Below, piece after piece: positions 1 through 64,000 of a stretch of 64,000 bases of DNA. Under the pieces are notes generated by a model. It saw nothing but the letters and a program-made list of their open reading frames with translations, was not told where the DNA came from and searched no databases. Within the stretch, counting starts at the first letter, position 1, and each line of letters starts with the position of its first letter. Position numbers and translations under genes: made by a program. Location: the NCBI GenBank assembly GCA_038030265.1, contig CM075938.1, positions 15,787,009-15,851,008 on the forward strand, read 5' to 3'. This stretch comes from Corythucha ciliata (lineage: Eukaryota; Arthropoda; Insecta; Hemiptera; Tingidae).

Positions 1-1
1 T

Positions 2-547
2 GCGGCCACCTCCGAGAAGGCCTTAACCGCCGGCATGGCGGCCGTTGCCAAAGAACTCTGTCACGGTCGAATCACCTGGGCAATTGTCGTATCGTTGTAC
101 GCCGTGGCTGGTGGTCTCGCCGTCGATTGTGTAAGAAGTGGACACCCGGAGTACATGACTAGTCTGATTGAGGCAACGGCGTCGGCCATCGAAGATGAAT
201 TCTCCGGTTGGATCGCCGACAACGGCGGTTGGGTAATTTTTGTTTTCGTAGCCTCACTCTGTCTGTCTGTCTCTCTCTCTCCCTTCTGACGATTTTGGTA
301 CAATGAGGCAAATATTGACACAGACTTTGTTTAACTGGGAGAGGGGGACCAGACAACCCATAATGTCCCACTTGCTTGTGCATAAATACGTCCGATATCT
401 TTTTTACAGGTCGGCCTCTGCTCCTACTGTAAGCCACCCTCTCCAGAAGTGTCACTAACGGGATTCGTGGCCCTCTTAGGGTCCTTAATCGTCACTGCGT
501 TTTTAGTGGTTCTAATTTTAAGATGGTTTGGTAGTTTCAAAACATAG
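2..547 (+). CDS. Bok/Debcl-like Bcl-2 family protein, C-terminal two exons (5' truncated by window edge)
   Basis: Two exons (2-232 and 410-547) joined across a 177-nt GT-AG intron give 122 visible residues ending at TAG 545-547. The first exon is open to the window edge, so the start lies outside. Visible residues 25-44 hold a BH1-like stretch with SLYAVAGGLAVDCV, the signature I associate with the Bok subfamily. Residues 68-77 end in WIADNGGW, the BH2 core. The intron falls directly after the tryptophan of NGGW, the conserved intron position of Bcl-2 family genes. The last exon ends in a hydrophobic helix (about residues 93-116, LTGFVALLGSLIVTAFLVV) followed by RWFGSFKT, a tail-anchor typical of regulators of mitochondrial or ER membrane permeabilisation. 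The usual NWGR of BH1 is replaced by TWAI. Family assignment is strong. Whether it promotes or blocks apoptosis cannot be read from this part. Confidence 0.9.
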
Positions 548-599
548 AACCAACTGCGATAATAATAAATTAAAAAAATATGGCAAACAATTGTAATTA

Positions 600-605
600 A
601 ATAAA
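600..605 (+). promoter_or_regulatory. Polyadenylation signal AATAAA
   Basis: AATAAA begins 53 nt after the stop codon of the Bok-like gene, in AT-rich sequence. It is the natural 3' processing signal for that transcript. A reverse-strand AATAAA at 665-670 could serve the convergent RCC1-like gene. Confidence 0.55.
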
Positions 606-782
606 AAGCCGAGGCCGTTGTATAGTTTTAGAGGTATTTCAAATTATTTTTAGTTATTTTATAATTTATTTCCCAGCAGAAGTTCGTTATTTTTTCTCAA
701 TTAAACACTACTTCATAGTTTGTGAAGTTATTTTCGAATTGTTCAATGAGAATCATGCCAGTTTAAAGGTAATAGCGAGTGG

Positions 783-2099
783 CTATAAAATTTCAAGTAG
801 TTTTTTCTTTAATTGCTGTCGTTGCTCGGCGTCCAAGAGGCAGTCTTCTAAAGCATTTGTTAGTTTCTCTACGACATATTTTAATAATCGCTTTTAGATG
901 TACTGTACGGATAAAGTTTGTAATGGTTAGCGTCATTTTAAAACTCACCTCCGTGAAAACTTACGCTGACGGACGACGGCTGCGGTGATTCAACAGTTAT
1001 TGGCTCAACGGTGGGTGTGTTCGAGCTCCTCACCATTTGAGGCGTGGCGATATTGGCAAACGCTCCTGCAAATTGGTTGAATTTATCAATTTTGGAAACG
1101 ATTCATCGCCTTTAAAAGTGCCATCTAGTGTTGATTTCAACCGGCTATTCTAGTTAACATTTGACTTAATTTCTTCACCCCAGAGGTATACTCCCGTCGT
1201 TGGGGATTTTAGCGGCGTAGAGCACCCAAGTGGCGGCGATATTCGTCACTTCGTTTCTACAAAACGAAGTTTTTTACAGTTTTGTTGTTTTTTCCGTTTA
1301 CCAAAATTGTACCTAACGACGGTTGTAACACTTTCTATCTCGGGCAACTCACTCCTAAATAACCATTACATCCCCAGCCGCGCAGGTACCCCTTTTTTGG
1401 TGAAAGCAATAGTGCTAGCTTCTCCACAAGCGGCTGCGGTCACATTGGTCAATTCGTGCACTCGTCTAGCTTGGCCGGCCGTCAAAGAGGACTCGTCACC
1501 GTGACCTAGCTGGCCGTCCGCTTCATATCCCAGGTGTATAATACAGGTGAAGAAACACGGTCGATCGTTGAGACCAACACCTACGTGAAACCAGACGGTT
1601 GGTCAATGGTTTGAAGTCCCCATTGATAGACTTGAAACAAATTGTCCCGTTTTTCTTATTTGATGGTTGGAAGGTGAAAAAAGGGGGGGGGCGTATTTTG
1701 CACACCAAACCATCGTTGGTTAAAGCCAAAACGTAATTATAACCACAGGCGACTTGAGTCACCCCAGAAACTCCCGGTACAAGAGTTGGCGTAGTCACGT
1801 AGATACATTCTGGCCAAGGCCAAGTCGTCCTCCGAACAAATTTCTACCCCAACTGTACAAATCTCCATAAGCGGTGACGATATTATGCCCGGAAGCAAAC
1901 CCTTTTGAGGGGATGCAACAATTTATTTGGCGAAACCTTGAAATTTAAATTGTTTACCTTGAACTTGTTTCCCCGACAGACATGCAATTTTTACCGGAAT
2001 GCCTCTAGTTTCATTCGATGCTCCCGGGCATCTAGCCCCTAACTGCTGGACAAAATCCTCGTATGTTACGAAAACGCGCAGTTTGGAGTGAAAAACACC
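783..2099 (-). pseudogene. RCC1-type beta-propeller gene, multi-exon, with frame disruptions
   Basis: Reading the minus strand from high to low coordinates, the pieces are: 2099-1958 (ending ACLSGKQVQ); 1901-1706 (GHNIVTAYGDLYSWGRN, then VTQVACGYNYVLALTNDG); 1580-1390 (YEADGQLGHGD, then TAAACGEASTIAFTKKG); about 1256-1179 (VTNIAATW, VYLWG); 1065-965; 890-783 (leucine-rich, QRQQLKKKLLEIL, stop). YSWG, VACG, GQLGHGD and VYLWG are successive RCC1 blade motifs, a fold that acts in Ran exchange or in ubiquitin-ligase and cytoskeletal proteins. Several introns are clear: 1957-1902 (56 nt), 1178-1066, and 964-891 with donor GTAAGT. The frame breaks three times: an extra 8 nt near 1790-1805, one base missing near 1529-1531 (YTW-YEADG needs one more G), and one base extra near 1191-1193. 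This is a pseudogene unless the short errors are assembly faults. N-terminal exons are not identified. The gene is convergent with the Bok-like gene. Confidence 0.75.
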
Positions 2100-2109
2100 C
2101 TACCTGTGC

Positions 2110-3350
2110 GATGAAAATACCAAAAAAAAAAAAAATGCGTGATTGATGATTCAGGGATTGTGTGGAGGACCACACGATACTTCCATGTTCCCGTTTTTGG
2201 CGTTCACTAATAATGCATACACAAGAAAACTAATTATTTTCTTCTCGAACACTTTCTGGCCTATAAACACAAGATAACAAAAAATCCCGCAGTCTTCATT
2301 CCTCAAACACCGAAATTTTCATGACTTTAAATCCAAAATTCTGCATCACACATAATCAATAATCAACCCTCAGTCCACATAGAATAATCTTCAATTACCG
2401 ACCCTTATCCATCAACAACTATAACCATCTATCGTCACTCAATTTTCAATCCTCCTTCAATTCTTTGTCTTCGTTCTTTCATACCAAAAAATCAAAAAAT
2501 AGAAAACAGTCCAAAATGCAATACTTAGTCGAAAACAGGCGATTTAACGACCTTGGACCATTTTGAAAAACAATTTCGAAAGGCTGTAGCCCGTTCCATA
2601 TTCATCGTGGAAAACTACTTTACATACAAAATTTGTTGGAAATTTATCGCTCAACAAGTTTTGTAAGTGAAGATTTTCCTCGAAAGTAACTCATTTTCGG
2701 AATATTTAGAAGAAACTAAAAGAAGTGCTAAACAATTACGAACAACAATGTACGAGCTTTTCAGAGTTAGCATTTTTTTTCTCGAAAACTTCTGACCACA
2801 CATGCAAGATGACAAAAAAATGCCAGTAGGGAACATGGAAGTTAAAGCGGTTTGTTTTCGGCTACGTTGTAGTCAATTCGCATGGAAATTGAACGAGAAA
2901 TCTTAACAAAATAGTTACAAAATTCCAGGACCAATTGTTTCGAAGTTAATACCGAAAATTTTATTCCACCACAGGGAGAACATGCCTGGGAAATGATTTA
3001 CCTTCAAAACAAAGGTCATGTTCGCGTTTTTCATGCCAAGAAACGACTAGATTTAGATTACTATGTAATTCTGTGGTAAATGATTTTTGACGTAGTCACG
3101 CCAAATCCTACTCCTCCCACAATTTTCTCTTAATCTCAGTTTTTTTCGGGCACAAACATTTGCAATTAAGATACAAAGGGCTTTAAAGGCCCTTTTTTGC
3201 AATTTCGACTGTCATTTTTTGGTACTGGTCTTTTTGCGCTAAAAACGACGATTTTGGTCACAAAAAAAGTTCAATTTTTTCGGCAATATTTTGGTTAATT
3301 CGCAAGGAAATTTCACGGGGAATCCGAAAAAAATATCAAACAAATTCTGG
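2110..3350. other. No gene recognised; AT-rich unique sequence
   Basis: Homopolymer A runs and loosely repeated phrases on the theme of reading-frame-poor AT-rich DNA. The missing 5' exons of the RCC1-like gene could lie here or further right, but no exon with both splice signals and RCC1 motifs was seen. Confidence 0.4.
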
Positions 3351-3352
3351 GA

Positions 3353-3808
3353 TCACTTGTCCTGAAGTGATATCCAAAAACGACATTTCGGTACGGTGAG
3401 AACATGTCCGATAAATATTTTTTTCTCAAAACAAAGGCCAGATTTGTGCTTCTCATTCCAATAAATAGCCAGGTTTCCATTTTCATGCAATTTATCGAAA
3501 AAAAGTGACACACCGACGGCGTACCAAAAACCACTTTTTTCAACTTTTCCGAGGTTATGCATTATGAATGTGGTGTCAGCTCGGACTTGATTTTTTTCAC
3601 GAACACCACACTTTCGTTCCCGAACGCTCAAAGACATCACCCCACCAACACAAAGCGGCAAGCAGGCTCGGAACGCATTGTCAATCTCTGTTTCTGTTGT
3701 ACTTCCAGACGCTGAAGATGACGAGCAGCCAAGGTCGGTTCGTTTTTGACGCACCTCAACGAGGGTAGACAGACAACGTAGGCTCCACGTGGCTACAGCG
3801 TTATGCAT
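3353..3808 (-). CDS. Unassigned open reading frame, possibly overlapping a real exon
   Basis: A 151-codon open frame on the minus strand, long for this AT-rich, stop-rich DNA, with a serine-rich patch (CSSSSASGSTTETE). A second minus-strand frame through 3600-3790 is also open and reads more like protein (LAARHLQRLEVQQKQRL), ending at a possible GGG|GTGATG donor. The patch is locally GC-richer than its surroundings. I do not recognise either product. It may be a single exon of the upstream part of the RCC1-like gene, or a transposon remnant. Confidence 0.25.
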   Translation of the reverse strand: MHNAVATWSLRCLSTLVEVRQKRTDLGCSSSSASGSTTETEIDNAFRACLPLCVGGVMSLSVRERKCGVREKNQVRADTTFIMHNLGKVEKSGFWYAVGVSLFFDKLHENGNLAIYWNEKHKSGLCFEKKIFIGHVLTVPKCRFWISLQDK

Positions 3809-3809
3809 G

Positions 3810-6104
3810 CATTACCTACCAACTCTTGTAGTTTAAGCGATCTTACTAACAATATGAATAGTTTTTTCCTTTTATAGATCCGAACACCATTGGTTTTTTG
3901 AGTGAACTATACCCACGAATTTGATTTCCTAAAAGAACCAAACTTGTGAATGAAATTGTAAGTAGCTATAGTCCGTCCACTTACTAATGGACTCCCTCCC
4001 CTCATTCAGTGGAATGAGCTTCCCCCTTACCCCTTCCACTAGATGTAACGCAGCTGGAATACTTTTATAACTGTGAAGGCCGTAGTAGACGTTTCTAGCT
4101 GAGTTCATTAAATCCAAAGTCATAAAATATAATAATTATTCCATATTCTATATGACTTTGATTGAATTTTTTCGGTGGGAGTGAACAAATCGATCAATCG
4201 AATTCAGAGCTAATTCCGTCAGAATAAATATTTTCGAGAAATGGATTTCCACGGAGCCAAACCCACGAATTGATTTTAGTGAACCAATCTACGAATTTTG
4301 TCCCTTGCATATAGTCAAATCTACGCAATTGGGATTTCAAATTACAAAATCCAGCAAAAATGTTTTATAACTTCTTTTTCTTAACGCTTTTTCAACGACT
4401 AAATCCCGCGAAATTGGTTTTTTGGAGAGCAAAACGCGTGAATTGGTTTCATAATTTAAATCAGCAAAAATGTTTTTTTAAAAAGCTAAATTCACGAAAT
4501 TTTTTACGACCTAACACTGCGTTATTGGATTATTCCTCAGTCTTCGCTCCTTGTATTCTTGCTTTGTTCCTGGGTCTTCCTTTCTTCTCTCGAAAGTCCC
4601 TTCACGTCCACTGTCTTTGATTTCAAAAGCTCTGCCTTCACGCGGACGAAGTAGCAAGGACCACTCCATGCGACAGGGATGGGTTTAGTGGTAGGGAAAG
4701 GGATATTTTCCTAGTTGGTTCAATATTATGGCTCATTTTGACGTTTTTCACTGGTTTCCCAAACGTTTGATATGAAATCTCAGTGAAAACCAAACCGATT
4801 TCAATTTTTTTTAGACCAATTGAAAACTTACAAAATGGGCATGTTTTCCCTGTTGTTGGTCGATACACGACCCATTATGAATTCAGCTAAAATAACCTCT
4901 GAAAGATGCACGAAAATTAAATAACACTCTTTTTCGCTATTTCAAGTAATAATTAAACACGCCTAAAGACGACTTTTGCGTTTTGGTGGTGTTTTCCAAA
5001 GCAAAAGTTTGCGCTCTTTACAGAAATATCACTCAGTTTGATCCATTTTGAAAGATTAGCCCATCAGAGACGGTTCTTGTGGGAAAGAGGTGGTTTGACT
5101 TAAAAAGTACGAAAAACCCCGTAACTCTGAAACGATCTTTTTCGACCCTATGTCAATATAGTATTTTTGGTTCGTCGTACTTAGTACTACAACATGTGCA
5201 AGTATTGACGTTTCCTCCTGGAACACCCTGTATACAATTGGGAACTTGCATGAATCTCAGATTGGGAAGAAAAGCATACCGGTGATTTGACCCGTGAACT
5301 GAAGGATAACAACGGAAGTTGCAACCCGATTGGTGCGTTTTAAGATTTTTAAAAAAGGTTCAAAGTTCTTCAGGAGGGGATGGATGGTGCGAAGGGGAAA
5401 TGACGTAAATCCTTACTTGTGAAGCATTTGAGGGAACTCTAAAATTGTTTGTTTACAAATAACATGAAAAGTTTCCCTCCAGTGAACGCGTCTAACCGCT
5501 TCTTCCCCAAATCATCCAGTTCAATAAACAAGTTTAGACGTAATCGAATCCGCTCTCAAAATTTTTAAAAATTCGCTAAAAAAGCATTCTTGATTGATTT
5601 CAAAGTTTAATGTGAGCAATAGGCTTGTGGAAGAGCCCTCTTTAAGAAGCACCAACTTTTAAAAAATGTTCAAGTTCCCCATTATTATAAATTCTGTTCA
5701 TGAAGGGATTCGCTGTACTCTGTACGAAACTTGAAAGTGCTTGAACTTCAGTCCAAATTAATGTTTAACGCTTTTACCCAATTCTAACCACCAAGTAGTC
5801 CCCAGAAATAATCCAAAACAAAACGCGCTTTACAGCCCACTATCTGGCAGCTCTCCTGACCATTGAGGACGAAGTCGAGATAGCTAGAATTGGCCGAACA
5901 GTGGTGTTGTGCGAGTCTATGGTATTTTCTCATTCTTGGGGGATTAAGTGACCAAGAAAATACTGAAGAAATCGTAAAAATATTTGTTATCTCCCCCCCC
6001 CCTCAAAACCAACAAAACATATTTCTGATGAAGAGTACAGCGCAGCTAGCTAAAACTCAAGTGCCCTCTATAATAATTTTTTAATCCGATTGATCCGAAC
6101 TCAG
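3810..6104. other. Intergenic stretch with a short C-family array and a possible transposon end
   Basis: Positions about 4200-4510 hold degenerate C-family units (cacgaaattggtttt, aatcccgcgaaattgg). Around 5215-5236 is CCTGGAACACCCTGTATAC, which resembles the ACAGGGTG-type ends of arthropod DNA transposons; no partner end was found. Otherwise nothing recognisable. Confidence 0.35.
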
Positions 6105-7369
6105 ACTTGAGCTAGAGGTGAGGTGTGATTTCACTGTCGGTGAATTTGTCACTGTGACTACTCCGTCACTATTGGCTCCGGTGACGACCACATTGAAATC
6201 ACCGTTCCGACCCTCTAACGGTGACATTCCTTTTCACTTATAATCGCTTCTTCATTCGTCACTTCTATCGCTTCACTGCGCTAGTCTCTTGAATTAAAAT
6301 TGGAGCCGTCACCTAGCCATCCTCGCAGGTTACCACATAACACTTTACCAGTTCCTCTATTGCCCAATGAACTCAGTAGCATTCTCCCCAAGTCTATTGA
6401 CTTTTTTTCTTGGACTTATCGTTAGTATTGAACCTTTAGTGTTAATATATTAATATTCACTTCGTTTTCCAAGTCCTGTGCTACAGTAATCTTGCATAAT
6501 TTTACTTTATTTAAAAACACCTTCCTAGGCAGGGGCGAAGCCAGCCCCTGCCCTGTGGGCAGAATATGTCGGACGTTATGGAAACTAGAGACCCCAACAA
6601 AAGAACTGGTAGCGCAATGAATCGTCAAATGAGGAAGTAATACATTTTCCAAAATCATGCTGTCGTGATAGCTTGGGTACCAGAACTCATGAAAACACGA
6701 TCCGTTCATATAAAATCAGGCCCTAAATTTATTTATCAATTTTCAAAACTATTGAGTTGCGGGACCCATTTGAAATAGGCTAGATAGACTGATGACGTAT
6801 TAACAGCCTTCGCATGACCTTCACAATAGCTTCCCACAAATCAAACAATAGGACAATAGGACAAGAATGGGGCAAGACATGATAACAGCCATGAAGCGGA
6901 GGGTTAGGAGGGGTCACAACCCCTTAACTACGTCACGAGTCACAGACCGGCCGTTTAAGGAAACAAAAAAAATTGACAAGTTTTATTATTTCGCTATAAA
7001 TCGAAATCAATCATTTACGCACTAATATTCAACTCTTGGTCATATTTAGACATTTTCTTTCGAAAAAAATGTTTCCAGTGAATTTAATTTTTTATGTTAC
7101 TTCCTCATTCTTCCCCGGAAACTAAGTTTTCACGAAAAAGGGTCCTAATCCATCAAAAGCTAACATCTTCGTTCGGAAATTATCTCTTTTAGCCTTCTAT
7201 TCCTGATTTTCTATCCAAAAACTGACAATTCTATTCAGACTTTTTCTATTAACAGACAATTCGATTTCCCCGGAAATCGATACTTGGCATTAAATATACT
7301 TACAGGGTGACCGACTTTTCATCAACGTCTTGTCTGAGAGACGTAAAAATACAACATTTTTTAACCAAC

Positions 7370-7934
7370 CAATAACGGGTTTTAACTCAAAACTGACGTT
7401 TTTTTTAAAACAAAAAACTGAATATTTCACTCTAGTATAACTGAATATTTTACTTCAAAACTGACGTTTCTACGCCAAAGACGAAGTGTTTACGCCTAAA
7501 CTAAAAATTTCACAGCACAACTTTTAAAATCCAAGTCTTTACCCCAAAAACTGGTGGAGTTCCGCCTAAAAATGGCGGGTTTAACCAGAAACGGATCAAA
7601 AACGAATGAACTTAATAGTCTTAAACAGACCACTCAGTACTAAAAACTGCCGATTTTATCCTTCAATTGGCGATTTTAGTTAAAACAAAAAACGTACAAT
7701 TACTGGCCAAAGCTGACGTGCCTCCCCCCCTCCAAATTAAGATGCTACCACAAAACTGGCGAGTCTAACCTAAAACTAAACTTTACTGTTCCATTTCAAA
7801 AATGAATATTTTACACCCGAAACGACAATTTCCCCTCAAAATTAGATAATTTACTCCAAAACTGACAATGTCACTCTTGTTTTCCCCAAAACGGGTGATT
7901 TTAGGCCATTCTGCCTTGAAAACAGGTGATTTCA

Positions 7935-7971
<37 letters not shown>

Positions 7972-8220
7972 CAAATTCATCGCAAATGTGACGATTTTAT
8001 ACTAATACAAACGATTTCACGCCACAGCAGACGTGTTGCCTCATGACTGAAGACGATAATACAAAACTGGTCATTTTACCCCAAAAATTACGATTTCATC
8101 CAAAAAACGTTCCTAAACTGACGATTTAACCATGAAACTTGCGGTTCCACCCAAAAAATATCACTTTACCTCAAAACTGAATATTTTACTTCAAAATTGA
8201 CATTTTACTTTGTTGGGCAC
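7370..8220 (+). repeat. Degenerate tandem array, family L (core AAAACTGACGATTTTACCCC)
   Basis: Roughly 22-26 bp units built on 'aaaactgacgattttacccc', strongly diverged. An uninterrupted run of about 34 A at 7936-7969 sits inside it. It is cargo of the element 6530-9387. Confidence 0.75.
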
Positions 8221-8229
8221 AGCTTTTCA

Positions 8230-9060
8230 GAGCACAAAGAGTCAATTTTGACGATTTCAAGGCTGGAATAGCCATTGCCATTTTTAGGGCGCATAAAGTC
8301 AGTCTTTCCAGTTATAGGAGCGAATAGTACGTCCCAAGTCAAAGCGAGAACAGCCAGGTTGGCCATTTTCGGCGCTCCGAATGGTCTATTTTGCCATTTT
8401 CAGGGCAGGAGTCACTTGTTCAGACATTTTAAGAGATCGATTCGTCAGGTAATCCATTTCTAGAGCTCGTAAAGTATTAAATTCGGCAATTTCTAGGGTT
8501 CAAATATAGTAATTTTAGCCATTTTAAAGACACGAATCGTCAGTTTTGCCATTTTCAGGGACCAAATACCTAGTCCATCCTCCATCAAGCCAAGGCCATC
8601 CCTGCCTTTCAAGGATCAAGGTTTGACCATTCCTGGTGCGCAAATTGTCGATTTTGCCATTTTCAGGGAAGGAATCATCATTTTAGGCATTTCCAGGGCA
8701 CGTGAAGTCATTTTGGCCGATTTCAGGGCTTGATTAGTCCGTCAAGCCAAAAGCGCGCATTATGGTCATATATGGCTCAAGATTGGCCAGTTGATCTGAT
8801 CAATTTTAGCGCACGAATGGTTGATTTAGCTACTTTCGGGGGGTAATCATGATCTTTTTAGGCATTTTCAGAAGTTCACCAGTCGCCACCAATTTTTAGG
8901 GCACGTGAAGTCCAGTTTTAGCAATTTTCGAAACTCGAATCGACAGTTTTGTATTTTTGGGCGTTAGTTTAGTTACTTTAGCCGTTTTAATAGTGCAAAT
9001 TTCTAGTTTTTACTATTTTTAGGCAGAGAAAAGGCTGTCAAACCAGTTTTAATAGAGCGA
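8230..9060 (-). repeat. Degenerate tandem array, family J, reverse orientation
   Basis: About 30-bp units such as gccattttcagggcacgaat are the reverse complement of the J units at 28.1-29.5 kb. Units are too diverged for recent homogenisation. Confidence 0.75.
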
Positions 9061-9774
9061 ACCACACCATGTCTCTAGCACCTCTCATGAGCAATTACTG
9101 AATCCGCGTCTGTCTGCGAAAATGGTATTCTAGGACGCAAAAACGGCATTTGGTCTTTGAACTATGTCACCCTTGCGATATCCGTTTTGTGAGCGACTTT
9201 GTTTATTTTATTAGTGAAATCCGTTAAGTTATTATTTTAGTGAGCGCCGACGAAACAAAATGTGATTATCCTGAAAGATTCGTACTTTCAGAATGCATCT
9301 AGGGGTGGGAAACTGCCCCACTGAATCTGCATTTTTGAGTCTATGGGACAGCTGCCTAGCCCTGCCCTCCATCTGGCTATGCCTATGTTCCTAGTAAAAT
9401 TCGTGCATTGCAGTTTTTGATCCATGACTCACCTTCATGTTTGCATTTGAGGCTGTGGGTTCGCCGTGCATAGGAGTTTTCCACGGACAAAGTTAGAAAA
9501 ATAATTATATATTTTTTTATAACCGATGCAAAAACACGAGAGCTACGTGAGCTAGACAATTTCGTTGATAAACCTGACTAAACAGTGATAGTGACATTAA
9601 AAAGTTATAGAACAGGCTCTCTGTAGTCACTTCAGTGACAAAATCACTGGTTTTTGTCACAGTGACTGCACAGTCACCGGAGCTAGTTGTCACTGTGACC
9701 GACAAAAGATGTCACGCCACACCTCTAACTTGAGCCACCCAGCCCCTCTAACGTAAAAAAAAAAAAAAAAAAAA

Positions 9775-10894
9775 TCGCTCCGGCAGCTGGCCGTCGGAAG
9801 AGTGCATTTCATTCCGCATACGGATACCCTAGGCCGTCCCAGAAGTAATAATTTTGATACCATAATTTGTTTCATTAAGCCGAACTTCTTCCTCTATTTT
9901 CACCACCCTTTCTTCAAAATTTAGGAAAGTTATGATAGTTTTCCAAGGGCTTTGTGCCGTATTTTAATAAACGTGTGAATTTAAGCGATTTTATTGAAAT
10001 TTCATCCCCCCTACCATCAAAGTTTTCGATAAATCTCAATAGAACCCAGGGCTTTCGTTACATTAAATTATTGAGTCGAATTTTAGAGCGCTAATATGAA
10101 CTAGTGAAGTTCAACGCTATTTTTACACTTCCACACCGGAAGGACCACCCCCACCACCTTGACTTTTTCGAAAAATTAAAATGGGAATCAAAGGCTACTC
10201 TAACATGGAGTATTCGTACTGAATATGATGCATCTAGAATCAACTGGTGAATTATAGTGATTTTTTGACCATTTCAACCCCTATTTTCCCCCCTCCACCT
10301 TGACCGACTTGGCCCAAATGCAATACCGACTGGGGGTCTTATGACTACTGATTTTTGTGCCAAAGTGCGTTCCGCTAAATTGATTTCTTTGAGAGTTATC
10401 GTGCTAACAAGACCACAGACTTACTTCCACCCCGGGTGCACCACTCCCTCCACCATGACTTTTTAAAAAAATTAAAATGGGAATTAAAGGCTAGTCTATC
10501 ATGTAGTATACGTACCGAATATGATGCTTCCAGAATCAACTGGTAATTTGTAGTGATTTTTTGACCATTTCAAGCCCTATTTCCCCCATCCACCTTGACC
10601 GATTTGGCCCAAATGCAATACCGACAGGGGTCTTATGACTACTGATTTTTTTGCTAAAGCGCGTTCCGCTAAATTAACTTCTACGAGAGTTATCGTGCTA
10701 ACAAGAAAACGGCCATAAATATATATATACTAATATATACTTTTATATATGTATATATAAATTTCGGAGACCACTGAATTCGTGTTCTAGAGGTTCTGAA
10801 ACATGAAAAAAACATGCCATGACCCAAGTTTGACACCATCACGACAAGAGCATTTTGAGCACGAGTGCATTTTGACATAAATGAAATGCACTAA
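9775..10894 (+). mobile_element. Dispersed repeat D, copy 1, with 3' hairpin and internal duplication
   Basis: Begins TCGCTCCGGCAGCTGG right after an A run and ends in a hairpin (arms AGTGCATTT 10864-10872 and AAATGCACT 10884-10892) overlapping a terminal CTAA. The same sequence recurs at 38581-39298. This copy holds a tandem duplication of about 296 bp (10127-10422 and 10423 to about 10717). TC start, terminal hairpin and CTAA end recall Helitrons, though here the hairpin abuts the end instead of preceding it by about 10 nt. No coding capacity recognised. Confidence 0.7.
10717..10762. repeat. AT/TATA microsatellite
   Basis: Imperfect (AT)n with atatatatac and tatatgtatata interruptions inside dispersed repeat D copy 1. 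Confidence 0.8.
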
Positions 10895-10899
10895 AAACA

Positions 10900-11880
10900 A
10901 AGAATAGTGAGGAGAAATAGATCAAAACAGCAGGTTTTCTATGCATTCCAATGGAATATGGCAACATTTTTCAATTCTCCCTTCCCAACCTTAGTAATTT
11001 TAGTTATTAAATTAGAATTTGATTTGCTTTCAGGGATCTCTGACAACTCCGAGAAGGTGCTGCTGCCTTATGGGGAAAGGGTGGGCTAAAATACGAGTGA
11101 CTTTGCCGACGACTGTTTTATTTTTATACTATGGGCATTTCCTGACTTTTCTTGTAAGGACAAGAACTTTATCAAAGTGTCGTTATATTTTGTTTTTACA
11201 TTTTTATTGTGTGTTGGGGTAAAGCTCACGTCCCATTCGATGCCAATGCTTAAAATTAACTGGAAATCATTACCTGAATGAAATGCGGAGGAAAAAAGAG
11301 GTAAAATTTCGGCTTTTTGATAAGAAACGTTTCCGAATATCAGAAGAATCGTTTGTGATAGGTGCTCAGTACAGTTGCCGTTGGTGTGGGATCGTGGAAC
11401 ATCCATGGCCGAGGGGGTGGGATGGTGGAACATCCATGGCCAAGGGGGGGGGGGGCGTTAGGCCTCTTATTCTTATTTTAATTTTTACATACGACAACAT
11501 TTTTAATATAGGTATGTATTTATTTTTTCTCTGAACCACTTGGGCTGGTCTGCAGGCCTGGGTACGACGCACGAGGTTGGTCTCAGTTAGGACTTTGTCA
11601 TGCATTGCTAATTAGCTAGTCGCTGAATCTCTATTATACGCGATAAAATGAGGGAAACAATTTTAGTTTTCAAAGCTTTTTGATTTCCAACGACATGGGA
11701 AACAGCAGGCCATGAGAGCATGAAGTCAGGTGCTGATGGGAGGGATCGTGATCTCCTGCGCCATTCTATTCTCCTAGTATAATTGGGTGGAACGAAAACT
11801 GTCGGGGTAACGCAAAATCGTCATCGTCTCAGCTAGTGGACACGAAATTGTTTTTGAAGTTGTGAAATTGATTTGTAGGA
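10900..11880. other. No gene recognised
   Basis: Unique AT-rich sequence with short open frames on both strands, none with recognisable protein motifs. At 11387-11450 a unit of about 30 bp containing aacatccatggcc is tandemly repeated twice, ending in a long G run. Confidence 0.4.
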
Positions 11881-11979
11881 GAGCCAAATCTGCTTTTTTT
11901 TTTTTTTTTTCAATTGCAGAACCAAGAAATTTGTTTTGTGAAAATGAAACGATCACTTTTTGAGTCTTTTTGAATAGCA

Positions 11980-12909
11980 AATATTCTTTTTTCGATGACT
12001 AAAATTCATAAAATCCGTTTTTTCAGTAAACTGAACCCTCTGAAACCGTTGTTTTGAAGAATCAAACCCACAAAATTGATTTATTGAACGACTGTAAGGG
12101 ATTGGCTTATAATGCCCGTTTAAGCGGCGTTAGTGGTTGGAATGTTTTTGCATAAAAATGTACTAAATTCTAACTCAAAGGTGGAGGGGAGGTGTCAATT
12201 TCTTAAGGGGCGAGTTCGGAAGTGATTCCTCGACCCTCCTCCAGTCATGCCCAGCCAATGAGATGGACCCACATACGAGTAATTCACTTTTCCGGTGAGC
12301 CATACCAGTGGATTTGCTTTTTCGGTAAGCCAACCAATGCGTAATTACCCAGTAAGAAGCCAGACTTTTCAAGTAGATCAACCCCACTAAATTGTTCTTA
12401 TGTGTGCTATAATTCCATGATATTGGTTTTGAATGGTTCAAACCTACGAAATTTCGTTTTTAAAAATTGCCATACCCGCTCAATATCGCTCGTCTGTAAC
12501 ACGAGCCAACACCTTGGAAATGGCAGGAAACAAATGTGGGTGGGGGGGGGATCTGTTGGATTTTTCAGGGAGCTAGTCCCGCGAAAATTGTTTCTAATGC
12601 ACCCGAAAAATGAAATTTGGATTTTCAGTGAGCAAAAGCAATGGAAATGCCTTGAATGTTGTGCCTTGGAAATGTTCTTGAATTAACCAAACCCATGAAA
12701 TTGAATTATACGTACAAGTGTCAAAAGCACGAAGTTGACTCAGAAAGAGCGCAACTGGAGGAAATTGCTCATTTGAAGGTTAAAACCCGTGAAATACGCT
12801 TTTTAGTGAGTCATTCCATCGAAATCGGCCTTTTGAGTGAATCAAACCCGTGAAATTGGACGTGAGTTCCGAAAATTCGCTAGCTTGGGCTTTGAAGGGG
12901 CCAAACCCG

Positions 12910-12946
<37 letters not shown>

Positions 12947-12989
12947 GAGGGCAACCCATCGAAATTGCTCTTTACAAAGAACCCACCAC
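11980..12989 (+). repeat. Degenerate tandem array, family C, left part
   Basis: About 29-bp units of the type aaacccgtgaaattgg + tttttagtgagcc. It contains a run of about 35 T at 12911-12945. The same array resumes at 14610, so the element 12990-14609 split it. Confidence 0.75.
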
Positions 12990-13329
12990 CAGGGCCGGAT
13001 TTAGAGAACGAGAGGCTTCTAGGCCAGCTGATTGAGAAGGGCCCCCTTTTTTCAACCCCTCACCCCCCACCCAATGGGAAGGGGTCTTTTTTCATACGTG
13101 CGAGACAATTCCCTTTAGGTTATACATGATTATAATGGTGGTTTTCGTGGATTAGTTAATGAAACGTCATAAAAATATTCCGTCAGCCCACCGTATGAAA
13201 AATCCGGGTCATTTGATCGTGTCTAGCACCTGCGCAGGACGTTTTTTATGGTCTAGGCCTAGAAGATGACAGTTCTGAGGTCACCAGACATTTTCCGGGG
13301 GACAGGGGCTCACAACAGAGCTAGCTGTT

Positions 13330-13620
13330 GGCAAAAACGCCTTTTTTTAGGGCGCGAGATTCATTTTTTACATTATCAAGACGGAAATAGCCAGTTTGAT
13401 TATCAGTACGGCCATGTTTAAGGCGTGAATAGTCAATTTTGAACATTTTCCATGTGCGAAAAAGGCTAGATTGCCCATTTTTGAAGTTCGAATGGTCGCT
13501 TTTGTCATTTTCAGGGAAAGTATAACTATACGTTGAGTCTTTGGAAAGGCTCGAACTGTCAGTTTAGCTGTTTTTGTACCATACTATACTCATTTTTGCC
13601 ATTTAAATGACCTGAATAAA
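13330..13620 (-). repeat. Family J array, reverse orientation, inside a hAT-like element
   Basis: Units like gccattttcaggg...cgaatagtc with about 30-bp spacing. Short, with few units. Confidence 0.65.
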
Positions 13621-13799
13621 AAATGTAGCTGAACGGAACTAGCGCGGTACCAGGTGTGTGTGCCTTCTTCTCGCCCAGATTTGATGCTTTGGAGGGCACA
13701 TTGCCAGGGTTGGGTATCAATCAGGACTTCAGGGAAGTGATCTGGCACGTGCAAGTCCTGCGGCCTTGCCAGCTGGTCAACGCCGACAAGCTACCTATA

Positions 13800-14560
13800 C
13801 CCGTTAACGGGAATAAGCCCTTTTTCTCAATAAGGCGCGAATTAGCGTTATTAGTTTAATTTTAGACATCAATAATTAGCGTTATTCCTAAATTATACTA
13901 GCTAAACATGAATTTTTCCCAATTTCAGCCATGAATCGAGTTTTTCTCAATTTCTACAGCTAATTAGTGCTTTTTCTCAATTTTAGCCGCGAATTTGCTC
14001 TTTTTCTCAACTTTACACTGTGAATTAAACAATTAAAATTAATTGTTGCCACAATTTAGCGATTTTTTCACATTTAGCTATGAATTAACGCCTTTTTTCT
14101 TTGTTTTAGCCAGAAAGTTGATTCTAGACGAGGTTTTCTCAATTCTAGCCGTGAACTAGCGATTTTTCCCAACGTTGGCCACGAAATTGAATTTTTCCTC
14201 ATCTTAGCTGATGATTCACGATTTTTTTTCAATTTGATCCATGAATTAGCGCTTTTATTGGCTCAATTTCAGCCACCAATTTACGTTTTTAGCAGCTAAA
14301 TAGCCATTTTTCTTTATTTCACCAGTCCATTAGAGTTTTCGTACGCCTTTTCTATTCTTTATCCGTGAATTAGCATGTTTTCTCAAATCCCCCCCCCCTT
14401 TATAGCCCTTTTCTCTCACCCCCGCCATTGACACCTTCGCGAATTGGCGTTTCTATTAATTCAGTCAGTGAATGAGCCATTTTTCGCAATTTGAGCCGGG
14501 AATTATCGCTTTTCCTTTTTTTAGTAGCTAATTAGCGCTTTTTCCCAATTTTATCCAGAG
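13800..14560 (-). repeat. Family B array, reverse orientation, inside a hAT-like element
   Basis: About 28-30 bp units such as aattagcgctttttctcaat + tttagccgcg. They match the complement of the B units at 50.4-54.2 kb. Confidence 0.8.
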
Positions 14561-14609
14561 GCCCAGGGCGCCCGACTGACCGGGGCCCCTAGGCATAAAT
14601 CCGGCCCTG

Positions 14610-14935
14610 ACCAACACCCTGAAAATTGGGATTTTCAACGGGAGAAAATCTGTGAAGTTGGCCTTTTTAGGGAGCCAACCCCGAAAGATTGGTTTTGATG
14701 AAATGCAATACTTGCGAAAGGGTTTTTAAAAGATAAAAAACCGGCAGTAATGAGTTTTTTAGGCCGCTATAAAGGCAAAATTAGCTCTCGAATTACCTTA
14801 AATCCCGTGAAATTGGGTTCTATGAGTGTAATCCACTAAATTGAACTTTGAAATAGTCCAACCTTTGTGATCGCTTTTTTGAAGGACCCGAAAGGTGAGG
14901 GTGGGGATTTTGTGCCCCTTCGCCCCTCTGCAGAA
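14610..14935 (+). repeat. Family C array, right part
   Basis: Continues the units of 11980-12989 (gtgaagttggcctttttagg, gagccaacccc) after the 1.62 kb insertion. Confidence 0.7.
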
Positions 14936-15112
14936 AGCTTTTAACTCCACCAATGCACTTTAGTGAGCCAAAAATGGTTTTTTATTCGCCTCCAAGCGGC
15001 CTTCGGCCAGCGGCATGAGGGACCAACGCGTTAACCATGTCGAACGAGTAAGTTCCTCAGCTGTATACTGCCAAACTTTTTACTATGGCGTTTTTAACCA
15101 TCAACATTCGAT

Positions 15113-16504
15113 TCAAATCATGTCCTCCCCTAATGCCTGAAGTGACCTTTCGTATACTGCGTAAGCTATCATCATGGATGGCATGGATTTCATCAGGGCA
15201 GCTGGTAGCCCGCTGTACAATCTCTGAATTCCTTTCTTCTTCACTTTTTGGGCGAACAGTCTCAAATCGATTTTTTCGTCTGGGTGAAGTGAGAAATTTT
15301 TGTAGTTTTTAATTATGTGTCTTGTCGTAGAATGCCTAGCAGGGCCGACCGTTCCTCACACATTTCCAGCCTTCAACGATAAGCCTTAATATAGTGGGTA
15401 GTGCGGGGTGCGGACGGGTGTCGAATACCAACTGCTTGGCATTCTGATCGCTGCTTTTGATTCATACCTGCGGCCTGTAAATAGGTACTCGACAGAAAAA
15501 CTGGGTAGACTGTGACCATAGCTAACAAAGAGGCGACAGAGCCACACCCCATGCTAGTCGCGACGCTCATCTTTTCATTTTCTTTTTTGGACAGCCTTCT
15601 CAGGTGCTGTGGACGGGAAAATAATTCGTTAAAATACACTAGAAGGAGGATGATGAGGAATTGCCTCGTAGGTCGTTAAATCTATTGAGCTGAAAACGAA
15701 AATTCCGCAAATAGCCGTGAAAAATCCCTTGAAAAAGAATTTCCAGCCGTGTAATCGGTAGCCTCGTCTAACCACGTTCGGTATGCCCTTCGGCTCACCC
15801 GTTTTTCTCAGAACCAGTCTGGTTTTAACGACCTAATGAGGAGGGTATTTATTGAGTTCTCATTATACTGGTCAGTGCTGTGATTACCGATATTGGATGG
15901 ATGGCAATGTGAGAGGCTGTTCCCGCCAGGGCGGCCGCCAAGGCCCTGTCTTGTAACATCAACTGTTGATTACTGCCTCGTCTATATTCGATCAACTTTT
16001 TTTTCAAATGGTTGTACAGGGCGAATTTGATCGCAACTTCGGGGACAACGCCCAAACAATTCGTTCCGTTTCCTATTTTCATATTATGATGGAAAATAGG
16101 CCTGCAAATTGTATAGTCTGTACACTCTTTTGGAGGGAATTAGCGCTGTGCGGACATTCTTTTATATCCGGCCTGTGCTTTTTGGTGTGCAAGCCGTATA
16201 CAAGTTGGACTCACCTCGCCACATGCTAAGAACTCCGCCCTCTTTCAGCATCATCTTAAAACCCTCCCTCGGATAAATGGTTCTGCCACCGATTTGAGAG
16301 ATGATTTTGATGCGGTCAAGCGGTGCCGTCGCCGTACGGGCGACACCTCCGGCGAGCGCGCCAGCCACGAAATGTTTGAAGAAAGCGATCTGCGGAAGAA
16401 GAAACGTGAATTTGGAGGTAATTGTGGGTGGTGCTGTTGATTTTTAAAAAACCTACGTCATCTTGTTTGTAGTCGTGAACTAATTTTATATTAGAATCGG
16501 GCAT
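15113..16504 (-). CDS. SCaMC/SLC25A24-like mitochondrial carrier without EF-hands, complete six-exon gene
   Basis: Minus-strand exons are 16504-16457, 16389-16215, 16072-15888, 15832-15665, 15606-15468 and 15279-15113. They join in frame to 882 nt: 293 residues plus TGA. Introns are 67, 142, 55, 58 and 188 nt; four are GT-AG, while 15664-15607 uses a GC donor (GAG|GCAATT). The protein has the triplicated carrier plan. Signature one is PLDRIK (39-44), after AGALAGGVARTATA. Signature two is PISVVK (134-139), with Ser where Asp/Glu is usual. Signature three is PVFLSS (from 227), clearly decayed. WRGNG (73-77), PEVAIKFALY, TGEPKG, GIQRLYSGLP and a final AYAVYE match the SCaMC (ATP-Mg/phosphate carrier) branch of the inner mitochondrial membrane. 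Length equals a bare carrier domain, so the calcium-binding EF-hand region is absent. The first exon (MPDSNIKLVHDYKQDD) is the least certain. Substrate is inferred only. Confidence 0.88.
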
Positions 16505-18365
16505 AGCATGTCGACGAAATAGGCCTCAACTTGCTTGATCTCCTCTCTTATATTTACATTATTTTCGCACATGATGGTAAACAATTTCAATATCATTTGT
16601 GCCAAAATAGAGCAATTATTTAGGATTTACCCCCACCCCCACCCAGAAGAGTGAGTATCTCGGTATTCCTCTATTTGGCTTCAAGGCCTAATAATTTCGC
16701 GATGCATGGACGCTGATGTGGAAAATAAATGAAGATGAGCTTCTCTGCTTGTTTAGGGAACGCAAGTAAAGTTTAGGGATTCTGTTGATGACGCACAGGG
16801 CAGGGCGGGGGAACACCCAATTTCCCGAGGATTAAGAATTTATCAGTTTCATGAAGGTTGGCTGAATTCCAAGTCCCGCCTATCCCGCTGAACTTGTCTA
16901 TAAGTTTACCTTCTAACATGGGCTGTGAAACATGTTTTCAGTGAATTAGACAAAAAGATCAAGTTTTTATCTTATTCCTAGCCTCTCATTTTGATCTTCT
17001 TGTTTCATGAGAGCAATAATTTACAAAATAGTGTTTGTGCGCTGGACTTTTCGAGCAGAGATATTGAAGTGGAGGGGAAGTGGATTAAAGTGAGTGGAAA
17101 AAAAAGGAAATTTCCGTGACAGCGAAAAAAAGGGCACACCATTTTTCAGACACAGGTCAACAGAACTAAAACAATAGTCGTTCATCCAGGGTAGTAAGCA
17201 GGTGATACCCCCCTCCACACCGCTCGCAACACCATCACTACCCTTTTCCCATTGTGAGTCTTGTTTTCACGCGATCGACGACGTGTTTCATATGTTGAAT
17301 AGTGGAACAGTCTGTATAGTATGAAAGGCAGGGGTGGACGTTGGTGATAGAATGCGCAGCACCCTTAACCACCCCCGCACCGAACCGCCGCCACTAACTA
17401 ACCGCCAACCCGTGCCGCCTCATGCCCTCCTGGTACACCGTTGCATGACTCTCTCACACTATTTGGTCCATTGTAGCCTCCTTCACTCCACAACGGTCTT
17501 GTGCTCCTCGTGAAAAACGTATACCGGCGGCGAACAAGGAGTTGTCTACTCGACACGCCAGTTGAACGTCTCTGTGCTGTGCTTGGCAAGTTGAACTGTT
17601 TTGAGAAAGCCGCACGCTTCTTCAAGTCTGACTATCGCTGGTAGGCGCTTTTCTTATTGTTAACAATTAATTTTATTAATGATTACGATTAATGATAAAA
17701 CAAATTTCCCAGTCGCATAATTATGTTGAAAGCTTTCACATCGCTGGATCTCTCTCTCAGTCACGTTCCATGGTTTTTCGTTCAAATTTTTCAATTTAAT
17801 TATTCACGAGAGCTATTTTTCTTAAATAAAAAACTTGAGCTATAAGAGTAGACAAACAAAAAATTTTCCTTTAAAACCTTTCAGGAAGCTTTTAGCGGGA
17901 TATTTCCCCCAGCGTGTTTTAATTCCGGTCTTCAGTGCCCTGCCATGAAAAAACTAAAAAGGGGGCGAGTATTACGGTCGTTTGAAGGAATATTTGATCA
18001 CCTAGAAAAAATCTTCCCCTCATTTTGAAAAGGAGGCCGAACGATTTTAAAAATTCACCAAAATAAATAATACGATTACGTTCTACTGACGTGTTGTTGT
18101 AAATGGTAAGGGGTGGAAAGGGGGGGGGGTAACTGGACGAGGGCCGTGAGTCAGCGAACTTCAAAACCACCGATTTCAGTCTATAACAAATGGCGCCTAA
18201 TGTCTCAAATCGTGCGTTATTGGATAATAAATGAACGCCACGAACGGTTCTAAAATAATCACCACGTAGAACTTTCCCCTACAGAATTTATCACTAAAAC
18301 GTTTACTGAAAGCAAATTGTTTAACATTAGGAGTGTCTCGAATTGAAATTGTCCTCGCATGGCGA
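16505..18365. other. Presumed upstream region of the carrier gene; no further gene recognised
   Basis: Unique sequence. A GC-richer patch at about 17330-17640 has open frames on the minus strand but no recognised domain; it could be a 5' leader or promoter of the carrier gene, which is speculation. The rest is AT-rich, with a G run at 18121-18129. Confidence 0.3.
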
Positions 18366-18399
18366 GCCAACGGTTTATGTCAATAATTGAACTAATAGC

Positions 18400-18533
18400 G
18401 TTTTCTATTTGCATAAAATTCCGCTTTGAAGCCGAGCATTTCCACCCGTCTTCTCTGAATTATATCAGATGGTAACGGGGAAAACGGGTAGAATTGCTCG
18501 GCTCCAGAGCGGAATTTTATGCAAATAGAAAAC
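18400..18533. repeat. Inverted repeat (about 50-bp arms) containing ATTTGCAT octamers
   Basis: Arms 18400-18449 and 18484-18533 are near-perfect complements around a 34-nt loop. Each carries ATTTGCAT or its complement ATGCAAAT, the POU-type octamer, then CCGCT and GCCGAGCA. A weaker outer match (cggttta / taaaccg) extends the structure to about 18371-18553. It may be a foldback MITE, or a structured regulatory element. Confidence 0.75.
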
Positions 18534-18719
18534 TCCATAAAATAAACCGTTCAGGAATAAATTTGACCGTCTGGTGGATCGAGGGATCACGTTCCGAAGG
18601 GGCGTTACACCCCTCGACCATTACCTTTTGTAAATATTATAAATTCATTCCCACAGCTCTGAACAGCGTATGTTCCGAGAGAGGATGCTGGGATGGTCAT
18701 TTCATTTAGCGAAGAAAAT

Positions 18720-19125
18720 AAGGATTTGGTTGGTATAATAAAGTTTTTGGTTCGTTTAATACAGTGCCCCTAGAGCGCCTCTTCAATTTTTCGCCCGGTT
18801 AAGTTAGTTTTGGGGCCAAATATCAATGTCTTAGAAGCAAAATAAAACTCTTCCTCGTCTGTATAGTCATTTTCCGAACTCTCAAGACTGAATTCCACCA
18901 TTTTCAAGAATTGCCTGATTTCTACCAAACGTCGGTGAATTTGTCCACTTTATGTCTAACGCGTGGTGTGCTGGAGAAACGGAATCCAAGAACAGAAGGT
19001 TATGCAACTACGTATGCAGTAACATGAATCCAAAGAGAGGCTTTAAGAGTGGTTCACCCAACAGTGGTGGCAATGGTGCGTCAAATGTTGGCCATGGCGG
19101 AGGGGAGGGTTAGCTCAAGTTTTGA
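18720..19125. other. No gene recognised
   Basis: Unique AT-rich sequence leading into the array at 19.13 kb. Confidence 0.4.
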
Positions 19126-19129
19126 GGAT

Positions 19130-19352
19130 TTGGCAATCGCAGAAAATAATTTCTTGGATTTTCAAACTTTAAGAATCTAATTTCACAGAATTGACTCCCA
19201 AAAGGCAATTTCACGGGTTTGACTAATTAAAAAAATGGAATTTTCATGGTTTGGGCGTTTGGGTCCCTCAAAAATACAATTCCGCGAGTTGGACTCTTTC
19301 GGAGTACGAAATTCACGGTTTTGGCTTTAAAAAACTTGTTTCTACTTTGACT

Positions 19353-19397
<45 letters not shown>

Positions 19398-19620
19398 CAA
19401 TTCCGCCGTTCAGTAAGCTCCAAATTTCACAGATCTAGCACGTCAAAATCGAATTTCACGGGGTTATTGACTCCCTAAAAAAGTAAACTTAACGGATTTC
19501 ACACAATTACAATCCAGATTTCCAGGATATTGGCCCATTTCGTGGCTCTGGCTCATTTTTTAAAACGAATTTCGCAGGCATGGCTAATTGAAACCCAATG
19601 TGACGGGATTGCGGTTCACC
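19130..19620 (-). repeat. Family C array, reverse orientation
   Basis: Units such as aatttcacgggtttgactaa are the complement of the C units at 12 kb. An A tract of about 39 nt lies at 19354-19392. Confidence 0.7.
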
Positions 19621-19624
19621 CGAG

Positions 19625-19960
19625 AAACCACTGTGGTTAGACCTTTGCTGTGGTTGGGCCTTTGCTGTGGTTGCAGCTTTGCTGTGGTTGGACCTTTTCT
19701 GTGGTTGGAGCTTTGCTGTGGTTGTGACCTTTGCAGTGGCTTGACCATTGCTGTGGTTGGACCATTGCTTTGGTTTGACATTTCCTGTGGTTGGACCTTG
19801 GCTTTGGTTTAACCTTTGCTATGGCCGGACTTTCTTTGTGCTTGAGACGTTGCTGTCGCTGCAGGTTTTACTGTGGTTATAGCTTTTCTGGGGTCGAACC
19901 ATGACTGTGGTAGGGCCTTGTGACGTCATTGTACTGTGTTGAGGGCCTTCTTGGTGGTTT
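19625..19960 (+). repeat. 17-bp minisatellite, family M
   Basis: More than a dozen consecutive units of the form CTTTGCTGTGGTTGGAC. Most are exactly 17 bp, with a few 16-18 bp variants, and it decays rightward. Confidence 0.85.
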
Positions 19961-20331
19961 GATGTAGTGTGGTTGGATGTATATAGGCCTTTTGAGATAG
20001 AAGCTAGGGTAGCACAGCACTGGGTCTGTTTCTCACCCACGTGAAAGGGCCTCATGAGTATCGTCCCAGGGCTTGAATATTCTCTCCACGGCCCTGGTAG
20101 AAGGTCCCACTCAAAATTCACCAAAGGGGCTGTCATTGCCTTTAAAAAGTGATCAAAAAAGAATGTTTAGCCTTGCCATTTCGGTCAATTTTCTCGCCTC
20201 CAAGGCGGTAAACCATGGTCCGCGGGGCTCTTCCGAGTTTTTGTTTATTCACGTAAACAAAAAACTGTCTTTATAAGTTCTGAAAACGTGCGCGAATGGC
20301 CAAAAACGGGTGCGTCATAGTGAGAAGACAG

Positions 20332-21558
20332 CAGTGGCGGTTTTTCAGCTGAGGCAAGGTAGGCATCGCCTCAGGAAGAAAAACGACAGAATTCAAGGGT
20401 TAAATTAATAATAAAAATACCTTTTTTGGTTTTAAAAAACGAAAAAAAGTCCTGTGAACGGTCACAAAAATTAAGTTTGCCTCGGGTGTCCTCTAGCGGC
20501 TGCGTGGACACTTATATTAGTTGAATTGGTCCTCTTCATTGACGGTAGTCGTACAGATCCAAAGATGCCCCCTGAGAAACCGATGGGCGAGGAAACAATA
20601 TGTTAACCGTTGCCTAAGGTGCCTTGATGGGGGGCGAGTAGAGGAAAGGGCAATGGTACAGGGGGGGGGGCTCGTGAGATATAGAACATTCTTGCCAAAT
20701 GGCATTGCTTAATGATTTTTTGAAAAGTTGGCCTTTAACTTCCGGACTATATCAATCTCGTGAGTTATCGGGCCGGCAGTCGCGACAGTGTGATACCTAC
20801 TTGTACGTGGGGGGCAACTACGAAAGTGTGTTATAATTTTAACACGGCGTCATCCTGTCACAATTAAAATGGTTGTCAGTGGATACCACCACTCAGTACA
20901 GTTTCATAATAAACACCCTTTCGTACTTCAGCCCCTGATTAATTGTTTCCGTTTCTGTTCTTGATCCTTCCCAACTGTGAGTAGAAAAACATCTTTTAGT
21001 CAATATTTTTTATTCTATTTGGCACTTAACACTTCAATAGTCTTCTTACTGAGGTAAAAATGAATCATCCTGGAGATATCATTTGTATGTGGATAGAAAC
21101 TCCGTTCCACTCAAGGGAGGAATTTTATAGATTTAATTATTTGATGTAAATAGACCCACCCTAAAAATAACCCGTAAATAAAAAGGGTCAAATTGTTTCA
21201 AATTCCATGCTCTGGGATCTAGGTACTCGTGAGTGAACTTGCTAAGAGCTGCACGTTGAAATAACTATTCGTCTAGCCATCACTCTCACCCGTCCTTACT
21301 TTGCATTGCAAGGGAAACGGGACCCGAAAAATCTGAAAACATTAATCACTGAATGATTTTTCCAGTAGCGGGGAGAGAGGGCTGTATTAAGAGGCAATTG
21401 ACGCTATGCGTGTATGGGTCGTACTCAAATAATTTTGTTCTATGTATGTTGCGCTCTATCTTGTTCTGTTCTGTGCTCAGATGTGATGGTATGGGCTGTG
21501 TGGAGGGGCGGAAGGGGTATCGCCTCACTTGTTTTTGGCCCCTAGAACCGCCACTGGA
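20332..21558. mobile_element. hAT-like non-autonomous element (CAGTGGCGGTT termini)
   Basis: Left end CAGTGGCGGTT and right end AACCGCCACTG (with a single difference just inside) are flanked by GAAGACAG (20324-20331) and GAATACAG (21559-21566), 7 of 8 identical. Near both ends are further inverted phrases (gaggc...atcgcctca / tatcgcctcac). The 1.2 kb interior has no transposase and no tandem array, in contrast to the other elements here. Confidence 0.82.
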
Positions 21559-21708
21559 ATACAGACCATTCCCTTCGTGACATTATGCTGATTTGACCAA
21601 AATCAAAGCTTTTCGTCGTTTCGGAACTTTAAATACAATGCAATGGGAGAAGAGGGGGGCGCAACAAATTGTCATGGTCCAAATTATATGATATTATGAC
21701 CGTGAAAA

Positions 21709-21723
21709 GGTTGAGAACCACTG
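21709..21723. mobile_element. Single hAT-like terminus GGTTGAGAACCACTG
   Basis: The complement, CAGTGGTTCTCAACC, is a common hAT terminal sequence. A convincing left partner was not found; a weak candidate near 20199 shares the 'atggtccgcgg' style of sequence. Treated as a remnant end. Confidence 0.4.
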
Positions 21724-21739
21724 GTTTAGGTGCATCGAA

Positions 21740-21990
21740 AACACAATTTAACGCTGCTACTACCTACGAAAAGCTATTTCGCGGGGTTTTCTCATTCAAA
21801 TAACCAATTTCGCAGGGTTGACTAATTAAAATAGCCAATTTCGCTGGTTTGACTCGATGAAAAGACGAATTTCGTGGATTTAGCTCTTTCAAACCAATCT
21901 CCGCGGGTTTGCCATTTTATTGCCTCCTTCAAAAACGAAATCTTATGGGGTTGGCTCATTCGAGTCCCATTTTGCTGCTTTCCGAGAGCG
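21740..21990 (-). repeat. Family C array, reverse orientation
   Basis: Units like aatttcgcagggttgactaa, matching those at 19.1-19.6 kb. The two blocks may once have been continuous before the intervening insertions. Confidence 0.65.
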
Positions 21991-22094
21991 AGAGAGAATG
22001 AGACATTTTATTAGTGTAGAAAATCTTGTGACTGCTTCTTGAAATTCGGTTTTGTATGAAAATCGCGCAACACTTAAAAAAAAAAAAAAAAAAA

Positions 22095-22600
22095 AATTGC
22101 ATTTGCGCAGAACACGCTAAAAGCGAGCAGAATTGTCGCAGAACATGTGAAAAAGGGACATTATCGTCACATAAAACGCGAAAAAAGGGTTCAGTATCTT
22201 CACAGAGCTTGCAAAAGAGTTGCCATAATCACCATTTTCAAAGCTTTTGGCCTCATGGAATAACTCGTTAGGTGAATTGATCACGCTCTCGTGCCATTTC
22301 ATTCGTCTAGTTAATTGAACGATAATTGTCACGAAACACGCAAAAAAAAAAGTTCATAATCGTCTCAGAACTGTGAAAGGTGACGTCAGATTCGTCTCAT
22401 AACTCGCGAAAAGGGACCAAGCATCGTCATTGCCAATGCTTTTGGGCGAATGGAATGGAATCCCAAGCCATTGTATCGTATCATGCGTAGTCGTATTGTA
22501 CTGTGAATGCAGAACACGTGAAAAAGGGGCAGAATCGTCCGAGAACTAGAACTAGCGAGAAAAGGGTACAGTCCTCGTGCCAAAAGAATGCCCTTGAGAA
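22095..22600 (+). repeat. Degenerate tandem array, family H, block 1
   Basis: Units of about 25-35 bp with cagaacacgcgaaaaagggg and agaatcgtc. They are interrupted by non-unit segments containing 'ttttggc.aatgga'. Confidence 0.6.
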
Positions 22601-22934
22601 AAGAATTGTGACACTTGTATTACAGTCTCAAAAACATTCGGCTCTTCGATGATTGACAGTGTTCCTCTTACCCCTCTGCAGGTTGGTGGTCTTCCTTCTT
22701 GCACACCGGACGCTCATCTTTTTTTAGAAAAGGAGGTAGGTACATCAGACGAGGGGTGGGTGGAGGGAGTTTTTCGTCAGGGGCATTCTTTCGGCGCGCG
22801 GATAGAAGAGTTGCCACAGAACACTTAACGGGGAAAGGAATATACGGGGAATATTTTCAAATATTTTGTGCCAATATAGATCAACTCTTTGTTTTGGCAT
22901 TTCTTGAATAAACGCTTTCTCATTCCCTCTCTCT

Positions 22935-23290
22935 CTTATGTACGAAAACCGTCGCAAAAAACATAAAAAGGGAGCAGAATCATCCCAAAACATCAGAAGG
23001 AAAAGGAACCGGATCCGGATCTTCGAATTACACACACAAAACGGGGCAGAATATTCGCAGAACAAACACGGAAAATGCAGCAAAATCTTCATTTTCAACG
23101 CTTGTTGGCGAATGGAAGAACACGTTGCGTTGGGTGAAATGGTATCGCACTTGTTTCGATCCATGTGCTTCTGGTTCCAACCAGAAGTTGAATTGTTGTA
23201 AAATCCATTGTACAACAATTGTCACACAACACGCTCAAAAACGTTCAGAATCGTCCCCATCAGAACAAGTGAACAAAATGTGCGGATGGT
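22935..23290 (+). repeat. Family H array, block 2
   Basis: Resumes the same phrases (cagaacaaacacggaaaatg, cagaatcgtcc) after about 330 bp of unrelated sequence. The interruption phrase ('cgctt.ttggcgaatgga') is shared with block 1, suggesting a higher-order unit. Confidence 0.55.
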
Positions 23291-23420
23291 GAATTCTGAT
23301 ACTAGTTTTTGAATCTTCAATTTTACTTTACACCGCTGACGTCGGGACTGTGCGCTTGCACGCAGGGCTTGGATTGGGTTGCCCTGTGATTCGGTATTAC
23401 TTGCCTACTCAGGCTCTCAC

Positions 23421-23585
23421 TTCTATGGCGTTTGGTGGAACTCTCCGGGAAGGATTTCAAAGTTTGATAAGGAATGTCAAAGCCCCATCCTATTTGATAT
23501 TCCCCTGTAGTCAAATGGAATGAAAAATAAATTGGGCCGTAACCATAACGGGTTGCTCCAGGGAGCACGACCGATTTCAGGAAAT
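23421..23585 (-). CDS. Candidate internal or terminal exon of an unrecognised protein
   Basis: A good acceptor (CGTTTTTGCAG) precedes an open frame reading FLKSVVLPGATRYGYGPIYF and then TTGEYQIGWGFDIPYQ. A donor-like GTGAGAG follows at 23420; reading through instead gives a stop at 23323-23325. Composition is aromatic and glycine-rich, unlike the lysine/phenylalanine-rich shadows of the arrays. It faintly recalls small secreted insect domain proteins with an LxxP...G start, but I cannot assign it. Neighbouring exons were not found. Confidence 0.38.
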
Positions 23586-23599
23586 CTGCAAAAACGAAG

Positions 23600-25590
23600 A
23601 TTTAGGCTGAAAAATTACCTATTCCACCTCGATGCACAATGGAGTTACTTGGCAGGTGACATCTCCACCTGAAATCTCATTTGTTAGCCCAAAATTCAGT
23701 TTGACTCGTCAAATTATCGCTTTCTAGCACACTTCTCGTTTTGTTTCCGGCGAAATTCACCAGAAGTATTTTCCGATTAGTTGTGGCAAGAGCGTGAGGT
23801 TTGCTAGGGTTCGATTCGTGCTAAATTGCCTTTGCAAAGCCGTACGGGTAGTATTCAGTGACTTGTGAGTTTATGAGCATTGTTATAACGTTGAATAGGG
23901 AGACTGTCCAGTGCAAGGCTCTGGGACTGCTTACACTAATTTCGCATTAATGAACCATTTAAACTCCATTTTCTATTACATAGTCGCGAAAAATATTTAA
24001 GTACTTTAGAAACACCCCAAATCGACCCGTCAGAATTCAGAGAATGAAACAGTTTATATTCGAAATAGACTTACCCTTCACCATCCTCTTATTCAGTTCT
24101 CTAACAAAGTCAAAAATGGAAATCCCAGTCCCTTTTCCTCCCTTATTTCAAAGAATGAATCCCCCTTTAGTCACCCTCACCTCTTGATGTAGACGAAATT
24201 GGAGTGGCAAAAAAGTTAAGAAGGGTATAAACAGAAGAAACTCCCCGACTGAGAACTCATTAGTATTAGGGGAAACTCTTCTTCTCAGTAATGTCTTATT
24301 CTGAGAGCTTTAGAGGGGTGAGGAGGGATTTTTCGGTTACTCTTTTTTTTTATATCCAGTCTTGTTTTAACGTCATCATTTTTTTTTTTAACGAAAGAGA
24401 AACGGTGAAAATTCCACAGTTGAAAAGATATCAAAGTCCCGTATGTGTTAACAAACATATAGGCGTACCAATAAATTGTATCATTTCACGGTGCATCAAA
24501 GCCCGACGGCTTCATTTGAAGTTGGAGTAATTGCGATTCAAAGGAATTGAATCAGTTTCGAAGCATATCTAGGTTGGCAAGGATCAGAAGGGGGGGAGGC
24601 GAAATTTAAATGATTATGTTCATAATTTATCAGAGGCGAACATTATTATAATGCAAGGGGAAGGTTCTGGCTGGGGATACCCACTGTGACAGATGCGGTG
24701 TCTAACAAGTATAATGCCAGCACGTCACGTTTCACCCATTTCGTCGAGTCAGTGACACTTCAATTTATTTTAAAATCACGCGGCGCCAAGATTTTTGTTC
24801 ATCATACGTATGAAGAAAAAAAACAACGAAATTTTAAACAAAAAGCTTCGGGAATGCAAGACTAAAGCTTAGAGCGGAAAAATGCTCCAGTCATAATATT
24901 TTCATCGGTTTGAGGGATCAAATATTTGCTCATGCGAAAGGAGGGAAAAGCCAAAGAGTTTGCTTTTTCCCCGTCTCACTCTTTTCTATAAAATCTTGTT
25001 TTTTCGCTACAACTCTTATTTTTCTCCTCTCACGTTGTTCATCAAGGTCACAAAACTCCCCCTTTTTTACTTTTTTTTTTTTTTTTCACCTTGCTAACAA
25101 TCAATGACGAAAATACACCGAAACCCCTCCCATTTTTCCCCCGGTTATACCCCAGAGGCATTTTTAAGGTTTCTATTTTCGTGAAAGCTCTGACGATATT
25201 GTACGTATGTGTTGGTGGGGGTGGCAGGGAGGGAGAAAAGTTAGTTGGAAACCCTAAAAGAGACTTTGTCCCTCCAGTTCAAAACCCCAGAATACCACTC
25301 CCACCTGGGAAACAATAACCATTTTCTGAATGGGTGAGCTCTCCCTGCTCAACCACAATGAATAATACAAACTTTCAGCTGTAAGGTGTGGAGGGGGGGA
25401 TACTGCGCACAAACCCTAAAACTTCTGTCCTATATGCTGCCTCCTAAAGTTGGTGAGTGGTGATAGAGAAAGGGATTTTGAAAGATTTCCTTTTTCTTTG
25501 GATGAAACGAGAAATAACATTGCGGGAATGATAGTTTTTACTTGTAATATCCGCCTATTGAAGAAAGAATCAACGGGTTGCATGATGTTT
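23600..25590. other. No gene recognised
   Basis: Unique AT-rich sequence with T-rich tracts near 24345-24390 and 25060-25087, and no protein motif seen in six frames. Confidence 0.4.
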
Positions 25591-25597
25591 AATTCTG

Positions 25598-27812
25598 CAG
25601 TGGCGTAGGTAGTAATTTGTCCTGGGGGGGGGGGTCAGATTGAAATCTTGTACGGGTGAGGGGAGGGGGCTAATTTCACATTTTAGTCATCATTCCACCC
25701 AGCTAGCACACTCTTGAATATGGACATCATGCTGGCCTCATCATAGCCTCAATCTCTCAGTTAGGGGCGATTTTTGGACTCTACCCGCAAATTAGCACTT
25801 TTTGGCCGAGTGTATCGTTCTTATCAATATCAGCCGGCGGTTTTGCCCCACCCCCTTCCATAGCCATGCATTTGCTCATTTTCTCAACTTTAGCAGCAAA
25901 GTATCGTTTTCATCCCGTGAGCGATGTTTCTTAACTATCCACGAGTTTAAGAGTTTTAGCGTTTTCCTCAATTTCACCAGCATATTACAGATTTTTAAAA
26001 TTTTTTTAACAGGGGATTAGCACTTTTCTCAGTTTTAGCTGGGAATTAACGTTTTTCTCCAGTGTTTTCCACAATATTAGCTGCAAAACATGGGGACTTT
26101 TCACGAATTAAGCTTTTTTTTAGTTCACCAAACGCAATGCATGAGCGATTTTTCTCAGTTTACTCGCGAATAAGCGGTTTCTTCGTCTATTGCTATAAAT
26201 TAGCGTTTTTTTTCAATTTCAGCCTGAAAAGTTGCCTTCAGAATCCGCAAATTGGCGTTTATTCAGTTTTTGGTGCAAATTTTTCTCAATTTCAACCACG
26301 AATTAGCGCTTTTTTAAAATTGTAGCGGTGACGCGTCGTAGCGTTTCATACATGTGCATTAGCGAATTTTCTCAATTTCAGTCACAAATTGGTGTTTGGC
26401 GCAATTTTAGCTGTAAATTGGTGATTTTTTCCATTTTTAGCCGCAAATTAGCAATTTTCTCAATTTTGAGGCTTAAAATTAACCTTTTTCTTGATTTTGA
26501 CCAGGCTGATTATTTTATTTTCTAAATATTACCCGCAAATTAGCGGTTTTTCACGTTTTACCACCGCATTAGCAAAACTATATAACTTTTATAGGTATAG
26601 ATTATTCCTTCTTTTCAGCTCTAGCTGTGAATTAGCGTATTTTTTTAACATTATACTGTAGCCGTGCATGAATTTGCCATTTTTCTGAATTTTAGCCACA
26701 AAGTGCCTTCAGAAGGTGTGAATTTAAATTATAAATGTACAATTTTTTTTTTTACCAAAAAAGTTCACCTATCCGTCCATTTCTGTCATAAAATCATCAT
26801 TTTTAAATTATTAATTTCACGACACTTAATTCCAGAATTAGTGATTTTTCTCAATTTTAGCAGCGAATTTTCGCTTTTTCTAAATTTTAGTAGCGTGGTA
26901 GCGTTCTCAACCTGTGCACTACCTACCGAGTTTCGCCAAGAATTGGCGTTTGGCTCGATTTAAGCTGCAAGTTAGCAATTTTTTCCATGTTCAACTGAGA
27001 ATTAACACGTTTCCCCAATTTGAACTGAAAATTAACGTTTTTCTTAATTTTAACTGCCCTAATTGGTGATTTTTTCTATTTTAGCCGCGAATTAGTGTTT
27101 TTCTTCATTTTCTATCCGCGAATTAACGTTTTTCCACAACTTTATATCTGCAAATTGCAAATTAGCGATTTTTCGCAATTTCAGCTGTGAAATAGCGTTT
27201 TGTGCTAATTTTGCGGCCATTCAGCATGCTATTCCCTTTTGTTATACGCGAATGGGCAATTTTACGCCATTTCAGTTGTGAATTTGCCATTTTAGTCCAA
27301 TTTTAACCGGAAAGCGTCTTTTATTTCTCAGTATTATAGCGTGTTTTCTCAACTTTAACCACAGGGTTTACCCAAGTACAACACTTTTGCGTTGGTTTAC
27401 ACAATTTATTCGTAGAATGGCCTCCATGTACCGCGAATCAGCGATTTTTTTCTTAATTTTAGTCTGGAAGTTGCATTACAATATCACGAATCAGCGCTTT
27501 TTAGCAGCTATAGCCACGAATATTACCGATTTTTGTCTGATAGAGGGTCCGGGGCGACTCCCCCCCCCCCCGTACCACGGTACACTATTGCGTTGGGTCT
27601 CATGTCCGAGGAAAAAGCTGGACGTACTTGGTTCTTTTTCGGGCTGCTTTAAGACCAGAAAATCTGCTAAACCTAACTTCAACGTGAAACGCTCATTTTT
27701 TGAGATTTTATGGGGCCTCTCGTTATGGTACTAGTGCTCCTTCGTTCGTACACTTGTAGCTCCGGGGGGGGGGGAATCTATCCCCCATATCCCCCCCGTA
27801 CCTATGCCCCCG
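25598..27812. mobile_element. hAT-like element carrying a long B array
   Basis: The left end CAGTGGCGTAGGTA matches a right end whose complement is CGGGGGCATAGGTA (10 of 14). G/C runs lie just inside both ends. The flanking 8-mers TTCTGCAG (25593-25600) and TTCTACAG (27813-27820) agree 7 of 8, but that placement would put the left boundary at 25601, 3 bp inside CAG. The conventional boundary gives only 4 of 8. Boundaries are therefore uncertain by a few bases. The interior is mostly a reverse-orientation B array. Confidence 0.65.
25780..27540 (-). repeat. Family B array, reverse orientation (about 1.8 kb)
   Basis: Units like gcgaattagcgtttttctca + attttagcc, 27-31 bp. Variant units with 'ccttcagaa' recur at 26.23 and 26.70 kb. 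The 27238-27300 segment (cgaatgggcaattt, then tttcagttgtgaatttg) is collinear with 59240-59310. Confidence 0.82.
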
Positions 27813-28019
27813 TTCTACAGTGCATAACAATTGAACCCCTGAAACTATGAACATTATTCTGCCTACTACTGGCAATTTTGTTCTCAGAGACAGATCATTC
27901 AGTTGAAAATGAGTCTTTGGAGTTTGGATATGACCATTCTTCTCTCCTGGTAGAAACTGGCAACCTCCCTTTTCCTATAACACACTGCATTATGTGTTCT
28001 AAGAAAATTGCCCTTAAAA

Positions 28020-29675
28020 CAGACGTGGATTCAAAATTTGCTCAAGGGAGGCGCTTGAAAAATTGTGTGCTTTGATCTGTTGAAAATGGCTTGACAGTCA
28101 TTCGCCGACTAAAAATTGCTAAACTATTAGCCATTCCCACACGGTTAAACTGAGTAATAATCGCGCCCCAAAATGACTGAACTGGTAGTGCTCGCTTTGT
28201 AAATGGCCTAACTGCTATTATTCGCGCCACAAAAACAGCTAAAATGACTATTCGCGTTACAAAATGGCGAAACTGAGGATTCTTGATTTGAAAGTTGTTA
28301 AACTGAATAGCCAAACTGACGATTTTCGCTCTAGAAAGTGCTAACCTGGCTTCACCCGAGCTCTCAAAATGGATAACCTGACGATTCTCTCCCTGAAAAT
28401 GTCTGAACAGGTGATTCCTGATCCTGCGTGCACTGGAAATTTCGAAATGATTCGTTACTGTGCCAAAATTGGATAAACTGACCATTCTTGTCTTGGCTGG
28501 ACGTACTGTTCGGGTCGTGTAAATAGCAAAAATGACTCTACGCGTCCTAAAAATGACCAAACTGATTATTCAAGCCGTGAAATCGACTAAACTGACTCTA
28601 TGCGCCTCGAAAATAACTAAATTGACTATTCCCTCCATCCCTGTCCTTATAATGTCCAAATAACGGACCATTCGTGCCTATGAAATAGCTTAAACTGGCA
28701 ATTATCGATCAAAAAATGGTTGTACTGGCCATTTTGACCCTAAAACATCAATACTGAAGATTAATGCCCTTTAACTATCTAACTGACTATCAACTCCTTT
28801 ATGAATGACCGTACCCATTGACAATATGAGCGCTAGAATCGCACCCTACAATTGGCTTGACGGACTATTCGCACTGTAAACCTGGGAAAATTGACTATTT
28901 GCGTCCACGAAATGGTTGAACTAACAATGATCCTGTACTGAAAATGGTAAAATCGCCCATTCCCGCGTCTAAAAAGCCTATCGGAGCCCTCATGCTTTGA
29001 AATTTCAATTGACGATTGGTGCCCTACAGAGACTGAATATGGTGTTGATGTTGATAACGATTCACGCTTTCAAAAATTGCTATATGCACAAAACAAAAAT
29101 AGCAATACATGGCTAATCATGTCTTAAAACGATAAATCGAAATCGATCGCCGGTGTTGCGCACCGAGTGGGGGTGTGCCGTTCCGACTTTCCCCACTGAT
29201 TGACCTCCCCTATGTTAAATGTATACGCACCCTAAAGGCTGGATAAACTTACTACTCAAGCACTATAAAATTGCTTGACTGACTCATCAGTCACTACACA
29301 CTAGAAACGGGGACCGTTCGTGTCCGGGAAATGGAGAAACTTGTCCCATTCATTCTCCAAAAATGGTCAAACTGAGCCTTCGCACTTTGAAAATGACTAA
29401 AATGAAGATGATTCGTGACCTAAAAATAGTCAAACTGGTCATTTGCACCTTGCAGGTGGCCTAACTGACGATTCATGCCATTAAAATGCTTAATCGTGAC
29501 ACGCCAAGTTTTGTTATCAAATAATCGCAGGCATGCGACTGAACAGGCAGTTTATGACACGGAATCACAAGTTTTGGGGTTGGATACATTTTTGAGGATT
29601 TTACGATTTCCTGACCTTTTCTGGAGCCCACGTGAGATTCGGGATCCCTTGAGCTCTTTGCTGGATCCACGCCTG
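28020..29675. mobile_element. hAT-like element of the J family, copy 1
   Basis: Starts CAGACGTGGATTCA and ends with the complement of CAGGCGTGGATCCA (12 of 14). The inverted similarity continues (GCTCAAGGGA on both sides). Flanks are CCTTAAAA (28012-28019) and CATGAAAA (29676-29683), 6 of 8. The interior is a J array plus a non-tandem island at about 29021-29220. No transposase. Confidence 0.8.
28080..29480 (+). repeat. Family J array, forward orientation
   Basis: About 30-bp units with core AAAATGGCTAAACTGACGAT followed by tcgcgccct, cargo of the element 28020-29675. Confidence 0.8.
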
Positions 29676-29993
29676 CATGAAAACATGAGTTCAACAAAAA
29701 CTACCAAAAATTGGGACAATCCGAAAATGACAAGTTTGCCCCAGGGCATGACTATACCGTAAGAGAAAAAATTATTTCTGACCTCTTCGAGTGATTTAGC
29801 CGCAAGACTTGACTACTGCCCCCCCCCAACAGAAAAATAGGCAGATTGACTCAGAAACAGAGACGATTAATTTCTTTACAATTGGATTATTCGAGCTTGA
29901 AAATCTATAAAATCTGACCCTGGTCTAACTAGTGAATCTCGACAAGAGCTAAGTACGCAGATCTCGACTGGCCACTCTGGAGTCGACCTAATT

Positions 29994-30531
29994 TCATGTC
30001 AATGGCGAAATGCTCATTTTTGACAGTTTGACGGGTCCTGAAGATGCATTTTGCCCGGGTACGACTGGCATTGTCAATTGCTCACTGTCCGAGGAACTTT
30101 TATGAACTGCTTCCGGCTGAAATTGAAACCACTTGGATAAAATAACTCTGACAATCGCAGTCTCCTCTTTATTAGAGGGTCCACGAGTGGAGGGCCACAC
30201 AATCCAAAGCACACGGACCTCCAGTATCCACTCTGGAACTCGAATAACCCGTGAAAAACAAAAGACAACGCTAATCACTCTTAAGCAGTTTGCTCTTGTC
30301 CCTGTCTCGGCGAGGAACCTCTTAAATCACACATCTTGCGAAATGGCTTTAAAACTTGAGTCTGTGGATTATTTTTGTGGGTGGAAATGGCCAGAATTCA
30401 ATTATAATTGGACTAAACGTCGCACGTGCTGCGAGGAATTTCACGAAAAACGGCAATTTCCAACCGCAACCGACAATTGGTTAATTGTTTTTAGAGCAAA
30501 CGAAAATTTACCATTGAATCAAATTGTTTAG
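29994..30531. other. Coding-like patch with overlapping open frames on both strands
   Basis: On the plus strand 30133-30531 is open for 132 codons, ending WLIVFRANENLPLNQIV. On the minus strand two frames are open: 30278-29994 (ending GPVKLSKMSISPLT) and 30268-30074 (CGPPLVDPLIKRR). A tract TTTCAATTTCAG on the minus strand could be an acceptor. The patch is non-repetitive and GC-richer than its array neighbours. I cannot decide which strand, if any, is coding. Confidence 0.25.
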
Positions 30532-30649
30532 CTTCTAAATTTTTTAATTATTATCTCCGAAATGAACCTCGTGTTCATTTCGTTCTAAACAGACGATGTG
30601 GTCAATTAACATGTTTCGGAGGTTAACACTCAGAGTGGATAGCTATAAG

Positions 30650-31890
30650 TATAAAGTTACCAGATTCAGGGCTAAATAGCCGGGAAATTTCAAGCAGTGG
30701 CCAAAGAGTCGAGATTCGATGGATAAATAACCACAAAATTCACGTTTCAAGGCTAAACATCCGTCATAAATGCAAGTTTAGACGTGAAACTGTATGCTTG
30801 CGACTGTAAAATGCCGTGAAATCAATATTTTAGAGATAAAAACGGCGATTTAATTTTTCTTCTGAACGCTATTAACAAGTAAGTCAATCAATAAACAAGT
30901 TGTACGGTCAAAAAAGAACTGAATTTGCAACATTCAGGTCGTCGCGAAACACTACTTTCGGAGATGAAAATCCGTGAAATTGCCAGTTTCGGGTTTAAAT
31001 ATTGATCAGTGAAATACTACGTTTCTGGTAATTTCTTTCGGAAAATGACTAGTTCAGAGGCTCTTTCTTTTACATTGTATATTATAGGCGTGAACACCTG
31101 GAGTCGATAGAGTCCAGTCTAGCCGATCCTGAGAGCTCCCAATGCTTGATGAATAGCCTCTAAATTTCATCATTTTGAGATAAATATCGGCGAAATTGTA
31201 AGTTTCAGGGAAGAATATTCTAGACATTCTTCTAGTTTATGTTCTTAATTTTTCATAATTGCAAATTTTTTTTTTGTTTTGTTTTCTTTTGACGCGCCAA
31301 CCTGGGCCTTAGCTGCGGCGCTAGCAATGCCCAATGTTTGCCGACCTCAAAATCTTTGAAATTGCTAAATTCCGTGGAACTGCCGGGCCCCTTCTCAGTT
31401 TATACCGTGGAGCCTGGGTGAACCGTCCCCGACAGCGCCGCAAAGCCCGAGACAAATATTGCCACGAAATTACATCACCCGCTCATATAGAAATTTCGAA
31501 ATTGCTAGACCCAGGGATAATTATTTGCAAAATTCCTCGTTTCCGGTCTTTATTTTCGAGAAATTGGTTAATTTCAGGTCAACATTTGCGCGAAATTGCT
31601 AATTTTCAGTCTTCATGCTAGCGAAATATCAAGTTTCTGGGTCCTTGTTTATTGGCGCGGACCTTGGGCATGCCGGCCCTGACTCAGCTCATAGACTGAC
31701 GAATAGCCGTGAAATTGCAACATTTAGAGATAAATATTTGTGATTTTGTAAGTTCATGGCCCTGTAGTAGGTTCATGGAGTTTCAGGTTTTAAGCGAAAT
31801 TTCAAGCTTAGGGTCCTTGTTTCAGCGAAATTGCATGTTTTGGAACCTTTTTTTATAGCGGCGTAACCCAGGATAGCCGGCCTCAAAAGC
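30650..31890 (+). repeat. Family F array with higher-order spacers
   Basis: Diverged units such as ttcgtgaaattgcaagtttc with about 28-45 bp spacing. Between groups of units sits a GC-rich spacer of the form ctgggctagccggcc followed by agctc...caatg, seen near 31115, 31300, 31655 and 31870 and again at 39412, suggesting a higher-order repeat of a few hundred bp. Confidence 0.6.
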
Positions 31891-32029
31891 ACCCAAAGCC
31901 AGGGGCGGTTTTATACCTGCGTGATGGGGGTGGCGGTAAACGTTTCTCCCCCCGTTATTAAAAAAAACAAACAGTAAAGCCCACTTTACCAAATGCCGTG
32001 ACTTTGGCCCTTTTAGACCACAATGTCGC

Positions 32030-32202
32030 TACGGGAATTTGGTTCGAGCAATTCGTGATTAGAACGGTCTGTGATCTGAACATTTTGTTGTTCGAGCATC
32101 GTTTGGATTGAGCATTTTGTGGTTGAATAATTTTATGGATAGGACATGTGGTTCAAGCATTTTTTGGACAGAGCGTTTTGTGGTTCAAACATTGCGTTTT
32201 TC
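32030..32202 (+). repeat. Family G array, left part
   Basis: Units of about 16-20 bp, GTGGTTCGAGCATTTT. They resume at 33923 after the nested insertion. Confidence 0.75.
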
Positions 32203-33922
32203 CAGTAGCGTACCGATGTAATGGCGAGAGGGTCGGATCGTTCTTTTACACCGTCCACAGGGGCCTTCCAAAAGAAAGCTCAAAGATGAACAAAAGAGGA
32301 TTTTTGGGATTTAAAGCGGTGATTCGTGGCTAATATCGAAATCAAGTGCTCATTTACCACTAAAATTAACAAAAAGGGTACACTAATTTGAGATAACTGC
32401 AAGAAACTTTGCGGCTTAATTAAAGAAAATACGCCAACCACAAATTCATAACGGCGACTAAATTGGAAAGACATGGAAAGACATTTCATTAGAGTAATGA
32501 AAAGGTGCATTCGCGGCTAAATAGTGAAAAAGCGAAAATTTATGACAATGACCGCGTTGCAAAACTTCAGACTTGTTCAGCGCTTAATGAGTACTTCCTG
32601 TCTTTTGCCGTTGCAAAACTGTCAATCTAGCTCAGCGCTGAGTAAGTGTTTAATAATCCAACAAAACATGTTCCGAGGTGTTTCGGTAGCCTTTTTCATC
32701 GCGATGAAACCTTTCTGCCCTCTTTTTTTCAAAGTTGCCATAAAAGTTCAACGATGGTTGACAACAAAATGAAGGAAGGAATATAGTTAGTTTTTAAGTC
32801 ATACAACTTGATTAATATTTTATTTTTAGGGTTTTGGCTTATTGCAAAATTAAGCCCACAGCCTAAATATAAAATATCAATGAAGGAAAGGAAGTTACTA
32901 ACCTTCCGATAACGGGGAGGTGAAAACACACAAATCACCGTTGCAAAACTCCAGTAAGCACTTAATTCTACGCTTCAGCGTTTAAACACGAGCCCCGAGT
33001 TTTGCAACGCAACCATTCATTGGTAGTTAGTGCCCAGAAAGCGCTAACACACGATTTCTCAGGAAAACTCGACTAAATTGAGCAATCCCGGCAATTCTTA
33101 GCAAAAAACTTGAGTAAAGTTCTGAATCGTGGCTAAAATGGAGTAAAAACGCTAATTTGTGGCTAAGATGAATAAAAACGCTTTGTTGAAATAATTTGAT
33201 AAAATCTGCAGATTCGTGGCTGCAATTAAGTAAAAACGGTAATTCTTCATTTAAAACTGAGAAAGTATTGGGGGCTAAAATTGACACAATCGCTTGTGCG
33301 CAGCAAGAACTGAAGAAACGGCACGATACGCGGCTAAAATTGAGAAAAAATGCGAATTCACGGATATATTTTCGAAAATCCGCCGAAACTGAGAAAAACT
33401 GCCGATTACTATTTGAAACTTAGCACCATGATACGCAGCCAAAACATGAGAAAAGGCTGTATTTCACGGCTAAATTGACAAAAGCGCTATTTCGCATGGC
33501 TGAGAAGTGAAAAAAAAAAAAAAAAGCGGTGACTTGAATAGATACATTCGAAAATCCTGCAGATTCGCGGCTAAATCTGTGAAAAAAAACTTTGATTCAC
33601 GGATAAAGCTGACATAAAACACTAGTTCGCGGAAAACGCTAATTCGCGGGTAAATTTGAGAAAATCTGGAGTTGAAATTGAGTAAACGTGGTAATCTTCG
33701 GCTGAAATTAAGAAATTGTTCGCGAATAAAATATAGAAAAAGCGCAAATTTGCGGCTAGAACTAAGAAAATGCCAATTAGCAGTACCCAAAAAGCAACTT
33801 TGCGGCTGAAATTTGAAAAAGCCATAATTTAACGCTAAGTTAAAATTAAATTCCTCGTAGGCCTCGTCAGGGGCCGCGTACAGCTGTCCACCCGGGCCCC
33901 GGTAGATTGTGGTCCGCCACTG
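32203..33922. mobile_element. hAT-like element carrying a B array, inserted in the G array
   Basis: The left end CAGTAGCGTACC and the complement of the right end CAGTGGCGGACC agree at 10 of 12. Both flanks are G-array units, which independently supports insertion. The 8-mers adjacent to the ends (CGTTTTTC / CGGTGGTT) match only 4 of 8. The GC-rich stretch near the right end (ccgggccccgg) resembles that near the right end of 12990-14609. Confidence 0.65.
33050..33845 (+). repeat. Family B array, forward orientation
   Basis: Units such as attcgtggctgcaattaagt + aaaaacgct, 27-30 bp, inside the element 32203-33922. Upstream at 32560-33020 a phrase 'gttgcaaaact.cag' recurs and ends in an inverted copy (gagttttgcaacg). 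Confidence 0.75.
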
Positions 33923-34130
33923 CGGTGGTTTAAGCATTTTGTGGTTTGTGCATGGCGTGGTTAGAGCTAGTTTTTTGTGGGTCAAGCATTAATTTTGGTC
34001 AGCGATTTTTGTCGAGCATCGTGTGGTTCGCGCATTTTGTAATTTTGAGTATTTCGAGGTGTGGATTTTTTGTGGTTCGAGCATTTCATGGTTTGAGTAT
34101 TCGGTGGTTTGAACATTGTGGCAAGGGATC
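33923..34130 (+). repeat. Family G array, right part
   Basis: Same GTGGTTCGAGCATTTT units as 32030-32202. Confidence 0.75.
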
Positions 34131-34685
34131 CCATTTTTTTTTTGATTTGGGCTCCTAAAAAAACAAGTCTCGTTGGTTTGGATCTTCTGCAAGCACAAAG
34201 TTTGGTGGATTTGGCCGCCCCGAACTACCTGTGCATGTATAAGCCCGCACGACCCCAATCCTTGAAAGTGTTGAAGTGTTAAGCGGACATCGCAATGGGG
34301 TCGCGGGGATGTTCACTGAAAATTTCTGAATGTGATATAAGGCGTGGGCTTTTTTATTTACTTGAGGTTAGTGATTTTACTCAAAAAAACAGGAAGAGGA
34401 GGCTGCGATCCCTACTCCATCCCCTTAAAACAATATATCATCAATACCATATCATATTTCCCTTTCCTCACATTTTCGTCCGTTTAATTCACTTTCTCTT
34501 CTTTTCTATTCGCTCCCATTTCTCCGAGGGTGGCGATCGCACTTATCACCCCCCTAAAACCACCCCTGCCCCAAAGCCTGACCTTCGAAATCCACAAGAT
34601 GGCACCTTGCGGGTTTTAATTTCTGTGAAACTACAAGTTTCGGAATTTCATTTTTATTATGAATATCGACCGTCTATTATTTAAG

Positions 34686-34860
34686 ATGAACGTGAATGAC
34701 GTTAGTGGGCTATAGACTCGCCGGAAATTCATGAAAAATGCCATGAGGGTGCGGTCTGCGACCCAGTCTCTGTTTCGACCTCGTACCTTGTTCAGCTGCC
34801 AGACCAGCTTGGTTTTGGTCTCACCATCCCAGCAATATATTCTGGTCATAATAGACCCTA
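34686..34860. repeat. Dispersed repeat S, copy 1
   Basis: Shares a collinear stretch with 58066-58210: gaatgacgt(t/c)agtgggg..., gagggtg.ggtc..., ccagtctc..tttcgacctc, then ggt(t/c)tca. Similarity is partial but ordered over about 140 bp. Class unknown; a SINE is possible. Confidence 0.5.
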
Positions 34861-35570
34861 GATTGTTCCAAACGATGGCTTTTGTTGAGGGCTTTGTTGA
34901 TTGCCTTGACGAGAAATTTCAGAAGCTCTCCTGGTATCTGAAAATTGGCGCCAAGTGACTTTGGATAGTGAATTTGGCGTTAACGAGGTCCTCGATACGT
35001 AGTTCCCAGTTGATAATTGTCTCCCTATATTTATATTTTAATGACCTCTCATTATTATGAGTGAAAACGGTGTATAGATGTGAACATGCCTTATTCCGAG
35101 CTAAATTAATGAGTTTAATCATACGAATTACGTTATTCGCAAGGAAGAATATACTCGAGTTACTCCGCGTTAAATTTCAGAGCATTTCATTATTTTCCCA
35201 CCAACAATAAACTACGAGCATCAAGCACGTGTGACAAGAGAAAACAGAAACTTTTCACTCATTTTTCCTTTCCACCCTTTTCATCTGCAGCCATTTTTCG
35301 CCCGACCCCGTGTTCTAATTAAACACAGCGGCGGTAAAAATGGCTGGAAAACTAATTCAACTTGTCATTTATTCAAAAGAATTTTCTGTCTCACTCACCC
35401 TGTTCTGCCAAGCTACATGCTTGACAAGTTTATGACTCATTTGTGGGTTGTCAGGGAAATGGTATGAAACCACGCTCTTATTACTTTAGCCCTTTTTAGC
35501 CTCAGGGACTTTAAATTATTGTTTACTAAAATAGCAATGAGGTAGGTAGGTTTGGGAGGGGGGCTTTTAC

Positions 35571-35701
35571 GGTAGGGAAGTCCCCAAGGATCCATTACTC
35601 CTGATGGGCGTTGTACTAAAAGGAAAGGGGATGAACATAATTTTGCTATTCGGTATAAGTCAGCAGAGGCTTCCTTAAGTTTCTCTGCAATCGATAGTGA
35701 C
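35571..35701 (-). CDS. Candidate exon of an unrecognised protein
   Basis: Acceptor GCGTTTCAG precedes an open frame reading SLSIAEKLKEASADLYRIAK, then SPFLLVQRPSGVMDPWGLPY. A donor-like GTAAAAG lies at 35570. The amphipathic start and codon make-up look coding, but there is no recognised domain and no partner exon was found. Confidence 0.35.
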
Positions 35702-35719
35702 CTGAAACGCGTCACAATT

Positions 35720-36420
35720 TATTTCAGTTTGCTCTGCACAGTCATGGACAGTCTCCCAATCACAAAGGAGAGTTTAAAAAAATAATTGAAAAATAATGTG
35801 GATCATTCGTCTCGTAAAAAACAAAAGTTACGGACTGCAGACAAACGACTTCGGATTGACCGCTGGCTATAAAATGAGATACGGAGCTCAGCATAGTCTA
35901 CCAAGAGAGTTTCCTTATAGTCGGGCCAATAGTTTAAAAGGGTGTTGTCCTACTTGTGAACACCATTAAAAACGGTGTGGAGAGGGGGTGGATTGCGACA
36001 CATTTTACGACAAAAGCAGACTTCGAAATGACCGAATTAAATGGGGCAGAATGAGCGGTGCTACCCCCCTCTCACCCTCAAGATACATGTCGTGCGAGGA
36101 AGCGGGGAGGCACTATACAGAAAAGTGCCGACAAGATAAACTGCGGATGGGAAGTTTCTCGCGCCCGCCCGGCAAAGGAAGTGTATTGTGCTTGTAATTC
36201 AAGTTGAATTATTTTCAAAACACTTCGTTATCCCGGGATTGGAAGGGGGTTCCCCCTGCCAATGGCACTCAACAGATCGTTTAAAAGTTGTTTTGCGAAA
36301 ATTTTCCCCAAGTGAAGAAGAAGCGAGAGGGAAGTTTTTTCCTCTCAACGAAGCCTCATTTTTCCCCCTCAAAATAAAACTTGTTTCCCGTTCCGAGATT
36401 CCAATCTTACTTCATTTTTT
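35720..36420. other. No gene recognised
   Basis: Unique sequence with short open frames only. Confidence 0.4.
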
Positions 36421-36423
36421 TCA

Positions 36424-36456
36424 CTTATTTGGCACTCATACTAAAAATCCAACCAG
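36424..36456 (+). repeat. 33-bp exact direct repeat, copy 1
   Basis: CTTATTTGGCACTCATAC...CCAACCAG is identical at 36926-36958, 502 bp downstream, while surrounding sequence differs. Confidence 0.85.
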
Positions 36457-36925
36457 CGCCCCAGCAGCATACTGTCAGCGTCATATTAAAATCGATAGCT
36501 CCTTCAATGAGATTGAAACGGGAAAAGATGGGAGGGGGTAAGGATAATTTGCATGATAATAAAATCTAATAGGAAGCTCGCACAATCCAACGTTGGCGAA
36601 TGAAGTCTACTCGTTTTCGGGCACAAATAATTACCTATAAGGGCTGCAGACCTATTCCTATGGTAAAATTGACTAATTTCGGACACGTTTTTGTAATTTC
36701 AATGACCAAACCCTACCATTTCCCTTTCCGCGGCGTTCTTAATGTTTTTTATTTTTGATGAAATAAGTTGATTGACGATAAGTTCCAGGATTGTATTGGG
36801 CTTCCGTTAAGGTTAGGCTACAGCCTGAACGACTGAGCAGTCTTGAGAGGTGGGGTCGCTTCTCGGCCAGCTCTTACTCATTGAGCTATAAAATAGAGAG
36901 AAAGCACAGTCAAAATTGTGAAACG

Positions 36926-36958
36926 CTTATTTGGCACTCATACTAAAAATCCAACCAG
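36926..36958 (+). repeat. 33-bp exact direct repeat, copy 2
   Basis: Second copy of the 36424-36456 sequence; it ends 9 bp before the MITE at 36968. Confidence 0.85.
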
Positions 36959-36967
36959 TGTGGCTTA

Positions 36968-37176
36968 GGCCGGTCGTCCACTGGAAGCGTTTTCGAGCGG
37001 CGCTACAACGCGCTACAGCGAGCGACAACGAGCGTACATACAAAAAGACATAAATTGAATTCACTGCTGCTAAGCCTGCAGTGGACGATGTTACATTCAA
37101 TTTGAGGCTTTGGGATGTACGCTGGTTGTCGCGCGTTGTAGCGCCGCTCACAAATGTTTCCAGTGGACGACCGACC
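36968..37176. mobile_element. 209-bp MITE, PIF/Harbinger-like
   Basis: Long inverted termini: GGCCGGTCGTCCACTGGAA on the left and the complement of GGTCGGTCGTCCACTGGAA on the right. Further in, GAGCGGCGCTACAACGCGC is shared by both arms. A TTA is found on both sides (36965-36967, 37177-37179), as expected for PIF/Harbinger. Internal copies of gtcgtccactg-like sequence occur near 37080. Confidence 0.8.
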
Positions 37177-37189
37177 TTAATCAAATACA

Positions 37190-37730
37190 AAGCGCTAATT
37201 CATGGCTAGAAGTGAAAAAATTGCTAGTAATCCGCGGCTAAAATCGAGAGAAACGAACACTAATTAGTGAAAAAAATAAGGAGAAATAGCCGCGAAATGA
37301 CATCATTGTGAGTGCCGAAATGCATGTTTTTGGCCTGAAATATCGGTGAAATTGTTAGTATCCCGTCAATATTTTCGTGACATTGCTAGTTTCACATCTT
37401 TATTTCTGCGAATATACAGTGTCCGAGGCTTTTTCTTGGAAATTGCTGAGCCCGGGCTAGGAGGCTACAAAGAGTTCCCAAACTCGGACGAGCAGCTGCA
37501 AAATTGCAACATTTTGAAGGTGAAAATTCGCGAACTTTCAATTTTCCTAGGTGAGATTTTTCGTGATATTGCAAGTGCCAGGTCATAAATTCAGGGAAAT
37601 TCGGATCTGAATAACGACAAGGACAGCGATGTTCGCGTCTGAAATTGAGTGAAATCGCGATAAGTCGCTTCTAAAACGGAGAAATAACGCTCGTTCAAGG
37701 CCGAAATTGGAAAAAAAAAAAAAAGCCAAT
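37190..37730 (+). repeat. Mixed F and B family units
   Basis: Begins with B units (gctaattcatggctagaagt), continues as F units (gtgaaattgttagtatcccg) and ends with B-like units and an A run at about 37710. Confidence 0.55.
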
Positions 37731-37844
37731 GTGATGGATATGATGAATATTTTTGTCGCCGGTATTTTTAATTAATTAAACTGATGTTATCCGGACGACG
37801 ATGGAAGCGCATAGCCCAACACAATTCGAGTTTCGAGAAAAAAT

Positions 37845-37905
37845 GGCTCCCCGGCGGGATTTGAACCCGCAACCTCTGGATTACCAGTCAGACATCTAGA
37901 TAAGA
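37845..37905 (-). pseudogene. Partial inverted tRNA copy (3' half)
   Basis: On the minus strand the T-arm (GCGGGTTCAAATCCCGC), variable loop and anticodon loop are intact. The 5' side of the anticodon stem is altered and no D-arm follows. The acceptor 3' strand reads CGGGGAG, versus CGGGGCG in the complete copy. Confidence 0.7.
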
Positions 37906-38012
37906 TAAATTTCGGCGTGGTTTACCGGTAAGGAGAAACGCCAGGCAGGAGAAACAATGGACCTGGGTGGGGTTCGGCTTAGCTTATCCCTCGGAGTACG
38001 ACTCACAAAGGC

Positions 38013-38085
38013 GTCTCCGTGGCGCAATTGGCAGCGTGCTGGACTGGTAATCCAGAGGTTGCGGGTTCAAATCCCGCCGGGGCGC
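38013..38085 (+). tRNA. tRNA-like gene, anticodon GGT (threonine by anticodon)
   Basis: D-arm 38022-38037 (GCGC/GCGT); anticodon stem CTGGA/TCCAG (38039-38043, 38051-38055) with loop CTGGTAA, anticodon GGT at 38046-38048; T-arm 38061-38077 with perfect GCGGG/CCCGC. A box TGGCGCAATTGG and B box GGTTCAAATCC are canonical. The acceptor stem pairs at 5 of 7 positions (the first two mismatch). The 5' half resembles a tRNA-Asn body. GGT is not the usual eukaryotic threonine anticodon (AGT is). It may be a tRNA-derived repeat rather than a decoding tRNA. Confidence 0.6.
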
Positions 38086-38087
38086 CA

Positions 38088-38093
38088 TTTTTT
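38088..38093 (+). terminator. RNA polymerase III terminator (T6)
   Basis: Six T residues immediately after the tRNA 3' end (gccATTTTTTCTCG), as expected for a Pol III unit. The mirror copy has the same run on the other strand. Confidence 0.6.
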
Positions 38094-38169
38094 CTCGAAA
38101 CTCGAATTGTGATGGGCTATGCCCTTCCATCGTCGTCCGGATAACATCAGTTTAATTAATTTATTAATT

Positions 38170-38580
38170 AAAAAAGCCAATTTTTTCGTACGTAATGTGA
38201 TTGAGGAAATTGGGTAGGTAATTTGCTATCGCGGAAGTGACCACACATCTGAAATTTACGAACTGGAAACCTGGACAGGCGTGGATGCAGAGACGGGTGG
38301 AATCTTGCCAGCGTACCTTCATACCAACACCACGAATGGCGTTGGTTGGGGGGGGGGGCGAGAATGGCCCGCCCTTCTTCAACACATACTTGTTTGAAAC
38401 CAGCTACAGTCGATAAGTGTCGACTTGCCAGGCCCAACTCAGGTGATGGTTACCCTCGAAATTTTATGTAAAACATCCTGTGAAAATGCTAGTTCGCTAT
38501 TGTTTTTTGGAGGGCTTGGACCACGTCGTAACTCTGACAAGCCTCAAAGCTTCGTACTCCGTGCCCACAACAAAAAAATT
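38170..38580. other. No gene recognised
   Basis: Two minus-strand frames are open across 38164-38437, one reading STVAGFKQVCVEEGRAI. A GAAG|GTACGC donor-like site is at about 38317. It also contains a G run at 38348-38358. Too little for a gene call. Confidence 0.3.
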
Positions 38581-39298
38581 TCGCTCCGGCAGCTGGCGGT
38601 CGGGAAGAGTGCGTTTCATTCCGCATACGGATACCCTAAGCCGTCCCAGAAGTAATAAGTTTGATACCATAATTTGTTTCATTAAGCCGAACTTCTTCCT
38701 CTTTTTTCACCACCCTCTTTTCAAAAATGTCGAAAAGTTTCGGTAGTTTTCCAAGGGCTTTGTAAGATTAAATTTTTGTGCCGTAGTTTATAATAAACGT
38801 GTGAATTTAAGCGATTTTTTTGAAATTTCATCCCCCCTTTCACCCTCAACCATCAAAGTTGTCGATAAAACTCAATGAAACCCAGGGCTTTCGTTACATT
38901 AAATTATTGAGTCGAATTTTAGAGCGCTAAGATGAACTAGTGAAGTTCAACGCTATTTTTACACTTCCACACCGGAAGGACCACCCCCACCACCTTGACT
39001 TTTTAGAAAAATTAAAATGGGAATCAAAGGCTGCTATAACATGGAGTATGCGTAATGAATATAATGCTTCTAGAATCAACGCCAAAGCGCGTTCCGCTAA
39101 ATTGATTTCTTCGAGAGTTATCGTGTTAACAAGAAAACGGCCATAATATTATAAATAAATCAATCTATATATATGAATCCTGGAGACCACTGAATTCGTG
39201 TTCTAGAGGTTCTGCAACGTGAAAAAAACATGACATGACCCATGTTTGCCACCATCACGACGAGACCAATAGTGCATTTTAAGAATGAAATGCACTAA
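38581..39298 (+). mobile_element. Dispersed repeat D, copy 2
   Basis: High similarity to 9775-10894 from TCGCTCCGG to the terminal hairpin (AGTGCATTT 39271-39279, AAATGCACT 39288-39296) and CTAA. Shorter because it lacks the internal duplication and has a further deletion between 'agaatcaac' and 'gccaaagcgcg'. Confidence 0.75.
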
Positions 39299-39299
39299 T

Positions 39300-39900
39300 T
39301 GCAACATTTTGGAGGCAAGTATAGCAGTGAATCTGGATGCTTTCAGGCTAAATACAAATTTGGAGGTCCTTTACTCAGATTAATTCCGAGTTTCTGGTCC
39401 AATTTTAGTGATCGTCGACCCTGAGCTAGCCGGCCCCAACTGCGCTCATACCCCGACGGGTAAAAAAACCGTGTAAAATTGCAACATTTTGTGATAAATA
39501 TTCGTTAGTTTGTAAGTATCAGTTAGTTTCGGATCCTAATTTGAGAAAAAATACGGGTGTATCATGGCTGAATACCCGGGAAATTGAAAGTTTATGGTTT
39601 TAGGGTGTTATTTAAAGTGGAATTGCAAGTTCATGGCTCTAGTTTAAACAAAATTGTAAGTTTTAGAGTTTTTTTTCGTGTTGGTGGTTCCAACCAGCTG
39701 GGCTTTACGGAGCCCAAATCCTGCGGAATACTCATTGCCGAATCCAATGGCGGATTCCCTGAATTCGTCTCCGTGGAGTCTTAATTCCTAATAAAATTCA
39801 TGTTTCGGGCCTTCATTTCTGTGATAATGTAAGTTTCGGGTCTTGAATTAATCGAAACTAGAAGTTTGGATCTGATATTCAGAGAAATTGCAAGTTTTGT
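39300..39900 (+). repeat. Family F array
   Basis: Units like gaaattgcaagttttgg with the GC-rich spacer (gagctagccggcccc) at about 39421. Confidence 0.55.
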
Positions 39901-39904
39901 CTTT

Positions 39905-40830
39905 TTTTTATTTTCAAGTGGCCGAGTGCACCATGTTTGATGAAACCCGTGACTCTTGAAAAATGAAACTAAAAATGGCCCAGATTAACCAGTGGGTGAT
40001 CTTGGTGAAACCGACCATTTGAGAATGGACAAAACTGGGTGCCGTAGGAGTTCTCAAAATCGAGACGGATTGTCGATCAGACGAGTGATTTGAGTGATCC
40101 TCAATATGAGGCGACAGCATTTGGCCACATTTGTGCAAGTTTATGTGTGGGAGACACCTGAAGCCAAACGGAAAGCCTCGACGCAGGTCTCGTCGGTGGC
40201 CTGCTCTGGAGGCTATAGAAAATCATCCGAAACCAATAACAACACGAAACGCAAATTTCGTGGTCACTTTAAGGGGCGCATATCGTGCCCATCGGTTTGC
40301 GATTTATAAACTGAGCATTGCCTGAAAAAATGTGTGTAAATCATAAAATTTGATGAAAGCGTGTGTCTTGGGAATTCTCGACATGGGGGGGAATTCGAAA
40401 ATTAAGGCGAATTTTCGATGACAAGAGCTGTCTGAAAGATTCTTGCTATTACGCCACCGTTTGTAACCAGTTGCGCAAGTTTTCAATGGTGGGACCAATT
40501 TTTACATGGGAAGCCCTGAAGTCAATGGAAGAGGATCGATGCACATGAATATCGCTTGGCCTTCAATTGGAGGGGGGAGGGGCTTTTTATGAACGATCCG
40601 TATATAAAATGCGCGCAGGTGGGATCGCTAGGCCAGAGTTGCCAACTGACGTTTTGCTTTTCCCGTCAAGTCAAGCTCAAAATTCCGTCAGAAATCCGTC
40701 AAAAAGTATTCTGTCCCGTTGGAAAAAACATCAAATAGGTAATAATCAGGAGCGTGTCTTCACACAAAAACAGATGGAGAAAACACATTTTTCCAGTTTC
40801 TGGAGGCAACATAATTATCATGCCTCAAAA
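39905..40830. other. No gene recognised
   Basis: Short overlapping open frames at 40094-40325. A phrase of the type tttatgtgtgggagacacctgaagcc recurs loosely at 40498-40525. At about 40631-40650 is CAGAGTTGCCAACTGACG, resembling a DNA transposon end, without a confirmed partner. Confidence 0.35.
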
Positions 40831-40839
40831 TGAAAAAAA

Positions 40840-41770
40840 AAACACTAATTCAAGGCCCTAATTTAATGAATCGCTGATAAAATTGGGAATCCCTAATTCA
40901 CCGCACTAAATAATGGAAAGCCTGCGATTCGTGGCTTCTGACGGAGGGCACTATATGAATAATAAAACCGCTAATTCGTCGCTATACCCCGAAAAAAAGA
41001 TCTAATTTGCGGCTAAAACGTGGAAAAAGCTCAGATTTGCAGGTGTAGAATTGAACAAAAACGCTTAACTTGTTGCTAAAATTGATGTAAAGCTTTAACT
41101 CGTGGCTGAAATAAAAATAAAAACACGGATTAGCGGCTAAGATTATGATAAAACGGTAATTCGCACTTAAAATTATAAAAAACCTGATTTAGCTAAAATT
41201 GAAAAAAGTGCCAGTTCGTGTCTAAAGATTGGAAAAAAAATAATAATTTAGTGCTTATTGATGCAATTTCAGGAACAAAATTTAGGAAAAACGCTAATGT
41301 GCTGCTATTAGGGCGAGTACGCTCTAAAACTATCAAGAAAAAAATCGCTTCGTAAAAGTCCGTTGTTTATGGCTCGGCAAAATATGCTAATTGTCAGTTA
41401 CTGTGAGCAACTTTATTGCTACAGATGAGAACAGGCCCAAATCCATGGTTTAGAAAGAGAGAAAATGCGTCAATTCGCGGCTACTGGGCGGTGAGGTTAA
41501 AATTGAGATAAAGCGCTACATACTTCATGGCTATTTTTTTTTATTTTTTTTTTAAACCTTTGTTGCATAAATTTAGATAAATCACTGATTCTCTCGGTTA
41601 AAATAGAGAAAAGGCGTTCATTCGCAGCTAAAAAAAACAAAAAAAAACTGTTTTTCTATTCAACTTCAGGATTAAAATTGAGAAAAGCTCCAATTTGTGG
41701 CTAAAATCAATTAAAAAAAAAGCCGAATCGCGACTAAAATGTCATACACAGCTAAATTTGAGCACATGCA
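40840..41770 (+). repeat. Family B array, forward orientation
   Basis: Units such as gctaattcgtcgctataccc and gcggctaaaacgtggaaaaa, about 28-30 bp. Confidence 0.75.
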
Positions 41771-41801
41771 AGTGGACCGGTTGATTTGATTCCCGTCTTA
41801 G

Positions 41802-41815
41802 CAGGGGGGGATTTA
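41802..41815 (+). mobile_element. Possible hAT-like left terminus
   Basis: CAGGGGGGGATTTAAGG directly abuts the end of a B array and is followed by a GC-rich stretch and C-family units, the layout seen at other element ends. The right end is not established. Confidence 0.35.
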
Positions 41816-41879
41816 AGGTAAAATGTTTAGAGGGGCTTAGCCCTGAGCTCATGATCCTCCCCTCCTCTCACAGATCAAG

Positions 41880-42295
41880 TCAAATTCCAAATTTCATGGA
41901 TTTTTGATCTCAGAACGAATTTCAAGGGTTTTCCTCGCTCAAAACGTCAATGTCACAGAATTGACTTCCTAAAAGGCCAATTTGCACCGGGTTGACTCTT
42001 AATGAATGCAATGCCGCTCATTAGACACTTTCGATGTCCAAATATCATGGATTGAACGCATCGCAAAACCAAATTTCGTGGTTTTGGCTACTTCAATAAC
42101 AAAATTTGCCGGTTTGGCACTTTTTGAGACCAAATTTGTCGGATTTCGTAGTTCAGAAACCAATTTCGTGGGGCTGGCTCCCTTAAGACAATCCAATTTA
42201 ACGGGATTTCACATCTTTTAAATGAGCGTACTGGCTCATTTTGAAGAGAAATTTCATGGCTCTGACTGTTTTCAAAAACAAAATATCGCAGGGTC
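41880..42295 (-). repeat. Family C array, reverse orientation
   Basis: Units such as aatttcgtggggctggctcc, abutting the J element that starts at 42296. Confidence 0.7.
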
Positions 42296-44440
42296 CAGAA
42301 GCGGACCCAAGATTTAGTCAAGGGAGAGGCTTATGAAATTGTGTCCTTCGCTCTAATAAAAATGGCTTGCTATCAATTCACTGCCTAATCCCACCTTAAA
42401 ACGCCTTAAAAATGGAAAAACTGGCAATTACCGCTCTAAAAAATCCCAACGGACTTCATGCGGTCTAAAAGTGGCTAGACCGACGGTTCGCGCAGCCCTG
42501 AAAATGCATAAAAAGATCATGAAAGCCGCCATGAAACTGGCTAAATCTTCCATTCACGATCTACAACTGGTTAAAACTAGCGATTCCCGCTCTAAAAGTG
42601 GCCAAGCTGACGTAACGCGCTCTAAAAATGGGCAAACTAGCAATTCACGTTCCGCAAATCCCTAAACAGACAATTCCTGCCCTAAATATACCTAAATCAA
42701 CCATTTGCGCGCCAAGAATGCCCAAACTGACCATTCGGGCGTTGGCTTGACGGGACTAATTGCGTCCTTGAAAAAGCAAAACTGACGATTTGCCCAACTG
42801 ACTTTACGAACCCTAAAAATGGAAAAAACTGGCGATTCATGATCTGAAAATATCACACTGGCTATTCACTCTCTATAAATTACTATGCTGACAGTTTGCG
42901 CCCTATAAATGGCAAGCCGACCATTCGCACCTCATAAATGGCGTGACGGACTATTCACACCTTAAAAAATGGCAGAACTGATTGTTTGCGTTCTCTAGAT
43001 GGTTTAACTGATAATTCACGCAATGAAAATGTTAAAACTGAGTTCGTAGCATACAATTGACTAAAATGATGGATTCATGCTCTAGGAATGGCCATACTGG
43101 CAGCGTTTAAATTGCCAAACTGGCTATTCACGCCCTATAAAATTGGTAAAATTGACTCTATGCGGCCTATGATGAATGGTTAAACTGAAAATTCGCACTT
43201 TGAAAATCCCTAAGCAGATGATTCATGTCCTGAAAATGGCAAAATTGGCCATTCGCGCGTCAGAAACCTGTAAATGGCATACACAACTATTACCAGTATA
43301 ATTCACAGTCTAAAAATGGCCTGACTGATCGTTTGTGCTCTACAGAGGCTAAACAGATGATTGACGCCATCAAAGTGGCTATCTGTACCCAAAAAATGGC
43401 CAAACAGGGCTATTTGCGCCCTTGGCGATAAACTGACCACTTGCAATTGCGCACTGACCATGGGCCGTCCTCACCGAACCCCTCCCCCGCACTAACCAGC
43501 GTTAGCTTCATGCACCTCATGGACTGGATATTCTTTTTGATTTGATTTGAAGCTATGAAGTGCTATAAAATTTCTTGATTGGCAAATCACGCCCTAAAAA
43601 TGGCTAAATGTGCTAATTCGTGCTAGTGAAATGGCGAAACTTATACCATTCGTAGTGCATAAATGGACAAACTGAGCCACCACGCCTAGAAAATGGCTAA
43701 AAATGCAGACGATTTGTGCCCTAAAAGTAGCAGAACTAATAGTTTGCGTTTTGGAAATGCCTTAACTGACGCTTCATGCGGTGAAAATGCCTAATGTGAC
43801 TTGCTGCTGGTTGGACCTAAAAAAGCAATTTCACTGATTTCACTGCGCCAAAAACAAATTTTTGCTCGTTCGAGCCGTTCGAAAAATTGTGAATCTGGCG
43901 ATTCGTGCCTTTTAAATTGCTAAACTAACCGTTCACAACCTAAAATAGACTTGACGGACGATTCGTCCCCTGGAAATAGCCAAACGGAATATTAACGCCC
44001 TAACAATGGCCAAAATCGCGCCTTGGAAATGCCTAAGATTACGACTCGCACCTTGAAAATGGCCAAAGAAGCCATTTCAGGCCTTTAAAATGGCTGAACT
44101 GACGATTCGTGCTCTGAAATAACAAAACGCCTTAAAAATTCCAATCTTCAAAGTTTCGGTCTAAAAATGGTCAAACTGGTCATTCGCACTCTTTGGAAAG
44201 CGTCAGGGAATTCGTCCCTTGAGAGTGGTAGAACAGACTGGACAAGCCCTAAAACGGGCTGCTGGTCGTACTGACAATTCATGCCCCCCCCCCTCCAAAA
44301 AAATGACTATACTGACAGATTTACGCCTTGAAAAACGACCACTCGCATTCCAATAATGGCCAAATTGACCATTCGTGCCTTAAGAATGGCTGAACTGACA
44401 ATTCGTACCCTATCACCAAAACGACTAGTCAGGCACTAAA
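42296..44440 (+). mobile_element. J-family element, copy 2 (right end not located)
   Basis: The left end CAGAAGCGGACCCAAGATTT, then gtcaagggagaggcttatga, matches the left ends at 28020 and 49578. The interior is a J array of about 2 kb. The island at about 43337-43500 (ctacagaggct..., tcaaagtggctatctgtacc, catgggccgtcctcaccga) is collinear with those in the other two copies. The right boundary is approximate. Confidence 0.65.
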
Positions 44441-44479
44441 AATTGTAAACTCCGTCACTGACGAGAATTCGGGTTTCAG

Positions 44480-45910
44480 ACGACATAGATTTTCTTCTCT
44501 CCGTTGGCAACTGTCAGTTTCGGTCGAGCTGTCAATTTCGTACTTGAAACTGGTAATTTCGTCTTTAAACAACTCTCAATTTCGCCCCAGAAAACTGACA
44601 GTCTTGACTTGAAATCTGTCTATTTCCTCCTAAATAACGGAAGATCACAAAACTTGATTTCGAGATCCAGCAGCAGACCATTCGGGCTCACAACATGAGG
44701 TTTATGGGCCCCTTCACCTGAAACAGTCGAGTTCTTAATACTCTCAAAACAATTCCGCCCCGTAAACTGTCAATTTCGTCCTGGGGACTGTAATTTTGTA
44801 AATGAAACTATCACACACTCAATACACACACACTGTCAATTTTGTCCTATGAAGGTCAATTTCGTCATTCAAAACTTTCAATATCGTCGTCAAAACTATA
44901 CCGATATCATTCTAAAACTGCCAATTTCACCCCACAGACTGTCAATTTCGTCCTCGAATCTGCCAATTTCTGCCTAGAAACTGCGTCAAGGGATTTCGGA
45001 AACTGACGGTTTCCAAGCCCCTTCACCGGAAACGGTCGACAACTAGAAACTGTCAATTTCGTCGTTCAAAACTGTCAATTTCGCCTATTAAACTGTCTAG
45101 TAAATGTTCAAATCTAACAATTCCGTCCTGGAAACTATCAATTTTGATTTTCAAACCGTTAATTTCACCCTGAAAATTGTTAATTTCGTCTTTTAAACTG
45201 TCAATTTATTCCTAGTATTGTCAATGTCGTCCCCGAAGCAGTCAGTTTCGTCGCCAAACCTATCAGTGTCGTCCTGAAACTGCCAATTTCGTCCTACAAA
45301 CTGTCAATTTCCTTCAAGAATCATTCAAATCTGTCAATTTTGTCCTGGAAACTATCAACTTGCATTTGTTCGAGAAACAGTCAATTCCTTTCTCAAACTG
45401 TCCATTTTGTCTAGGAAATTGTAAATTTCGTTGTCAAAAATATCAATGTCGACCTAAAACTCCTAATTTCATCCTGTAAACTGTCAATTTCGTCCTCGAA
45501 TTCGCCAATTTCACCCTAGATACTGTCAATTTCAGTAAAAATGATAAATCACGTGTAAAAAAAGTAAAGTGCGTGCTCTCGCCCTCGTCGACGACACCTT
45601 CGCCAGTTGGACATAAAGCCCCGTTGGATTATAGTAAATTTCAACATTCAAAACTGTGATCGTCGTACTTCAAACTGTCAATTTCGACTTTCAATACTGT
45701 CAATTTTGCCTCAGGAACTGACAATTTTGACTTGGAATCTCAATTTCCTCCAACATAACAAATATCCCAAACCTTGATTACGTGGTTTTGCGTCAGAGCA
45801 CTGGAAACTATCAATATCGTCGTTCGAAACAGTAAATTTCGTTTGGAACCTGTAAATTTCGTCCTCGAAACACTGCCAATGTCGCTCTGTAGACACCGTC
45901 ATTTTCAGAC
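44480..45910 (+). repeat. Degenerate tandem array, family K (core AACTGTCAATTTCGTCCT)
   Basis: Many units of 20-24 bp of the form aaactgtcaatttcgtcctcg, with a short break at about 45540-45630. Related units reappear near 54390-54550. Confidence 0.85.
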
Positions 45911-45914
45911 GTCA

Positions 45915-48900
45915 AGAGAAGTCTTATCGGAATATCCAGCCCTACGATAATGATAATATCTGTGATTTTCCGGATGGCTCTCTACTTAATTTTTTGATCT
46001 GCTGCCACAGTAGCGCTCTTGTAACACTGGCACTTTGCATTAATTATATTTCACGGAGACAACTTAATGAATAAATTACGAATAAATTACACAATACTTT
46101 CAAAAGATGGTCCATTCCCTCCGTCCAACAGTTCAACTTGTTCCTTATATTATGTACTTTCATTACATTCAAATGGTTTTTGGAACAAAACGAGTTTTGT
46201 TAGCATGTCGATCCAAATAGTAAACGTTTTACTTCTTCTCAGACACACTCCCGATTTTCGTCTGCCACCACACTCCATAACAATTTATCCAATTAAGTGT
46301 AACTTGATCCCTGAGAAGGGTTTCAAACAATTCCGTTCAACGCGAATCTCGAGGAAATTATCTAGATTTCAGCTGTGTGAAATGGAAACCTACAACACCG
46401 TAACGTATAAAATCCCCATTTCATAGTCGCTCACTATTATCTTTGATCTTACAGGAAGAAAGGACTACTTAATTTACAATTAAATCGCCCTTTTTGTCTT
46501 TGTGTAAGAGTGTATTCCCCTTTTCCAACCTTTGAGAGAGCTCTTGAATAAATTTACAATGTTTTCCTTCGTTGATTATTCCAAAGACAATACCTGGAGG
46601 AAAAAGTGAAGGAACAGAGCCGTGCTACGTATAAAACCAAAACAAAACTCCTCGGTATCTTCCGCATTAAATGTATTACATATACGAAATGAAATTCGCT
46701 GGTGAAAAGGGAATGGAGGAAAATACAATCTCGTTAGAAGATGGGCAGGGTGCTCATGTATGCAGGAGAATGGTCCATATTTTTTCAACGTTTCACGGTT
46801 TGAATGAGAAGAAGGTTGAACCTGGGCATAGCTCGCCCTTTTGGATGTTTAATCGCTCATGAAAATTGAACAAAGTTTCCTTTACGGCATGGGTTGTTGG
46901 AGGAGTTTTTTAAGTATAGACGAACCACATTTTTTGCATAGAGTTTATATATATATTTTATTCGATAAAATTAGGAACTCGCTCTTGCCTGCAACCCTTA
47001 AAAAGCTGCTTTTGTCCGTGGAAGGAAAACTTGAGCTCTGATGTCTGGGGGGGGGGCGAGGGGTATAAACTTTGAGTGGAGACTCTCATTAAGTTGATTA
47101 GAGTGAAGTGGCTTTCATTTTATATGGGGACCAACTACAAGGTGGAAGTGATGGTGAGGCGGGGAGAAGGGTCGCTCTGAATGAAAATTTAATTGAAGAG
47201 GGAAACGAGAATGCTAGACGGTTCGGGCAAAGGTTGGAATCGGGAATCAGGCATTTTCCTGAGTCTGAATTATTGACCTAGTCTTTATTTCTTTGCCGAA
47301 TCTCAGGAATACCCCCTCCCCACCGCCTCACAATATAGATACTTGATTGTCCCACGGAATCACATTCTTTTGACACTGAATTGACTTAGCCATCTTTGTT
47401 TCTCCCTGAGGATTTTTTTTACTCCTCTTCTTCTGGTTTCTCACTTCGCCTTCTCGTTTTTCAAATAATACGAGCAAGGCGTCCTATCCGTTATGAATAA
47501 TAAAGAGCAGAAGCTACGGTGCTGGTTCCACGTTATTGGATAATCCGAGCCTTCGCTTCGTCGTGTAATGAGGAACAAAAAATATTCGTTCGAGGAGAAA
47601 GAAACCCCTCGTTTACTAGCATCTGGCCAGGATAAATGATGCAAGATAACAAGGCAGAGGCCCTTAATGCTTTTTGGGTTTAGAGGCTCAATTCATTTTT
47701 AATATATTATCTCCCCCTCCAACGGCCATTATTGAAGGCATCCACCATCCACCAGCCTTGGCATTCAAGCAGGTCTGAATTAATCGCAATGAAAAAGGTG
47801 TCGCTGTACACAAAGAAGAATATAATATGAAAAAAGAGGTTTAACAAATAAGGATGAAAACTACTCGGAATGAAAAAACCGCCGGCTTAATAATACGAAA
47901 AAAAAGAGGGTGGTGAAGAGACGAAACGGCCCTGTGGAGCTTAATTGAGAGGCGGGAATAAGGTCCGTTTGAAATGACTTGAGCCACTTCGAAATGAAAG
48001 GTGGTGGAAGAGGAGGAAGGTGAAGAGATCTCTTATAGCAGCCCTTTACGGGAATGGTGTGAGTGATTCGTGAGGGTGAGGAGGGTGGGAGTCTTCCAAA
48101 CGATTAGCTTGGTCACCTTAATATTGAGTCAGTTCTTGAGAAGAATAATTTAGTCCACGAAAGTTGATTCTGCTGTTTAATAAAGTTGACGGCTCATTAT
48201 AATTATCGACACGAAAGAAGTTTTCTTTGCGTTCTTTGCCTGGAAACAACTTTGAAATAAAACGATCCATATTCTTGGTAACTGTGTCTTAATTTGTAAG
48301 AAGCAAAAGCAGCATCTTTAACAACTTTATGATGTTAAATAATGAGAATAGTTAGGAAACAGGGGATCGGCTGACAAAGTTTATCATGCGAACCGGAATG
48401 CCCTGAATTTTGAAGGATTCGTAGCCCAGACAGCCGGCTGGGGAAGCCACCAGAATTTGATGGAAAGCTTCCGTGATAATTTATCATGGAATGGCAACTA
48501 AGAAGCACAAGCTTTATTCGATTGAATCAGATTTTTTTTTTTTTTTTTTTTGTGGTAAAAATAAATCCAGTTTTGTAAAATATTCTGTTGTTGGGCCTGC
48601 ATGACCGAACAGTCTTGAGAGAAGTAGTCAAGTCACTTGGGCGACAACAAGATAAAAAAGGAGGCTTTTATCCCCTTCAGTCCTGATTTTTTTTGGTTCC
48701 GAAATTATAAAATTTTGTGTTTGTTGTCTAAACTAGGTCTAAATTAATGGTGTAAAGTTGTATTGCTCTACAACCAAACGTTCCTGAGATATTAAACTTT
48801 ACAGGAAGCTGCACTATGGGACTTAAAATATTTGACGCGAAATATTGAACCTGAAACAGGCAACTCTCGGGAAAAAGTTGTGGACAGTATACTGTACGCC

Positions 48901-48960
48901 AGGTCTGATTGCGCACTTCAGCGCCAATCAGTTTGTTCAATGAAATTTTCCAAATATGAT
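45915..48960. other. Unique sequence, no gene recognised
   Basis: The largest non-repetitive block in the window (about 3 kb). The best open frame, 46067-46426 (+, 119 codons), has no recognised motif. It contains G runs (47046-47053), a T run (48533-48551) and AT-rich DNA. Confidence 0.4.
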
Positions 48961-48969
48961 TCGCGTTTG

Positions 48970-49577
48970 CAAGGTTAAATTGATAATTTATTGGTCAATT
49001 TACGATTTAAAGAGAAATGAGGCTCTTTCCCCGTCATATTATAATACAGTATCATGAGCGAGAAGTCGCTTATTTGGTGCACTTTAGACGTTGGTTAGCG
49101 GTTCATAGCGCTCATCTACCACTAAAATTAAGGAAAATACACCAATACAAGATATCTGAAGGCATTTTCGTCGATAAAACTGAGAAAATATTATGCTGAA
49201 TCCAAGTTTCTATACGCCCTTGGTAGGAGGACAAAGTTGAGAAGCTAGGCGTTGTTACGTCAAAGTTTCCAGTCTTGAGGGGCAAGTACGGGGCCAAAAG
49301 TTGAGAAAAATGCGATAATATTCGCGGCTGAAATAACAAAAGATCTCTTGATCATAGCAAAAACATCCTTATTCTTGCTGGCTGAAAATTGAGAAAAAAT
49401 CAAATTTAGGGACTCAGTTGAGAAAAAGAGCTAATTCGCAGCTATAATATTTATAAAAAAACAGCAATCAATAGTTCACGAGGCTCAACTAATATTGAAA
49501 AACACATATTCGTGGTTTCTCGGGGTAACGCATTGGGACAGAAATTGAAAAGATGCGCAAATTCACATGGGTAAACG
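48970..49577 (+). repeat. Family B array, forward orientation, left of an insertion
   Basis: Degenerate at first (about 49080-49200 resembles 32335-32400), then clear units (gctgaaaattgagaaaaaat). It resumes at about 50440. Confidence 0.65.
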
Positions 49578-50435
49578 CAGACGTGGATTCAGCATTTGCT
49601 CGTGGGAGGGGCTGATTGGGAAATGGTGTGCTTCTCTCTACTAAAGACGGCTTGACAGCTATTCACTGCTATTCCCACCATAAAAACGTCTAAACGATCT
49701 ATAATTGCGTCCTTGCATAGCACAACTGACAATTGAAAACGACAAAACTGACTATTTGCGCCCTGGAAATCCCCCCAAAAGCAGCCACAATGACAAAGTG
49801 CCCCAAAACTGATTATATCCAAGCCATGAAATCGGCAAAACTGACGGTTCGCGGCTTGAAAAATACCTAAACCGACGATTTCTGCCCTGAAAATGTCAAA
49901 AATGACCATTCCCCCCAAAAGCCCTAAACAGATTATTCCCGTCCAGAAAATGGCAAAATCGACCATTCGCGCGTCGTATGCCCAAACTGAGCCTTCACGA
50001 CTTTAACACGTCCAAAGTGACGATTCACGCCCTAAAAATAGTAGAACTTTGCTATTTGCGCCTTAAAAATGGCATACTCGCCTACTTTCCAGCGCCGAAA
50101 ATAAGGTAAATAAATATAAATCAATTCACCACGGTCTAAAAATGGACAAACTTATCGTTTTGTGCCCTACAGAGGCTACAGACGACGATTCACGCCTTCA
50201 AAGTGGCTATCTACACCCGAAAAATGGACAAACATGGCTATTCACGCCCTTGAAACAATAAACCAATCACATGCGTTTGCGTACCGAGCATGGGCCGTCC
50301 TCAATCGACCTTCCTCCCCCCACCACAGCATACGTTAAGGTTGACTGAATAAACTGAAAAAAAAAAAAAAAAAAAAAAACTGTTTAGCTGGCTAAACGGA
50401 CCATTAGTACCCGTGGGTGAGCCCCCCCCCCTCTA
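49578..50435 (+). mobile_element. J-family element, copy 3, inserted in a B array
   Basis: Left end CAGACGTGGATTCAGCATTT. Both flanks are B array. Flanking 8-mer on the left GGTAAACG; a right candidate CGTAAAAA matches only 5 of 8, so the right end is approximate. The island at about 50164-50335 (ccctacagaggct, catgggccgtcctcaatcg) is collinear with the other copies. A 22-nt A run lies at about 50358. Confidence 0.68.
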
Positions 50436-50439
50436 CGTA

Positions 50440-51850
50440 AAAAAATGGCTAATTCGCGGCTAAAATTAAGAAAATCCCCTAATTCGTGTCAAAAACTGCG
50501 ATAAAAACCGCTATTTCTCACCTAACGTGGTTATAAAACGTTCAATTAAAGCTAATTGGGGGGGGGGGAGGGGGAGCTTTAATTTGCGGCCGAAGTTGGC
50601 AAAAGCGTCTTTAAGCTGCTAAAATGGAGAACTATGGGATGACTGGCAGATGAAATACGCTATTTCACTGCTAAAATTGAGGAAATGCGGTTAGTCACGG
50701 TTAAAATTAAGTAATAGTCCTCCGCTAAAACTATGGAATTAATTTGAGGCTAAAAAGCGGCAATTAGCATAAAAAATTGACAAAAAGTGGTTGTGTGATG
50801 CTAGAAATTTGAGAAAAACACTGATTCACGGATACATTAATTTCATAAAATCAGCTTATTCACGTCTAAAACAGTGACAAACAGCTAACTTCCACCTAAA
50901 ATTGAGATAAAGAGCTCATACTCGCTGCCAAAATTGATAAAATGCGTTAATTCACAGCTTCAGTTGACAAAATGCGCTTATTCGTAGCTAACATGGGAAG
51001 AAACGCTATAGTATTCGCGGATTAATTTGAGAAAATCCGTTAATTCACGGATAAAACTAAAGAAAACAGTAATTCATGGCTGAAATGGAGATAATTTGCT
51101 AATCCGCATGACTATAATAAGTTAAGGAAAAACGCTAAAATTGAGAATTACGCTACTTCAGGGATGTATTTTACAAAGCTCGTAGCTAAATCGGAGGAAA
51201 ACCGCTGATTCATGCCTAACATTGGGATAATGAGCTTATTCACTGCTGAAATTGATGTAATGCAATAATTCGTGACTAAAGTTGACAAAAAGCGCTCATT
51301 CACACCAGTTAAAACGGGAGAAAACGTTTATTTGCTGATAAATTTGATAAAAACCGCTTAATCGTGGATAAAATGGAGAAAAAGCGCTATCCAACGTTAC
51401 TAAGAAGTAAAGTAAAACGCTAAAATTGAGAAAAACTGCTAATTCCTGCCTAAAATTGAGATGAAGAGCTTATTCATTGCTTAAAAGGAGAAAATATGTC
51501 AATTCGCGGGTAAAAGCCGAAGACAAAAAGCGATCATTCACAGCTAAAATTGAGGTAAACCACTTGTTACCAGTTAACAACAGCTGAATTCGGCGTGAAT
51601 TTAAGGCTGAAATTAGAGTTTGAAGCGCTAATTAGCTAAAAATTGAAACAACTGGCTTATTCGCAGCTAAAAAGGAAATAAATCACCCATTCATCCGCTG
51701 TAGATGCAGAAAACCTTCTTGAGGAAGCTTCATAGCTAACGTAGGTAGTGAAAAAACGCTAATTCAAGGGAAGGAGTGAAAAAAAAAATCGCTACATCGC
51801 GGCTAATATTGTGAAAACTGAAAACACGCGGATAAAATGGAGAAAATCCG
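50440..51850 (+). repeat. Family B array, forward orientation
   Basis: Clear units aattcgcggctaaaattaag + aaaaacgct, 27-31 bp, continuing the array interrupted by the J element. Confidence 0.82.
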
Positions 51851-51854
51851 CCTC

Positions 51855-52540
51855 ATTCGGAACCAAATATCTGTGAAATTGTAAGTTTTTGGTCGGAATA
51901 TCCTGCCAACTGGAAGTTTTATGGTCTTATTGTTTGTTTTCGAAATTTACGAGTTTCAGTCCATTGTTTTGTTTTTAGGCCACGGTTCCAGGGCTAGACA
52001 CCTCCCATGCACACTCTGACAGCACAAGATGCCTGGCATCTACAGCGATAAAATTATGACGCTCGGTGATGAAAAACAGCAGAATGGCCCGTTTTGAGTT
52101 TAAATGGCGATATAGCTATAGCTTTCCGTCCACATTTCAACATTTGAAGTTTCCATTATTTCATTATCGCACAATTTCAAGGTCAGGTTTTTTTTTTCTC
52201 CCTAGTGGTCACACCATGACAGCGCCCCAGATCTGAAGAATAGCGGCAGAATGAACGAATTTCCACTATTTGGAGAAAGATGTAATTTCACTTTACAATT
52301 ATCTGGAACCCATTTGTTCGCCGAAAAGGTAGCTGGTAACTTGGACCCCCTCTCCACTAGATGTAATTCTAGAGTGAATACGCAAACCTCTAAATGCCGT
52401 TCTACGATCTATGACTCTTTCAACAATAATTCTTAGGCCTCGACGATTACCCGCAAAATTGCAAATTTTTTGGGCCGAATATCCGTGAAAATGGTAGTTT
52501 CAACCCTGACTTTTTCGCGATATTCGCGACTATTTTGACT
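51855..52540. repeat. F-family fragments around a short unique block
   Basis: F units at 51855-51960 and 52440-52540, with a GC-rich spacer (cagggctagacacc) at about 51990. Positions 52000-52440 are non-repetitive with no gene seen. Confidence 0.45.
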
Positions 52541-52619
52541 ATTTTGCGATATATTTTTTCGGAGGGGTTGGGGGCGACGGGTCTGGGCTCGGAGCCCCGT
52601 GTCTAGAGAAACCCTGTTT

Positions 52620-53760
52620 ATTGGTTAAAATTGAGAAAAAAGCGCTTATTCATCGATATAATTAAGTGAATACACAGTTACTTCGCTGATAAAGTGGAGA
52701 AAAATTACTTGTTTTTTCGACACGAATTTTCGATTTTTTCACATTTTACCATGACTTAGCGCTTTTTTCCCATTTTATCAGCGAATCATTGATTTTTCTC
52801 AGTTTTAGTAGCATAAACTCGTAGTTCACTGCTAAAATTGAGAAAAAGTGCTCATATTCAAATTTTGAATTGAAAGAACGCCAATTCGCGAAAAAAAAAA
52901 ATTGTCAAATAACGCACCACAGTTAAATTATGGCTGTGGCTAGCGCTAATGCCAAGAAAAAAAATTCGCGATTTTTGGAGGCAGCTCCAAAGTTTGAGAA
53001 GAAGCGCCAATTCGGAGCTAAAAGTGAGAAATGTACTAGTGCTAGTGAATGTGCTACATAATGCGAATGCATCGCCATTTACCTGGTAGTATACAGAAAA
53101 AGTGCTTATTGACTGCTTAAATTGAGAAAATCGCGGCTAAAATTGAGAAAAAGTGCTTAGCTCATGGCTATAAATGTGAAATAATTTTGAAAAAGTTCTG
53201 ATGCGAGGCTAAATTTGAAGAAAAAAAACATAATTTTCGGGGAATCGTAATTTACTGACGCACACAAAAATCAACCCGGCAGCCTAAAATTGAGGAAAAA
53301 TGCTAACTCGCTGCTACAGTGAGAAAAAATCGCTAACTCACGTGCCTAAATGTGAAAAAATCGCACATTTATGGCCAAAATTAGGAAGAAGAGCTAATTG
53401 ACGTCAAAAAGTGAGAATAAGGGCTCATTCAAAGCGAAAATCGAGAGCTAACGCCAATTAGCGAGTTTTGGAGGCAGCTTCATAGATGAAATTAAGAAGA
53501 GGCGCTGATTCGGAGCTAAAAATGAGAAAAGTGCTAATTTATTGCTACATGTGAATACACCATTGCCAATTCGCTGGTAATATAGATAAAAAGCGCTAAT
53601 TAACTGCCAAAACTGAAAAAATCACTAATTATTTGTTGATAAAATGGATAAAAAGTGCTAACTCATGGCATAGCTGGAAATAATTTCCGAAAATCCACGG
53701 CTAAATCGCCTAAGGGAGCGATAATTTGCGGGGTATCCTAATTACAGCCAAAATTGAGAA
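52620..53760 (+). repeat. Family B array with a local orientation flip
   Basis: Forward units, but about 52725-52815 reads in reverse (cttagcgcttttttcccatt) before returning to forward. Variant units with 'ggaggcagct' occur at 52980 and 53478. Confidence 0.72.
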
Positions 53761-53872
53761 AATTCACGGTTTCAACGTCCACTTCGTTGCTGATATAAAG
53801 TGCTATGTCTCGGCCAACGATGTATAAATTTGGATTGCTTACAGCGGACTGGAGGGGCGTGGAGGGGGCAGG

Positions 53873-54046
53873 TTGTTCCCTGGTAAACATCAATCACCCT
53901 GTCACTCTCCTTGTGTAGTTGTGGCAACACGGTGCTTATTTTCTTTGAAACTTTACCCCTCTCATCCACTTGGGAACTTAACTGATATCTATTCTTTATC
54001 AGGAGTGATGAGCAATCCAGTTCATTTATAATATCTTTGGTCTTGG
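53873..54046 (-). CDS. Candidate exon of an unrecognised protein embedded in array DNA
   Basis: A polypyrimidine acceptor (CAATTTCTTTCGCTTTAG, ending 54047) opens a frame reading KTKDIINELDCSSLLIKNRY, then QLSSQVDERGKVSKKI and HKESDRVIDVYQG. It is helical and hydrophilic with heptad-like leucines, quite unlike the array translations. The 3' border is unclear. It lies between B arrays, so it may be an exon stranded among repeats or a transposon-captured fragment. Confidence 0.35.
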
Positions 54047-54059
54047 CTAAAGCGAAAGA

Positions 54060-54240
54060 AATTGATAATTCGTGGAAGAAGAAAGTGAATTCTCGAAAAA
54101 TCGAGAAAAAATCATAATATTAGCGACACTATGAAAAGTGCTAATTGAGGAAAATTGCTCATTCACAGATAAAGTTAAGAAAACGCTAATCGTGGATAAA
54201 AATGAGAAATATTGCTAAATCTTGGTTCACGGCATGGTCG
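54060..54240 (+). repeat. Family B array remnant
   Basis: A few forward units (gctaatcgtggataaaaatg) right of the candidate exon. Confidence 0.5.
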
Positions 54241-54389
54241 CAGCCAGCCTTTGGGCCTGTGGGTGGGCAGCTTGACGTGGCAAGTCAAGTAGGCTTATAT
54301 TCGGGGATGAGTAAAAAAAGAGAACCAGAAACCCAGGAAACCAGAAAGAGAACTCGGTAGCTCATCTTATATACTATTATAACGCGAGG

Positions 54390-54550
54390 TAAATCGACGC
54401 GGGAAATCGTCAATTCGACCCCAGGAACTGAGTTAAAACAGTTAAAGGGTCGTGAACCGTCAAAACCTAACATCCGTGCTGTATAACTGTCTTTTTTGCA
54501 TTCTATTTCGGGATTTTCGTCGAATAACTGGCAATTCCCCTCCCCCCCCC
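54390..54550 (-). repeat. K-like remnant
   Basis: Phrases 'gaaatcgtcaattcgac' and 'aactggcaattcccc' resemble K units. Confidence 0.35.
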
Positions 54551-54649
54551 CCAAGTGATATTTCTGGAATTGAACTTGTATTTTTTGTCCCCGGCGATTG
54601 ATGTGCGCAGTATCAAGTCCAGACACAAACGACGCAAGCTGGCCTTAAT

Positions 54650-57400
54650 AAGCCGTTTTCGAGAGGAGAACATCCACCAAAACCATTAACAAGGCTGAGC
54701 GCTTTTAGTCCTAATATAATTGAGAAACACTGACTGTCCCATTAGGGGTATTTTGACCTGGTCCCACGTCTTGCAGCTTACCATTTTCCAAAGAACCCTA
54801 ATGTAAAAAAATTAAAAATGACCCAAAAAATATCTTACGAAACCCCAGAATGGTTTTTGGCAAACATTAAAATTGTATGAAACGGAATTTCCAATCAGAT
54901 ATTGTCGATTCGGGTGTTTGGGTTAGACACTTAGAGTCTAGTAGAGAGAAATTTTTTGTAATTGCAGCCGTTCTGGTGATCCTTTTTTCCACATTCTCCA
55001 CCCACTTTGCATAATAGACGTGAAACGCCTTAGACCCCTTCGCTGTATGCCCCCTCATCGTTGGTCTTCATGACCAACTTCCTGCGTTGCCCTTGAACCT
55101 TTTTTATTCAGTATCTGGTAACCGAGGGCCTTTTCCAGCGAAATGCACGGATTTCTGGTTGTCTGAAGGGGCGAAAATTGTCGCCACATCCGTGAAAATT
55201 AGCAAGGCACAAATTAAATTACTAAACCGCGCCAACCTAAAGACTGTCTAGTTATACTGTCTTGAGAAAATTACCCTCGGTTTTAACGAGTCTGGGAAGG
55301 TCTTCGCGCATTAAACGCTATAACCCGACTGTGAAAACTTTGACCGTTTCAACGGGGACTTTGGAAATGATTAGAGTGAGGGTGACGTTGGCGGGAGGGG
55401 GCAGCTCATTTAATTGTCCTGTTCTCTCTTGCCTAACAAAACCGCGGCAGTAAGATTGCTCCAGGGGATAATAATTCCTACAGTTGGCTCCTTTGTATGG
55501 AACAAATAATGTTTTAGGAGGACAACCTCTCGTTTAAAGAGATTTACGGTCGGACGCGAGCAATATCGCACATCACCGGCGGCGACACAACGCGATTTTT
55601 TTTTTTTTTGGCACTCCTTACACCTTTTTTTTAAAAGAAGAGAAGATGACACGGTATCAAAGACGGCGACTATTGATGGTCATATAAAGTTCAGAAAAAG
55701 TTCCGCTCGATAACTCTTGAATGTTTCCGCCCTCATCAAAGAACGTCCTTATCTTCCGTTAAAATATTCTACGCAACATTCACTCTCAATTGAAACTGCC
55801 GCCAGCCTGCGGGGTGGAGGTACAGGAGAGTTTGGGGAAGGAGGTAGTTCCACACGACAATAAATTCTTGAAACGCTACTTGAAATGCTTTAAAGCACAC
55901 TCTATTCCTCTCTGAGCTCGCAGCTTCAACGGCAAACTGTATTGAATCTAACGCTCTTCTTAATTGTTAACGACGCATAAATTCCGCTCTATAGCGAAGC
56001 TTGAAACTGTGAAACGCAAAATTCGTCAGTTTACCAAATTAAAATTAAACTCTCATTCCAAACAGTTGGAAATTGTAGGGAAAAATAAAAATAAATAAAT
56101 AAACCCAAATTTCTATAATGCCAATGTATAAAACTCGCCCTTAATCATCGTAAAATCCCCTGCAAAATAGGGCAATGAGTGAAAAATTTTACATTTTCGT
56201 AGATTGAAATCGATTAAGACGAAACTATTCAAACTATGTTTCATAAATATTTGACGAGGCATTTCCCGATGGATGAAATTTTTCCGAAGGGGTATACCAA
56301 CCTCCTTCGCCTAGCTATTTTCATTGTTTTCGTGAAGGACTGGAGCCTTTGTTTAATAAAATTGTGTTGTTTCAGAGAACCGGGCTAGTGAGAAACATGG
56401 ATGAAAGCACGGTAAGTTCTAAATAACTTTTTAACAATCGCGTTAAGAATTAACGCGAAGGGGTATAATCTCGATACTTGAAACTTTTGCCTAACAAGCT
56501 ATTTTGAATCTCTAAGGCTATCAATAATAAAACTCAGCTCACTCTTGCTCCCTTCGGCACACAAGCCACAACGCTTTTAGCTCTCAGGTGGTGCTTGTAT
56601 AAGTTATGTAATTACTAAACACGTCGTTCGGTACACGTTTCGCATTTGCTTCGAATCAAAAAACCACGAGGTGGATTCCCTTCTATGCCACCTTGAATAC
56701 TAAAGAGAACCGGTGGGACAATAAAAAATAAATTTCGTCGCGCATCTATCAAACTTTAATGCTTGTTGAGTCTCCCCAGATCTGTCATCGCTGCGTCCAA
56801 GGTAGTTCCGTAGGGGGGGGGGGAGGTTGTAATGAAACGCTATCGACGCAATATTATGTTCTGATCCTCGCCCTCTTGTCTAACCCTTTCGCCCTTCAAC
56901 TCGAATTTTCTCGCCAAACTCGCTCTTTCCAACGCCTGGAGGGCATTTTAAAGCACGATTGGAAGCCACTCACTTCAAAGCACAGCGTAGCAAAGCCAAC
57001 AGGGGAGGGGGGCATATCAAGCCTCAGTGCTCAAGTTGAATGGTGACCGTAGTTTAATGGGGGGGGGGGAGGTGGTGGCTGTGGCGTTTTATTGTTAAAG
57101 CGACCAAAGTTTCTGTCTGATCATTTATTTGAATGTTTTCCGCAGGCAAGATGATTAAGCGCCTATAAGCGGCCATGTTTTCATTTAGTAATTAGCATCG
57201 AGATATAAGGAGGAATAACACGCGCATAATTTGTCTAACGACTTTAATGACATCAGATGACGACATTAGTGCCAAAAAGACAGAACGGTAGGCAAAAATC
57301 GCCCCTCTCCATTGAACGAATACAACTATACGTACAGGGTGTACAAAAAGTGACTGGAAAGAGAGAAACTTGATTCCGGAAGTATTGTTGATACGAAAGA
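54650..57400. other. Unique sequence with one possible small exon
   Basis: Non-repetitive, moderate GC in places. Open frames are short. G runs at 56814-56823 and 57059-57069. The TACAGGGTGTACAAAAAGTG at 57336 resembles a DNA transposon end of the ACAGGGTG type. Confidence 0.35.
56376..56411 (+). CDS. Possible 36-nt first coding exon (MDEST...)
   Basis: A strong acceptor (ttgtgttgtttcag) and a near-consensus donor (CACG|GTAAGTTC) enclose 36 nt. An ATG in good context (AAACATGG, 56397-56399) gives five codons, MDEST, in phase 0 at the donor. No downstream exon was identified, so this rests on splice-site quality alone. Confidence 0.35.
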
Positions 57401-57459
57401 AAATTAAGTTTCCTCGCTAATCCCAGGATATTTTTAATTTAGTACCCCTAGAATTTCAC

Positions 57460-57730
57460 TCTAGAAATTCAATTGAACAGATTTGGCTCGTTTAAACCCC
57501 AATTTCACAGATTCTGACCAGTTCACAAACTTTCGTGGGTTTGGCCCTTTCTGCAATCCACATTTTGGCTCTCACAAGTCAAATTTTTCGGTATTTTTGT
57601 TCTTTCAAAACATAATTCGTGGATTTTGTTAATTCAAAAACCACAATTTCATCCCTTTCATAGTTTATGATCTCAGAAGTCCCAGTTTCATAAATGTTGA
57701 TTCTTTCAAAATTCAATTTTGTTCCTTCAG
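57460..57730 (-). repeat. Family C array, reverse orientation
   Basis: Units like aatttcacagattctgacc and gtggatttt-containing variants, diverged. Confidence 0.55.
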
Positions 57731-58065
57731 ATCCCTTCAATCACCGGGGTCCTGGGTCCCTTACCCGATACGCTAGAATGTGGTCTTTATGTTTAGGTGG
57801 ACCTCCTTTTTTGCTGCCTCTTTCGAGTTGACGTGCTGGATTTATGATTCTAAAATCGTCACCTTCCAACGGAAATCCCGTTTTATATGCGTCTAGTCAG
57901 ATTCTAGGGACAAAATGTCTCATTTAAAGGACTCTTTAAACTTAAGGTTTTAAAAAAAGTAACAAAACAAACTGTTTACTGGGCTGAATGTGTGATGGAA
58001 AAAAAAAGATGTGCAAGTTTTCCGTCAACGAGTTTCAGTAACATGCAGCCAATGTTGAATGTGAA

Positions 58066-58210
58066 TGTTGAACGAGAATGACGTCAGTGGGGCCTCGACC
58101 CACCAGACAATCACGAAAATTGCACGGAGGGTGTGGTCCAGTCTCCATTTCGACCTCATCCAGCCTTCTAGATACTTGGTTCAGGTCTCATCAGCCCGGC
58201 AAAAAACAAG
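58066..58210. repeat. Dispersed repeat S, copy 2
   Basis: Collinear with 34686-34860. Immediately downstream (58290-58370) is a GC-rich stretch (accgcccgggggcgtctag, aaggggcccg) like those just inside hAT-like termini elsewhere in the window, leading into a B array; an element end is likely here but was not pinned down. Confidence 0.5.
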
Positions 58211-58449
58211 AGTCAAGAAGAGCTGATGGAGCGCTTCTCGTAAATCCATGTGATACCTCGGATCGGTTACGTTACAAATACTCACAATCAGTACCAGCTT
58301 TACGGGGAGGGGGTGAGCTGGGCGACCGCCCGGGGGCGTCTAGTCCCAAGGGGCCCGTCTATTTTTCCAGCAAAAATGAAGATTTTGGAAGAAAACATGA
58401 TCTAAGAAGCGCGCATTTGATTTATGAATATTTAAAAACTATAAAATAG

Positions 58450-59750
58450 CAGAAAATTAGTTTTTATTGTTTTCACTTTTAGCCGTAAATTACAAAGCTT
58501 TCCCCTGACACTTTATCCGCGAATGGATAATTTTTCCTCAATATTAGCCGCGAAGTAGCGTTTTTGTCCCATGTAGTAGCGATTTTTCTCAAATCAAATC
58601 AATGTTGCAGCAAAATTCGCGAATTTTTACATTTTCAGCGATGATTTTTAGCATTTTTTTTCTCACTTTGAGCTGCATAGCGTTCTTCGTTAATTTCACC
58701 CGCGCTAATTAGTGATTTTTCTCAATATTCGCCACAAATTAGGAGTGTGTAAACTATTTTTGACCCGATTAATAATTTTTGTTTAACTTTTAGCTACTGG
58801 CTAGCGCTTTTCACATAGTTTTAGGCCCGAATAAGTGGGCTTCAGAAGCCACGGATTTGTGTTTTGGTAATTCAGCCACGAGTCAGCGTTATTACTAAAT
58901 TTTAGCAGTGAATTAGCGTTTTTCTACATTTTAGCCGTGAATTAGCAGAATTTTTTTGTTAGTAGGTTATACCTTATCGACAAATTATTGGAATTTTCAC
59001 AATTTCAGTCGCGCATTAATTAGCGATTCCTTTCTGTTGTCTCCGCGAAAAACGATTGTTCCAAGTTTAGCCGCGAATGAGAGCTGTTTTGTCAATTTCA
59101 TTAGTGGATTAGCTATTTTTCTCAATTTTTGCCGTGGATTAGCGTTCGTCCCAATTTTAAGAGCTAAAAAGCGATTTTTCTAAATTTCAGTCATGAATTA
59201 ACATTTTTCGAAAAGTTAGCTGTGAATTAGTGGCTTTTATTCACTTTCTATGAATGGGCGATTTTTTGCAGTTTCAGTTGCGAATTTGTCGTTTTTTTCA
59301 ATTGCAGCTCCGGAATTAGCGTGTTTTTTCATTTTATTTTACAGACAGCTTCTTTTTTAGCCTTTTTTCCTTTTAGCGCTTTCAGAAAAACAAAAACTGG
59401 GGCACGTCTCAATTTTACCAAGGAATAGAAAATTAGCGTTTTTCCTTCAATTTATAGTCATAAAGCGACATCTATACACCGCGTATCACCGTTTTTTCTC
59501 GCAAAAGGTCTGGATGTTTCACGAGGTACCGCGAATGAACGCTTTTTAACCGGTTTAGCAACGAGTAATAGCGCTTTTTCACAACTTTCTGCTGCTTACT
59601 TGCCCGCAAGAAAAGCACATTAGTGCGCCTTCTCACCTTTATCCGCTTAAGGAGCCAAAAAAAAAAAAAAAAAACAACTGAGGAGCAGCGTATTTTCTTT
59701 ATTTTAGCCGCAACGTTACACAGAAGGCTGCGTTTTCTCTCAATTTGAAC
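58450..59750 (-). repeat. Family B array, reverse orientation
   Basis: Units tagccgcgaattagc + gtttttctcaatttt. Left arm of a large inverted pair with 59990-62390. Confidence 0.8.
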
Positions 59751-59989
59751 CATCAGTATAGCCCTATATTGTGTGCTAAATCGAATTTTCAGCAGTCGGA
59801 TGGATAAAATCGTCGAAAGGAGCCAAAATCACTGTCCAACCGGATGCCAAAAACTCGTTTTCGTGTAAACCTGCATTCATCAATTTGGAACCTAAAAATC
59901 CTCATTTTTCCATCTTTAAACTTTATTCGGCAGCCCGGGGCGTTCCAGCCTGGGCCCACGCACCCCTACATGTTAGTGCGCTAGTGATT

Positions 59990-60930
59990 CACGGACAGAA
60001 GTGAGAAAAACAGCTAACTGACGGCTAAAATTAAGAAAAACACTTAGCTACTTCGTGGCTAATATTTTCTTAAAGCTTCGGCGGATAAATTACAGAAAAA
60101 AGTGCTAAAATTAGAGGTTAGAAGTGTGGAAATGACAATTTTCCGGTATAGGAAAGTGCGTGGTTTAAACTGAAAAAAGCAATAATTCATAGCTAAAATG
60201 AAGAAAAAGTGCTAATTCATGAATGAAATTGAGAAAAATGCGCCGTTATGGCGGTTAAAATAAGGAAAAACACGAATTCACCGCAAAAATTAAGAAAAAT
60301 CGCTAATTCAAGGCTAAAATTGTGAAAAATCGCTAAGTCATCAAATTCGTGTCAATATAATTCACGATAAAATTGAGAAAAAGCGCTGAAGTAAGAAAAA
60401 AAAACGATAAATCGTTGTTTGAACGGAGAAAACGTCATATTCGCGGCTTCTGAAGGTAACTTTGTGCCAGAAAGTGAAAAAAAAATCGCTAATTTACGGC
60501 CAAATTTAGAAAAAGCTATACAAGTAACTAACACTACAAAAACTACAATTTGGGGCTGGAATGTAGAAAAATCTACAATTTTAGCGGCTAAAATGATTAA
60601 AAATACTAACGTGCGTCCAAAATCAATTTAATTCGCTGTAAATTTGCTAATTCACAGAAAATGGCAAGCCATGGTTTCTGGAAGTAACTTTGTGGCCAAT
60701 TAGCGAAAAGCGCTAATTTACGGCAAAAATTGAGAAAAATCGCTAACTCATGGAAAATTTGAGGAAACCAGCTATTCGCGACTAAAATTGAGACAAATCG
60801 ATTATTAACTGCTAAAATGGGGAAAAATCGTTAATTAAACGATGACATTGAGAAGAAGCGCTGTAGTGTTGAAAAAACACTAATTCGTGGTTAATGTGGA
60901 GAAAACGCCAAATCGCTGTTTAGTCTGAGC
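59990..60930 (+). repeat. Family B array, forward orientation
   Basis: Units gctaattcaaggctaaaatt + gtgaaaaat. The variant unit ggcttctgaaggtaactttg occurs at 60445 and 60675, about 230 bp apart, indicating higher-order structure. Confidence 0.8.
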
Positions 60931-61129
60931 GGGGGCTTCATGGGGCGCCAGTGAAATATTCGCCGGGTGGCGTATAATGTCCAAGGCCGGCACTTCACGA
61001 TGGTAACTTCCACTGAAATAAACGAAAAAAAAAAAAAGAAAAGTTTTTCACTCAAGATCAAGATTAGTCTACAAATTTCAAGGCTACAACTGTGACGTCA
61101 GCTCTAATCCTCAATTTCCGCAGGTGCTG

Positions 61130-62390
61130 AGGTGGCTAAAATTGAGAAAACGCGCTGGGGCTGTTCAAGCGGAAATTGCACGGCTAAAAGTTATGGAAAA
61201 GCGCTAAATCAGAGCAAAAATCTGAAAAAAGGGCTAATTCACAGCTTATCTGTTGGCCACTATGGGAACAACGTGCTAATTCGCTTCACTGATGACCTTA
61301 TAAACGGCTATAATTGAGCAAACTCGCGGTTATGTGCTGTTCTTGGGGCTAGTCCGGGGCTGTTGAGCAAAAAACGGTGACCCTCAGCTCAAATTGAGAA
61401 AATCCGCTAATCCGGTGCTATAATTAGTAAAAAGCGCTACTTTCCCGCTAAAATTAACTAATCAAGGTAATAAATACTAATTCGTGGTATCCCAAGGCAA
61501 TTCACGGCTGAAATTGATAGAAATGTCTAATGCCCAGTGTTTGAGTGGCCAACGGAAGGAAAGGAAGGAGTGGCCAAGGAAGGAGTGAAAATAATAATAA
61601 TAACACTTTGTTTTTGAGCAAAGAATTAGAAAACTGTTTTTTAAAATAGGAGGCCGGAATCGTACGGACGGTGGACGGTGAGCAAGCGGCATTAGAAGGC
61701 GATTGCGCCGGGGAATTCCTTATGCGTTGGGGAGTAAGGCAGAATGCTTATTTTACAGAAAATGAATAAGAACATAACACCCAGTTTCTGAAAGTTCTAA
61801 TGAACAACTGAAATTGAGAAATTGCTCAAATGGGCTGTACTTGGAGCAATTTCTTGGCTGACAAGCTGGAAAATCACTAATTTGCGGCTAAAATATGTAA
61901 ATAGTGTTAATTTGCGGTTTACTTATCGGTGGAACTTCGAGGCCATGATTGCGAGAAAAAGTTGTAATTTGCCCGTTGTTGATAAGTTGCCCTTGAACGG
62001 CTATAATTGAGAAAAATCTGTAATGTGCAGTTCTTGGAAGAAAACCAAGATTTTAATTGAGAAAATAATCCAGGAATGCAATTGAGAAAATGATCTTTTA
62101 ATTCCTGTCCATTTCGCGAAAAATCGTTCTTTGTGTGCTAAATTAATAAAACACTCATTCTCGTTCCTCGTTCCTGTGCCGGTCGTTAGGCGGGTTAAAT
62201 TGAAAAAGCGCGCTATTAGGATGTTTTTGGGGCGGCTAAAGTTGTAGAAAAATCACGATTGTACGGCTAAAATTTAGATAAAGCGTTCATTCGAGGCTGA
62301 AATTGAAAAAAAGCGCAGCTTATTTCCGGTTAAAATTGGGGAAAATGCTAATCTCCATTTAAGGTCTTTCAGGCTGGCTAAAAATAATAT
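61130..62390 (+). repeat. Family B array, forward orientation, second block
   Basis: Continues after about 200 bp of other sequence, with units such as gctaattcgcttcactgatg and gcggctaaaatatgtaaata. A short gaaggagtggcca duplication and an (ATA)n tract lie near 61555-61600. Confidence 0.7.
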
Positions 62391-62399
62391 AAAAACGCG

Positions 62400-64000
62400 T
62401 GAATCGTGCGTGCTTTTGTTGCGGTCGTGCTGGGTGGGTGTGCCAGCTGCTGATTCTGGTGACGCCAAGGCCACCAATTGGGCTCAGGGCCATACCCCCA
62501 CAAGAAATGGAAGAATCACCTTCACCTCTCAAGGCTGTTTGGTCACACAGGCCTAACCCAAACGTAGTGAACTTGGGCTTTGAGCTGCTGGCTTTATAGT
62601 TTAGGGACTTTTAAAATGTGATAAAATTGACTTGTGGGGCTTTCATCGGTATAGAAATGTCTTGTTTTTCAACGCGTCAGTCATGGAAGTCTAAACTTGA
62701 CCTTACTGTAACTTTAAAACATAAGTGCACTGGTATACGCCCGCCGTGTATGTGGTTCCATTATGTCACTTATAAAAATATCAATAATTATATGCTTTAC
62801 TTCCGTACGTGGAACCACGGTGAGTGAAAATTGATGGGGAGGGGGGGGGGCAACGGTAAACTCGAGCACTGAGTAAGTGTGTACTGAACAATCGAGTCAT
62901 AATCCCGTGACTCAATTCCAATTGTCACATTTATCTTGAGTGAATCCCTTAAACAACAGGGCACTCTCAAAAGGTTTGAATCATTGAATATGAATTCAAA
63001 AAGAAGCAAAACAACCAACAAAGTGATGTTAACCCGCTTTTAGTGGGCAAATAGATTTGAAAGAGCAATTAATTGTCTTGCTCAGGTCTTCTCCCAGGGG
63101 CAAACAGACTATTAAAGCGGCGGGCACATCAGACGGGTCTCGTGTGGTAGTGTCGTATAAGGGTGGTGTTGGCATTAGACTAACGTTTGCGCGATTTTAT
63201 TTCAAAGTCTCATGTTTGTGTGTAAACGCGTGGGTATTTTTAATTGAACATGCTTATTAGAAGTTCAAAATAATTTTGAGTAACTGAAATTAAAGATCTG
63301 ACTAGCGTGGGCCCGCCTTTGATCGAGTGTGACCCGGTAAAACAAAATTTGTCAGCGTGAGCTCCCAATAATGACAGAATTATTCGCTGCTATTATGCGT
63401 GTTACAGTTAATTTGAACGTGCAGAGCATCTTTGAGTCGCGTTACCAAAATGACAGAATATGCAATTAATTTTCTCTTATGGCCTGAAACAACGAATGAA
63501 GCGTGCCGTTGAAGTGAGTACTTCAAAGAAACGCAGTGATTTATAAAATAACGTAATTTCAATTTAAACTCAATCGCCCCCGAGCCACATTCACACGAGG
63601 AAATCCTCTCTGGAAGGGAATCCCCGCACCGTATTTCCATACACTAACGTTTCTACCATTAGGATAACATCATCCAATTAAGCGAAGGGCACCAAACCAA
63701 AGTTATTCGTATAATTAACTGCAAATAATGAAGTGGAGTTATGCCTATCGATGGAAAATAAAACTACAAGTTGGGTTTATTGATCCAATGTTCCTTAAAA
63801 TTGTTATTTTCCTCCTTTAAGGCGATTTTCATTGAAATAAAAAAATAAAAAGAAAGGAAGAAAGAGATCCCGAACAGAAGAAGACTGGAGATTCCCAATC
63901 TTTTCCTACCCCCTTACACAGTCCTTTTTTTCAGAATTTATATCTATCGATCCCTTCGGAAGCTTCCATTTAACTCTTTAATCTGTAAATAAATCTTGTT
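62400..64000. other. Unique sequence, no gene recognised
   Basis: At 62749-62816 a short inverted pair (gtggttcca / tggaaccac) flanks a TATAAAAAT-containing spacer. A G run lies at about 62841-62849. Open frames are short, with no recognised domain. AT-rich to the window end. Confidence 0.35.

Follow-up and report, generated by a model that had tools for sequence, protein, structure and literature searches.

Non-autonomous hAT-like elements with degenerate tandem arrays as their bodies in the genome of Corythucha ciliata

Introduction

Transposable elements with internal tandem repeats are already known, as the preliminary description of this locus had stated, and Tetris and Galileo fit that statement (passages of PMC4079207). 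Tetris of Drosophila virilis is a non-autonomous foldback DNA transposon that propagates its internal tandem repeats (units of ~220 bp inside long inverted termini) and seeds satellite arrays; it has been suggested to belong to the Mutator superfamily (PMC4079207, in part). Galileo of Drosophila, a member of the P superfamily, possesses internal tandem repeats within its long termini, which are reported to hold transposase sites (parts of PMC4168063 and PMC4079207). In rice, minisatellites are spread by transposons, to go by the title of Inukai 2004 (a reference in PMC4079207). Furthermore, the TPE of hobo consists of tandem repeats inside a hAT element (excerpts of PMC4807377).

As far as those passages go, the elements of Corythucha ciliata described here share with Tetris the propagation of internal repeats, with Galileo the tandem repeats inside a DNA transposon and, by title, with the rice transposons the propagation of minisatellites. 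However, their units are degenerate, 16-31 bp long and lie in the interior between short termini, whereas the repeats of Galileo lie within long ones and the hobo TPE is a coding repeat in the transposase frame.

Termini of hAT elements have the form (C/T)A(G/A), and the non-autonomous members of the superfamily are non-coding, occur as dispersed copies and have short (C/T)AG ends and 8-bp duplications. Duplications of 8 bp occur also in P, Merlin and some Mutator elements and are not decisive alone. In all these features the elements here resemble the non-autonomous hAT elements Mar of Drosophila and BuT2 (names as in parts of PMC3517528 and PMC3942097); they differ from this type in that 50-87% of their bodies is tandem array and that unit types are common to families with different termini. 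Among the papers listed from about 5.39 million open-access ones, none describes, to go by titles and abstract openings, a hAT element with internal minisatellites. The scale, the sharing across families and the phasing of the arrays look new relative to the known transposons with internal tandem repeats.

Results

The window analysed is a 64-kb stretch of contig CM075938.1, in which five array-filled segments had been described as bounded by hAT-like inverted termini, most of them with matching 8-bp flanks. We recomputed flanks and termini, the latter being scored over the first 15 bases (Table 1). Four segments have flanks matching at 6 or 7 of 8 positions (at least 6 of 8 is expected by chance in 0.5% of pairs), and only 25598-27812 falls to 4/8. 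The inverted termini were likewise recovered in four segments (11-14 of 15 bases, including the perfect 14-bp termini described for 12990-14609), while those of 31900-34253 are weak. The arrays do make up most of the interiors (50-87% of each segment). An unbiased scan for end pairs (CAG/TAG heads at both ends, at least 11 of 15 terminal bases, at least 6 of 8 flank bases, 200-6000 bp apart) gave 9 pairs where 12 first-order shuffles averaged 2.3; for the best-scoring pairs the numbers are 5 and 0.67. It recovered 12990-14609 and 28020-29675, i.e. two of the five segments, and also 6113-9727.

Table 1. Elements and arrays in the window (termini, matches of 15 bases; share, array share of the segment)
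Feature	Position	Strand	Termini	Flanks or duplication	Arrays and remarks
A outer, non-autonomous hAT-like element	6113-9727		TAGAGGTGAGGTGTG / TAGAGGTGTGGCGTG; 13/15	ACTTGAGC, 8/8	
A inner, CAGGGGCG-type element nested in A outer	6530-9387		11/15	TTCCTAGG / TTCCTAGT, 7/8	two arrays; share 61%
~476-bp insertion in window copy of A inner	6631-7106				missing from other copies listed
20-bp array of A inner, unit AAAACTGACGATTTTACCCC	7308-8210	+			
30-bp Y array of A inner	8217-9061	+			
31-bp Z array holding the B insertion	11906-12983, resumes 14611-14976	+			
B, hAT-like element CAGGGCCGGATTTA	12990-14609		14-bp perfect; 14/15	6/8	Y array 13339-13618, X array 13808-14559; share 64%
C, hAT-like element	25598-27812		CAGTGGCGTAGGTA ... 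TACCTACGCCCCTG (common form in copies); 11/15 (window copy)	4/8	X array 25767-27537; share 80%
D, hAT-like element CAGRCGTGGATYCA	28020-29675		12/15	6/8	Y array 28068-29500, minus strand; share 87%
E, CAGGGGCGG-type element	31900-34253		weak; 9/15	6/8	16-bp arrays 32014-32197 and 33918-34125, flanking X array 33068-33856 (minus); share 50%
D2, diverged D relative	42296-44412		left end 76% to D over 74 bp; no right end found		Y array 42401-44412
21-bp array	44502-45915	+			not paired with element ends
D3, diverged D relative	49578-50320		left end 76% to D over 87 bp; no right end found		Y array
X arrays	50442-53773	-			not paired with element ends
X arrays	58506-62350	plus to ~59.8 kb, minus from ~60.2 kb			not paired with element ends

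Array spans and unit counts are approximate, coming from a lax-gap aligner run inside hand-picked regions; the arrays were scored by ungapped unit scoring with shuffled and reversed controls. Matches of at least 8 bits number 176 in the window for the X unit (5.9 shuffled, 14 reversed) and 101 for the Y unit (1.9 and 4); the profiles were built from these same window arrays, and the independent tests are a terminus-chosen sample of C and a 29-locus genome sample. A gapped wraparound scan of the whole window was discarded: with its lax gap penalty, the controls equalled or came near the window score. The pooled unit profiles of the subsequent tests stem from that step, with the approximate arrays above as input.

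The genome-wide tests, in a genome of 400 Mb, cover three of the five segments (families A, B and C). The 14-bp terminus of C has 1,894 exact matches in the genome vs 2 for the reversed pattern. The ends of the copies are mostly CAGTGGCGTAGGTA / CAGGGGCGTAGGTA, and duplications at 7-8 of 8 bases are present in 8/10 fetched copies (5 independent sites; four fetched copies have one flank in common). Two fetched copies have no good duplication, and the window copy lacks one too, though most of its fetched relatives possess it. The best-scoring copies align through the array at 82-90%. In a sample of 20 chosen by terminus alone, an array was scored inside the end in 12 and outside it in 4 (one-sided Fisher p 0.011), and all 12 arrays have a single orientation relative to the asymmetric termini (p 0.0005); at 300-900 bp inside the remaining 8 termini there is no array. 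The preliminary description had named a random placement of termini relative to arrays as evidence against its reading; for C, no such randomness was seen.

B behaves like C in the genome, on fewer copies. Its terminus has 108 exact matches vs 3 for the reversed pattern, and among eight copies with both ends found five have duplications at 6-8 of 8 bases (mismatched flank pairings of 7 of these B copies: mean 2.45, maximum 5) and three have no good one. A 4.7-kb copy (L109), considered as a possible autonomous partner, turned out to be a nest that carries an array and lacks any frame >129 aa.

For A outer, the duplication is perfect in 4 of the 9 copies with both ends placed (GTTTTCGA, GTTGGGAC and TAGCCTTC in those elsewhere), and the other 5 have no good duplication. 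The segment 6530-9387, previously described as an element, stands as such by its flanks but not as an independently spreading unit: in the other copies read, these flanks are part of the repeat, and A inner thus moves with A outer, as a passenger. Its other copies listed align to positions 1-101 and 578-2858 of the query, i.e. without the ~476-bp insertion. In the genome search, long single-piece A matches align at 86-92%, array included, and the pairwise identity of 8 A copies is 94.5-98%, gaps ignored. Some of the spread is therefore that of larger repeats without independent insertion, as with A inner and the four C copies with a common flank. A outer, B and C thus gave the dispersed copies that had been expected, with differing flanks and, in part of them, the 8-bp target-site duplications of hAT. 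As in other transposons that contain internal tandem repeats, the arrays are colinear and integral in the dispersed copies of A and C; they belong to the family itself and are not loose cargo.

The duplications of D, E and A inner are those of the window copy only. D3 has X-like sequence on either side (the left-hand side judged by eye), and the X array of E, also by eye, is possibly a second element nested in E. A further insertion of ~470 bp lies inside 31900-34253, as one does inside 6530-9387.

The units match their own consensus at only about 70-80%. Between units of the window arrays the similarity is only 53-64%; for X and Y it is the same whether or not the units lie in one array, without dependence on distance. 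Expansion into homogeneous long arrays as in Tetris is not seen there. The units long predate the bursts by which they were spread. One unit type occurs in families with different termini. In a weak comparison, in which the better-scoring strand of the two was set against a null from one strand, the Y, 21-bp, 20-bp and Z' units are mutually alike above each of 20 column permutations, X and Y are only slightly alike and the 16-bp unit is like none. In family A, the arrays changed by 1.7-3.2% vs 1.35-1.4% in non-array parts, and positions matching the consensus changed less than mismatching ones (2.2 vs 3.2%; 1.7 vs 2.6%); as the arrays overall change more than the non-array parts, no ongoing selection on them is visible in this family. 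Transitions are common at the CpG columns of X, but the window has no CpG depletion (observed/expected 1.01), and methylation decay is therefore unsupported as the cause of unit wear.

In six of the seven array types the unit spacing follows the helical turn of DNA. Each of the six unit types of 20/21 and 30/31 bp has AA/TT steps phased at 10-10.5 bp (permutation p 0.0006-0.022), while the 16-bp array is unphased. The AA/TT autocorrelation in the arrays peaks at 10, 20, 30 and 40 bp, with a relative power at 10.2 bp of 0.32 vs 0.02 in shuffled sequence, and two further arrays show a stronger 30-bp period. Outside the marked arrays there is a weaker 10.3-bp period, of relative power 0.11 in the remaining window sequence and 0.22 in sampled flanks (some arrays lie in these flanks too). 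The phase coherence of the X arrays is 0.113 vs 0.274 in arrays simulated from independent draws; active upkeep of the helical phase is not seen against this simulation, and the phase is thus being lost, not kept. All but the 16-bp arrays possess A/T tracts with the ~10-bp period of An/Tn clusters. Such clusters, with a period of about 10 bp, are known from nematode germline genes, whereas the regular A/T tracts here lie in transposon arrays. In C. elegans they are described as non-coding A/T tracts with a regular period (parts of PMC7725773).

Transposases of the hAT superfamily are present in the genome (150 of 655 candidates were scored for PF05699, and 150/150 pass the cut-off), with frames of up to 955 aa. 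None of the matches listed is linked to the B or C termini listed, and the autonomous relative whose search the preliminary description had proposed was not found there. The nearest terminus to a transposase match is 21.8 kb away for B (100 termini, 150 transposase matches) and 77.8 kb for C (100 termini, all on C1), again among the matches listed; the right end of the one transposase locus read appears different from these elements. The assignment to hAT therefore rests on the short terminal inverted repeats beginning with (C/T)A(G/A) and on the 8-bp duplications.

Discussion

Observed here are dispersed copies with common termini and 8-bp duplications, colinear arrays in a fixed orientation and the joint spread of a nest. 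Very probably, the elements are hAT-like, non-autonomous DNA transposons of several families, which have old tandem arrays as bodies and spread by transposition and nesting. The copies of A, B and C support the earlier proposal that such a set could explain how arrays fill the region. A hAT transposase encoded at another locus would presumably recognise the CAG/TAG termini and act in trans; the element would be excised and re-inserted with an 8-bp duplication, whereby an already degenerate array would be copied round the genome as one block. Elements also land in arrays that belong to other elements, and the nests so formed then spread as passengers of the outer one. The arrays were probably homogeneous at first, built from a few unit types, and had decayed by the time of the recent bursts; a role of the helical phasing would be conjectural.

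If the arrays were instead ordinary dispersed minisatellites, in or beside which hAT-like elements prefer to insert, the association would be one of target preference. The array density outside C termini (10.3%, twice the 4.8% of the 29-locus sample) points in this direction, as do the position of B in the Z array and the X-like sequence on both sides of D3 and of one C copy (L075/L076; partly by eye). However, C arrays lie mainly inside the ends and in fixed orientation to them, and copies align across array and ends while their flanks differ; target preference is already largely refuted for C and is highly improbable overall. Membership in a different superfamily that makes 8-bp duplications (P, Merlin, some Mutator) is also very unlikely. 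In its favour, the transposase matches listed include none with these termini, and Tetris, with duplications of 8-10 bp, has been suggested as Mutator (passages of PMC4079207), but the short termini of (C/T)AG form and the abundant hAT transposases with long frames argue for hAT.

In a further alternative reading, the arrays would themselves be a working part of the element, either as phased A/T tracts (curvature, nucleosome phasing, An/Tn-like) or as multiplied transposase-binding sites that aid synapsis or escape from silencing. The helical phasing of all six longer unit types and its autocorrelation are consistent with this, as are the unit type common to families with different termini and the extra transposase-binding sites that internal tandem repeats hold in Galileo (PMC4079207, in part). 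It is nevertheless doubtful, as family A arrays change faster than non-array parts, the X phase is being lost, a weaker period occurs beyond the marked arrays and the 16-bp array is unphased. That the phased arrays are an adaptation of a hAT lineage, in which curved DNA, nucleosome phasing or regular transposase binding helped transposition or the avoidance of silencing, is a speculative and rather unlikely extension; if true, it would explain why a few unit types, two or three helical turns long, recur across families that differ in their termini.

As bodies of cut-and-paste transposons, degenerate minisatellites have one route by which they can come to fill a genome, with nesting and re-spread continuing long after the arrays stopped expanding. 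This suggests that the transposons would be overlooked by annotation in which such DNA figures just as tandem repeats. With about 1,900 exact termini, C offers a test case on the question whether a transposon benefits from helically phased tandem DNA.

Copying units and termini of the array-bearing elements

The inner segment of element A (A inner) had been regarded in the preliminary description as the mobile unit. A genome search with it returned 91 matched pieces (best 40 of 5,588 candidates scored). Its flanks recur at other loci: both of them at L007 and, with single-base differences, at L004, and the right one at L002. In most of seven other A loci the match extends to ~6113 and ~9727. 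The copying unit is therefore larger than A inner: A was copied as the outer unit. Both ends were placed in four of the seven loci (L003, L004, L006, L007), with duplications of 1, 5, 2 and 1 of 8; the L007 left end is without the terminal motif, and the L004 duplication would fit given a one-base insertion. Ten further A copies were fetched, four with both ends (three with 8/8, one with 5/8) and six without one or both. With the window copy counted, four of the nine A copies having both ends placed carry a perfect 8/8 duplication (chance probability of such a flank match, 0.00002). The insertion in the window copy is absent from other copies among the matches listed.

hAT-like elements and other features of the window. 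Termini, inverted-terminus matches over the first 15 bases; flanks, matching positions between the 8-bp flanks.
Feature	Position	Termini	Flanks	Remarks
A outer	6113-9727	13/15	8/8	duplication ACTTGAGC
A inner	6530-9387			
Insertion in A	6631-7106			~476 bp
Non-array repeat	9763-10894; 38569-39298			copies 80-88% identical; one adjoins A
B	12990-14609		6/8	terminus CAGGGCCGGATTTA
17-bp minisatellite	19631-19919			CTGTGGTTGGACCTTTG
Additional hAT-like terminus pair	20332-21556	12/15	7/8	CAGTGGCGGTT
C	25598-27812			terminus CAGKGGCGTAGGTA
D	28020-29675	12/15	6/8	
E	31900-34253	9/15 (weak)	6/8	interrupted by the next feature
Dispersed inverted-repeat element	32545-33017			~470 bp; ends near TGGCCGCGTTGCAAAACT / AGTTTTGCAACGCAACCA in relatives
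120-bp inverted repeat	37770-37889 / 38042-38161			97.5%; one arm overlaps the next feature
Predicted tRNA-Thr	38012-38086			anticodon GGT

The B terminus occurs 108 times in the genome vs 3 times for the reversed pattern. Both ends were found in seven of the 30 B loci fetched (window copy included), with duplications of 8, 7, 6 (two copies, one of them that in the window), 3, 2 and 0 of 8. When left and right flanks of different copies were paired instead, the match averaged 2.45 and did not exceed 5. A further copy of 4.7 kb possesses perfect 14-bp termini, a 7/8 duplication and X-unit matches in both orientations (25 and 27), and contains no reading frame longer than 129 aa.

For C, the search gave 55 matched pieces, and 13 of them, the window copy among them, span the query from 1 to 2195 or beyond uninterrupted (best 40 of 6,197 candidates scored). 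Ten listed copies outside the window cover 1-2213, and the ends of each were checked: eight had duplications of 7-8 of 8 (in three of these the right end was set one base further out, as the best of six offsets inspected) and two had none. Four of the eight have the flank CCCCAAAC in common (L079-L080, L083-L088), which argues that they are passengers of a larger repeat and leaves five independent sites. As with A inner, a nest has here spread as one unit, the second such case.

The flank matches previously reported for D and E were the same on recomputation; both elements, known from the window alone, are provisionally classed as hAT-like. Two diverged D relatives in the window have similar left ends and Y arrays. 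E holds its own inverted-repeat element and an X array flanked by two 16-bp arrays, an arrangement that suggests a nest of elements. In a genome search with the whole of E, almost only the inserted element matched besides the window; it is about 91-94% identical across 29 fetched loci and is present as two head-to-tail copies on contig C6. The interior of the additional terminus pair contains no cluster of at least four unit matches. The anticodon of the predicted tRNA-Thr is unusual for a eukaryote nuclear gene.

Array content and association with termini

The assembly comprises 400.9 Mb in 57 contigs, seven of them of 31-72 Mb (window at G000:C2:15787009-15851008). By local autocorrelation, many stretches of the window have a period close to 30/31, 20/21 or 16/17 bp. 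Seven unit-type profiles were built from hand-marked window arrays and scored ungapped at 8 bits or more. X and Y matches were far above the controls (176 vs 5.9 shuffled and 14 reversed; 101 vs 1.9 and 4), whereas the excess was more modest for Z (72 vs 15.4 and 18), Z' (45 vs 9.6 and 9), 21-bp (54 vs 11.4 and 6), 20-bp (95 vs 29.2 and 59) and 16-bp units (24 vs 5.4 and 4); all these counts are in-sample, because the profiles derive from the same sequence. Marked array regions, interruptions included, make up 39% of the window. Unit matches of at least 10 bits cover 17.9% of it (reversed 2.2%) vs 4.8% (reversed 1.2%) of flanks sampled at 29 loci (58 x 1,480 bp, located through a separate mobile repeat; two loci overlap and the sample is not strictly random), and the window is array-rich relative to this sample. 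The units of the 17-bp minisatellite are more uniform than those of the other arrays, and it is therefore perhaps younger.

The C terminus occurs 1,894 times in the genome vs 2 for the reversed pattern. Sites were picked by this terminus alone (every fifth of 100 listed, contig C1, 2.0-20.9 Mb; one of the 20 belongs to a copy already found by the C search), and an array was called from at least four matches of one unit type. Arrays were present inside (300-900 bp from the terminus) at 12/20 sites and outside (100-700 bp) at 4/20, with unit coverage of 27.2% (reversed 3.5%) vs 10.3% (reversed 1.6%). With the T- or G-type terminus as reference, all 12 inside arrays run in the same direction (p 0.0005). 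The proposed association of arrays with termini is thus borne out for C in this sample, where their placement is not random.

Age and helical phase of the arrays

Eight A copies are 94.5-98% alike (gaps ignored) and diverge from the majority base by ~1.4% outside arrays and 1.9-2.5% inside, but the unit consensus is matched at only 72-74% of array positions in A, which argues that the arrays were already worn by the time the family spread. Within an array, units were no closer to one another than to units from other arrays of their type (similarity 0.558 vs 0.551 for X, eight arrays; 0.534 vs 0.535 for Y, five arrays). The elements holding these arrays differ in their termini or have ends that could not be assigned, and the units were chosen by profile score, which biases both groups toward consensus-like units. 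Neighbouring units in window arrays were no more alike than distant ones, and nothing in the unit comparisons points to recent slippage or homogenisation.

The strongest AA/TT period was 9.8-10.5 bp in 16/20 array regions; in X12 and the D array it was near 30 bp instead, and the two 16-bp arrays also fell outside this range. In pooled arrays, relative power at 10.2 bp was 0.32 vs 0.02 shuffled, and autocorrelation spread 0.091 vs 0.020. The same period is present outside marked arrays (relative power 0.11 in the rest of the window, 0.22 in sampled flanks), with much smaller spread (0.025, shuffled 0.021; 0.022, shuffled 0.012). The 10-bp harmonic was the strongest of the first seven in all six 20/21- and 30/31-bp profiles (permutation p 0.0006-0.022; the six unit types are not all mutually independent); in the 16-bp profile it was not (p 0.91). 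Phase coherence was 0.113 in real arrays vs 0.274 in arrays simulated from independent draws. As simulated arrays keep phase better than real ones, the helical phase is a decaying legacy and is not visibly maintained.

Transposases and known systems

The evidence fits non-autonomous hAT-like elements that would spread by cut-and-paste, mobilised in trans. The genome is rich in hAT transposases: of 655 candidates for the transposase domain PF05699, 150 matches were scored and every one exceeded the cut-off. Among the matches listed, none was tied to B or C termini; the closest listed B terminus lay 21.8 kb and the closest listed C terminus 77.8 kb from a listed transposase match. The one transposase locus examined, L110 (G000:C4:28788000-28791600), encodes a 559-aa frame with PF05699; by eye, its downstream end (...CGTGAAACACTA) is bordered by many short direct repeats resembling GAGACCGA. 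This terminus appears to differ from those of the array-bearing elements, and L110 probably belongs to a separate hAT family that carries subterminal repeats. One transposase from this genome gave 74 matches among 7,997 candidates scored; those with a named source are mostly from insects (butterflies/moths, wasps, an aphid, a beetle, a fly), a single fish and a single plant being the others. They point to an insect genome, though weakly, because transposons move between lineages.

A rice study reportedly described minisatellites spread by transposons. Tetris and Galileo are transposons described as having internal tandem repeats (PMC4079207). Such transposons are thus already known; judged by title and abstract start, the papers listed in literature searches contained no case in which degenerate minisatellite bodies with helical phasing are common to several hAT-like families, and it is the scale, sharing and phasing that would be new in C. 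ciliata.
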